In this document: positions 1-36,142 of the stretch, one piece after another | Numbering within the stretch: position 1 is the first letter of the stretch | Layout: every line of letters begins with the position of its first letter | Source: a virus | Length of the DNA: 36,142 nucleotides | Virus record (IMG/VR): IMGVR_UViG_3300046558_000230 | Span: 1 to 36,142 of that record | Strand: one strand, 5' to 3' | Position numbers and translations under genes: made by a program | The notes under the pieces: model-generated | Database searches by the model: none | The model's input: the letters and a program-made list of their open reading frames with translations, nothing else | What the model was told of the DNA's origin: nothing

Positions 1-1712
1 CCGTCTACGACGCCCCACCGGAGCAGATGCTCCCCTCCGAGGTGTTCTCCATCCTCAAGCCGCTGTTCTTCGCCGAGGACAAGATCAAGATCGCGCACAA
101 CGCGACCTTCGACCTCATCTCCACGGCGAAGTACTGGGGCGAGATCGCACCCCCGAAGTACTCCGACACCATCGTTTTGCAGTGGTTGTTGGACGAAAAT
201 ATGAAACAGAAGGGCCTCAAGGAACTCGTCAAGCGCTACTACAAGGTCGACTACGACACCGAGAACGTCGGCAAGTGCGTCGAGGCCCACCCCTTCTCCA
301 AGGTCGCCCACTACGCGTACATGGACGCGAAGTACACCTACCTGCTGTGGAAGAAGTTCCAGAAGCGGATCAACGACCAGTCCCTGGTCAACGTCCGGCG
401 CCTGGAAGAGGACGTCCTCGGCGTGCTGCTCGACATGGGCATCACCGGAGCACCGGTCGACGAGCAGGCCATGCGCGAGCTGGTCCGCGACATGTCCGAG
501 CGCCTGGTGGACATCGAAGCGGACATCTACCGCGCAGCGGGCAAGCAGTTCAACCTCAACGCCCCGGCCCAGAAGGCCGAGGTGCTGTACGCACCCAAGA
601 AGGACGGCGGCCAGGGCCTGCGCCCTTCCAAGCCGACCGACGGCGGCAAGAAGAAGCGGGACGCCGGGCAGGAGCTGGAGTGGAAGGACTACTCCACCGA
701 CGCCGACAGCCTGGAAAAGCACGAGAACAACGCGGTCGTCAAGAAGCTGCTGGAGTACGCCGAAGTCAGCAAGCTGCTCGACTACCCGCTGTCCTACCTC
801 GGTATCGAGGACGACCCGAAGAAGCCCTGCCGGATATTCGACGGCCGGATCCACGCCGACTTCGTCCAGTACGGAACGGTGACGGGCCGATTCTCCTGCC
901 GGGAACCAAACCTCCAGAACATCCCCCGTCCGGACACGGAACTCGGTAAGCGAATCCGTGGACTGTTCGTGGCACCGGCCGGATGCAAACTGGTCGTCGC
1001 GGACTACGGACAGATCGAACTCGTGGTGCTCGCGCACTTCATCGGCCGAGGCGATCTGTATAAGGGATTCCACAACGGCGTCGACCCTCATTCGGCCACG
1101 GCTGCCGCGCTGATGGGAATAGACCCGCAGGAATTCGTCCGGCGGGTGAAGGCAGGCGACCGGGAGTGCATCGACTTCCGTCAGGTCGCCAAGGGAATCA
1201 ACTTCGCTGTCGTCTACGGCGCCGGTCCGGACAAGGTCGCCAGCATGGCGAAGATCTCCCTCAAGGACGCCAAGCGCTTCATGGAGATGCACCGGAAGTT
1301 GTTCCCCGAGATCTACCGATTCAAGGAGGAAGTCGTTCGGGTCTGCCGGTCGCGGCGCCCTCCGTACATCCGCACCCTGCTCGGCCGCAAGCGTCGCCTG
1401 CCGCTCATCCTCTCGCAGAACAACGGGCTGCGGATGGGAGCCGAGCGCCAGGCGGTGAACTCCCTGATCCAGGGGAGCGCAGCCGACCTGATCAAGTTGG
1501 CGATGATCCGGCTGAACAACATTCTGCCGGACGAGATCAGGCTGATCCTCTCCGTGCACGACGAACTCGTGGTGCTCGCTCCGGAGGACCGCGCCGAGGA
1601 AGCCGCCGGTCTGGTGAAGGAAGCCATGCTCGGCGAGGACATCCAGAAACTGCTCAAGGTGCCGCTGTCTTCCGACGTGAAGATCGTGGACCGCTGGTCG
1701 GAGGCAAAGTAA
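1..1712 (+). CDS. polA: DNA polymerase I (family A), 5' partial
   Basis: This is the replicative or repair DNA polymerase of the phage. It extends primers with dNTPs and carries a 3'-5' proofreading domain. The reading frame is open from base 3, so the gene starts left of the window and the ATG at 27 is internal. The exonuclease part shows AHNATFDL (near base 95) and YAYMDAKYTY (Exo III type). The polymerase part shows motif A as DYGQIELVVLAHF (from 1002), motif B as RQVAKGINFAVVYG (from 1179), QGSAAD, and motif C as VHDELV (near 1554). Motif A has Val where most family members have Arg after IEL. The stop is followed at once by the next ATG at 1713. Family assignment is very secure; the N-terminal extent is unknown. 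Confidence 0.96.
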   Translation, partial: VYDAPPEQMLPSEVFSILKPLFFAEDKIKIAHNATFDLISTAKYWGEIAPPKYSDTIVLQWLLDENMKQKGLKELVKRYYKVDYDTENVGKCVEAHPFSKVAHYAYMDAKYTYLLWKKFQKRINDQSLVNVRRLEEDVLGVLLDMGITGAPVDEQAMRELVRDMSERLVDIEADIYRAAGKQFNLNAPAQKAEVLYAPKKDGGQGLRPSKPTDGGKKKRDAGQELEWKDYSTDADSLEKHENNAVVKKLLEYAEVSKLLDYPLSYLGIEDDPKKPCRIFDGRIHADFVQYGTVTGRFSCREPNLQNIPRPDTELGKRIRGLFVAPAGCKLVVADYGQIELVVLAHFIGRGDLYKGFHNGVDPHSATAAALMGIDPQEFVRRVKAGDRECIDFRQVAKGINFAVVYGAGPDKVASMAKISLKDAKRFMEMHRKLFPEIYRFKEEVVRVCRSRRPPYIRTLLGRKRRLPLILSQNNGLRMGAERQAVNSLIQGSAADLIKLAMIRLNNILPDEIRLILSVHDELVVLAPEDRAEEAAGLVKEAMLGEDIQKLLKVPLSSDVKIVDRWSEAK

Positions 1713-2177
1713 ATGGGATTCTTCAACCGAAACAAGGGCAAGGACGACGAGGGCGAATTCGGGGAGGAGGAGGAGTCCCAGGTCGACATCTTCACCCCGC
1801 AGATGCTCGTCAAGCGGCTGCTCTGGGACATCGTCCCGTGCCCCGACGTCCCGGGAATGATCCCCCTCATGAAACTGACCCCGGACAGCCCCGACGTCTC
1901 CGAAATGGAGCACCGGGCCAGCCACGAAAGGCTCAACGAGGTCCGGCCGGTCAAGGAAATGCTGGACCTCCTCGTCCCATTGGTTTCCGGCATTACTGCC
2001 TCGGCTATGCTGGTTAACTCCGGTATTTCAGCGGACGAGGAAACGGCCGTCGCTCTCCAGCGGCATCACTCCTCGGTTCTGCGCGCCGGGGTGGTGGCAA
2101 TTCTCGCCAACCTCTTCGACATGGGAATCATCACGTACGCAGAAGGAGTGCAGTTCGGTGAGCAACTTCTGGGCTAA
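1713..2177 (+). CDS. hypothetical protein, acidic N-terminus
   Basis: This 154-residue protein is not recognised. It begins with a short basic stretch (MGFFNRNKGK) followed by a strongly acidic run, then a mostly helical body with hydrophobic segments around residues 85-100 (LVPLVSGITASAML) and 125-135 (VVAILANLF). These are too short and mixed for a confident membrane call. The ATG directly abuts the polA stop codon, so translation is probably coupled to the polymerase gene. Its last 20 bases overlap the next gene. Placement between polymerase and ribonucleotide reductase suggests a replication-linked role, but that is only context. Confidence 0.8.
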   Translation: MGFFNRNKGKDDEGEFGEEEESQVDIFTPQMLVKRLLWDIVPCPDVPGMIPLMKLTPDSPDVSEMEHRASHERLNEVRPVKEMLDLLVPLVSGITASAMLVNSGISADEETAVALQRHHSSVLRAGVVAILANLFDMGIITYAEGVQFGEQLLG

Positions 2178-2613
2178 CAAGTTGGGGGCGGCTGCTCGAC
2201 CGGCCGCCCCGGCCCCGGCCCCGGTGCCGCAGCAGCAACCACAGCAGCCGTCCGGCGCCCCCTGGTGGGCCTCCGGACAGCAGCCCTACCCCACCCCGGC
2301 GCAAGCCCCGCAGACAGTGCCAGAGCAGCCCCAGGGCAAGGCTCCGGCCCGTGCGATGGTCACCAAGCAGGACACCCGCTGCCCCGACTGCCAGGGCGGC
2401 GAGTACTTCAAGCCCATCGGCCAGCCCAACGCCATGGCCCAGTGCTACACGTGCGGATACAACCCGCGCTTCACCCAGAGCACCGCAGGCCTTCCGTCCG
2501 GCAGCACCGGAGACGGACCGGCCACCCCCGCCAAGCAGACCGCCGCTGGCGGCCGAGGCGGACAGAGCAACTACAACCCTGGCGCGTTCATCCGGGCTGA
2601 CGGATCCGTCTGA
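2158..2613 (+). CDS. zinc-ribbon protein with Pro/Gln-rich linker
   Basis: This 151-residue protein has a short N-terminal motif (MSNFWANKLG), a long linker rich in Pro, Ala and Gln (about residues 12-65), and one zinc-ribbon-like module in which CPDC and CYTC pairs are about 20 residues apart (about residues 75-100). The C-terminal tail is Gly/Ala-rich. The layout suggests a small nucleic-acid or protein adaptor with a structural zinc. GTG at 2158 is chosen because AAGGAG at 2143-2148 sits nine bases upstream. It overlaps the preceding gene by 20 bases. The function is unknown. Confidence 0.8.
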   Translation: MSNFWANKLGAAARPAAPAPAPVPQQQPQQPSGAPWWASGQQPYPTPAQAPQTVPEQPQGKAPARAMVTKQDTRCPDCQGGEYFKPIGQPNAMAQCYTCGYNPRFTQSTAGLPSGSTGDGPATPAKQTAAGGRGGQSNYNPGAFIRADGSV

Positions 2614-2633
2614 GCGCCCCCCTTACCTACTGA

Positions 2634-4598
2634 ATGGACTTCCTGGTGACCTCCCTGCTCACTCCGACCGGCGACATCGCCGACCCCTACCGCTCCTTCA
2701 TCGCCAAGTCCCGGTACGCCCGCTGGGACGAGGAGCGCAACCGCCGCGAGACCTGGACCGAGACCGTCGACCGCTACATCGACTTCATGCTCGGCCAGTT
2801 GAAGAACAAGCACGACTACACCCCCGAGCAGGGGGTCGTCGAAGCCGTCCGTCAGGCCGTCCTCGACCACGAGGTCATGCCGTCCATGCGCGCGGTGATG
2901 ACGGCCGGTGCCGCCCTGGACCGCTCGAACATCGCGGGCTTCAACTGTTCCTACCTCCCGCTCCAGGACCCGCGCGCCCTGGACGAACTCCTCTACATCC
3001 TCATGAACGGCACGGGCGTGGGTTACTCCGTCGAGCGCCGGTACACCGACCAACTGCCCGCCGTCCCCGAGGTCATCGAGTTCGAGGAGCGCGAGTACAT
3101 CCCCGTCGAGGACTCCAAGGAGGGCTGGGCGCTGGCCTTCCGGGCGCTGCTGACCAACCTCTGGAGCGGCAAGCGCGTCGCCTGGGACCTGTCCAAGGTG
3201 CGCCCGGCCGGGGCCCGACTTCATACCTTCGGAGGGCGAGCCTCCGGCCCGGGTCCGCTGGAGGACCTCTTCCAGTTCACCGTCGACATGTTCGAGGGCG
3301 CCAAGGGCCGACAGTTCCGCCCGATCGAGGTCCACGACATCGCCTGCAAGATCGCCTCCGTCGTGGTGGTCGGCGGCGTCCGCCGGTCCGCGATGATCTC
3401 CCTGTCCGACCTGGACGACCAGGAGATGGCGCAGGCCAAGTCGGGCGAATGGTGGAAGGACCACGGCTACCGCGCCCTCGCCAACAACTCCGCCGTCTAC
3501 GACGACGGCCTGCGCTACGAGGACTTCAACAAGGAGTGGGCGTCGCTGGTGGCGTCCGGCTCCGGCGAGCGCGGCATCTTCCACCGTGGTGCAGCCCAGC
3601 GGCAGGCCGCGAAGTACGGGCACCGCTCGGCCGACACCGACTACGGGACCAACCCGTGCTCGGAGATCATTCTCCGGCCGTTCTCCTTCTGCAACCTCTC
3701 CGAGGTCGTCGTCCGGCCGCAGGACACCGTGGAGGACCTGGAGCGCAAGGTCGCCCTCGCAGCCACCCTGGGCACCTGGCAGAGCACGCTGACGGACTAC
3801 CCGTACCTGCGTGATGAGTGGCGCAAGAACGCGGAGGAGGAGCGGCTGCTCGGTGTCTCCCTCACCGGAGTGTTCGGCAACCAGATCACCAACGGCAGCA
3901 AGGGTGACGGGCTCACCGCCCTCGCGCTGACCGACCTGCGCCTGACGGCCCGCATCGCCAACGAGACCGAGGCCCGGCGCATCGGCATCCCGTCCTCGGA
4001 TGCGATCACCTGCGTGAAGCCCTCCGGCACCGTCTCGCAGTTGGTGGACTGCGAGTCCGGGCTTCATACCAAGCACGCCCGCTTCTACAAGCGGCGCGTG
4101 CGGGTGGACAAGAAGGACCCCATCGCGTTCGTTCTGATCGACGCCGGGATCCCTCACGAGGAGGACTCCTACAACTCCGCCGCGTGGGTGTTCACCTTCG
4201 TCCAGCGGGCCGGGGAGGACGCTCTGGTGCGTGAGGACGTCTCGGCGATCGAGCACCTGGAGATCTGGCTGGCGTACCAGCGGTACTGGTGCGAGCACAA
4301 GCCGTCGGTGACGATCTCCGTGCGCGAGCACGAGTGGGACGAGGTCGGCGAGTGGGTCTGGAAGCACCTGGACGAGATCTCCGGCGTCTCCTTCCTCCCC
4401 TTCAGCGACCACACCTACGTGCAGGCTCCGTACGAGGAGGTCACGCAGGAGGAGTACGAGGCGCTGGCCGCCCAGGAGTACCGCGTCGAGTGGTCGGACC
4501 TGGCCTTCTACGAGACCTACGACCAGACCGTGGGCTCCCAGGAACTGGCGTGCTCGGCGGCCGGTGGCTGTGAGGTCGTCGACCTGGTGAGTAACTGA
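2634..4598 (+). CDS. nrdJ: adenosylcobalamin-dependent ribonucleotide reductase (class II)
   Basis: This enzyme reduces ribonucleotides to deoxyribonucleotides using vitamin B12 coenzyme, supplying precursors for phage DNA synthesis without oxygen-dependent radical chemistry. The 654-residue protein carries the expected cysteines. C105 in NIAGFNCSY and C353 in CNLSEV would form the active-site disulfide. C342 in NPCSEI would be the thiyl-radical site, with the family's 11-residue spacing to C353. C640 and C646 near the C-terminus would be the redox shuttle pair. PSGTVSQLVDCESGLH corresponds to the phosphate/substrate loop region. No Shine-Dalgarno is visible before ATG 2634; GTG 2646 is an alternative start. 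Two CTTCATACC repeats lie inside it (3219 and 4062). The stop overlaps the next ATG. Confidence 0.95.
   Translation: MDFLVTSLLTPTGDIADPYRSFIAKSRYARWDEERNRRETWTETVDRYIDFMLGQLKNKHDYTPEQGVVEAVRQAVLDHEVMPSMRAVMTAGAALDRSNIAGFNCSYLPLQDPRALDELLYILMNGTGVGYSVERRYTDQLPAVPEVIEFEEREYIPVEDSKEGWALAFRALLTNLWSGKRVAWDLSKVRPAGARLHTFGGRASGPGPLEDLFQFTVDMFEGAKGRQFRPIEVHDIACKIASVVVVGGVRRSAMISLSDLDDQEMAQAKSGEWWKDHGYRALANNSAVYDDGLRYEDFNKEWASLVASGSGERGIFHRGAAQRQAAKYGHRSADTDYGTNPCSEIILRPFSFCNLSEVVVRPQDTVEDLERKVALAATLGTWQSTLTDYPYLRDEWRKNAEEERLLGVSLTGVFGNQITNGSKGDGLTALALTDLRLTARIANETEARRIGIPSSDAITCVKPSGTVSQLVDCESGLHTKHARFYKRRVRVDKKDPIAFVLIDAGIPHEEDSYNSAAWVFTFVQRAGEDALVREDVSAIEHLEIWLAYQRYWCEHKPSVTISVREHEWDEVGEWVWKHLDEISGVSFLPFSDHTYVQAPYEEVTQEEYEALAAQEYRVEWSDLAFYETYDQTVGSQELACSAAGGCEVVDLVSN
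3219..3227 (+). repeat. CTTCATACC in-frame 9-mer, copy 1
   Basis: Encodes L196-H-T in NrdJ, in the context RLHTFGG. Together with copy 3 it shares a longer match, CGACTTCATACCT followed by CGG and GG. Confidence 0.9.
4062..4070 (+). repeat. CTTCATACC in-frame 9-mer, copy 2
   Basis: Second copy in nrdJ, encoding LHT in the context ESGLHTKHA, the conserved loop where class II reductases usually have S-G-I/L-H. Confidence 0.9.
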
Positions 4599-4981
4599 TG
4601 TACGAGTACAACGCGGTCGTCACCGACGTGCACGACGGCGACACGGTGACGGTGAACCTGGACCTCGGCGTCGACACCTGGAAACACGACTTCCACATCC
4701 GGCTGCACGGCGGCAACGCCCGCGAGTTGAAGGAGCCGGGAGGCAAGGAGGCGCGAGCGAACCTGTCCGCTCTCCTGCCGGTGGGCAGTCAGGTGGTTGT
4801 CCGCTCGCACAAGGTGGGCCGTGACGTCGACCCGGACAAGTTCGGCGGCCGGTACCTCGCGACCATCATCCTGCGGGACGGTCGGGACGTGGTCTCCCAC
4901 CTCATCGAGCAGCAGTGGCTGGCCCCATGGGACGGCAACGGGCCGAAGCCTCTGCCGCCGTGGCCTCGGCAAATTCCCTGA
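4598..4981 (+). CDS. staphylococcal nuclease-like (SNase/TNase) protein
   Basis: This 127-residue protein resembles the thermonuclease OB-fold domain, a calcium-dependent nuclease of DNA and RNA. Seen directly are the DGDTV turn (about residues 12-16), the strand FHIRLHGGNAREL, whose Arg and Glu match the catalytic Arg35/Glu43 positions, and DKFGGRYLATIIL, matching the region of catalytic Arg87. There is no signal peptide, so it should act inside the cell, perhaps in host DNA degradation or nucleotide salvage. It follows nrdJ with an overlapping TGATG and no Shine-Dalgarno, suggesting coupled translation. An inactive structural SNase domain cannot be excluded because the second Arg is displaced by GG. 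Confidence 0.82.
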   Translation: MYEYNAVVTDVHDGDTVTVNLDLGVDTWKHDFHIRLHGGNARELKEPGGKEARANLSALLPVGSQVVVRSHKVGRDVDPDKFGGRYLATIILRDGRDVVSHLIEQQWLAPWDGNGPKPLPPWPRQIP

Positions 4982-5012
4982 AGATCTTCGTCTGACTAGT
5001 TGATACATGAGT

Positions 5013-5057
5013 GGACCGGTAGTTCCTTCACCGATATGGTATTGGAACTACCGGTTC
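5013..5057 (+). promoter_or_regulatory. long inverted repeat upstream of recA
   Basis: A perfect 12-base inverted repeat, ACCGGTAGTTCC (5015-5026) and GGAACTACCGGT (5044-5055), extends by a G:U and a G:C pair to 5013 and 5057, with a 17-base loop. It is followed by TTCTTCGTT and a second small hairpin (5064-5076, CTTCG loop). It could be a terminator after the SNase gene, a processing site or part of recA leader control. The T-tract is imperfect, so termination is unproven. Confidence 0.7.
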
Positions 5058-5099
5058 TTCGTTACCGCTTCGCGGTTATCGGATCAGGAGTAACACCAC

Positions 5100-5132
5100 A
5101 TGCGACTTCATACCTACGGGGGCCCCTGTTGA
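5100..5132 (+). CDS. ten-codon upstream reading frame before recA
   Basis: ATG at 5100 has the best ribosome binding site in this stretch (AGGAG at 5086-5090, nine-base spacing) and encodes MRLHTYGGPC before TGA at 5130-5132. That TGA overlaps a TTG (5129) in the recA frame. It contains a CTTCATACC copy in the usual Leu-His-Thr phase. Two readings are possible. It may be a leader peptide coupled to recA. Alternatively, a -1 shift on GGGCCCC (5120-5126, X-XXY-YYZ in this frame) would extend it into RecA as MRLHTYGGPLLSVNKE. A sequencing indel in the G/C run would look the same. Confidence 0.5.
   Translation: MRLHTYGGPC
5106..5114 (+). repeat. CTTCATACC in-frame 9-mer, copy 3
   Basis: Codons 3-5 of the ten-codon frame upstream of recA. 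This copy lies outside any long conserved protein, yet keeps the same codon phase as the others. Confidence 0.9.
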
Positions 5133-6313
5133 GCGTGAACAAGGAAGCCCTCGCCCTCCTCGCAAAGATCAACAAGACCCACCCGGGCGCCGTCTGCTTC
5201 GCCTCCGAGATGCGCGTCGCCAAGCGCTTCACCTCCGGCTCCCTCTCCCTGGACATCGCCCTCGGCGGAGGCTGGCCGGGCAACCAGTGGGTCGAGGTCA
5301 TCGGCCGCGAGTCCCACGGCAAGACCTTCATCGTCTACAAGACGCTGGCCGCCAACCAGAAGAAGGACCCCAACTTCACCTGCTTGTGGATCGCCGCCGA
5401 GCACTACGACACCGACCAGGCCGAGGCCCTCGGCGTCGACAACGACCGCGTGATCGTCGTCCCCACCCAGGCCATGGAGTTCGCCTACCAGACCATGCTC
5501 GACTTCGCGACGTCCCGCTCCGTCGACATGATCGTCCTCGACTCCTACCCGGCGCTCATCCCGGACGAGGAGTCCGAGAAGGACATGGACGAGGCCACCA
5601 TGGCCCTCGGCGCACGCCTCACCGGCAAGTTCTTCCGCAAGTCCGGCGCGGCGACGAAGCGCAGCATGACCGACCCCGACGACCGCCCGCTGCTCGGCAT
5701 CGTCATCAACCAGTACCGCGACGCCATCGGCAAGTTCTCCCCGCACGGCACGCCGACCACGACCCCCGGCGGAAACGCCAAGAACTACGCGTTCTACACC
5801 CGGGTGGAAGTCCGGCGCGACGAATGGATTCAGGAAGCCCGGCCCGGAAAGGGCAAGGTCAACGTCGGCCAGGTCATCAAGGTAAAGACCATCAAGAACA
5901 AGTCGGCGGCCCCCCAGCAGATCGCCACGATCGACGCCTACTTCCGTTCCGCCCCGTACCTGAATTTCGTCCGTGGTGACTTCGACACCACGAAGGAAAT
6001 CATGATCATGGGGATCCTCTTCGACGTCATCAAGCGCAAGGGCGCTTACTACGAGATCGACAACGGCGAATACGACGACAAGGGAAAGCCCGTCCTTCGC
6101 TGGCACAGCAAGGAAAACACCCTCGCCGCCATTCGCGAGGACCTGGACCTCCAGGAATTCCTGTACGAGAAGGTGCTCGCCGCTTCTCTCCACGCCGACG
6201 AGCGCTCCATTTCCGAGGAGGACCTGGAGGCCGCCGAGAATTCCGGCACCAAGAAGGTCAGCCGACGGCCGAAGCCGGAAGAGGCCGACGGGCTTCATAC
6301 CCAGGCCGCCTGA
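5129..6313 (+). CDS. recA: RecA-like recombinase
   Basis: This ATP-dependent strand-exchange protein supports recombination, repair and recombination-dependent replication. Numbered from GTG 5135 (392 residues), Walker A is GRESHGKT at 57-64, Walker B ends in VLDSYPAL, and the L2/DNA-binding region is seen as NQYRDAIG followed by GTPTTTPGGNAKNYAFYTR. Length and domain order suit RecA, with a longer acidic C-terminal tail ending GLHTQAA. The open frame runs back to 5000, but that extension crosses the hairpin and has no binding site. TTG 5129 or GTG 5135 are the ordinary starts (GGGGG at 5118-5122). A start at ATG 5100 with a -1 frameshift is also possible. A CTTCATACC copy lies six codons before the stop. 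Confidence 0.93.
   Translation: MSVNKEALALLAKINKTHPGAVCFASEMRVAKRFTSGSLSLDIALGGGWPGNQWVEVIGRESHGKTFIVYKTLAANQKKDPNFTCLWIAAEHYDTDQAEALGVDNDRVIVVPTQAMEFAYQTMLDFATSRSVDMIVLDSYPALIPDEESEKDMDEATMALGARLTGKFFRKSGAATKRSMTDPDDRPLLGIVINQYRDAIGKFSPHGTPTTTPGGNAKNYAFYTRVEVRRDEWIQEARPGKGKVNVGQVIKVKTIKNKSAAPQQIATIDAYFRSAPYLNFVRGDFDTTKEIMIMGILFDVIKRKGAYYEIDNGEYDDKGKPVLRWHSKENTLAAIREDLDLQEFLYEKVLAASLHADERSISEEDLEAAENSGTKKVSRRPKPEEADGLHTQAA
6293..6301 (+). repeat. CTTCATACC in-frame 9-mer, copy 4
   Basis: Encodes LHT in the extreme C-terminal tail of RecA (GLHTQAA then stop), outside the conserved fold. Confidence 0.9.
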
Positions 6314-6525
6314 TGGTGGCCGTGCTCTCCTCGCTGCTGGTCGTAGCAGCCGTTTACATCCTGGTCCTCGGCGTCCGGTACTCCCGGCGCCAGGACCGGT
6401 CCCACGAGAAGTTCACGCTTATCGCCACACTCCTGGAGGCCTCTTATGGCGGACATGTTGAAGAAGAGCCAGAGGCAGGAGCGGCGGGGAGCGCAACTCC
6501 TCGGCGGGACGGTGAACGCAGGTAG
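6313..6525 (+). CDS. small single-pass membrane protein
   Basis: This 70-residue protein starts at an ATG that overlaps the recA stop (TGATG). Residues 2-21 (VAVLSSLLVVAAVYILVLGV) form a clear transmembrane helix, followed by a basic, then acidic cytoplasmic tail. The family is not recognised. Its last 80 bases overlap the following nuclease gene in another frame, so only the first half is free to vary independently. The hydrophobic start, coupled initiation and G/C-biased third positions support it as real. Confidence 0.65.
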   Translation: MVAVLSSLLVVAAVYILVLGVRYSRRQDRSHEKFTLIATLLEASYGGHVEEEPEAGAAGSATPRRDGERR

Positions 6526-6790
6526 CGGCAACGGTTGGGTGCGAAAGAACGACGTCCGCACCCCGGATTACTCGATCGAGTACAAGGTCACCAGTAAGGG
6601 CTCGTACTCGCTCAAGGAAAAGGAACTGATCACCGCAGAGAAGCAAGCCCTGGTCGACGGCAGGGAAATGCTCTTCGGGACTCAGATGTCCGGTGGAAGA
6701 AACTGGATCACGATGTCCGAAGAGACTTTCCTGGCGCTTCATACCTTGGCGCATCCGGAAATGGACGCCGAGGAGATACTGCCGTGGTAA
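6446..6790 (+). CDS. PD-(D/E)XK nuclease, Holliday junction resolvase-like
   Basis: This 114-residue protein has the layout of small phage Holliday junction resolvases. GTVNAGSGNGWVRKND (about 21-36) leads to D36, then IEYK with E45 and K47, matching the D...ExK catalytic core, followed by SYSL and an alpha-helical segment. It would cleave branched DNA intermediates formed with RecA, two genes upstream. ATG 6446 is supported by GGAGG at 6436-6440. The stop TAA overlaps the WhiB ATG (TAATG). A CTTCATACC copy lies at 6737. The nuclease fold is confident; junction specificity is inferred. Confidence 0.8.
   Translation: MADMLKKSQRQERRGAQLLGGTVNAGSGNGWVRKNDVRTPDYSIEYKVTSKGSYSLKEKELITAEKQALVDGREMLFGTQMSGGRNWITMSEETFLALHTLAHPEMDAEEILPW
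6737..6745 (+). repeat. CTTCATACC in-frame 9-mer, copy 5
   Basis: Encodes LHT in the context LALHTLAHP near the C-terminus of the resolvase-like nuclease. Its flanks, GCG before and TTG after, are identical to copy 6 in the unrelated RNA ligase. Confidence 0.9.
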
Positions 6791-7164
6791 TGCACCTCCG
6801 ACTGAATGCCCCTGAATGGGATGGTGGAGGTAATCCTGAAAAGGAAGCCTCGTGCCGCAAGTTCCGGCCGACGCGGGAGCACGACGACTTCTTCGGGGAC
6901 GGTAACGGGAGCGAGACCCAGGCCAAGCACATCTGCAATGGCACCTATACCGAAAGGGTCTGCCCCCTCCGGGAACAGTGTCTGGAATTCGCGCTCGTCA
7001 ACAACGAGCACTACGGAATCTGGGGCGGCCTCACCGTCCTTGAGCGGGCCTACATCCGGAGGTTCGTGCCCAAGAACGAGTGGAGTTTCGACCGTGCCCC
7101 GAGCAAAGAAACCCTTGAAGCCATCTGGCCGGATCGCGTCGCTGGCGGAGACGAAGAAGAGTAA
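6790..7164 (+). CDS. whiB: WhiB-family [4Fe-4S] transcription regulator
   Basis: Wbl proteins are actinobacterial iron-sulfur regulators that bind the primary sigma factor. This 124-residue copy has C22, DDFF, then C49, C58 and C64, with CPLREQCLEFAL followed by the GIWGG turn (about 76-80) and ERAYIRRF. Family members normally space the middle cysteines as C-x2-C-x5-C. Here the first gap is eight residues (C-x8-C-x5-C), an insertion in the cluster loop. ATG 6790 overlaps the preceding stop; GTG 6784 is an in-frame alternative. The C-terminus is acidic rather than basic, so direct DNA binding is doubtful. It may act on host sigma factor or compete with host Wbl proteins. Confidence 0.9.
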   Translation: MHLRLNAPEWDGGGNPEKEASCRKFRPTREHDDFFGDGNGSETQAKHICNGTYTERVCPLREQCLEFALVNNEHYGIWGGLTVLERAYIRRFVPKNEWSFDRAPSKETLEAIWPDRVAGGDEEE

Positions 7165-8311
7165 TTCCGTCCTCCTCGGCGACATCCACAAGCACCTCCT
7201 GGAAGAGCACGACAAGCCGACCGACCGGCGGCAGGACATCATCCACCCCTCCGAGATGGCCAAGAGTGACTGGTGCCCCCGTCAGACCTACTACAGGCTG
7301 GCGGGGGCTTCCCCCGAGAAGAGCCGGAACTTCTCCGCGCAACTGGAGACCGTCTTCATGGAAGGTCACGCCATCCACGCGAAGTGGCAGACGTGGCTCC
7401 AGCAGATGGGCCGCCTGTGGGGGAAGTGGAAGTGCCCCGTCTGCGACTACTGGGAGATGGGCACCGCCGGACGCATCGCCTGCCCGTCCTGCCGCGACCG
7501 CACCGACCTCGCGACCCTTCCGGTCTTCCTGGAGTACCGCGAGGTGCCGCTCCAGGCGGAGAGCGAGTTCCTGATCGCCGGGCACGAGGACGGGGCCATC
7601 GAGGACCTGAACGCCCTCGTCGAGGTCAAGTCCATCGGTAACGGCACCGTCCGGTTCGACAATCCCGAGCTGCTGCGGCAGTTCACCGTGAAGACCGAGG
7701 ACGGCAAGACCGTCATCGATACCGACGGCCTGTGGAAGGCGCTCCGGCGCCCCTTCGGCAGCCACATACGCCAGACGCAGATCTATCTCCGGCTGTGCAA
7801 GGAGATGGGCCTGCCGTTCGACAAGGTGATCTTCCTCTACGAGTACAAGGCGACCCAGGCCCACAAGGAATTCGTCGTCAAGTACAACCCGGAGATCGCA
7901 GAGCCACTGTTCGAGACGGCACTCGACATCAAATACGCCCTGAAGAAGGGCAAGCCGCCACCACGGCCGGAGTTCACCGGCCAGGACACCAAGGTCTGCA
8001 AGGACTGTCCGTTCTTCAACACCTGCTGGGAGACCACCACCGATGACACGAGCGGTAGCGAGGAAGGGCTGGGAAGCGGTGCAGTCGCCCAGCCAGAAGG
8101 CGACCAGGAAACTGGAGCGCGAGGACCTGTACCTGCCCCCGAAGCCGGACGGCGACGCGCCCGAACTGCCGGAGGATCCCACCGCACTAAGCGACAGCGA
8201 ACTGATGAGCCTGTTCACCAGGACGACCGCGTGGGTGGAGTACACGGGAGCACGGCTGGCAGCGGCGGAGGTGGACGAAAAGTCGTCCGTCGACACACTC
8301 GAAGCACATAA
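7094..8311 (+). CDS. Cas4/RecB-like PD-(D/E)XK nuclease with FeS cysteines
   Basis: This is probably an exonuclease processing DNA ends for recombination. GHEDG near residue 163 and EVKS at 177-180 form the D...ExK core, followed by a QTQIYL helix. Four cysteines placed as in Cas4/AddB-type FeS nucleases are C61 (DWCPRQTYY), C302, C305 and C311 (KVCKDCPFFNTCW). A separate zinc-ribbon insertion (CPVC...CPSC) lies around residues 116-135. GTG 7094 has GGAG eight bases upstream and starts inside the whiB 3' end. After the last cysteine the frame stays open for about 90 Gly/Arg-rich residues overlapping the next gene. That tail looks like a shadow frame, so the true C-terminus is uncertain. Confidence 0.82.
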   Translation: MPRAKKPLKPSGRIASLAETKKSNSVLLGDIHKHLLEEHDKPTDRRQDIIHPSEMAKSDWCPRQTYYRLAGASPEKSRNFSAQLETVFMEGHAIHAKWQTWLQQMGRLWGKWKCPVCDYWEMGTAGRIACPSCRDRTDLATLPVFLEYREVPLQAESEFLIAGHEDGAIEDLNALVEVKSIGNGTVRFDNPELLRQFTVKTEDGKTVIDTDGLWKALRRPFGSHIRQTQIYLRLCKEMGLPFDKVIFLYEYKATQAHKEFVVKYNPEIAEPLFETALDIKYALKKGKPPPRPEFTGQDTKVCKDCPFFNTCWETTTDDTSGSEEGLGSGAVAQPEGDQETGARGPVPAPEAGRRRARTAGGSHRTKRQRTDEPVHQDDRVGGVHGSTAGSGGGGRKVVRRHTRST

Positions 8312-8552
8312 GGCCCTATCCGCCGTCCGCAACTCCAACCAGAAGACAGTGACGGCCGCCAAGGCCATGGCCTACGAGGACCCGGAGTACGTGGCCGCCC
8401 AGGACGCCAAGACGGCTGCCTACGCCTACCGGAAGATGCTCCAGGCCGTCTACGACAGCGCCGACCGCAAGAACACCCTCCTGAGCCGTGAACTGACCCG
8501 CCGGGTCGGCCGTGGCGACCGGGAGAACCGCGCCGGGCGGATGAACGCATGA
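8043..8552 (+). CDS. hypothetical helical protein
   Basis: This 169-residue protein is not recognised. It has a basic N-terminus, a Pro-rich linker (LPPKPDGDAPELPEDP), then long amphipathic helices (about 50-160) rich in Ala, Lys and Glu, suggesting a coiled-coil or helical bundle. Third positions are strongly G/C-biased in this frame, which marks it as the genuine coding frame where it overlaps the nuclease reading frame (8043-8311, +1 relative). GGGAG at 8028-8032 precedes ATG 8043. The stop overlaps the next ATG (ATGA). It may assist the nuclease, or be joined to it by frameshifting; the sequence does not decide. Confidence 0.75.
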   Translation: MTRAVARKGWEAVQSPSQKATRKLEREDLYLPPKPDGDAPELPEDPTALSDSELMSLFTRTTAWVEYTGARLAAAEVDEKSSVDTLEAHKALSAVRNSNQKTVTAAKAMAYEDPEYVAAQDAKTAAYAYRKMLQAVYDSADRKNTLLSRELTRRVGRGDRENRAGRMNA

Positions 8553-8974
8553 GGCGCGTGCAGAGGACCATCAGCCGGATCGAGCAGCCCCGGCCGCCGT
8601 GGACGTGGCGCCCCCAGTTCCGTACGGGAGCGCCGCGTACCTGCCTGTCCAGCCACCGCGACCCGGTCCACATCCGCTACGGCGGGCACGTCTACAAGGT
8701 CGGCCAGCAGGACTGGCTGCTGCGGCTGTACCAGCACGTCGGCATCACCGACTCGTCCGTTCTGTGGGAGGGCTACGTGCTGTACGACCTGGACGTGGAA
8801 CTCCCAATGATCCGCTCGTCAATCGATTGGATCGAGTACGTTGACAACCGTCGGGAAGTAGTGTTTCGTATCCGTAAGAAGGAAGCGGTAAGCGCCGGAC
8901 GGGAGATCGACACCCCCGAAGGCCTCCGCTTCGGAGTACCTCTCGACCTCTACACGGCCCACGAAGGGGACTGA
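8549..8974 (+). CDS. hypothetical protein
   Basis: This 141-residue protein is not recognised. The N-terminus is Arg/Pro-rich (about residues 1-35) and the rest looks like an alternating beta/alpha domain (IRYGGHVYKV, WLLRLYQHVG, VVFRIRKKEA). There are no cysteine clusters, membrane segments or nucleotide-binding motifs. ATG 8549 overlaps the preceding stop as ATGA, so it is translationally coupled to the helical protein upstream and sits just before the RNA ligase gene. Confidence 0.72.
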   Translation: MRRVQRTISRIEQPRPPWTWRPQFRTGAPRTCLSSHRDPVHIRYGGHVYKVGQQDWLLRLYQHVGITDSSVLWEGYVLYDLDVELPMIRSSIDWIEYVDNRREVVFRIRKKEAVSAGREIDTPEGLRFGVPLDLYTAHEGD

Positions 8975-8981
8975 CCACCAC

Positions 8982-9665
8982 ATGACCATCCTCAAGTCCA
9001 GCGACTACCCGAAGTTCCGGCCCATCCCGCGACTGCACCGCAGGGTCGTGCTCACCGAGAAGATCGACGGCACCAACGGCCTGATCGAGGTCACCAAGGT
9101 CGACGAGCCCGACCTGTTCCAGGCCACCGACCCCACCGGCATCCTCGCCGGAGGCAGCGACGGCAACACCTACCTCGTCCGGGCCGGAAGCCGGAACCGC
9201 TGGCTGACCCTGGAAGCCGACAACTTCGGCTTCGCCAAGTGGGTCTACGACAACGCTGACGCAATCACCGCGCTCGGCGAGGGCAAGCACTACGGCGAGT
9301 GGTTCGGCAAGGGCATCCAGTCCGGCTACGGCCTCGACGACAGGCGCTTCGCCCTCTTCAACGTAAACCGCTGGTACGACATCCGCGACGCCGAGGTCAC
9401 CGACAAGTACCTGGAGACCTTCCCCAAGGCCGTCCCCGCCCCGCCGGAGGTCACCGTCGTACCGGTCATCCTGGTCGCCAACGGCAACGACCTTAACTAC
9501 GCCGTGAACATCGCGCTTCATACCTTGGAGTCGGACGGCTCCTTCATCGCTCCCGGCTTCAAGGACCCCGAGGGTGTAGTCGTCTGGCACGACGCAGCCG
9601 GAGCCTTCTTCAAGGCCACGATCAAGAACGACGAAGCGCCCAAGAGCAAGGTGTCCGCCAAGTGA
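8982..9665 (+). CDS. RNA ligase (Rnl2-like nucleotidyltransferase)
   Basis: This ATP-dependent ligase would seal RNA (or nicked nucleic acid) through a lysyl-AMP intermediate. Seen directly are motif I EKIDGTNG with nucleophile K27, motif III-like GEWFGKGIQ (about 106-114), motif IIIa RFALFNV, motif IV PEGVVVW (about 194-200) and motif V FKATIKND (about 209-216). At 227 residues it is shorter than T4 Rnl2 and appears to be mainly the catalytic domain. Phage RNA ligases often repair tRNAs cut by host defence nucleases; no tRNA or kinase/phosphatase partner is visible here. A CTTCATACC copy lies at 9516. The stop overlaps the thyX GTG (GTGA). Confidence 0.88.
   Translation: MTILKSSDYPKFRPIPRLHRRVVLTEKIDGTNGLIEVTKVDEPDLFQATDPTGILAGGSDGNTYLVRAGSRNRWLTLEADNFGFAKWVYDNADAITALGEGKHYGEWFGKGIQSGYGLDDRRFALFNVNRWYDIRDAEVTDKYLETFPKAVPAPPEVTVVPVILVANGNDLNYAVNIALHTLESDGSFIAPGFKDPEGVVVWHDAAGAFFKATIKNDEAPKSKVSAK
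9516..9524 (+). repeat. CTTCATACC in-frame 9-mer, copy 6
   Basis: Encodes LHT in IALHTLES of the RNA ligase, between motifs IIIa and IV. Its immediate flanks match copy 5. Confidence 0.9.
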
Positions 9666-10366
9666 TCGCCCAGCGCTCCGAGATCACCGCGACGCTCGAC
9701 CTGGACAACCTGGCCGGGTCCGACGCGAAGATCTGCCAGGCGGCCCGCGTGTCCACCCTCGGCTCTGCTGCGGCGGAGTCGGGGGAGGCCTCCGGCCTGA
9801 TCAACTACCTGATGCGGGACCGGCACGGCAGCCCCTTCGAGCACGGACAACTGTCCTTCCTCGTCGAGGCCCCGATCTTCGTGGCCCGCGAGTTCATGCG
9901 TCACCGCGCTGGTTGGAGTTATAACGAAACTTCAGGCAGATACAGGGAGTTGGCGCCGGTCTTCTACATCCCCGACCGCAAGCGCCCGCTCGTGCAGGAG
10001 GGCAAGCCCGGCGCCTACACCTTCGTGGACGGCACCTACGAGCAGTACGGCATCACCCGCTGGGAGCACGAGCAGGCCTACCGCACCGCATGGTCCGCGT
10101 ACCAGCGGATGCTCAAGGCCGGAGTCGCCAAGGAGATCGCCCGCGACGTCCTCCCGGTCGGCCTGTTCACCTCCTTCTACGCCACCTGCAACCCCCGCAG
10201 CCTGATGCACTTCCTCAGCCTGCGAACGCGCGTCCCCTCCGCCACCTTCCCCTCCTTCCCCCAGCAGGAGATCGAGAAGGTCGCGCAGGACATGGAGGAG
10301 GCGTTCGCGGAGCACTTCCCCCTCACCTACATCGCGTACACCAACAACGGAAGGGTCTGCCCGTGA
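9662..10366 (+). CDS. thyX: FAD-dependent thymidylate synthase
   Basis: ThyX converts dUMP to dTMP using methylene-tetrahydrofolate, FAD and NADPH. The signature RHRxxSxNExSxRY is present as RHRAGWSYNETSGRY (about residues 80-94). Downstream, a conserved helix reads ARDVLPVGLFTSFYATCNPRSLMHFLSLR, containing the RxxLP and substrate-binding residues. The 234-residue length is normal. GTG 9662 overlaps the RNA ligase stop. Together with NrdJ and the dNMP kinase it completes a dTTP supply route. The stop overlaps the next GTG. Confidence 0.95.
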   Translation: MIAQRSEITATLDLDNLAGSDAKICQAARVSTLGSAAAESGEASGLINYLMRDRHGSPFEHGQLSFLVEAPIFVAREFMRHRAGWSYNETSGRYRELAPVFYIPDRKRPLVQEGKPGAYTFVDGTYEQYGITRWEHEQAYRTAWSAYQRMLKAGVAKEIARDVLPVGLFTSFYATCNPRSLMHFLSLRTRVPSATFPSFPQQEIEKVAQDMEEAFAEHFPLTYIAYTNNGRVCP

Positions 10367-10524
10367 GCAGGAGATCCGACGACGCCCTGAGCGGGATCCT
10401 CGTAGGGACCGTCCTCGCCGTCTTCGTCCTGGGAAGCATCTGGTTCCACGCCTCGGCCCCGTGCTCATGGTTCGGACCCTTTCCCGTCAAGGACGTGCCC
10501 GCCCGGTGCGTGATGGCCCGATGA
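10363..10524 (+). CDS. 53-residue membrane protein
   Basis: This short gene runs GTG 10363 to TGA 10524, overlapping thyX by four bases (GTGA) and the next gene by four (ATGA). Residues about 10-28 (LSGILVGTVLAVFVLGSIWF) form one transmembrane helix. A short tail with two cysteines (APCSW and ARCVM) follows. The family is not recognised. The tight couplings on both sides are the main support that it is expressed. Confidence 0.65.
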   Translation: MSRRSDDALSGILVGTVLAVFVLGSIWFHASAPCSWFGPFPVKDVPARCVMAR

Positions 10525-10892
10525 ACAACTACGTGCTCGTCTTCATCGTCACCATCTACAGCGCGGTCGTCCTGGTCGCCGCCTGGGGCCTGGTCACCAC
10601 GCGGGCCGAACTCGACAAGCGCCTCGACGAACTGGTCATGCAGCGCAGGCGCCTCAAGGAGACCGAGGAGCAGGCCCTCGCCCTCGTCGACAAGGTCACC
10701 CCGCTGATCGAGAAGACCGACTGGATGACCGGCCGCTGGCAGGGCCAGTTCAGCACCCTCGTCGCCCTGGAGAACAAGCGCAACGCCAAGGTCGACACCG
10801 CCCGCCGGGCGATCTGGGAGATCCCCATCGTCCGCGACCACATCGAGCGCAGCATCACCGACCCCCGCACGAACAACGGAGAAAACCAGTGA
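10521..10892 (+). CDS. membrane-anchored coiled-coil protein
   Basis: The protein (123 residues from ATG 10521) has an N-terminal transmembrane helix (YVLVFIVTIYSAVVLVAAWG, about 4-23). A charged helical region (about 28-75, ELDKRLDELVMQRRRLKETEEQ) is likely a coiled coil, and the tail is basic. The open frame extends upstream to 10461 but ATG 10521 is preferred because it overlaps the previous stop. With the preceding 53-residue protein it forms a pair of small membrane proteins inside a nucleotide-metabolism operon. The role is unknown. Confidence 0.7.
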   Translation: MNNYVLVFIVTIYSAVVLVAAWGLVTTRAELDKRLDELVMQRRRLKETEEQALALVDKVTPLIEKTDWMTGRWQGQFSTLVALENKRNAKVDTARRAIWEIPIVRDHIERSITDPRTNNGENQ

Positions 10893-11491
10893 GCACCGCC
10901 ACCACCAACACCACCGACGGCCACGACATCGTCGAGTCCTGGCTCCCGCAGTTCATCGGCCTCCACGGCTTCCCGGGCACGGGCAAGGACGCCGTCGCCA
11001 AGATCCTCGCCGACTACGGCTACACCCGCGTCGCCTTCGCCGACAAACTCCGCGAGGCCCTGTACGTCCTCAACCCGGTCATCGTCTTCGACGAGTACGG
11101 CTACGAACTCCGCGTCCAGGACCTGGTCGACAACCTCGGCTGGGACGACGCCAAGCGCCAGTACGAGGAGATCCGCCGGATGCTCCAGGTCATCGGCACC
11201 GAAGTCGGCCGCGAGATGATCGACCAGAACGTGTGGGTCGACGCAGCCTTCAAGGGCCTGGACAAGGACAAGAAGTACGTCTTCACCGACCTGCGGTTCG
11301 AGAACGAGCACCACGCCATCGACTCCCGCCTCGGCATGCTCGTCAAGATCGAGCGGCCCGGCGTCGGTGCGGTCAACGACCACAAGTCCGAGAAGCCCCT
11401 GCCCGACAAGTGGTTCGACGTCCGCCTGGTCAACGACGGCACCCTCGAAGACCTTCATACCAAGGTCAGGGACATCCTGGCCTTCGCGTGA
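10889..11491 (+). CDS. deoxynucleoside monophosphate kinase
   Basis: The enzyme transfers phosphate from ATP to dNMPs, resembling the T4 gene 1 family. The P-loop is GFPGTGKD (residues 27-34), followed by FADKLREALY, a QVIGTEVGREMIDQNVWVD segment (about 97-115) and DLRFENE (about 134-140), all typical of this kinase family. The length of 200 residues is normal. GTG 10889 overlaps the preceding stop. It acts downstream of ThyX and salvage. A CTTCATACC copy lies near the C-terminus (11453). The stop overlaps the GTG of the endonuclease VII-like gene. Confidence 0.88.
   Translation: MSTATTNTTDGHDIVESWLPQFIGLHGFPGTGKDAVAKILADYGYTRVAFADKLREALYVLNPVIVFDEYGYELRVQDLVDNLGWDDAKRQYEEIRRMLQVIGTEVGREMIDQNVWVDAAFKGLDKDKKYVFTDLRFENEHHAIDSRLGMLVKIERPGVGAVNDHKSEKPLPDKWFDVRLVNDGTLEDLHTKVRDILAFA
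11453..11461 (+). repeat. CTTCATACC in-frame 9-mer, copy 7
   Basis: Encodes LHT in DLHTKVR near the C-terminus of the dNMP kinase, beyond the conserved catalytic motifs. Confidence 0.9.
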
Positions 11492-11895
11492 CCGCCCCCA
11501 AGGTCTGCAAGGACTGCGAGCCGGGGAGCAAGCGCCCAGCGCCCAACCCCGGCCCACGGTGCGCCACGCACTGGCGCGAAGAGAAGCAGCGCCGCAGCAC
11601 GGCCGCCCACCAGAAGCGCGTACAGGCCACGTACGGACTCGGGGACGGGACCTACGACACCCTTTACGCGGCGCAGGGCGGGAAGTGCGCGATCTGCCGA
11701 CGGGCCACCGGAGCCACCCGGCGCCTTTCGGTCGACCACGACCACAAAACCCTGCTTGTCCGGGGACTGCTATGCCGCCCCTGCAACAACCTCCTCGGCC
11801 ACGCCCGCGATGATCCTGCATTCTTCGAGCGGGCCAAGTCGTACCTCGAAACCCCACCCGCACAGGCAATAGGTTCCTGGTACGCAGAGAAGTAG
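11488..11895 (+). CDS. endonuclease VII-like HNH nuclease
   Basis: This 135-residue protein matches the recombination endonuclease VII family (T4 gp49 type), which cuts branched DNA before packaging. C67 and C70 (CAIC), the catalytic run VDHDHKT (82-88), VRGLLC and C96-x2-C99-N100 form the zinc-bound HNH/beta-beta-alpha-metal fold, and YGL...Y..L...QGGKC precedes it. A second CKDC pair near the N-terminus and RCATHW may hold another zinc. GTG 11488 overlaps the kinase stop. It gives the phage a second potential resolvase besides the PD-(D/E)XK enzyme. It is followed by a hairpin terminator. Confidence 0.88.
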   Translation: MTAPKVCKDCEPGSKRPAPNPGPRCATHWREEKQRRSTAAHQKRVQATYGLGDGTYDTLYAAQGGKCAICRRATGATRRLSVDHDHKTLLVRGLLCRPCNNLLGHARDDPAFFERAKSYLETPPAQAIGSWYAEK

Positions 11896-11907
11896 CAACT
11901 CGATTCG

Positions 11908-11947
11908 CAACAGGCCCCGGGTGGAGACGACGCCCCGGGGCCTGTTG
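11908..11947 (+). terminator. hairpin terminator after the replication block
   Basis: Perfect 14-base inverted repeat: CAACAGGCCCCGGG (11908-11921) and CCCGGGGCCTGTTG (11934-11947), with a 12-base loop. The downstream T content is modest (TCATT), but position and stem strength fit the end of the long operon. Confidence 0.8.
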
Positions 11948-11950
11948 TCA

Positions 11951-11981
11951 TTAACACAAGATTCCTGCCGCTCCGTATTCT
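11951..11981 (+). promoter_or_regulatory. candidate promoter for the SpoVS-like gene
   Basis: TTAACA (11951-11956) and TATTCT (11976-11981) are separated by 19 bases, just after a terminator and 37 bases before the next ATG. The spacing is long and the match imperfect, so this is tentative. Confidence 0.4.
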
Positions 11982-12018
11982 CAAAATGTGATGCAAATCG
12001 GAGCAACAGGAGAAACAA

Positions 12019-12321
12019 ATGGGAGTTCAGTTCGACGCCGACGAGGGGGCCGGTAACGAGGTCATCCTCCGGGTCAAGAGTTCGTCGTCCGCCGCCAGCG
12101 TGGCCAGCGCCATCTCTCACGCCGTCTACGACGGCAAGCGCGTCACCCTGCGGGCCATCGGAGCCGGAGCAGTGAACCAGGGCGTCAAGGCAATCGCCAT
12201 CGCCAACAGTTTCGTCGCCCCCCGGGGAATCGTCCTCGATACCCGGCCCGGATTCACCACGGTGAACACCCCCGATGCCGGAGAAATCAGTGCGATCCTT
12301 CTGCGGATCCTCGTCCACTGA
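12019..12321 (+). CDS. SpoVS-like (stage V sporulation protein S family) protein
   Basis: Residues 16-100 match the small SpoVS family found in sporulating and developmentally complex bacteria. VILRVKSSSSAASVASAI is followed by VTLRAIGAGAVNQGVKAIA, IANSFVAPRGIVL and a C-terminal strand, the pattern of this Alba-like fold. In Bacillus SpoVS affects septation and sporulation; family members are suspected of nucleic-acid binding. An N-terminal extension of about 15 residues is acidic. AGGAG at 12008-12012 sits six bases before ATG 12019. In a Streptomyces-type host it could influence development or nucleoid state, but that is inference. Confidence 0.8.
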   Translation: MGVQFDADEGAGNEVILRVKSSSSAASVASAISHAVYDGKRVTLRAIGAGAVNQGVKAIAIANSFVAPRGIVLDTRPGFTTVNTPDAGEISAILLRILVH

Positions 12322-12379
12322 CGAGTTCTAAACCGCCGCCATTCCGTCTTTACACTGGGAAGGATCCCACGGAGGCGAA

Positions 12380-12658
12380 ATGAATGGTGTATCGGACGGA
12401 CGAAATGGGTCCTTTTCGACCGGTGCCATGGAAACGAAGTACCCGTCGGCCCAGCCGGTCCATACCCAGCGATTCACGCCGACCTCAGTCTTCGACGAGA
12501 CCCAGGTACGCGGTTCCGCCAACGGTCTGGGCTCCCAGGACTACGACCGAAAGCGTATCGGCGGGGGATTCGCGCCGTCTGCAAATGGCGCGTCCTCCCA
12601 GACCTACGACAAGCGGCTGTGGATCGACAAGAACCCGTACCGAACCCTCGGCGGCTAA
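12380..12658 (+). CDS. hypothetical protein, Gly/Ser-rich
   Basis: This 92-residue protein is not recognised. It is polar and low in hydrophobic residues, with two similar segments, GSQDYDRKRIGGGFAPS and SSQTYDKRLWIDKNP, suggesting an internal SQ-Y-D repeat (about residues 51-85). ATG 12380 is preceded by CGGAGG (12370-12375). A TACACT at 12351 could be a -10 element. GTCCATACC at 12458 resembles the 9-mer repeat in the same codon phase but encodes VHT. It starts a run of small polar proteins that might be minor virion components. Confidence 0.7.
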   Translation: MNGVSDGRNGSFSTGAMETKYPSAQPVHTQRFTPTSVFDETQVRGSANGLGSQDYDRKRIGGGFAPSANGASSQTYDKRLWIDKNPYRTLGG

Positions 12659-12668
12659 GGAGCCAGAA

Positions 12669-13010
12669 GTGGCGAAGAAGAAGAGCGACAACCTCGTGAC
12701 GACGAATGACCCGTCGTTGCGTCCGACCATGGGTACCGCAGCGTCCCGGGTCGGGAATGTGGCCAAGCCCATCAAGGGCCGGTCCGTCCCGAAGAAGAAC
12801 CAGTCCAAGGGTGGATTCCTGGAGGCGGCTACCGCTTCCCACCGCCCCAACATCCTGGAGCGGAACGGTGCCTCCCTGCGGCCGACCGCTGTCCTTTACC
12901 AGGCGAATGCCGCCGAGGCTGGACTCGTCCAGCGCAACACCGTGACGGTCCCTTCCGCCATCGGTAACCGCGACTTCTACCTCCGGCGTCAGTACCGACA
13001 GGGAATGTGA
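12669..13010 (+). CDS. hypothetical basic protein
   Basis: This 113-residue protein is lysine/arginine-rich with no recognisable domain. The N-terminus is strongly basic (MAKKKSDN), and two related phrases, DPSLRPTMG and GASLRPTAV, lie about 55 residues apart. The C-terminus (NRDFYLRRQYRQGM) is also basic, fitting a nucleic-acid or virion-bound protein, though nothing proves it. GTG 12669 follows AAGGAG at 12657-12662. The upstream open frame to 12384 overlaps the previous gene and is not used. Confidence 0.7.
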   Translation: MAKKKSDNLVTTNDPSLRPTMGTAASRVGNVAKPIKGRSVPKKNQSKGGFLEAATASHRPNILERNGASLRPTAVLYQANAAEAGLVQRNTVTVPSAIGNRDFYLRRQYRQGM

Positions 13011-13023
13011 GTCGTAGGCAGCC

Positions 13024-13578
13024 ATGTCTAACTGGCAATACCTGCCACCTATGGGCATAGGTCAGCCGGGCGCCCCGGTTCGTGCGAATGGCGGAGCAGG
13101 TACAGATGCTCTTTCCTTCCGCGATCCGCTGGACGCCCGGCGTGCTGCCATGGGTGCCCGCGTCCCTTCCGCCGAGTATCCCGATGGATATCTCGGCACC
13201 ATCAACGACCGGCGCCAGGACAGAGTGCTCCAGGGCGTCCAGAAGCGCCTCACCGACCGCTCCTATCAAAGGGGCGTGCACAAGGGCGACAAGATCGACC
13301 CCGGCGACTACGTGTGGCCCGACGTCGGATCCGTCAACCCGCAGGCCGGTCTGGTCTACCAGGCCCGGGGCCTGAAGTGGACGCAGAAGGGCGACATCAC
13401 CGAGCGCCTCGCCCACGGCGGCAAGGTCAACGCCCTGTCCCCGGCAGAGATGGCCGCTCTCCAGCAGAAGTACGGCGTCGCCGAGGTCATGGCCGACATC
13501 GACCCTGTGCGCTCCGAACGGCTGCGGAAGCTGCTGCCGTCGGCGTCCCCCCACAACTCCCCAGACCAGTGGAGGTAG
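13024..13578 (+). CDS. hypothetical protein
   Basis: This 184-residue protein is not recognised. The N-terminal third is Gly/Pro-rich (LPPMGIGQPGAPVRANGGAG). The middle is charged and probably helical (RRQDRVLQGVQKRL), with a turn-rich block DPGDYVWPDVGSVNPQ. The C-terminal part contains a helix AEMAALQQKYGVAEVMADID. There is no membrane segment or cysteine motif. The ribosome site is weak (TAGGCAG). It sits fourteen bases after the previous gene and four before the next, so it is probably co-transcribed with both. Confidence 0.72.
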   Translation: MSNWQYLPPMGIGQPGAPVRANGGAGTDALSFRDPLDARRAAMGARVPSAEYPDGYLGTINDRRQDRVLQGVQKRLTDRSYQRGVHKGDKIDPGDYVWPDVGSVNPQAGLVYQARGLKWTQKGDITERLAHGGKVNALSPAEMAALQQKYGVAEVMADIDPVRSERLRKLLPSASPHNSPDQWR

Positions 13579-13582
13579 CCCG

Positions 13583-14842
13583 ATGGCTGCGAGCAAGACC
13601 CCCGCACAGAAGGCTGCGGATACCCGCACCTACAACAAGACCGTCAAGGACGCGTCGGCCAAGCGGCAGTCCTACGAGGCCGCCAACCCCGAGCGGTTCC
13701 AGACCATCCAGGACAAGCCCGGTGCCGGTGCCAGTCCCCGCCAGTCGTACCGGCTGATGGGCAACACCGACAAGGCTCCGAACCTGCACGGCCAGATGGA
13801 GTTGGCGGGCCCGGAGGGATCTGATGTCTGGCACGGCCAGCACACCCTGAACCCGGTCAAGGACATGATGCCGGTCAACCGTCGGTGGGAGGACCACACG
13901 CCTGCCGAGCAGTCCCGTGTGCTGCGGTCGGCCGCCAAGTTCGGTGTCACCCCCGAGTCCGCGCACCGCGCGCTGGCCGCGCAGGTCGACCGTGCCTACG
14001 CCCACGAGGGCGGGCACCACGACTCGTTCTACAGCCCGGCCCAGGATCACACCCGTGACGGCTCCCTGTCCCCTCGTGCGCGCCTGAAGACGTCCGCGAA
14101 GGAGAACGGGGTGCCCTTCGGCGTCCAGGCCGCTGCGAACGCCATCACGTCCCCGCAGAACGTCTTCGTGCGGCCGGACAAGGAGACGGGCAAGGCGGTC
14201 TACCCCAACGACGAGGCGGCCAGCCACGCGATCAAGTGGGCGAAGTCCGGGAAGACCGGCGCCGACTACCACTACCACCCGGACTACTACGTCCCGCGCG
14301 AGGACAAGGTCGAGAAGACCGTCACCTCGAAGTCGGGCAAGCAGTTCACGCAACTGGTGAAGAAGGAAGGCGACACCCGCGCCTACCCGGTCAACGGCTA
14401 CCCGCGTAACCACGCCCTCGCCATCGACGTGACGAACCAGGTCCTCAACGGCAAGCAGTTGTCGAACGCGTGGAAGCCGACGGCCGGTGAGAAGGTCGGC
14501 GCCTACCACAACTCGTGGGTCGACCCCCACGGCTCCTCGCAGTTCTGGGTGTCCGACACCCACTCCGGTGGCGGCGCGTTCGCCCCGCACCTGGAGGACA
14601 AGAAGGGTTCCGGCAGCCAGCAGGCCTACATGGGCATCAAGGGCATCCACGCCTTCCACGACCACGTCGCCCGCAACGTGATGCAGGAGCGCGGCCTCAA
14701 CTCCCTGACCAACATGCAGTCCGCGCAGTGGTCGGAGGAGAAGCGCCGCCGAGGCGACAACCACGACTCCTCGCTGAACACCTACGGCAAGGGCAACGAA
14801 CTTCATACCGAGGTCCACCCGGGCCAGCAGAAGTTGTTCTGA
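13583..14842 (+). CDS. hypothetical protein with C-terminal QQKLF
   Basis: This 419-residue protein has no assigned function. The N-terminus is basic and Ala-rich (about 1-35). The central region contains many histidines (YAHEGGHHDSFY, DYHYHPDYY) and a block RNHALAIDVTNQVL...EKVGAYHNSW...SQFWVSDTHSGGGAFAP, which looks like a compact enzyme or binding domain (about 275-345). It ends in GQQKLF, matching the QxxLF beta-clamp-binding pattern at an exposed C-terminus. A CTTCATACC copy lies 14 codons before the stop. GGAGG at 13571-13575 supports ATG 13583. The stop overlaps the next ATG. Clamp binding is only a motif-level suggestion. Confidence 0.75.
   Translation: MAASKTPAQKAADTRTYNKTVKDASAKRQSYEAANPERFQTIQDKPGAGASPRQSYRLMGNTDKAPNLHGQMELAGPEGSDVWHGQHTLNPVKDMMPVNRRWEDHTPAEQSRVLRSAAKFGVTPESAHRALAAQVDRAYAHEGGHHDSFYSPAQDHTRDGSLSPRARLKTSAKENGVPFGVQAAANAITSPQNVFVRPDKETGKAVYPNDEAASHAIKWAKSGKTGADYHYHPDYYVPREDKVEKTVTSKSGKQFTQLVKKEGDTRAYPVNGYPRNHALAIDVTNQVLNGKQLSNAWKPTAGEKVGAYHNSWVDPHGSSQFWVSDTHSGGGAFAPHLEDKKGSGSQQAYMGIKGIHAFHDHVARNVMQERGLNSLTNMQSAQWSEEKRRRGDNHDSSLNTYGKGNELHTEVHPGQQKLF
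14801..14809 (+). repeat. CTTCATACC in-frame 9-mer, copy 8
   Basis: Encodes LHT in NELHTEVHPG, just before the terminal QQKLF of the 419-residue protein. Confidence 0.9.
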
Positions 14843-15132
14843 TGCAAGCGGATTCCATATACGACCGTACGCGTCCGTGGGCCTCTCTTCCTGAGCGGAT
14901 TCTCACGGACGCGCTCGGCGTCGCCGATATCCCGGGTGACGTGCTCGCCATGCAGGCAGCACCCGCCCCTGTCGTCCGTCCTTTGTTTCCTCCGAAGTAC
15001 GGATACCGGACCACGGCCCTCGGAATTGAGGACGTGCTCGACGTGAATAGCCTCTTCGCAGCTCCGACTAACGGAGTGGGCAGTATAGGTGGCTATTCTG
15101 GAAGTTCAAGGCCGACCCTTGGGGGCTTTTGA
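14842..15132 (+). CDS. hypothetical protein
   Basis: This 96-residue protein is not recognised. ATG 14842 overlaps the preceding stop (TGATG), and its own TGA overlaps the next ATG. The sequence mixes a charged N-terminus (QADSIYDRTRPWASLPERIL), an Ala/Pro-rich middle (QAAPAPVVRPLFPPKYGYR) and a Gly/Ser-rich tail. No membrane helix, metal site or nucleotide motif is visible. The coupling on both sides is the best evidence that it is translated. Confidence 0.68.
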   Translation: MQADSIYDRTRPWASLPERILTDALGVADIPGDVLAMQAAPAPVVRPLFPPKYGYRTTALGIEDVLDVNSLFAAPTNGVGSIGGYSGSSRPTLGGF

Positions 15133-15296
15133 TGGCCAAGCACAGAAAGCCGCACCGCGCAGACGACAAGCGGCGCCCTGGAATGTCTGACAACAGCAAG
15201 CGCACGGTACAAGAGGGTTCGACCGGTGCCGCTAAGCCACTGGCCATCTTCAACGATCGCCGGGGCGCGAACGGTAACGGAAAGCGAGCGAAGTAA
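15132..15296 (+). CDS. 54-residue basic protein
   Basis: This small gene runs ATG 15132 to TAA 15296, overlapping its neighbours by one base on each side. It is rich in Lys and Arg (about one quarter), with a His/Arg N-terminus (MAKHRKPHRADDKRR) and a Gly/Asn/Lys C-terminus (RRGANGNGKRAK). It could bind nucleic acid. The family is not recognised. Confidence 0.65.
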   Translation: MAKHRKPHRADDKRRPGMSDNSKRTVQEGSTGAAKPLAIFNDRRGANGNGKRAK

Positions 15297-15544
15297 TGGC
15301 TTACGCCCAGTCCCGGTCCATGAACGCGGAACTCAACGAGGGCGCGACCGACGGCAAGTACAAGAAGATCATCGTCGACCGTGGCGGTATCGGCGTGACG
15401 ACGTCCGCAACGACGCGGGCCCGCCTGGATCTCAGCGACGTGTGGTACGGCCGCCACGAGGACGAGGTCAAGATCCGTCCCGACGGCCAGCCGGTCCACA
15501 CCCCGAACTACGTGCAGACCCCACCATCGCAGGCAGGATTCTGA
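15296..15544 (+). CDS. hypothetical protein
   Basis: This 82-residue protein is not recognised. ATG 15296 overlaps the stop of the 54-residue gene. It has a polar N-terminus, a central stretch KKIIVDRGGIGVTTSATTR likely to be beta-strands, and a proline-containing tail (PNYVQTPPSQAGF). It ends two bases before the endolysin ATG. Position at the head of the lysis genes could suggest a role there, but it lacks a transmembrane helix, so it is not an obvious holin. Confidence 0.68.
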   Translation: MAYAQSRSMNAELNEGATDGKYKKIIVDRGGIGVTTSATTRARLDLSDVWYGRHEDEVKIRPDGQPVHTPNYVQTPPSQAGF

Positions 15545-15546
15545 AT

Positions 15547-16413
15547 ATGTCTCTGACCGACAATCTCACCAAGGTCGTAAATGCCGAGGTGGGATACCAC
15601 GAGGGCTATTCCAACGGCCACTGGAACAACCACGAGAAGTACGCCGACAAGGTCCCGGGCCTGGAGTGGGTCGACGACGTGGAAGGTGCCTGGTGCGCGG
15701 TATTCGCGGCGTGGGCCTTCCAGACGGCGGGCCTGCCGAAGGGTGCCTACCCGGTTACCGCCTCGTGCGCGACCGGCGTTTCCTGGTACAAGGCCCGGAA
15801 GCGATTCAGTGGGTACCCCGCGATCGGCGCTCAGATCTTCTACGGGCCGGGCGGAGGTGAGCACACCGGGGTCGTCATCGGATTCGACGCGACTCACGTA
15901 TACAGCGTAGAAGGCAATACGAACGTGAACGGTTCGCCAGAAGGGGATGGCGTTTACGCCAAGACCCACGTCCGGACCGACGCGCACGTCTACGGGTACG
16001 GCTACCCGGAATACCCGGACGGCATCGAGTCGGCCGACCCGGCGTGGAAGTCGCAGAACCCTTCGCTTCATACCCCGGCGGCTCCGGCCGCCCCGGCTCC
16101 GGCCCCGAAGCCTGCTGCGAAGCCGGTCGTGGACGTCTCCAACGTCGTCGCGGCCCGCAAGGCGGACCTTCCGGCGGCCACCGGCCACACGACCCACAAG
16201 GCGGACGTGCTGCTCGTCGAGAAGGCACTGTCGGCGCTGGGCTACCTGGACGCGAAGTGGGTGGACGGCTCCTGGGGCACCAAGACGCAGGACGCCTACG
16301 ACCTCTTCCGCCGGAAGCAGGGCTACACGGGCGACGACGCCAAGGGTGCTCCGGGCCTGGCGTCGCTGACGAAGTTGGCCAAGGCCAGCGGTCTGTTCAC
16401 CGTCAAGGCGTGA
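15547..16413 (+). CDS. endolysin: CHAP amidase/peptidase with C-terminal wall-binding domain
   Basis: This 288-residue enzyme cleaves host peptidoglycan at lysis. The CHAP domain (about 1-160) has catalytic C50 in GAWCAVFAAWAF, H106 in GGGEHTGVVIGF and an EGNTN acid position near 122. A Pro/Ala/Lys linker follows (about 173-195). A C-terminal peptidoglycan-binding-like repeat (about 210-288) shows LLVEKALSALGYLDAKWVDG and WGTKTQDAYDLFRRKQGY. There is no signal peptide, so export would need a holin; none is certain here. A CTTCATACC copy begins the linker at 16066. A strong terminator follows. Confidence 0.9.
   Translation: MSLTDNLTKVVNAEVGYHEGYSNGHWNNHEKYADKVPGLEWVDDVEGAWCAVFAAWAFQTAGLPKGAYPVTASCATGVSWYKARKRFSGYPAIGAQIFYGPGGGEHTGVVIGFDATHVYSVEGNTNVNGSPEGDGVYAKTHVRTDAHVYGYGYPEYPDGIESADPAWKSQNPSLHTPAAPAAPAPAPKPAAKPVVDVSNVVAARKADLPAATGHTTHKADVLLVEKALSALGYLDAKWVDGSWGTKTQDAYDLFRRKQGYTGDDAKGAPGLASLTKLAKASGLFTVKA
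16066..16074 (+). repeat. CTTCATACC in-frame 9-mer, copy 9
   Basis: Encodes LHT exactly where the CHAP domain of the endolysin gives way to the Pro/Ala linker (PSLHTPAAPA). Copy 10 has the same TCG before it and a similar SLHT-x-AAPA reading. Confidence 0.9.
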
Positions 16414-16420
16414 TCTGAAC

Positions 16421-16470
16421 AACGTCATCCCCACTACGGCTTCCAATGCCGTAGTGGGGATGTTACGTTT
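16421..16470 (+). terminator. strong intrinsic terminator after endolysin
   Basis: Perfect 15-base arms CATCCCCACTACGGC (16426-16440) and GCCGTAGTGGGGATG (16448-16462) with a seven-base loop. Outer AACGT/ACGTT pairing and a TTTT tract follow at 16468. Confidence 0.92.
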
Positions 16471-16505
16471 TAAGAGCAAGAACGTCCCCGAACGTGAGGC
16501 ACCGC

Positions 16506-17120
16506 ATGCGCTACCGCGTCGCAGCAGCAGCAGCGTCCGCCATCCTCATTACGGCTTCTGCCGTATCAGCAATCTCCATCACCGGCCAGGACCAGCCCGT
16601 CGACTACAGCGGCATCGCCGCAGCGCCGACCGTCACCCGCTCAGCTCCGGACACCGCCAACCGGTCCCTGACGCGCCCCTCGCTTCATACCTCGGCGGCT
16701 CCGGCAACCTCCCCGAAGGTCACCAAGACCCCCAAGCCGACCGCCAGCGCCACCCACACCCACCAGCCGAAACCAACGAAGACACCGCGTGCGTCCCCAA
16801 CGCCGACGCACACCGCCGTCGCCCCGACCTCCCCGACCTCCCCGAAGGCCTACGCCCTCGCCAAGGTCGGAGCCACGCAGTTCGCCTGCCTGGACCTGCT
16901 GTGGGAGAAGGAGTCCAACTGGCGCGTCACCGCCACCAACCCCTCCTCCGGAGCCTACGGAATACCCCAGGCACTACCGGCCTCGAAGATGGCTTCCGCC
17001 GGTTCGGATTGGCAAACCAATGCAATAACCCAGATACGATGGGGACTCGGATACATCGAGGCGGTATACGGGACACCCTGCACCGCCTGGGCACACTCCC
17101 AGGCCACTAACTGGTACTGA
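16506..17120 (+). CDS. secreted lytic transglycosylase-like protein
   Basis: This 204-residue protein has a signal peptide (basic MRYRV, hydrophobic AAAAASAILITASAVSAI), a long Pro/Thr/Ser-rich stretch (about 45-115), and a C-terminal SLT-like domain. The domain shows CLDLLWEKESNW with likely catalytic E136, then NPSSGAYGIPQALP and ITQIRWGLGYIEAVYGTPC. This would cut the glycan backbone outside the membrane. Similar domains occur in actinobacterial secreted hydrolases, so capture from a host is plausible. ATG 16506 is preferred to GTG 16494 because GAGG at 16495-16498 is well spaced. A CTTCATACC copy lies in the linker. Confidence 0.85.
   Translation: MRYRVAAAAASAILITASAVSAISITGQDQPVDYSGIAAAPTVTRSAPDTANRSLTRPSLHTSAAPATSPKVTKTPKPTASATHTHQPKPTKTPRASPTPTHTAVAPTSPTSPKAYALAKVGATQFACLDLLWEKESNWRVTATNPSSGAYGIPQALPASKMASAGSDWQTNAITQIRWGLGYIEAVYGTPCTAWAHSQATNWY
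16683..16691 (+). repeat. CTTCATACC in-frame 9-mer, copy 10
   Basis: Encodes LHT at the start of the low-complexity linker of the secreted transglycosylase (PSLHTSAAPA). Confidence 0.9.
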
Positions 17121-17134
17121 TTCGAAGGGACACC

Positions 17135-17620
17135 ATGGCCGAGCACATACGGCTTCTTCTCTGCAAAACCTGCGGCACGATGGAGGAACTGCCCGACTAC
17201 GAGGGCGACCCCCGCGCCGACTTCCTCCTGGAAGCACTCGTGCAGAAGCACCCCAACCACATCGCGCACCCGATGCTGCGCGTGGAGAAGAAGCACTGGG
17301 ACAGCCCCAGCACCCGCGACGCGATCATCGCCCAGATCAGGGACAAGACCGGCCACACCGGCTTCGACACCACCTTCTACGAGGCGAAGAACACCTTCCA
17401 GGAAGACGCCCACGCCTGCTGGAAGGCCCACGCCCGCAACCCCGGCTGCGGCGACTACAAGACCGGCTCCAAGCGCCTCACGCCGGACACCGCAGCCGAG
17501 CGCAAGGCGGCAGGCCTGCCGAAGTACAAGTCCGCCCAGGACCGCTACCTCTGCGAGTTCTGCCCGGTCCACTCCCTCGTCGTGCAGAGCGCCCGCGAGA
17601 ATGCCGGACTCTACAAGTAA
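17135..17620 (+). CDS. hypothetical multi-cysteine (zinc-binding) protein
   Basis: This 161-residue protein has three cysteine clusters. The first is CKTC near residues 10-13. The second comprises C-W-K-A-H and PGCGDY in the middle (about 93-108). The third is CEFCPVHS near 139-146, with additional His residues. The pattern suggests two structural zinc sites and a nucleic-acid or regulatory role, but no named family is recognised. AAGGGA precedes ATG 17135. It lies between the secreted transglycosylase and a short cistron, with ordinary spacing. Confidence 0.75.
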   Translation: MAEHIRLLLCKTCGTMEELPDYEGDPRADFLLEALVQKHPNHIAHPMLRVEKKHWDSPSTRDAIIAQIRDKTGHTGFDTTFYEAKNTFQEDAHACWKAHARNPGCGDYKTGSKRLTPDTAAERKAAGLPKYKSAQDRYLCEFCPVHSLVVQSARENAGLYK

Positions 17621-17648
17621 CCCCACCCGACACATACCTGGAGCACAC

Positions 17649-18038
17649 ATGAGCATCCCGATCCTCGGTCAGACCCCCAGCAGCGACAGCACCGCGCTTC
17701 ATACCGACGACCTCACGCCCGAGCAGCGTGAGGCCCTGGCCAAGATGGCGGAGGAGAACCCGCCCGCCGAGGACGAGATCGGCACCCCGGTCACCACGGC
17801 GTTCCTCGTCGCCGTCGGCCTGGACGGCGCCGTCGTCGCCACCAGCGACCTGACCCAGAAGTTCGTCCCCCGGCGAGGAGCCACCCCGGACGACATCTAC
17901 GGCGCCGTCGCCGTGGTCCAGAAGGACCTCACCGTCATGGAGACGGCCCAGCGCACCCAGCAGCAGATGATGATGGTCGGACAGGCGATGCAGCGGCAGG
18001 CCCAGGAGGCCCAACTCCGCGCTTCTCTCAAACTCTGA
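17649..18038 (+). CDS. hypothetical protein with helical Gln/Met-rich tail
   Basis: This 129-residue protein is not recognised. The N-terminal part is acidic (DLTPEQREALAKMAEENPPAEDE), a central strand-rich segment reads TAFLVAVGLDGAVVATSDL, and the C-terminus is a long Gln/Met-rich helix (TAQRTQQQMMMVGQAMQRQA), probably a coiled coil. A CTTCATACC copy encodes residues 17-19. GGAG at 17640-17643 supports ATG 17649. A perfect 14-base terminator follows, so it closes this transcription unit. Confidence 0.72.
   Translation: MSIPILGQTPSSDSTALHTDDLTPEQREALAKMAEENPPAEDEIGTPVTTAFLVAVGLDGAVVATSDLTQKFVPRRGATPDDIYGAVAVVQKDLTVMETAQRTQQQMMMVGQAMQRQAQEAQLRASLKL
17697..17705 (+). repeat. CTTCATACC in-frame 9-mer, copy 11
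   Basis: Encodes LHT at residues 17-19 (TALHTDDL) of the preceding hypothetical gene; the only exact copy close to the N-terminus of a full-length protein apart from copy 13. Confidence 0.9.
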
Positions 18039-18055
18039 GAGAAATAGCAACTACT

Positions 18056-18090
18056 AAAGCCCCCGATTCAATTGCAGAATCGGGGGCTTT
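18056..18090 (+). terminator. perfect intrinsic terminator
   Basis: Arms AAAGCCCCCGATTC (18056-18069) and GAATCGGGGGCTTT (18077-18090) pair without mismatch around a seven-base loop. Confidence 0.93.
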
Positions 18091-18102
18091 CCCTATTCCA
18101 GC

Positions 18103-18115
18103 TAGAATCGAAACC
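18103..18115 (+). promoter_or_regulatory. candidate leaderless promoter
   Basis: TAGAAT (18103-18108) is a good -10 box lying seven bases before ATG 18116, with no Shine-Dalgarno between. Transcription would begin at or beside the start codon, giving a leaderless mRNA as is common in Streptomyces. No clear -35 is seen. Confidence 0.45.
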
Positions 18116-19108
18116 ATGGCCGGATACGAGTTCTACCTCAATCGAGCAGTAAGCCAGGGAGCACAGCCCGACATTCACTCGGGGGCATCCGGCTATTTCA
18201 GCACGCCGCAGCGCGGACTGGACCCGCACATCTTCGACGGCAAGCACATCAAGCCCGACGTGCGCGACCACATCCTCGGCATCCTGAACAACTTCCTCGA
18301 CGCCCGCTACAAGGGCGCTCGCACCTGGTCAGCGGCCTGGCTCGCAGGCTCCGGCATCTCCTACCAGTGGGCCGGAGACCGAGGCAACGGCGACCTCGAC
18401 GTTCTCTTCGGCGTCGACTTCCCCAAGTTCTACGAGGCCAATCCCACCTTCCAGGGAATCAGCGAAACGGAATTCGCGGACCTCCTGAACACAGACCTCA
18501 AGCGGAACCTGTGGCCGTCCACCGCGAACACAAACTTCCACGGCCAGACGTACGAGGTCACCTACTACCTGAACCCGGGTACGACCTCGCACAGCATCGC
18601 CGCAATTCACCCCTACGCGGCCTACAACCTCACCGCCGACCGCTGGGACATCACCCCGCCCGAGCTGCCGGACGACCCGCGCAGCCTCTACCCGGCCGAG
18701 TGGAAGACCGCCGTCGAAGCCGAACAGAAGCAGGCCGAGCTGCTCGTCAAGCGCTACGGCCTCCTGCGCTCCCAGGCCGCCCAGTCCGTGGAGAACAGCC
18801 CGGCCTGGAAGAACGCCATGGACTCCCAGCGCATCGTCACCGAGCAGGCCAAGGCCCTCTTCGACGACATCCACCTCAGCCGCCGCATGGCCTTCTCCGG
18901 GACCGGCGAGGGCTACGGCGACTACTACAACTTCCGCTGGCAGGCACACAAGGAAGCCGGGACCGTCCAGGCCCTGAGCGCCCTCGCCACGGCGGAGACC
19001 GAGGCCCGCAAAGCACAAGAAACGGATCTGTACGGGGCTCCCCTCGATGACGCTGCCGTGGCCCTGGCCAAGGCGGCCCTCTGGAACACCCCCTACAGGA
19101 GAGCGTGA
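18116..19108 (+). CDS. nucleotidyltransferase-like protein
   Basis: The 330-residue protein carries a pol-beta-type nucleotidyltransferase signature. AGSGISY (G78-S79) is followed by GDLDVLFGVD, with D93 and D95 as likely metal ligands and a further Asp downstream. The C-terminal half is helical and charged (about 190-330). Members of this fold transfer nucleotides to RNA, protein or small molecules; the substrate here is unknown. It begins after a terminator, has no Shine-Dalgarno, and may be read from a leaderless transcript. Its stop overlaps the start of the ParB-like gene. Confidence 0.68.
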   Translation: MAGYEFYLNRAVSQGAQPDIHSGASGYFSTPQRGLDPHIFDGKHIKPDVRDHILGILNNFLDARYKGARTWSAAWLAGSGISYQWAGDRGNGDLDVLFGVDFPKFYEANPTFQGISETEFADLLNTDLKRNLWPSTANTNFHGQTYEVTYYLNPGTTSHSIAAIHPYAAYNLTADRWDITPPELPDDPRSLYPAEWKTAVEAEQKQAELLVKRYGLLRSQAAQSVENSPAWKNAMDSQRIVTEQAKALFDDIHLSRRMAFSGTGEGYGDYYNFRWQAHKEAGTVQALSALATAETEARKAQETDLYGAPLDDAAVALAKAALWNTPYRRA

Positions 19109-19968
19109 TGGCACCTTCCCGCAGTAAGCCGGACACCGCCGGTCCACAGTTCGAGCAGACCGCCCTCCCGGTCCCCCTGGGCAGCAGGGTCTCCGCCCAA
19201 GGCCAGAAGCAGACCGCGCTCCGCGCGGCCTACCACCTGACCAAGGACACGCCGCTGCATCTCCAGGCCAAGCCCGGCGCACTTCATATCGGGCATCCCA
19301 CGCCTCACAGCGGCGGGATGTTCACCAAGGTCACCTCGCTCGGCGCCGCCCGTGACGAGACGCTCATCCATGACGAGGAGCGCACCAACTACCCCCAGTC
19401 CGAGGGGCAGATGGTCATGGGCCCGCCGCACTCCCCGCAGCAGTTCGGGCACCTCGACGGGCACGGCAACGTCGTCGACACCAAGATCGACGACAAGTGG
19501 TACGAGAAGCACGGCCCGCAGATGAGCCACGGCAACGAGGCCTTCTGGAACAAGCACGCCAAGTTCCAGAGCATCAGCACCAGCGCCGTCCTGCACACCG
19601 GCCAGACCGCGTACGAGACCGGCTCACACTCCTACATCACCGGCCCGCTGGCCCCCGACCACCCGCACGTGAAGGTGGTCATCCAGGGCGGCACACCGTA
19701 CGTCGCCGACGCGCACCACCGGCTCGCCGAAGCGCGCGGCCGGGGAGACACCCATGTCGGGGCCCACGTCCTCAACCTCGACCAGTTCGAGAAGACCGCC
19801 CCCGTCGAACCCAAGATCAAGACCCACACCGACCTCGACGCCGTGCACGAGCACCTGATCCAGGCCCACGGGATGAGTCCCCGCTTCCTGGAGCACGACC
19901 AGCGCAAGGCCGTCCGCGCCCATGAGAAGGCCCACCGTGAGGGCCTGATCGAACACCGGCACGGGTGA
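19108..19968 (+). CDS. ParB-like domain protein
   Basis: In this 286-residue protein, about residues 170-220 resemble the ParB/sulfiredoxin N-terminal fold: ITGPLAPDHPHVKVVI, then TPYVADAHHRLAEARGRGD (the dGhHR-like motif) and THVGAHVLNLD. ParB-fold proteins bind or cut DNA or hydrolyse CTP, but the rest is His/Gln-rich and unfamiliar, so function is open. ATG 19108 overlaps the previous stop; GTG 19105 is an alternative, both after AGGAG. It contains the CTTCATATC variant of the repeat (LHI) and, at 19591, an LHT spelled with the usual codons CTGCACACC. Confidence 0.65.
   Translation: MAPSRSKPDTAGPQFEQTALPVPLGSRVSAQGQKQTALRAAYHLTKDTPLHLQAKPGALHIGHPTPHSGGMFTKVTSLGAARDETLIHDEERTNYPQSEGQMVMGPPHSPQQFGHLDGHGNVVDTKIDDKWYEKHGPQMSHGNEAFWNKHAKFQSISTSAVLHTGQTAYETGSHSYITGPLAPDHPHVKVVIQGGTPYVADAHHRLAEARGRGDTHVGAHVLNLDQFEKTAPVEPKIKTHTDLDAVHEHLIQAHGMSPRFLEHDQRKAVRAHEKAHREGLIEHRHG
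19282..19290 (+). repeat. CTTCATATC variant of the 9-mer
   Basis: Encodes LHI in GALHIGHP. It differs from the consensus at position 8 only and keeps the same codon phase. Confidence 0.75.
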
Positions 19969-19974
19969 TCGACG

Positions 19975-20469
19975 ATGACTGCAACCGTCGCCATCGTCGT
20001 TGAGGGCGTGCTGTCCAAGGAGGTCGGCGAAGCCGTCATCCACCAGGGCCAGCGCCTGTACTGGGGCCTGATGGAGACCTACCGGGTCGCCCTCATCACC
20101 GACAACACCGACGTCGAGCCGGTCAAGCACTGGCTGCGCGTCAACGGCTTCAACAAGCACCCCTACCTCATCCCCGCGCACCTGCGGGATCCCGAGGACC
20201 CGGCCGAACGAAGGATGCGCCAGATCTCCCGGCTACGGCAGGCCGGATGCCACGTCGAGCTGCTGATCGAGCCCGACCCGGAGATCGCCGCCCACGTCAT
20301 GGCCCACGGGGTCGGAGTCCTCAACTACCTACACCCCAACTACTCCTCCCCACGCTTCCGCCCCGACTACCAGGAGAGCGTCACCCCCTGGTCGGCCCTG
20401 GTGGACGAAGTGGAGAGGCAGCGAGCACTACGCGAAGAAGATCAGCGCCCACACATGGAGATCCTGTGA
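19975..20469 (+). CDS. hypothetical protein, possible HAD-like fold
   Basis: This 164-residue protein begins with a hydrophobic strand and loop (TVAIVVEGVLSKEVG). It contains YRVALITDNTDVEPVKHWLRVNG and a later ELLIEPDPEIAAHVMAHGVGVLNYLHPNY, giving an alternating alpha/beta pattern like HAD or Rossmann-type folds. The first-strand nucleophile of HAD enzymes (DxD) appears as VEG, so catalysis would be doubtful. Calling it HAD-like is a weak structural guess. It is six bases downstream of the ParB-like gene and overlaps the next GTG. Confidence 0.65.
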   Translation: MTATVAIVVEGVLSKEVGEAVIHQGQRLYWGLMETYRVALITDNTDVEPVKHWLRVNGFNKHPYLIPAHLRDPEDPAERRMRQISRLRQAGCHVELLIEPDPEIAAHVMAHGVGVLNYLHPNYSSPRFRPDYQESVTPWSALVDEVERQRALREEDQRPHMEIL

Positions 20470-20765
20470 CCAGCAACGGCTATGTCCTGTTCATCGGCAT
20501 CGCCCGCATCCTCTCCGTCCTCACCGGAGCAGCGTTCGCGGCCCTGCTTCTGCGCGCGACGATCCCCGCCTGGCGCCAGCTCGGCGCCGCAGAGCGATGG
20601 CTCGCCGCCACCCTCTTCGTCTACAGCACCAACGTGACCGTCTTCACCGCCGTGTTCCTGGCGTCGAGCACGTCCGCGCGGTCGCTGATCAGCGTCGGCT
20701 TCCTGGCCTCCTTCGTGGCCGGACACCGCTACCTCTACTTCCTGAGAAGGGACATACGGCCATGA
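20466..20765 (+). CDS. small membrane protein with about three helices
   Basis: From GTG 20466 (overlapping the previous stop as GTGA) this 99-residue protein has hydrophobic helices at about 6-28 (YVLFIGIARILSVLTGAAFAA), 45-65 (WLAATLFVYSTNVTVFTAVF) and 72-88 (LISVGFLASFVAGH). It ends in a basic tail (RYLYFLRRDIRP). Size and topology would suit a class I holin, and it is the best multi-helix membrane candidate near the endolysin. It is about 4 kb away, however, so the holin assignment is speculative. Its stop overlaps the next ATG. Confidence 0.7.
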   Translation: MTSNGYVLFIGIARILSVLTGAAFAALLLRATIPAWRQLGAAERWLAATLFVYSTNVTVFTAVFLASSTSARSLISVGFLASFVAGHRYLYFLRRDIRP

Positions 20766-21445
20766 GTGGCTCCGTCTTCCATTCCATCGCGACCCAGATC
20801 CGCGACCGCTACCTCCAGCCCCTCCAGTTCCCCGGCTCGCGCCGCAGCGTCGAGCAGCGCGTCAGCGACCTGGAGAACGCCAAGAACGGCCAGCAGCCCG
20901 CCAACTCCCGCATCAAGATCCGCGTCAAGGGACAGGGCCAGCAGAGCGCCCCGGCCCAGGACAGCAGCATGCACGCCCGCGTGATGAGCCGCGAGGGCAT
21001 CGCCAACGGCATCAAGAACCAGGCCGACATCCAGCGGGTGCGCGAGGACCACTCCTCCAGCCTCGACGCCTGGCATGCCCAGCACTCCGGCGCGGCCTCC
21101 GACCTCCTTCATACCTTCAACGCCCGGATGAACGGCATCCAGGCGCAGAGCAAGCCCTCCGGCGGGGCCTGGGACGACTTCCACTCCGCGTTCGGCACCC
21201 ACGCCAGCACGTCGGGCACCCCTGTCCAGTCGGCCCCGCAGACGCCGCCACCGGCTGCCAAGCCGCAGCGCGTCGTCCAGGCCGGACTGTTCGGCCCGAG
21301 CCAGGTCCGCTCCCCGCAGCAGTTCGGGATGGCCGCGTCGCCGGGCCCCCGGCAGAAGCCCGCCGTTGGCGCTCCGGCCGCCAAGAAGCCCCGCGTCACC
21401 CAGCCCGGCCTCTTCCCCAAGAGTGCCGTCCAGCCCCCGAAGTAA
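20762..21445 (+). CDS. hypothetical protein with two QxGLF motifs
   Basis: The protein (227 residues from ATG 20762) has an N-terminal helical part containing a coiled-coil-like segment (RSVEQRVSDLENAK), a polar middle, and a long Pro/Ala/Gln-rich C-terminal region (about 140-227). That region holds two similar phrases: QRVVQAGLFG and PRVTQPGLFP. Both QAGLF and QPGLF fit the QxxLF beta-clamp-binding pattern, as does QQKLF in the 419-residue protein at 13583. A disordered tether displaying two clamp motifs is possible; alternatively they are simple repeats. A CTTCATACC copy lies at 21107. Confidence 0.72.
   Translation: MSGSVFHSIATQIRDRYLQPLQFPGSRRSVEQRVSDLENAKNGQQPANSRIKIRVKGQGQQSAPAQDSSMHARVMSREGIANGIKNQADIQRVREDHSSSLDAWHAQHSGAASDLLHTFNARMNGIQAQSKPSGGAWDDFHSAFGTHASTSGTPVQSAPQTPPPAAKPQRVVQAGLFGPSQVRSPQQFGMAASPGPRQKPAVGAPAAKKPRVTQPGLFPKSAVQPPK
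21107..21115 (+). repeat. CTTCATACC in-frame 9-mer, copy 12
   Basis: Encodes LHT in DLLHTFNARM, within the helical middle of the QxGLF protein. It is preceded by CTC for Leu, so the two adjacent Leu codons differ. Confidence 0.9.
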
Positions 21446-21471
21446 CCCAAGCAGATTCGGAGAACCAAACC

Positions 21472-23010
21472 GTGCACCTCTTCCTCGGCGGATCCGAGAT
21501 TCCCGGCTGGCGCAAGATGCTGGCCGAGGAAGGCGTCGAAACCGTCTCCCTCTCGTACATGGGCCTGCGGCGCCGGACCAAGTTCACCCGCCCCTGGCTG
21601 ATCGAGGACAACTACCTCGAAAACCAGAAGGTTTTCCTGGACTCCGGCGCCTACACGGTCAACAAGGCCGACGACGACAAGTACTCGATCGGCGAACTGA
21701 AAGACATCGCCGCACATTACGAGGCGTTCGTCCAGCAGAACATCGATTCCCTTCATATGGTGTCCGAGTTCGACGCTGTCGTTCTCGGACGGGAATGGAT
21801 CGAGGCCCGGCGAGAGGACTTCTACGAGGACCTGCCGGAAGACAAGTTCCTTCCGATATGGCATTCGGAATGGGGAGTCGACGAACTCGATAAACTCGCC
21901 CAGAGGTATAAGCGAGTCGGTGTGACGCAGACAGATCTCGACGGCCGGAATCTCACCCCGGTGCTCAACGAGATCACCCGGAAATACGGCACGCTACTCC
22001 ACGGAGTGGCGATGACTAAGCCTGCGGAAATGGCTGCCGTGAACTGGGACAGCGTCGCCTCGACGTCCTGGCTTTCCCCTTCCCAGTACGGTGACACCAT
22101 TGTGTGGACCGGCAGGGAATTGAAGCGCTACCCGAAGAAGTACAAGGACCAGGCGCGGAAAAGGCACCGCACTCTGTTCACCGAAGCGGGCTTCGACGCC
22201 GACCGTATCGAGGCCGGAGAGAACGACGAGGTCCTGCGGTTCACCATCTGGTCATGGCAGCAGTTGGCCGCCTCGATCGACCAGCACCGGCCGCAGGAAG
22301 CCCAAGCAGTTACTACTTCTGCCGGAGGGGTACTTTCGAGTTTCTCTCAAATGCAGGGCACCGAAGTTGATACGGAGGACGGAAAAACGCTCAACCCGGT
22401 GACAACTCCGGCCGTCCGCAGAGACCGCCCGCGTACCAACTTGCCGGTCATCGGCCTGGTGCAGGAGAAGGAGGTCTACACCGACCCCGAGGACGGCGTG
22501 AACAAGGAGCGGGACATCCCCCTCCTGACGGTGCGCAGCCAGTCCATGCGCGCCTGCTCGTCCTGCTTCCTGTCCTCGAAGTGCCCGGCCTTCGACCAGA
22601 ATGCCAACTGCGCGTACGACATCCCGGTCGAAGTGAAGAGCAAGCAGCAGATGCAGTCGCTCCAGAATTCGCTCATCGAGATGCAGGCGCAGCGGGTCCT
22701 CTTCATGAAGATGGTCGAGGATATGACCGGTGGCTACGCGGATCCGAACCTCTCCGGCGAGATCGACCGGCTCCAGAAACTCGTGAAGGTGAAGACGGAA
22801 CTGGAGCAGGACTCCTTCTCCGTGAAACTGGAGGCTAAGGGGAATGGCGGCGGGGCCGGTATGATCAGCCGTATCTTCGGCCGGGACGCCGGGGAACAGA
22901 TGACAGCGCTCGACAGGCCTCTCTCGGCGGACCGGATGATCGAGTCCTCGACCGGTTTCATCGACGCCGAAATCGTCGACGTACCAACTTACATCAACCA
23001 GGAAGGTTAG
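21472..23010 (+). CDS. TGT/DpdA-like TIM-barrel protein with Cys-rich C-terminal extension
   Basis: The N-terminal half of this 512-residue protein resembles the tRNA-guanine transglycosylase superfamily, especially phage and bacterial DpdA-like proteins. It shows LFLGGSEIPGW, LSYMGLRRRTK, VFLDSGAYT (D57-S58-G59, the SGGFQ-like site), RVGVTQ, LLHGVAMTK and SVASTSW. Such enzymes exchange guanine for a deazaguanine in tRNA or DNA. No preQ0-synthesis gene is in this window. The C-terminal half has a cysteine cluster (C362, C365, C371, C380) and long charged helices, not typical of TGT. It carries a CTTCATATG variant. Superfamily placement is moderate; the substrate is unknown. Confidence 0.55.
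   Translation: MHLFLGGSEIPGWRKMLAEEGVETVSLSYMGLRRRTKFTRPWLIEDNYLENQKVFLDSGAYTVNKADDDKYSIGELKDIAAHYEAFVQQNIDSLHMVSEFDAVVLGREWIEARREDFYEDLPEDKFLPIWHSEWGVDELDKLAQRYKRVGVTQTDLDGRNLTPVLNEITRKYGTLLHGVAMTKPAEMAAVNWDSVASTSWLSPSQYGDTIVWTGRELKRYPKKYKDQARKRHRTLFTEAGFDADRIEAGENDEVLRFTIWSWQQLAASIDQHRPQEAQAVTTSAGGVLSSFSQMQGTEVDTEDGKTLNPVTTPAVRRDRPRTNLPVIGLVQEKEVYTDPEDGVNKERDIPLLTVRSQSMRACSSCFLSSKCPAFDQNANCAYDIPVEVKSKQQMQSLQNSLIEMQAQRVLFMKMVEDMTGGYADPNLSGEIDRLQKLVKVKTELEQDSFSVKLEAKGNGGGAGMISRIFGRDAGEQMTALDRPLSADRMIESSTGFIDAEIVDVPTYINQEG
21751..21759 (+). repeat. CTTCATATG variant of the 9-mer
   Basis: Encodes LHM in DSLHMVSE. The first seven bases match the consensus and the codon phase is the same. Confidence 0.7.
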
Positions 23011-23022
23011 TTAGTACTTCTC

Positions 23023-23172
23023 ATGAGCGCACACGTGCATGCAGTGTCTCCCGCCGAAATCGGCGAGGGCGCGGCAGAGGAGATCGACTGCAAGAGGTGC
23101 TACGGGTCCGGTGAGGATCGCGACGGCGCCGACTGTGTCCACTGCGAGGGATTCGGTACGGTGCTGGTATGA
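23023..23172 (+). CDS. 49-residue DnaJ-type zinc-knuckle protein
   Basis: This small gene runs ATG 23023 to TGA 23172, the latter overlapping the next ATG. The C-terminal half reads CKRCYGSGEDRDGADC then VHCEGFG, that is CxxCxGxG...CxxCxGxG, the repeat of the DnaJ cysteine-rich domain (one zinc). The N-terminal half is acidic. Such stand-alone units bind zinc and may act as protein adaptors. No J domain is nearby. The precise cysteine spacing makes chance unlikely. Confidence 0.78.
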   Translation: MSAHVHAVSPAEIGEGAAEEIDCKRCYGSGEDRDGADCVHCEGFGTVLV

Positions 23173-23567
23173 ACGGAATCCAGCGCATCAAAGTCGCCCT
23201 TGCGGCAATCGGAATTCTCGCCGTACCGGCATTCGGGATCTCGGCCGTTGCCCAGTCGGATTTCTCCGGGCTTCATACCGAGAATTCCCAGTCGGATTCT
23301 CCCGCATACGAAGGGGATTCATCGCCGCAGCCCGTGCCTACGGTGACCAGGTATCTGTCCGCGCCGACACCGGAAGCAACGAAGTCGGAATCCTCGGGTA
23401 CGTGCAAGGTATCGCTCGTGGTCGGGCCTTCACCCGCAGTACCCGCACCTACGTCCTCGGCCACGCCATACGCCCCCGTATACGGGCTGGCGCACACGCA
23501 TTCCGTGCAGGTCAAGATTCCGTGCCCGAAGGAAACGGTGACGGAAACGCCTACATCTAGCAAGTAA
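23169..23567 (+). CDS. secreted or surface protein with Thr/Pro-rich body
   Basis: This 132-residue protein has a signal peptide (basic NGIQRIKV, hydrophobic ALAAIGILAVPAFGISAVAQ). It is followed by a Ser/Pro/Thr-rich region and a small strand-rich portion with two cysteines (GTCKVSLVVG and VKIPCPKE) that could form a disulfide. It ends with TETPTSSK. Function is unknown; an exported protein affecting the host surface, such as superinfection exclusion, is conceivable. A CTTCATACC copy (23271) lies just after the signal region. The coupled ATGA start and a following terminator define its unit. Confidence 0.72.
   Translation: MNGIQRIKVALAAIGILAVPAFGISAVAQSDFSGLHTENSQSDSPAYEGDSSPQPVPTVTRYLSAPTPEATKSESSGTCKVSLVVGPSPAVPAPTSSATPYAPVYGLAHTHSVQVKIPCPKETVTETPTSSK
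23271..23279 (+). repeat. CTTCATACC in-frame 9-mer, copy 13 (last)
   Basis: Encodes LHT in SGLHTENS. It is the rightmost exact copy; the remaining 12.8 kb of the window has none in coding sequence. Confidence 0.9.
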
Positions 23568-23587
23568 TTGCACAGCCAGTCAACCAG

Positions 23588-23628
23588 GTAAGCCGTGGGC
23601 CGCGCATGTGACGCAGCTCACGGCTTAC
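23588..23628 (+). terminator. hairpin terminator separating regions 2 and 3
   Basis: Arms GTAAGCCGTG (23588-23597) and CACGGCTTAC (23619-23628) flank a 21-base loop, followed by TGCTTCCTTAAT. It lies between the secreted-protein gene and the first promoter module of the accessory region. Confidence 0.75.
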
Positions 23629-23645
23629 TGCTTCCTTAATACGGC

Positions 23646-23709
23646 TTGACGAGTATTGCTTCCGGAGTATTGTTTCCCTCATCACCACCCGCCCCCGCAC
23701 CAGGAGGAG
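23646..23709 (+). promoter_or_regulatory. promoter and repeated leader, module 1
   Basis: -35 TTGACG (23646-23651), 16-base spacer, -10 TATTGT (23668-23673). The leader CATCACCACCCGCC leads to CACCAGGAGG before ATG 23716. It is the first of the series of similar start-associated leaders. Confidence 0.75.
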
Positions 23710-23715
23710 CACCCC

Positions 23716-24231
23716 ATGCGAGACAACCAGCGTCAGCGCGTCTACGACGCCGAGTACTTCGTCCGCGACACCCTCGCATCCCTCGCCAAGGCAGACGTGC
23801 CCACCTTCGACTTCTACGGCTCCAGCCTGCTGGTGCCCCTGGAGCGCAAGTTCGGCGACCTGGAGTCCATCCAGCGCTACATCGACGCCGTCCTCGGCCT
23901 CAACTGGGTCAAGGACATGTGGCCTGAGCGCACCGTCCTGCCGGTCCGCGTACGACGCCGGGCGGGACGGCGCTTCGCCCACTACGAGCCCCTGACGCGC
24001 ACCCTGGCCATCCCCGACCGCACCAACAGCAGCGGCTGGGCCCTGCGGGAGATCGTCATCCTGCACGAACTGAGCCACCACCTGGCCAACCACGGCGAGG
24101 CCCACGGCCCCGCGTTCGCCAGCACCTTCCTGCACATGGTGCGCGAGGTCATGGGCCCCGAGGTCGGTCTGCTGCTCACCGACTCCTACTCCCAGCACGG
24201 CGTCCGCTTCGGCAGCCTCACCAGCGTGTAA
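23716..24231 (+). CDS. putative metallopeptidase, TIGR04338-like family
   Basis: This 171-residue protein has the zinc-protease motif HExxH as HELSHH (H117, E118, H121), followed by NHGEAHGPAF supplying a third ligand. It ends with a helix (FASTFLHMVREVMG). It resembles the actinobacterial and actinophage metallohydrolase family often encoded beside DUF2786 proteins, as here. Substrate and role are unknown; the protein has no signal peptide. It is the first gene of a promoter module with AGGAGG upstream. Family naming is from memory of the motif and neighbourhood. Confidence 0.8.
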   Translation: MRDNQRQRVYDAEYFVRDTLASLAKADVPTFDFYGSSLLVPLERKFGDLESIQRYIDAVLGLNWVKDMWPERTVLPVRVRRRAGRRFAHYEPLTRTLAIPDRTNSSGWALREIVILHELSHHLANHGEAHGPAFASTFLHMVREVMGPEVGLLLTDSYSQHGVRFGSLTSV

Positions 24232-24250
24232 AACGGATTCGGGGAATCGC

Positions 24251-24311
24251 TTGACAAGGGTTCCCCGGGCCCGTAGCGTTCACCACACACCAACCGCCTC
24301 ACACCAGGAGG
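24251..24311 (+). promoter_or_regulatory. promoter and repeated leader, module 2
   Basis: -35 TTGACA (24251-24256), 17-base spacer, -10 TAGCGT (24274-24279). GGGGAA (24241-24246) and TTCCCC (24261-24266) form an inverted repeat around the -35. The leader is CACCAACCGCCTC then ACACCAGGAGG, and ATG follows at 24320. Confidence 0.85.
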
Positions 24312-24319
24312 AGCACCAC

Positions 24320-25174
24320 ATGAGCACCCTCGACAAGCTGGCCAAGATCCTCAACAAGGCCGAGAACGCCTCCACCCCCGAAGAGGCCGAGGCCTACATG
24401 CGCAAGGCGCAGGCCATGGCCACCCTCACCAGCATCGACCTGGCCGTAGCCCGCCAGCACACCGCCAAGCGGGAGCAGCGCGAGCAGCCCACCCACAAGC
24501 GCATCACCATCGGCCAGCCCCGCAAGAACAACAACGCCCGCCTGGTCGAACTGTTCATGGCCGTCGCCGACAACAACGACGTCCAGTTGAACATCGCGAT
24601 GAACTCCACATACGTCATCGCCTTCGGGATGCCCAGCGACATCGAGGTCGTCGAGGCCCTCTACGCCTCCCTGCTCGTGCAGATGACCGAGTCCGCCAAC
24701 GCCTGGCTGAAGACCGGCGAGTACAAGAAGGAGCAGGTGACCGGCAAGAAGAAGGTCTGGGACGCGTACTGGGGCGAGTGGGACTACCAGACCGTCACCA
24801 AGCCCATGGACGGCCGCACCGCCCGCGCCAACTTCTACGACGCCTTCACCCGGCGCATCTCCTCCCGCCTGTGGTCGGCCCGCCGCGAGGCTCTGGAGGA
24901 GGCCAAGAAGAACACCTACACCGTGCCCAGCATCGGCAAGGACAACGGCGTCGAGTACGAGATCGAGGTCTCCGCCGCCCTGGTCCTCTCGGACAAGGCG
25001 AAGGAGGTCCAGGACTACTACTCGAAGACCTCCAAGGCGCGGGGCTCCTGGAAGGGCGCCAGCAGCAGCACCTACAGCACCTCCGCCCGCCAGGCCGGGG
25101 ACAGCGCCGCGCAGTCCGCCCGCCTCAGCAGCCAGCCCGCCATCGGCGGCAGCCGCACCCGCATCGCCGCCTGA
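24320..25174 (+). CDS. DUF2786 domain protein
   Basis: This 284-residue protein's N-terminal 45 residues fit DUF2786: LDKLAKILNKAENASTPEEA followed by EAYMRKAQAMATLTSIDLAVA. The middle (about 75-230) is a conserved alpha/beta region with FMAVADNNDVQLN and SDIEVVEALYASLLVQM. The C-terminus is Ser/Ala-rich and probably disordered. DUF2786 proteins are widespread in actinobacteria and their phages, with unknown function. Here the gene directly follows the TIGR04338-like gene under its own promoter. ATG 24320 follows the AGGAGG leader; the open frame upstream is untranslated leader. Confidence 0.85.
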   Translation: MSTLDKLAKILNKAENASTPEEAEAYMRKAQAMATLTSIDLAVARQHTAKREQREQPTHKRITIGQPRKNNNARLVELFMAVADNNDVQLNIAMNSTYVIAFGMPSDIEVVEALYASLLVQMTESANAWLKTGEYKKEQVTGKKKVWDAYWGEWDYQTVTKPMDGRTARANFYDAFTRRISSRLWSARREALEEAKKNTYTVPSIGKDNGVEYEIEVSAALVLSDKAKEVQDYYSKTSKARGSWKGASSSTYSTSARQAGDSAAQSARLSSQPAIGGSRTRIAA

Positions 25175-25191
25175 CCAGACAGGAGACAACC

Positions 25192-25425
25192 ATGCGCACC
25201 ATCCCCCGAGGCTCGAAGAAGATGCTCCAGATCAAGGCCGAGTTCACCGAGATCCTGGGCTACGACCCCAGCTCGGCCCAGATGGTCCCGGCCGACGCCG
25301 AGCAGGCCTGGAAGGACCTCGCCACCTACGACAGGGCGCGGCTCGTGGAGTCCTCCGACGCGACCCGCTACACCATCCGCGTCCACGGCAGCAAGTTCTA
25401 CCACCTGACCCGCCCCACCACGTGA
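25192..25425 (+). CDS. hypothetical protein
   Basis: This 77-residue protein is not recognised. It has a basic N-terminus (MRTIPRGSKKMLQIKAEF), a central acidic helix (PADAEQAWKDLATYDRARLV) and a C-terminal strand (RYTIRVHGSKFYHL), a compact alpha/beta arrangement. AGGAG at 25181-25185 precedes ATG 25192, 17 bases after the DUF2786 stop, so the two are probably co-transcribed. Hairpins follow immediately. Confidence 0.72.
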   Translation: MRTIPRGSKKMLQIKAEFTEILGYDPSSAQMVPADAEQAWKDLATYDRARLVESSDATRYTIRVHGSKFYHLTRPTT

Positions 25426-25429
25426 TCCA

Positions 25430-25520
25430 TACGCACCCCCTGCGTACGGGCCGTCCGACTCGACACCTGAGCCGGGCGGCCCGTACTGTTCCCGCGAACA
25501 TCAATCCCCGCACCAGGAGG
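25430..25520 (+). promoter_or_regulatory. hairpins, promoter and leader, module 3
   Basis: TACGCA/TGCGTA (25430-25446) and a 12-base arm pair with one mismatch (25446-25457 and 25473-25484) may terminate the upstream unit. The same stretch holds -35 TCGACA (25460-25465), an 18-base spacer and -10 TACTGT (25484-25489), then the leader ending CACCAGGAGG before ATG 25529. Terminator and promoter therefore overlap. Confidence 0.6.
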
Positions 25521-25528
25521 AGCCCGCC

Positions 25529-25864
25529 ATGCCCGCGCCCCGCAACATGAGCCGCAGCGACTACGAGACCCTGTCCGCAGCCATCGCCGACTCCGACGAC
25601 CAGGACTTCAACGCCCGCCGCAACATCGCCTACAACATCGCCGACGCCCTCACCGGCACCAGCGACCGCTTCGACCCCATCCTCTGGCTGCGCCAGTGCG
25701 AGATCGGTCCGGTCTCCCCGGCCGACGTCGCCGACTGGACCAAGCGCCTGGAACTGCGCGTGAAGTCGATCGGCGCGAAGCGGCTGAACAGCCTGAACAT
25801 GGGCTACGACATCGAGCAGTACATCGACGCAAGCGGTAACCCCATTTCGCTTGACAAGCAGTAG
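25529..25864 (+). CDS. hypothetical protein
   Basis: This 111-residue acidic protein is largely helical (SRSDYETLSAAIADSDD, NIAYNIADALTG, VADWTKRLELRVKSIG), with no cysteine cluster or membrane helix. The family is not recognised. The last codons overlap the next promoter: the -35 TTGACA at 25851 encodes part of its C-terminus (SLDKQ then stop). ATG 25529 lies eight bases after AGGAGG. Confidence 0.75.
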   Translation: MPAPRNMSRSDYETLSAAIADSDDQDFNARRNIAYNIADALTGTSDRFDPILWLRQCEIGPVSPADVADWTKRLELRVKSIGAKRLNSLNMGYDIEQYIDASGNPISLDKQ

Positions 25865-25912
25865 GCGCCCCCGTAAGGTCGTACCTGTCACCAACCGCTC
25901 CACACCAGGAGG
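25851..25912 (+). promoter_or_regulatory. promoter and repeated leader, module 4
   Basis: -35 TTGACA (25851-25856) inside GCTTGACAAGC, a near-perfect palindrome. The spacer is 17 bases and the -10 is TAAGGT (25874-25879). The leader is CACCAACCGCTCC then ACACCAGGAGG, with ATG at 25920. The -35 lies inside the preceding coding sequence. Confidence 0.85.
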
Positions 25913-25919
25913 CAACACG

Positions 25920-26786
25920 ATGGACCTCACCAACGCCACCCCGGCCGAGATCGACACCGCGCTGTACGCGGCCTACGTCAAGACCGCCGACCTGACCGCC
26001 CAGCAGCACCGCGCCCAGCAGTTCATCAACATCATCGACGACACCGAGCCCGGCTCCTACGACTCCCTCCTGCCGAGCCGCTCGCCGGAGCGCCGCGCCG
26101 AGCTGGTCGCCGAGATCGAGACCCTCCAGGAGCGCATCCAGGAGATCCTCCAGGGCGAGATCTACCCCCGCGAGGCCAGGTACCACTCGCGCCGCTGGAC
26201 CCGGTACTACCTCGTCGACAACACCAACGGCCACGTCCACAAGGACCAGTACTGCGACACCTGCTTCCCCACCACCCAGTACGCGTGGCTGGTCGAGCAG
26301 TCCGGCATGACGGCCGAGGACCTCGTCGAGCTGGCCGGGGAGAAGGCATGCACCCGCTGCTTCCCCTGGGCCCCCACCGACACCCTCAAGCGCAAGACCC
26401 GGCTGGAGTCCGTCGACAAGAAGGCTGCCCGCCTGGAGCGCGAAGCCAAGAAGGCCGAGCGCGAGGCGAAGAAGGCCGCCAAGGCCATCGCCAACCCCGA
26501 CGGCACCCCGCTGAAGGTCTTCAAGGGCCACTACCCCGAGCGCCAGGTCGTCCGCAACGGCGTGGTCGTCAAGGTCCACCCGGCCCACGACGCGTACGAC
26601 ACCCTGGAGACCCTGCACGCGGCCCGTGGCTGGCTCACGGACTACTACTTCTGGAACAAGGGCGGCGCGCACCCCTCCTACCGCAAGGAGTCCCTGGACG
26701 ACGTCGCCAAGGCCGTCGCCCACAAGGAGGGCAAGGACACCGAGACCGTCCTCGCCGAGGCCAAGAAGCGCGCCGACCGCAGGTAG
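25920..26786 (+). CDS. conserved actinophage-type protein with zinc-ribbon pairs
   Basis: This 288-residue protein has a conserved middle section in which HVHKDQYCDTCFPTTQYAWL (about 102-121) and ACTRCFPWAP (about 141-150) provide two CxxC pairs for one zinc. Between them is a helix GMTAEDLVELAG. A highly charged coiled-coil-like helix follows (Lys/Glu/Ala-rich, about 165-195), then a C-terminal alpha/beta part. I recognise the cysteine-containing section as typical of many actinophage hypothetical proteins but know no function. The leader AGGAGG supports ATG 25920. Confidence 0.8.
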   Translation: MDLTNATPAEIDTALYAAYVKTADLTAQQHRAQQFINIIDDTEPGSYDSLLPSRSPERRAELVAEIETLQERIQEILQGEIYPREARYHSRRWTRYYLVDNTNGHVHKDQYCDTCFPTTQYAWLVEQSGMTAEDLVELAGEKACTRCFPWAPTDTLKRKTRLESVDKKAARLEREAKKAEREAKKAAKAIANPDGTPLKVFKGHYPERQVVRNGVVVKVHPAHDAYDTLETLHAARGWLTDYYFWNKGGAHPSYRKESLDDVAKAVAHKEGKDTETVLAEAKKRADRR

Positions 26787-26792
26787 CCGTAG

Positions 26793-26849
26793 TTGGGAAG
26801 CGGTACGGGAGGACCAATAACCTGGTATCTCCCGTACCAGCCCCAGGAG
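26793..26849 (+). promoter_or_regulatory. leader hairpin before the 47-residue gene
   Basis: GGTACGGGAG (26802-26811) pairs perfectly with CTCCCGTACC (26829-26838) across a 17-base loop, six bases before AGGAGG (26844-26849). It could terminate the previous unit or control access to the ribosome site. A weak TTGGGA-17-AATAAC promoter overlaps it. Confidence 0.55.
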
Positions 26850-26855
26850 GCACCC

Positions 26856-26999
26856 ATGCACGCCCAGCAGGACCCCGAGCACATCCGCGCCGTGCAGGAA
26901 CGTCGGCGCAGCGGAGCGGCCGGAGGACACGATTCCCGCCCCCGCAAGCAGCGCACCCGCAAGACTGCCAAGCACGCAGCGATACGAGACCAGGAGTAA
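26856..26999 (+). CDS. 47-residue basic protein
   Basis: This small gene has a good ribosome site (CCAGGAGG, seven bases before ATG 26856). The product is very rich in Arg, Lys and His (RRRSGAAGG, PRKQRTRKTAKHA) and probably disordered or nucleic-acid binding. The family is not recognised. It ends three bases before the next ATG, which itself has AGGAG within this gene's 3' end. Confidence 0.65.
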   Translation: MHAQQDPEHIRAVQERRRSGAAGGHDSRPRKQRTRKTAKHAAIRDQE

Positions 27000-27002
27000 C
27001 CC

Positions 27003-27407
27003 ATGGACGCCAAGGCCACCGCCGGGTACATCGAGCGGACCATCAGCGACGCCGTCAAGGAGGCCGAGAAGGCCCGCAACGACTTCGCTGAGCTGCTGCG
27101 CGCGCCGCTCAACATCGGCAGCCGCATGACCTCCCCGCACGTGCTGGACGCCGTCACCAACGCCGAAGCGACCGCAGTGGCGTTCCTGGAGATCCGCGAC
27201 GCCGCCGGAGGCACCCTGGAGCAGGTCGGCTTCGACGCGTTCCTCGCGGCCGTTCGCAAGGTACGCGGAGACACCTTCTCCTGGCTGCGTACGTCCCGCG
27301 TCGAGAACGGCGGCATCGTGCAGGTACAGGCGAACGCCCGACACAACGCGGCGACGAAGATGCTGTCCCGCACGGACGTCATCGAGATCATCGACGAGGA
27401 GAACTGA
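27003..27407 (+). CDS. hypothetical helical protein
   Basis: This 134-residue protein is not recognised. Mostly helical segments are visible (YIERTISDAVKEAEKARN, LDAVTNAEATAVAFLEIRD, GFDAFLAAVRKVRGD), with no metal or nucleotide-binding motif. AGGAG at 26992-26996 is well placed for ATG 27003. It is followed two bases later by the next gene, indicating an operon of at least four small genes from 26856 onwards. Confidence 0.75.
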   Translation: MDAKATAGYIERTISDAVKEAEKARNDFAELLRAPLNIGSRMTSPHVLDAVTNAEATAVAFLEIRDAAGGTLEQVGFDAFLAAVRKVRGDTFSWLRTSRVENGGIVQVQANARHNAATKMLSRTDVIEIIDEEN

Positions 27408-27409
27408 CC

Positions 27410-27652
27410 ATGACATACAGCAACGACGTCATCGAGGCGCTGGCCTGGCTGCGCAAGGGCTGGGACGGCGACAACAGCGAGCGCGCCATCACCGCACTGG
27501 AGACGCTGGACAACGCGGGCGTCTTCAAGAGCGTGGACGAGCAGACCGGCTACGCCCCCGCCGAGGAGATCCTGGCCCACGCCGAGAACGGTGCCCAGTG
27601 GGGCGACGTCGCGGCCGGAGAGCAGCACCTGCGCGAGACGGAGCCGAAGTGA
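27410..27652 (+). CDS. hypothetical acidic protein
   Basis: This 80-residue acidic, helical protein (NDVIEALAWLRKGWDGDN, ERAITALETLDNAG, AEEILAHAENGAQWG) is not recognised. There is no cysteine and no membrane segment. It starts two bases after the previous stop, and its TGA overlaps the next GTG, so coupled translation is likely. Confidence 0.72.
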   Translation: MTYSNDVIEALAWLRKGWDGDNSERAITALETLDNAGVFKSVDEQTGYAPAEEILAHAENGAQWGDVAAGEQHLRETEPK

Positions 27653-27891
27653 GCGAGCAGCACGAAGAGCCGAAGTGCCTGGAGGACCACACGGGCGAGT
27701 GCAGCGGCCCCGTGGAGTACCGCGACCCGCTGTCCGGCACCGGCCAGTCCTTCCCGCGCTGCGCCACCCACTGGACGGCGCGGCTGAAGAAGCAGGAGGA
27801 GATCGTACGCAAGTACGCCCCCTTCTCCGACGTGCCCCCGGCAGGCTTCGACCCCACGTACGCGGGGGAGCGATGGGATGAGGACTACTGA
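27649..27891 (+). CDS. conserved small protein, Cys/His motif
   Basis: This 80-residue protein from GTG 27649 (GTGA overlap) contains CLEDHTGECSGPVEYRDPL followed by GTGQSFPRCATHW and a basic helix RLKKQEEIVRKY. The Cys/His pattern (C..H...C...C..H) suggests a small zinc-binding fold. This arrangement recurs in actinophage small proteins as far as I recall, with no known function. The C-terminus is acidic. Confidence 0.75.
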   Translation: MSEQHEEPKCLEDHTGECSGPVEYRDPLSGTGQSFPRCATHWTARLKKQEEIVRKYAPFSDVPPAGFDPTYAGERWDEDY

Positions 27892-27893
27892 CC

Positions 27894-28232
27894 ATGAGCA
27901 TCAACCACCAACTCCCCGGCTTCGACCTCCCCACCCTCCAGCAGGAGTGGACGGGCTTCCTGGAGACCCAGGCGGGGTACGACAGCCCTCCGGCCGCCCT
28001 GGTCGCTGAGCTGGCCCGACAGCACTCCGCACGGTTCAACGCGGAGCTGGCGGCGGCCGGGCTGAAGTGGGACCCGCTGGACGGCACGTTCGCCCTTGAC
28101 GGCCCCGTTCCCCCCGGCGTCGACCTCGCGGACCACCCGCTGCCCTACGAGGCCGTCAACGCCGCCTGGACGGCCGCCTTCGACGCCGTCAGCGAGACGG
28201 TCGACGAGACCGAACAACTGATGAGCGAGTGA
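27894..28232 (+). CDS. hypothetical protein
   Basis: This 112-residue protein is not recognised. It has an amphipathic helical N-terminal half (FDLPTLQQEWTGFLETQAG, LVAELARQHSARFNAELAAA) and an acidic helical C-terminus (AAFDAVSETVDETEQLMSE), with a Pro-rich loop between. It starts two bases after the preceding stop and its TGA overlaps the next ATG. Confidence 0.72.
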   Translation: MSINHQLPGFDLPTLQQEWTGFLETQAGYDSPPAALVAELARQHSARFNAELAAAGLKWDPLDGTFALDGPVPPGVDLADHPLPYEAVNAAWTAAFDAVSETVDETEQLMSE

Positions 28233-28552
28233 TGCCGGACGACGAAGAGTTCGATCAGGTCGAACTCACCACGGACGAGCTGACCGAATTGCTGTCCACA
28301 GGGGGCACCGTCTCGGTCTACTTGACCGACGTGCTGTCCTTCGATATCACCGTCGCCGACGTGGGGCTCAACGTTCGGATCCCGCTCGAAGGCGCCCCGC
28401 TCAAGGAGCTGACCGACGGCCTGCCGGACGGCATCCGGCTGGCGCTTCCGCCCCTTGAGCAACTCATCGCGGAACAGCAGATGGTCGACGAAGGCGAGCA
28501 GGCACTGCTCCAGCGAGCGCTGGAGGCACGCGCAAGGCTGGTCGGCAACTGA
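28232..28552 (+). CDS. hypothetical acidic protein
   Basis: From ATG 28232 (GTG 28229 is an alternative) this 106-residue protein is strongly acidic at its N-terminus (MPDDEEFDQVELTTDELTEL). A strand-rich segment (TVSVYLTDVLSFDITVADVG) and a C-terminal helix (EQLIAEQQMVDEGEQALLQRA) follow. Acidic phage proteins of this size sometimes mimic DNA, but nothing here proves it. It ends the operon that began at 26856; a promoter with a long palindrome follows. Confidence 0.7.
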   Translation: MPDDEEFDQVELTTDELTELLSTGGTVSVYLTDVLSFDITVADVGLNVRIPLEGAPLKELTDGLPDGIRLALPPLEQLIAEQQMVDEGEQALLQRALEARARLVGN

Positions 28553-28565
28553 CGCAAGCAATATC

Positions 28566-28635
28566 AGGGGATCGCTTGACAACCTCAAGCGGTCCCCTTA
28601 GCGTTTCTCCTGCAAGAGCACCCCACACCAGGAGG
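28566..28635 (+). promoter_or_regulatory. promoter inside a 33-base palindrome, module 5
   Basis: -35 TTGACA (28576-28581), 17-base spacer, -10 TAGCGT (28599-28604). AGGGGATCGCTTGA (28566-28579) and TCAAGCGGTCCCCT (28585-28598) form an inverted repeat with one mismatch spanning the -35 and the entire spacer. This is the strongest operator candidate in the window. The leader ends ACACCAGGAGG before ATG 28644. Confidence 0.85.
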
Positions 28636-28643
28636 CGCCGCAG

Positions 28644-28886
28644 ATGGCCACCAGCCCGTTCCGTTCCCACCGCCTCGCCGACCGGCAGAAGGCAGCGGAC
28701 AAGCTGATCTCCCAGCGCACATGCGAACTGGCCGCCCTGGAGCGCCGCTGGCGCGGAGAGAAGACCGCCCGCAAGCAGCGGCTGTTCATGACCCGCATCC
28801 AGGCCACGCGGAACAACATTGTCAGTTGGCAGGACTACATTGCGCAGGGCTGCCCGCACGTCGCCAACGCCACCACCCTTGTCTGA
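28644..28886 (+). CDS. hypothetical basic helical protein
   Basis: This 80-residue protein is not recognised. It has a long basic helix (RLADRQKAADKLISQRTCEL and RRWRGEKTARKQRLFMTRIQ), then QDYIAQGCPHVANATTLV. There are two cysteines only. It might bind nucleic acid through the basic helix. It is the first gene behind the palindromic promoter, with AGGAGG eight bases before ATG. Confidence 0.72.
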   Translation: MATSPFRSHRLADRQKAADKLISQRTCELAALERRWRGEKTARKQRLFMTRIQATRNNIVSWQDYIAQGCPHVANATTLV

Positions 28887-28899
28887 GCAGGAGCACATC

Positions 28900-29304
28900 A
28901 TGGCCACCGACGCTGAGATCGTCGAGGAGCTGCGCGCGTACATGGTTGCGCACGGCTGGAGCAGGCCCAAGGCCAAAGCGCAAGCCCACATGTGGTTCGA
29001 CTTCCTCGCCCCGCGCATCCGCGAGCAGATGGCCGAGCAGCAGTACGTGTCCGACGCCGGTTGTTCCTCGTGCGCTGGCACCGAGCTGCACGACCTCCTC
29101 GGCCACGACGCGCTCGGGCACCGGACGGCCAACAGCCTGATCATCAGAGGTGTGTCCACCCGCGAGAAATTGATCCGCGAGGGCCTGGAGTGGGTCATCG
29201 ACTTCACCCAGGTGGGCACCAAGGGATACAACCGCATCGAGGAGCGGCTGACCCCCGAGGAGTACCAGCGCTACTCGAACACCCGCTGGTCCAAGACCAC
29301 TTGA
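28900..29304 (+). CDS. hypothetical protein
   Basis: This 134-residue protein is not recognised. It has an N-terminal helical part (EIVEELRAYMVAHGWSRPKA), a middle with a single CSSC pair beside HDLLGHDALGH, and a C-terminal charged region (IEERLTPEEYQRYSNTRW). The His/Cys arrangement may hold a metal. GAGCAGGAG precedes ATG 28900, 13 bases after the previous stop; the open frame further upstream overlaps the previous gene. Confidence 0.72.
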   Translation: MATDAEIVEELRAYMVAHGWSRPKAKAQAHMWFDFLAPRIREQMAEQQYVSDAGCSSCAGTELHDLLGHDALGHRTANSLIIRGVSTREKLIREGLEWVIDFTQVGTKGYNRIEERLTPEEYQRYSNTRWSKTT

Positions 29305-29319
29305 GCAGGAGAGCACTCC

Positions 29320-29538
29320 GTGATCAACATCAAGGTCCTGTGGACCGACACCACGGGCGTACGGCATGTGTCCGTATGCGGCTACGACAAGGCCAGCGCC
29401 CAGCACCGCGTCGACCAGCTCCGGGCCGACGGTGCCACGGACGTCGAGACCGTCGCCGTCAAGCCCGGCCAGGACGTCATGGTCGTGCAGAAGCCCCCGG
29501 TCCGAATCGTGCGCCGGAAGTACACCGCTGACAAGTAG
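29320..29538 (+). CDS. hypothetical small protein
   Basis: This 72-residue beta/alpha protein (INIKVLWTDTTGVRHVSVCG, ASAQHRVDQLRADGA, VETVAVKPGQDVMVVQ) has a basic C-terminus (PVRIVRRKYTADK). It resembles a compact ferredoxin-like or DUF fold but cannot be named. GAGCAGGAG lies about nine bases before GTG 29320, the same spacing as in the previous gene, so these three genes form one unit. Confidence 0.7.
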   Translation: MINIKVLWTDTTGVRHVSVCGYDKASAQHRVDQLRADGATDVETVAVKPGQDVMVVQKPPVRIVRRKYTADK

Positions 29539-29552
29539 TTTTACGAGATCGC

Positions 29553-29617
29553 TTGACAATGCGTATTGCAGTGACTAGGTTCGTCCTCGTCACCAACCAC
29601 CCCGCCCTAACAAGGAG
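29553..29617 (+). promoter_or_regulatory. promoter and repeated leader, module 6
   Basis: ATCGCTTGACAA contains -35 TTGACA (29553-29558), identical in context to modules 2 and 5. The spacer is 17 bases and the -10 is TAGGTT (29576-29581). The leader GTCACCAACCACCCC leads to a divergent ribosome site AAGGAG before ATG 29624. Confidence 0.85.
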
Positions 29618-29623
29618 CGAACG

Positions 29624-30031
29624 ATGAGCGAGCCGACGTTCGACATCAGCCTCACCCTCGCGCAGGTCTCCGCCCTGCTGATCGACGGCCACCGCGAGAA
29701 GTTCCCGACGCTGGACAGCTCCGACTTCACGACCAAGCTGTTCCAGGACGCCAGGAGCTGGTACCTCGACAACGCGCCGAGCACCGCCCCGGTGCACTGG
29801 GCCCAGATCAAGGACAACCACGAGGGCGCCGGATGGCGCACGGTGGGCACCTCGGAGAAGAGCGGCCACGACGCCGCCTGGGGCGCCCTCACCAACGAGA
29901 TGCAGCGCCGGGACTTCCGCTACGGCGAGCTGGCCGCGCACATCACCGACATGGAGAACGGCGAGGAGCTGATGGCCGAGGACGGCACCCAGTTCCGCAT
30001 CCTCAAGCCGGGCCAGGAGATCACCCGGTGA
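29624..30031 (+). CDS. hypothetical protein
   Basis: This 135-residue protein is not recognised. Helical segments (LAQVSALLIDGHREKFPTL, FTTKLFQDARSWYLDNAP) surround a loop with HWAQIKDNHEGAGW. A second half (DAAWGALTNEMQRRDFRYGE and a C-terminal beta turn DGTQFRILKPGQEI) follows. No cysteine or membrane segment is present. The TGA overlaps the next GTG (GTGA). Confidence 0.73.
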   Translation: MSEPTFDISLTLAQVSALLIDGHREKFPTLDSSDFTTKLFQDARSWYLDNAPSTAPVHWAQIKDNHEGAGWRTVGTSEKSGHDAAWGALTNEMQRRDFRYGELAAHITDMENGEELMAEDGTQFRILKPGQEITR

Positions 30032-30519
30032 CCGAGGAAGAGCGGCGGATGCTGGACACCGCGCCCGACGAGAGCATGGTCTGCAAGATCTGCCACCGGG
30101 CGCTGGCGTTCATCAAGGCCAAGGACGGATCGGAATCCTGGGAGCACTTCGCGCAGGATTCGCTGGTGGGCCATAAGGCGGTTCCGGTCAACGCGAAAAC
30201 CGGAAAACTGCTGGGCCGCTGCGACTTCTGCAACACGGATCTGGAGACGGAAATCTGGTTCCTGCCCGTGTCGGAATTTCTCGCCGGGATCGACCCGAGG
30301 ACCGGTCGGATGCAGGCCTACAAGGATGACTGGGCCGCCTGCCCGGACTGCGCTCCGCTGATCGACGCAAACCAGTGGTCCGCGCTGGCCCGGCGCACTC
30401 AGACGGTGTGGGAGGCCGCCCACGCCGTCCCTGCCCCGCAGGACAGGATCACCGGCTGGCGTCACCTGCAACGCCTCGTGCGCCGCAACATCAGCGGGTC
30501 GCTGTATCGGGTCGAGTAG
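30028..30519 (+). CDS. multi-zinc-ribbon hypothetical protein
   Basis: From GTG 30028 this 163-residue protein carries three CxxC pairs: CKIC (about 19-22), CDFC (about 65-68) and CPDC (about 105-108), with a nearby WEHF. At least one and perhaps two zinc sites are likely. A basic C-terminal helix (LQRLVRRNISGSLYRVE) follows. This fits a nucleic-acid-binding or adaptor protein; the family is not recognised. Third positions are slightly more A/T-rich in the middle than in neighbouring genes. A strong terminator follows. Confidence 0.73.
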   Translation: MTEEERRMLDTAPDESMVCKICHRALAFIKAKDGSESWEHFAQDSLVGHKAVPVNAKTGKLLGRCDFCNTDLETEIWFLPVSEFLAGIDPRTGRMQAYKDDWAACPDCAPLIDANQWSALARRTQTVWEAAHAVPAPQDRITGWRHLQRLVRRNISGSLYRVE

Positions 30520-30520
30520 T

Positions 30521-30573
30521 CCCCGGGCATGCAAAAGGCCCCCACCGTGTCGAGCTGGCCGGTGGGGGCCTTT
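30521..30573 (+). terminator. strong intrinsic terminator (repeat copy A)
   Basis: AAAGGCCCCCACCG (30534-30547) pairs with CGGTGGGGGCCTTT (30560-30573). The 27 bases 30521-30547 are identical to 32363-32389, so the two terminators are copies. Confidence 0.93.
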
Positions 30574-30617
30574 CGTGTCCGCACATAGAAGCATGGAAAG
30601 CCGCTGAGCGGAAGCGG

Positions 30618-30679
30618 TTGACAAGCGGTATGCGTACCCGTAACGTCGTGCCCGTCAACAACCGCCCCGCAACAGGAGG
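30618..30679 (+). promoter_or_regulatory. promoter and repeated leader, module 7
   Basis: -35 TTGACA (30618-30623), 17-base spacer, -10 TAACGT (30641-30646). The leader GTCAACAACCGCCCC leads to CAACAGGAGG, with GTG at 30686. Confidence 0.85.
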
Positions 30680-30685
30680 CCCCCC

Positions 30686-32362
30686 GTGACTGCTCGCATC
30701 GACCACTTCCAGCTCACCAACACGCTGGAGAAGATCGAGAAGATCAACGCCCGCGCGTCGAAGAAGGGCCTGACCGGCCGCCTGGACCTCAAGGTCACCG
30801 AGGTCGAGGTGAAGACCAAGGACGACATGGGCTTCGAGGTCGTCGAGATCATGTACGACGTCGAGTTCACGGGCGAGGCCCCCAAGCACAACGGCTGGAC
30901 CTTCCTCGCCACCCTGGACTGGGACGAGAACGCGGGCCTGATCGTGCGCACCGCGCCCGGCGTCCACTCCGTCGACCGCGACGGCCTGCGCGAGGGCTGG
31001 TGCGACCACTGCCAGAAGAAGCGCACGCGCCGCGAGACCTTCCTGGTCAAGAGCGAGGAGACCGGCGAGGAGAAGCAGATCGGCCGCCAGTGCATCAAGG
31101 ACTTCCTCGGCTGGGAGACCGGCATCTCGTGGCCCTCCACCCCCGCCGACGACGACGAGGAGAAGGAGTTCTTCGGCTTCGGCGGAGGCGACCGCGACGT
31201 GTCCACCGAGACCGTCCTCGCCTACGCCTGGGCGTGCGTCAAGGCCTTCGGCTTCGTCCGCTCCCAGGACTACCACGCCACCCCCACCGTGACGCTCGTG
31301 CGCAACGCCATCAACCCCGGCAAGGCCCGCCGCGACAAGGAGTTCGCCGACGCCATGCGCCCGCTCGCTGCGGAGGCCAAGGGCAAGGCCGCCGAGATCC
31401 GCGCGTTCATCCTCTCCGACGACTTCAGCGGCACCTCGGAGTACGTCCTCAACCTGAAGGCCATCGCGGGCGGCAAGCGCGTCTCCTCGCGCAACTTCGG
31501 CATCCTCGTCTCCGCCCCGCAGGCCTGGGCCCGCTTCAACGAGCAGACCCTGATCCGCAAGGCGCGCAACGAGAAGCCCTCCGAGTGGATCGGCACCGTG
31601 CCCGACAAGGCCAAGGGCATCAAGGGCTCCCGGATCACCTTCACCGGCATGATCGAGTCCATCCGCTACACCGACGGCCTGTACGGCGCGACCACCATCT
31701 ACCAGGTCCGCGACGAACTGTCCGGCGTCATCGTGAAGTGGTTCGCGTCCAACAACGCCCTCGGCGAGAACACGGGCGTGCGCGTCACCTTCCGTGGCAC
31801 GGTCAAGGAGCACGACGAGTACAAGGGCATCAAGGCAACCGTCCTCACCCGCTGCACCCTCGTCGAGACCGCCGTGCCGGAGCCCAAGGCCTACGAGATC
31901 GACCCGGTCAAGAAGCCGCGCACCCCCCGCAAGAAGGCGGAGACGCCCGCCCCGGCCCCCGTCGAGGAGACCCCGGCCCCCGCGCCCGTCGTCGAGGAGA
32001 TCGCCCCGGAAATCGCCGAGGAGACCCCGCAGAACACCAAGTCGGATTCTGCTACGGACAACAGCCGCAACGACGGCCGGAATCCGCTGGAGTACTTCGA
32101 CGGCGGAGCGGTCGGAATCGCCCGGCTCATGGCCGAGGACGCCGAGGAGGAAAACCGGTACCGCGCGGTACTGAATTCCAAATACGCGTGGGTGCGCCTC
32201 GGCGACGACGTCGAGCGCATGACCCTGGCCGACTCCTACGACCTGCTCGGCACGGCCTACGCCGAGGGTGCCGACTGGCTGGACAACGACGGCATCGGTG
32301 CCGCCCGCTGGGGCGGTCTGCTGCTGGCCGTCGGCCGTGACGCCCCCGCGCCCACCGTCTGA
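30686..32362 (+). CDS. zinc-finger/OB-fold-like nucleic-acid-binding protein
   Basis: In this 558-residue protein an N-terminal domain (about 1-95) precedes a treble-clef-like segment WCDHCQKKRTRRETFLV and IGRQCIKDFLG (about 105-148), a pattern I associate with plasmid and phage proteins of actinomycetes. The middle (about 170-290) is helical. Residues about 310-395 (GSRITFTGMIESI, TIYQVRDELSGVIVKWFAS, VRVTFRGTVKEHDEYKG) look like an OB-fold, suggesting single-stranded nucleic-acid binding. A Pro/Glu/Ala-rich linker (about 400-455) and a helical tail follow. It is the longest gene of region 3, on its own promoter and between two copied terminators. Confidence 0.72.
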   Translation: MTARIDHFQLTNTLEKIEKINARASKKGLTGRLDLKVTEVEVKTKDDMGFEVVEIMYDVEFTGEAPKHNGWTFLATLDWDENAGLIVRTAPGVHSVDRDGLREGWCDHCQKKRTRRETFLVKSEETGEEKQIGRQCIKDFLGWETGISWPSTPADDDEEKEFFGFGGGDRDVSTETVLAYAWACVKAFGFVRSQDYHATPTVTLVRNAINPGKARRDKEFADAMRPLAAEAKGKAAEIRAFILSDDFSGTSEYVLNLKAIAGGKRVSSRNFGILVSAPQAWARFNEQTLIRKARNEKPSEWIGTVPDKAKGIKGSRITFTGMIESIRYTDGLYGATTIYQVRDELSGVIVKWFASNNALGENTGVRVTFRGTVKEHDEYKGIKATVLTRCTLVETAVPEPKAYEIDPVKKPRTPRKKAETPAPAPVEETPAPAPVVEEIAPEIAEETPQNTKSDSATDNSRNDGRNPLEYFDGGAVGIARLMAEDAEEENRYRAVLNSKYAWVRLGDDVERMTLADSYDLLGTAYAEGADWLDNDGIGAARWGGLLLAVGRDAPAPTV

Positions 32363-32412
32363 CCCCGGGCATGCAAAAGGCCCCCACCGCGTACCGCTGG
32401 CCGGTGGGGGCC
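32363..32412 (+). terminator. intrinsic terminator (repeat copy B)
   Basis: GGCCCCCACCG (32379-32389) and CGGTGGGGGCC (32402-32412) form the stem; the tail is CTTCGG rather than T-rich. The left 27 bases repeat 30521-30547 exactly. Confidence 0.88.
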
Positions 32413-32458
32413 CTTCGGCATCCATGGGAACACGGCCCGCCCCGGCCGCCGGTCACAG

Positions 32459-32554
32459 CTTCATAACGTCTTGTAAATCGTTGTGCCGAAAGGGCTTGAC
32501 AAGGGGTGCCCCCTTCGGAAAGATCGGCACTCCCAACACACCCGCACGAAGGAG
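32459..32554 (+). promoter_or_regulatory. promoter with upstream element, module 8
   Basis: -35 TTGACA (32496-32501) with a weak -10 AAAGAT (32519-32524). CCGAAAGGG and CCCCTTCGG flank the -35 as an imperfect palindrome. Upstream, CTTCATAACGTCTTGT (32459-32474) aligns with CTTTATAAAGACTTGT at 33555, an element shared with module 9. The first seven bases also match the 9-mer repeat but are non-coding. AAGGAG precedes ATG 32563. Confidence 0.7.
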
Positions 32555-32562
32555 CGCACGAC

Positions 32563-33534
32563 ATGAACAGCAAGACGATCACCCGCCCGCAGGCCCTCGC
32601 CCTCCGCCACGCGGAAGAGCTGCCGGAAGAGCTGTTGCGCCCCACGGACGCCCTGCGCGGTCACATGGTCATCAGTGCCCGCACGAACACCGTCGCGTCC
32701 CTGGTCCGCCTGGGACTGGCCGAGGAGATCGAAGGACAGCACGTGCTCACCCGCGCCGGGTACACCGTCCGCGCAATCACGGACCTGCCGGACTACCTGC
32801 CCCGACTGGACACCGTCGCGAGCATCGTTGCGGCTGCGGCCGAGGAGGACGCCCAGGAGGAGCCCGCGCCCCGCCCCGACGACGCCACTTACTACCCCTC
32901 GCAGGAGGGCTGCCGCACCTGGCAGGAAGCGCAGGCCCGCCCGCTGTGGCTGGCCGGTGAGCGCGTCTCGGCCGTCGTCGAGGGCAACGGCACCCGGCTT
33001 TACGTCTTCCTTGGCGGAAAGATCATCTTTGAGGGCGACATGCCCACGGGCATCACGGGTAACGGCGACGTGGCCCCCTGGGTGCGTCAGTACGCGACCG
33101 GTTACGTGTGGGCCGACGAGTACCGCACCCTTTGGAGCTACCGCAACCACGCCGGGCACGTCGTGGGCCCGTACGCCGATGCGGAGTTCCGCCACACGCA
33201 CGGCTCCGCCGAGCAGTACTGCCGGGGCATCGTCGACACGGTCGGGGCCGGTGAGGTGATCCGCATCGACCGCACCCCGGAGCACTTCGACACGGTCGGC
33301 CGCAACTGGACCGACGTTCACACCGTCGTCCACGCCGTCGGCCGCTTCGCCGAGGAGGCCCAGGAGGCCCCCCAGGAGGCCGCCCCCGCGCCCGTGACCG
33401 TCTGGGCGACCACGGAGAGCGGGGAGCGCATCAACTACGCCCACGTGCCCAACGGTGACCCCGACCGCGTCGCCCGTTTCCTGTCCGACGCCCGCGCCGT
33501 GCCCCACTTCCGCGACGTGTCGACCGCCCGCTAG
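32563..33534 (+). CDS. hypothetical protein, possible winged-helix N-terminus
   Basis: Residues about 5-80 of this 323-residue protein (QALALRHAEELPEELLRP, HMVISARTNTVASLVRLGLA, GQHVLTRAGYTVRAI) look like a winged-helix DNA-binding fold seen in many actinophage proteins. An acidic Pro-rich linker (about 95-112) follows. The remainder (115-323) is beta-rich with RLYVFLGGKIIFEGDMP and VRQYATGYVWADEYRTLW, unlike any family I can name. It may be a regulator with a sensory or structural C-terminus. It has its own promoter. Confidence 0.7.
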   Translation: MNSKTITRPQALALRHAEELPEELLRPTDALRGHMVISARTNTVASLVRLGLAEEIEGQHVLTRAGYTVRAITDLPDYLPRLDTVASIVAAAAEEDAQEEPAPRPDDATYYPSQEGCRTWQEAQARPLWLAGERVSAVVEGNGTRLYVFLGGKIIFEGDMPTGITGNGDVAPWVRQYATGYVWADEYRTLWSYRNHAGHVVGPYADAEFRHTHGSAEQYCRGIVDTVGAGEVIRIDRTPEHFDTVGRNWTDVHTVVHAVGRFAEEAQEAPQEAAPAPVTVWATTESGERINYAHVPNGDPDRVARFLSDARAVPHFRDVSTAR

Positions 33535-33554
33535 CCGCGCCCCGTAGGTTACGG

Positions 33555-33658
33555 CTTTATAAAGACTTGTCCAGCGATCCCGGAAACTGGCTTTACAAGC
33601 CGTAGTCCCGGGGTAAGTTGGTCACACAACAACACACCAACCGCCCCACACCAGGAGG
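33555..33658 (+). promoter_or_regulatory. promoter with upstream element, module 9
   Basis: CTTTATAAAGACTTGT (33555-33570) precedes -35 TTTACA (33592-33597) set in GGCTTTACAAGCC, a palindrome. The spacer is 16 bases and the -10 is TAAGTT (33614-33619). The leader reads ACACCAACCGCCCCACACC then AGGAGG before ATG 33664, the fullest match to the leader consensus. Confidence 0.82.
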
Positions 33659-33663
33659 CCCCA

Positions 33664-34407
33664 ATGCGCACCACCAACATCCCTGCCCTGTCCCTCCGCC
33701 CCGTCGTCGCCGTCGCCGAAGGTGCGCGCCGCTTCAACGCCCGCCACGGTCTGACCACTCGCGACCACTGGGACTACTCCCGCGTCGTCGTCGCCCCGTC
33801 GGCCGTCGCCAAGGTCGCGGAGGCATACAACGCGCTCCCCTTCATCGACAACACCGCCCCGGCCGCCTGGAAGGCCATGGCGCAGGAAGTCGCCCGACAG
33901 TTCGAGTTCATGACGGCCCCCGCCTCGCGCGGCGGTCTGGGCATCTCCGTGAGCGTCGAGGACACCGACCCCTACGACATGAACGCCCAGGGCACCCGCG
34001 CGTTCTTCGACGACGTCGCCGCCGGTCGAATGCGCGTCCTGTCCACCGCCGTCACCGGCTCTCACTTCTTCTTCAGCGACGACGTGAACGACATGTTCCG
34101 CGCCGTTCACGACGTCTTCGGCCACGCGGGCACCGGTCGCGGCGTCGACCGCCACGGTGAGGAAGCGGCCTACCGTAAGCACTCCCTGATGTTCTCCCCG
34201 CTCGCCCGTAAGGCGCTCGCCACTGAGACGCGCGGCCAGAATCACGCGATGATCGCGGCCGGGGGAGTCTTCCAGGACCAGAAGGTTGCCGTCCTCCCCA
34301 AGTGGGCCCGTGACTTCGAAGCGGTCCGCCCGGCCACGCTCGCCGAGTACCGCGCCACGCTCAAGCAGGCCGCCGCCATGCACGCCGCCCAGGGCCTCGC
34401 CGAGTAG
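33664..34407 (+). CDS. conserved protein with HDVFGH motif, possible metal-dependent enzyme
   Basis: This 247-residue protein contains HDVFGH (H149 and H154), then GEEAAYRKHSLMFSPLAR and TETRGQNH (E188). An H-x4-H pair followed by a Glu about 34-40 residues later recalls the 2-His-1-Glu iron site of aromatic amino acid hydroxylases (HELLGH...E). Overall sequence similarity is not evident, so this is only a hypothesis. VEDTDPYDMNAQGTRAFFDD and SHFFFSDDVNDMF also look conserved. I believe relatives exist in actinophages without known function. It has its own promoter and AGGAGG leader; a GC-rich hairpin follows. Confidence 0.75.
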   Translation: MRTTNIPALSLRPVVAVAEGARRFNARHGLTTRDHWDYSRVVVAPSAVAKVAEAYNALPFIDNTAPAAWKAMAQEVARQFEFMTAPASRGGLGISVSVEDTDPYDMNAQGTRAFFDDVAAGRMRVLSTAVTGSHFFFSDDVNDMFRAVHDVFGHAGTGRGVDRHGEEAAYRKHSLMFSPLARKALATETRGQNHAMIAAGGVFQDQKVAVLPKWARDFEAVRPATLAEYRATLKQAAAMHAAQGLAE

Positions 34408-34424
34408 CACCCGCCCCAACCCCC

Positions 34425-34451
34425 GGGGGCCGGGGAAACGCTCCGGCCCCC
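34425..34451 (+). terminator. GC-rich hairpin
   Basis: GGGGGCCGG (34425-34433) pairs with CCGGCCCCC (34443-34451) across nine bases. No T-tract follows, so termination may be partial and the next gene (no visible promoter) may depend on read-through. Confidence 0.55.
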
Positions 34452-34478
34452 CTCCCACCAAACCGAAAGGTCACCCCC

Positions 34479-34838
34479 ATGTCTGAGTACGCCTTTGACG
34501 TCACCCTGTCCGCCGTCGTCCGCGCCGACGCCCCCACCCGTGAGGAAGCGGAAGCGGCCGTGCGGGAGATCATCGCGTACGACGTTAACGCCCGACTCGG
34601 CAACGGCGCGCCCGTCGTCCTGACGGAAGTCAGCTACAACGAAGGTGCGCCCCTGCACCTGTTCGAGGTGGACGACGAGAACGTAGAGGACCAGGAGGGA
34701 TCCGCCCCCGACCCCGTCCGCGCCGTCCGCGACGCCCTGGCCGCCCTGCACGCCGCATCCGAAGCGGGCAGCGACGACGACGAGCACACCGCCGCGATGG
34801 ACCTTGCTACGGCCGTAGAAACGCTGTTGGGCCTGTAG
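34479..34838 (+). CDS. hypothetical acidic protein
   Basis: This 119-residue protein has an N-terminal ferredoxin-like strand-helix-strand pattern (AFDVTLSAVVRADAPTREEA, VREIIAYDVNARLG, VVLTEVSYNEG). An acidic linker and a helical C-terminus (RAVRDALAALHAASEAGSDD) follow. It is not recognised by name. GAAAGG precedes ATG 34479, a divergent ribosome site. It is probably co-transcribed with the HDVFGH gene. Confidence 0.73.
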   Translation: MSEYAFDVTLSAVVRADAPTREEAEAAVREIIAYDVNARLGNGAPVVLTEVSYNEGAPLHLFEVDDENVEDQEGSAPDPVRAVRDALAALHAASEAGSDDDEHTAAMDLATAVETLLGL

Positions 34839-34854
34839 GCACCCGCCCCACACC

Positions 34855-34880
34855 CCACCAACCGCCCCCGCAACAGGAGG
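34855..34880 (+). repeat. leader repeat without promoter
   Basis: CACCAACCGCCCCCGCAACAGGAGG matches the start-associated leader of the promoter modules, but no TTGACA/TAnnnT pair lies upstream. The leader can therefore occur without the promoter, pointing to a translational or RNA-level role. Confidence 0.7.
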
Positions 34881-34889
34881 ACACACCCC

Positions 34890-35411
34890 ATGCGCATCAC
34901 ACACACTGTCGCCGCCACCGTCGCCGCCCACCTGGGAGCGCTCACCAAAGAAGAGGTATCCGTCATGGTCGGCACCGGCCACGACGGTAAGGGGTACCGC
35001 GTGATCCTGGCCGCCAGTCCCTCGGGACATCAGTACATGTGGGAGTCCGCGCGCAACGAGGGACGTAAGGCCGTGGCGTACATGCTCGGAGCAATCGACG
35101 CCTACACCGACGGGGAAGCGTTCGACCGTACTCCGTTCCTGGCCGACCTGCGCCGCGTGCTCGCCTACCGCCCCGAACTGTCCGACGCGTTGCGTTGGGG
35201 CCGGGAGGATGGCACCGCCGCTCGCCCCAACGCAGCCGCGCCCCTCGCCGTCGGCGACGAATACACCGGCATTGCGACCAACGGTCACCGCATGGTCTAC
35301 ACCGTCGCCGGGTTCTACGAGGACGGCACGCCCCGCGCGGCCAATGGGAGCGCGTATCACGCTGACACCTGCCCGTGTATCGCGCAGGCCGAATCGGACG
35401 CAGACCTGTAA
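34890..35411 (+). CDS. hypothetical protein
   Basis: This 173-residue protein is not recognised. It has an N-terminal alpha/beta part (HTVAATVAAHLGALTKEEVS, YRVILAASPSGHQYMWE) and a middle helix with RRVLAYRPELSDALRW. A C-terminal beta-hairpin-rich segment (GDEYTGIATNGHRMVYTVAG) ends in a CPC pair (HADTCPCIAQ). The AGGAGG leader sits nine bases before ATG 34890. It is the last + strand gene and is followed by a terminator. Confidence 0.75.
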   Translation: MRITHTVAATVAAHLGALTKEEVSVMVGTGHDGKGYRVILAASPSGHQYMWESARNEGRKAVAYMLGAIDAYTDGEAFDRTPFLADLRRVLAYRPELSDALRWGREDGTAARPNAAAPLAVGDEYTGIATNGHRMVYTVAGFYEDGTPRAANGSAYHADTCPCIAQAESDADL

Positions 35412-35422
35412 CCCCAACGGCC

Positions 35423-35749
35423 CTACGCAGCCCCCCACCGCCCAATTCCGGGCCGGTGGGGGGCTTTCTCGTGTTTGCCTCCACCACGGGGATACAGGGC
35501 CACCCAGACGCCACCCTGCGCCCCGTACCACTCCCGCCCATGCGCCACCGCGCGCAGCCCCTCCGTGCACATGTCGACGCGCAGGGAGTGAACAGAGTGC
35601 TTCAACAGGCACCCCCGCCACCCGGGCGGCATCCTGCCCAGCGTGCGCCGTAGAGAGCTGTTCAGGGCCCGCGCGCACTGTTCAACGTCCGGGAACTCTC
35701 CCCACGCCTGCCCGTGTTCCAGGGCACCCCACGACATGCCGATAGTCAC
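35423..35749 (-). CDS. possible minus-strand gene, hypothetical
   Basis: A 108-codon frame begins with GTG at 35749 on the minus strand. GGAGGG lies just upstream, too close for GTG and rather far from an internal ATG (codon 5). Third positions are mostly G/C, and the product (GEFPDVEQCARALNSSLRR, CLLKHSVHSLRVDMC, GREWYGAQGGVWVALY) has a plausible globular composition rather than the Arg/Pro/Gly pattern of shadow frames. Its 3' end runs into the terminator stem. It would be the only minus-strand gene. Reality is uncertain. Confidence 0.4.
   Translation of the reverse strand: MTIGMSWGALEHGQAWGEFPDVEQCARALNSSLRRTLGRMPPGWRGCLLKHSVHSLRVDMCTEGLRAVAHGREWYGAQGGVWVALYPRGGGKHEKAPHRPGIGRWGAA
35429..35465 (+). 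terminator. terminator at the end of region 3, possibly bidirectional
   Basis: AGCCCCCCACCG (35429-35440) and CGGTGGGGGGCT (35454-35465) form a perfect stem followed by TTCTCGTGTTT. It lies between the last + strand gene and a possible opposing gene. Confidence 0.88.
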
Positions 35750-35858
35750 CCCTCCAGCATGCGCCCGCCGCCGACAACAGGCGAGGGATCCGGGGCCGGG
35801 GGAAGGCTCCCCACTGCTGGCTACTGCACATGAGACACAGCTACGTCAACCCCTCTGG

Positions 35859-35888
35859 CCATGCGACCGCACACCATGCGACCGCACA
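35859..35888 (+). repeat. tandem 15-base direct repeat
   Basis: CCATGCGACCGCACA occurs twice head to tail (35859-35873, 35874-35888) without mismatch in non-coding sequence. Confidence 0.9.
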
Positions 35889-36046
35889 CCCAATGCCGTG
35901 AAACTCTCCGGCCCCCTGGTTGTCGAGTTGCTACAGTCGCGCCCCGCTCTCCATATCTCGGGACATATAAACAGGGGCGCAATTCAGCGAATAGGGCAGT
36001 GGCCGCGCATGAATAACGCTGAATAGGCATGCATGGAAACTGCCTA

Positions 36047-36076
36047 TTGACAGATGCCCGGCCGTGTGCATAGGGC
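36047..36076 (+). promoter_or_regulatory. candidate promoter reading out of the window
   Basis: TTGACA (36047-36052), 18-base spacer, TAGGGC (36071-36076; weak -10). Any gene it serves lies beyond the window. Confidence 0.35.
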
Positions 36077-36142
36077 CACGCTGCGCCCTATTGTGACGTA
36101 CCTCACTCCAGGGGTGAAGGGTGCAGATACTGGTCAGAAGCG

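Follow-up and report, generated by a model that had tools for sequence, protein, structure and literature searches.

A family of Streptomyces phages carries about 30–40 exact copies of a nine-letter word in each genome of about 106 kb, inside genes and in a constant reading frame. The word has the form CTT-MAT-AYN, and two sister clades use mutually exclusive versions of it, CTTCATACC (clade C) or CTTAATACC (clade A). Our analysis shows CTT-MAT-AYN to be a selected mRNA sequence that is required to lie in the translated reading frame, which suggests that the mRNA carries a signal recognised during translation. As a whole explanation we tentatively favour, at somewhat less than an even chance, a predicted solitary HicA-like protein of the phage as the reader, which would act at the in-frame word and restrain lytic transcripts.

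Copies of the word in the window

The window is the whole stretch of DNA analysed here (36,142 nucleotides), part of a Streptomyces phage genome of about 106 kb with 31–34 exact copies. The repeated word described in an earlier note is confirmed: the 13 copies of CTTCATACC reported there are all exact and all on the + strand, no reverse complement occurs within the window, and the expectation of well under one copy corresponds to 0.05, 13 being reached in 0 of 100 shuffles. All 13 read Leu-His-Thr, each in an open frame. Codon-aware nulls agree, the called genes of the window holding 11 copies versus 0.075 after synonymous shuffling and 0.015 after shuffling of codon order. As the note had stated, the word is spread over unrelated genes (NrdJ, recombinase, RNA ligase, endolysin and others).

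3219..3227, + strand: word in NrdJ (2634–4598), context RLHTFGGRASGP; A-clade ortholog CTTAATACC, no-word outgroups LRT
4062..4070, + strand: another copy of the word in NrdJ (ESGLHTKHARF), confined to three C genomes; elsewhere CTGCACCAG (LHQ) or LHP
5100..5132, + strand: leader ORF of 10 codons, its TGA overlapping a TTG just before the UvsX/RecA-like ORF
5106..5114, + strand: word in this leader ORF (MRLHTYGGPC*), at this place in 9/9 genomes
6293..6301, + strand: word in the C-terminal tail of the UvsX/RecA-like recombinase (LHT-QAA*)
6737..6745, + strand: word near the C-terminus of predicted ORF 6446–6790, function not assigned
9516..9524, + strand: word in RNA ligase (8982–9665)
11453..11461, + strand: word near the C-terminus of dNMP kinase (10889–11491), common to 9/9 genomes
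14801..14809, + strand: word near the C-terminus of ORF 13583–14842
16066..16074, + strand: word in the linker of the endolysin (15226–16413)
16683..16691, + strand: word in ORF 16494–17120, a lineage-specific site
17697..17705, + strand: word in ORF 17601–18038, common to 9/9 genomes
19282..19290, + strand: variant CTTCATATC (LHI) in ORF 19105–19968; 3 C genomes have CTTCATATC here and 4 A genomes have CTTAATATC
21107..21115, + strand: word in ORF 20597–21445; LHT is encoded by CTGCACACC in two A orthologs
21751..21759, + strand: variant CTTCATATG (LHM) in the DpdA/TGT-like gene (21472–23010), kept in 9/9 genomes
23271..23279, + strand: word in the ORF around 23169–23567
23280..36142, strand not applicable: word-free stretch with many small genes and sigma-70-like promoter repeats (CTTGACAAG..., ACACCAGGAGG)

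At 5106 the word of the A genomes is fused to the N-terminus of the recombinase. The variants at 19282 and 21751 are genuine members, as proposed; the ATG form is conserved in all nine genomes compared, as CTTCATATG in five C genomes and as CTTAATATG in four A genomes. By contrast, GTCCATACC at 12458, suggested as a partial member, differs at two positions and was rejected; no support for it was found, and we take it as chance. The word-free stretch is matched by an 18.5 kb gap at 49.6–68.1 kb in G013, a near-identical circular contig. A text search of the papers available did not find CTTCATACC, and found CTTAATACC only in an unrelated grape study.

Reading frame and strand

The one-strand pattern holds in the window because all of its genes lie on the + strand; as a property of the genome strand it does not stand. 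Forward and reverse copies number 31–37 and 0–3 per 106 kb or so, and the minus-strand copies of the full genomes sit in frame in minus-strand genes; the word therefore follows the mRNA, not the genome strand.

The lock to codon phase, also claimed in the note, holds across the genomes: called genes of C genomes contain 179 copies in phase 0, one in phase 2 and one antisense, and those of A genomes 121 in phase 0 and none elsewhere. Per genome, the count in this comparison is 29–33, versus 0.1–0.2 after synonymous shuffling. Where the peptide would allow the word in frame, it is actually spelled at 179/209 sites (C) and 121/143 (A), but off frame at 1/98 and 0/106. Nearly every copy lies inside a translated frame; intergenic copies sit in short leader ORFs that are coupled to the next gene, their stops overlapping its start. 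The word and its frame are solid. General codon bias or selection for the LHT peptide was rejected as a cause, since LHT and LNT in quite different spellings stay at background levels, with a few per genome.

Evolution of the sites

The sites fall into 86 families, 34 of them common to C and A and switched from His to Asn at the same places; the middle letter has thus changed in concert at many sites between the sister clades. Another 30 families are found in C only and are almost all in frame. Codons 1 and 2 are identical in 406/406 same-clade pairs, compared with about 75% identity in the flanks (71–81% upstream), an invariance partly built in, since the families are defined by the motif itself. 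The origin of new sites is by synonymous change, out of CTGCACACC or CTGAACACC. Both observations bear out the view that the nucleotide word, beyond the peptide, is conserved.

Frame use, the sense of the minus-strand copies and codon identity together exclude Chi/KOPS words, packaging or nick signals and mobile repeats. A word giving polarity to replication or packaging, one of the roles first suggested, would fit the single strand used within the window, but is refuted by the frame lock and by the minus-strand genes, in which the word runs in the sense of the gene; it has virtually no probability left. A tiny mobile in-frame repeat or its scar might be expected in tails, leaders and linkers of unrelated genes, where copies do occur. 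However, sites are orthologous across clades, they switch form in a coordinated manner, and the alignment of homologues called for in the note reveals substitution rather than insertion at many of them (LHQ, LRT or LHT otherwise spelled), often by purely synonymous point changes. This reading is hardly credible.

A different possibility is that the word was A-type in the ancestor and the frame lock a mere side effect of this, the signal itself being an ordinary RNA-level site for an RNase or a small RNA. The off-frame content of CTTAATACC lends this some sense, as it includes TAA and TTA, in A genomes a stop or an avoided TTA codon. The C-only families and the nearly unused off-frame sites of C genomes argue against it, and the frame of the leader-ORF copies is left unexplained; we regard it as improbable. 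An RNase target and a translational signal, both on the original list of roles, were among the right ideas. A small-RNA target, also on that list, is unlikely: antisense RNA needs no frame, and the exact complement of the word occurs only inside minus-strand genes carrying the word, on which ground an antisense guide RNA was rejected.

More distant relatives lack both the C and the A form, and no clear word of their own was found in BRock, GiJojo, G024 or G026. Two apparent words were rejected: CTT-CTA in G030 reflects a general T-CTA context bias that extends to other phases and is not frame-locked, and CTT-CAG in Xkcd426 turns up freely on either strand.

The candidate reader

Outside the window, near the integrase, lies a solitary HicA-like gene (84357–84602 in G013). 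Of 122 shared genes it shows the strongest C/A contrast (+27.7; median −9), high again with other reference genomes, and it follows the C/A split far more closely than phylogeny accounts for; A and C being sister clades, its association with the word rests on one evolutionary split, a correlation with n = 1. At 12 C-type and 11 A-type loci the type of the gene agrees with that of the word in the contig, and the gene is absent from the no-word relatives G024, G026 and BRock. A more distant homolog (L206/G030) sits in a genome without a comparable word.

The protein matches Pfam PF07927 with E = 5.1e-5 and 23.7 bits, below the gathering cut-off of 27; the A-type protein has no Pfam match. Its AlphaFold model (pLDDT 74) has an alpha-beta-beta-beta-alpha (H-E-E-E-H, dsRBD-like) fold, for which the best PDB match in Foldseek is 1whz, HicA chains 6g26, 4p78 and 4c26 ranking lower and all matches being weak (none with E <0.08). 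The conserved Gly and catalytic His are present, the (T)GGNH motif being invariant in 12 sequences. Reading of the gene neighbourhood revealed no HicB-like antitoxin. A hairpin and a conserved GTGGCCTAGGTCAC lie upstream, and the hicA gene of most A genomes has CTTAATCTC at its end instead of a full word.

Two other candidate readers were rejected: a phage tRNA, as tRNA-His occurs in only 3/5 C genomes and is therefore unable to explain the C form, and the DpdA/TGT-like gene, which is present also in BRock, G024 and G026, all without the word.

Proposed mechanism

We infer that something in the translating ribosome reads CTT-MAT-AYN. The HicA-like protein is the best candidate for this reader and may cleave or stall mRNAs at the word as ribosomes pass. 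The cut would fall between codons, as E. coli HicA reportedly cuts in codon phase, before the first base of codons (PMC8546651), although this enzyme was first described as translation-independent (Jorgensen 2009, as cited in PMC8546651). We conjecture that the HicA-like protein restrains lytic transcripts in lysogeny, superinfection immunity or timing, because the sites span replication, nucleotide, virion and lysis genes, whereas none was seen in the small-gene region or in the genes of the integrase and the XRE-type regulator.

Alternatively, the in-frame signal could be read at the ribosome by something other than HicA, as a programmed pause or by a ribosome-bound factor of host or phage, such as p118, timing translation, folding or mRNA stability. 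Frame and nucleotide selection hold independently of HicA. Among genes in all compared genomes, p118 (64 aa) shows the next clear C/A split (+15.8), weaker than that of the HicA-like gene; it is absent from no-word relatives, and its predicted model weakly resembles archaeal ribosomal protein LX (E 0.18, probability 0.94). However, a rare-codon pause would permit CTC-CAT or CTT-CAC, whereas codons 1 and 2 never vary within same-clade families (partly by their definition), and a host factor would not predict a switch specific to phage clades. We consider this alternative possible, if rather unlikely.

Comparison with known systems

Cluster A mycobacteriophages (L5, Bxb1) carry 20–30 short asymmetric stoperator sites in the sense of transcription (PMC6550527). 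The resemblance lies in oriented short sites throughout the genomes of temperate actinophages and in specificity groups, which differ both in their sites and in one regulator; the genome considered here also has temperate genes, encoding a tyrosine integrase and an XRE-DUF5753 regulator. Stoperators are, however, DNA sites bound by a repressor, whereas our word is confined to translated frames, even its intergenic copies sitting in translated leaders, and the protein that varies along with it resembles HicA and is no HTH repressor. DNA binding needs no frame, yet off-frame sites are all but unused, and the XRE-DUF5753 regulator does not follow the C/A split, that of G013 (C) standing at 94% against that of G007 (A) and at 68% against that of G005 (C). 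Repressor-bound sites of this kind are very unlikely, and the evidence argues strongly against a plain DNA operator. On the HicA reading, C and A would represent two groups of different specificity, and the system would parallel mycobacteriophage stoperators at the RNA level.

The candidate resembles HicA mRNA interferases (PF07927) in its fold, GGNH motif and small size, and differs from them in that no adjoining HicB gene was seen and that cognate sites appear to have accumulated in the phage's own genes. Furthermore, the specificity of HicA is listed as poorly defined (PMC8546651), unlike a long fixed word. Cluster BG Streptomyces phages encode a solitary HicA-like toxin (PMC5773734), likewise phage-borne, without protein antitoxin and in the same host genus; they differ in that no in-frame word was found in two genomes (first 50 kb of each).

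The phage endoribonuclease RegB of T4 also acts on the phage's own mRNAs, but at GGAG in ribosome binding sites instead of at a word in codon phase. DNA uptake sequences of Haemophilus and Neisseria are exact 9–10-mers scattered in coding regions and are not tied to the sense strand or to one frame; the present word shows no such freedom of strand and frame, and has no uptake role here.

Biological meaning

To our knowledge, no genome-wide signal has been described that requires reading in codon phase and changes jointly across dozens of genes. Confirmation of the system would mean that a virus can label the coding sequences of its genome with a word that is translated, and would provide a natural case of ribosome-coupled, sequence-specific recognition of mRNA and a possible answer to the question of what HicA-type proteins recognise. 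An immunity role is conjecture. The fuller proposal, of a temperate family with RNA-level immunity in which the putative HicA-like protein reads a fixed word of three codons within translating ribosomes and silences every lytic mRNA with this word, and in which immunity groups arise by a change of one letter at dozens of genes together with the reader, seems doubtful to us; if confirmed, the finding may extend phage immunity to the post-transcriptional level. For experiments, the C/A pair offers a natural switch of specificity and, if true, the mechanism would be a novel means by which a virus regulates its genes, perhaps through a small RNA-cutting protein of the phage.

A translated word in the window and its relatives

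The window carries 13 exact copies of the word, all on the + strand, against 0.05 expected, and all 13 encode Leu-His-Thr within an open frame; both the count and the reading given in the earlier note are thus borne out. The enrichment survives the codon-preserving null proposed there, since the called genes of the window hold 11 copies versus 0.075 in synonymous-codon shuffles and 0.015 in codon-order shuffles.

The window is a fragment, and relatives of up to ~110 kb are present in IMG/VR, from which they were retrieved via NrdJ and the DpdA/TGT-like protein. One of these, G013, contains the window region, shifted by about 26,323 bases; it comprises 106,046 bases and looks like a complete circular map, because the contig ends overlap briefly. 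BRock-like Streptomyces phages are distant relatives, and relatives with a terminase identity of 60-62% lie inside Streptomyces genomes. The genomes are mostly metagenomic contigs, with uncurated gene calls from our own script.

Of the sense copies of the motif in called genes, 179 of 180 in the C genomes and 121 of 121 in the A genomes are in phase 0. Where the peptide permits the word, it is present at 86% (C) and 85% (A) of in-frame sites, but at only 1/98 and 0/106 off-frame sites, respectively. Copies outside called genes fall mostly in small uncalled ORFs or in leader ORFs with stop codons that overlap the start of the next gene (among them MRLHTYGGPC*, MTRLNTCPRQGDHR* and MRLHTRAVA*); two or three run antisense to a gene or miss its frame and appear to be chance occurrences. 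The rare reverse copies lie inside minus-strand genes, in the gene's own sense and frame. The frame lock, the leader ORFs and these own-sense copies therefore identify an mRNA word that must be translated. The frame and strand data are difficult to square with a plain DNA or RNA site, and the Chi/KOPS-like and packaging signals suggested earlier, like nick signals, are excluded by copies that follow gene sense and frame even in minus-strand genes.

The leader ORF MRLHTYGGPC* (window 5100-5132) contains G-GGC-CCC just 5' of the UvsX start, a possible -1 slippery heptamer. A frameshift there would join the leader to the UvsX gene, as in the in-frame fusion of the A genomes.

Two word forms and constraint on nucleotides

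The two forms are mutually exclusive, and the switch between them is coordinated: among the first 53 loci, the C group carries CTTCATACC only and the A group CTTAATACC only, no locus has both, and copies share a single orientation. An exception found later concerns G006 and two close kin in the A group, with one CTTCATACC apiece; that of G006 reads as an imported segment, because its site is common to C genomes. In concatenated proteins, the contigs G024 and G026, which lack the word, branch outside A and C, themselves sister clades (support 99 and 85).

A search for CTTMATA[CT] on both strands of nine genomes yielded 344 sites, which fall into 86 orthologous families: 34 common to A and C, 30 C only and 22 A only. 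The third codon is mostly ACC, with ATC, ACT, ACG and ATG also found, and one family has ATG in 9/9 genomes. Purely synonymous change has often made new sites out of an older LHT or LNT that was written CTGCACACC or CTGAACACC, so that constraint acts at the nucleotide level. All 406 of 406 same-clade pairs agree in codons 1 and 2, compared with 71-81% for upstream codons keeping their amino acid, a 100% partly built in by gathering families with the motif itself; a measure independent of that gathering is that 86% of word-capable peptides spell the word. In the nine genomes, codons just 3' of the word show raised synonymous conservation, 91-92% versus about 75% upstream, which could be due to overlapping genes or to recognition beyond the word.

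Candidate readers of the word

We ranked 122 shared genes by the closeness to G013 of the divergent C genomes G020 and G015 minus that of the A genomes. One gene headed the ranking (difference +27.7 versus a median of -9), and its contrast was high again with other reference genomes.

Genes with a C/A split
G013 84357-84602: HicA-like protein, 81-97 aa
L121 (G013) 6717-6908: p118, 64 aa, the next clear C/A split

The Pfam HicA match is below cut-off; the HicA motif is present and the predicted fold is HicA-like. The C-type protein occurs in 12 loci and the A-type in 11, matching the contig's word type each time, a link that amounts to a single evolutionary event. The gene is absent from G024, G026 and BRock. 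HicA homologs also occur in G030 and in cluster BG phages; a comparable word is absent from G030 and from the first 50 kb of two BG genomes. The rival candidate p118 might read the word instead, as the second gene with such a split; its predicted model weakly resembles ribosomal protein LX.

For E. coli HicA, cleavage was found to favour the position just ahead of a codon's first base, which is unexpected for a ribosome-independent enzyme (PMC8546651). A frame-locked target would require cutting in codon phase, a need that this property fits. We infer that the HicA-like protein may read the word, and may act in this way. Its gene stands alone, with an XRE-DUF5753 regulator on one side and a tyrosine integrase on the other, and lies 3' of a conserved hairpin (AGCCCCG...CGGGGCT) and the conserved near-palindrome GTGGCCTAGGTCAC (L183:9740-10000).

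Other features

Features of the window and of C genomes
Window 21472-23010: DpdA-like tRNA-guanine transglycosylase (phrog_887; 46-47% to BRock-type phages)
L113:1737-1822, L121:8973-9058, L164:9573-9658: tRNA-His (GTG anticodon), 86 nt, in three C genomes

The DpdA-like gene suggests 7-deazaguanine DNA modification. The tRNA-His has a long variable arm, a class II body unusual for this tRNA. RNA-repair genes cluster at L121 (G013) 12480-16306 (RlaP-type nucleotidyltransferase, T4 Rnl1-like ligase and PNKP), the ligase and the kinase both with the word. A strong hairpin, AAAGGCCCCCACC...GGTGGGGGCC, occurs at window 30521-30575 and 32363-32417 in copies 91% identical, probably terminators. In G030 (L212-L216), the base before a CTA codon shows a strong preference for T; CTT-CTA occurs 45 times in frame versus 2.3 expected, and is seen off frame too.

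Possible role

In the window and G013, the word occurs, among others, in the genes for DNA polymerase, primase, helicase loader, NrdJ, UvsX, dNMP kinase, RNA ligases, polynucleotide kinase, endolysin and exonuclease. In G013, no copy was seen in the genes for the integrase, the serine recombinase or the XRE regulator, nor in a run of small genes spanning 18.5 kb. Conjecturally, a regulator would hold down lytic transcripts and diverge into specificity groups. In this it would be akin to the stoperators of cluster A mycobacteriophages (PMC6550527), but, unlike that system, would act on translated RNA. A role of the word in lysogeny and immunity is our conjecture.
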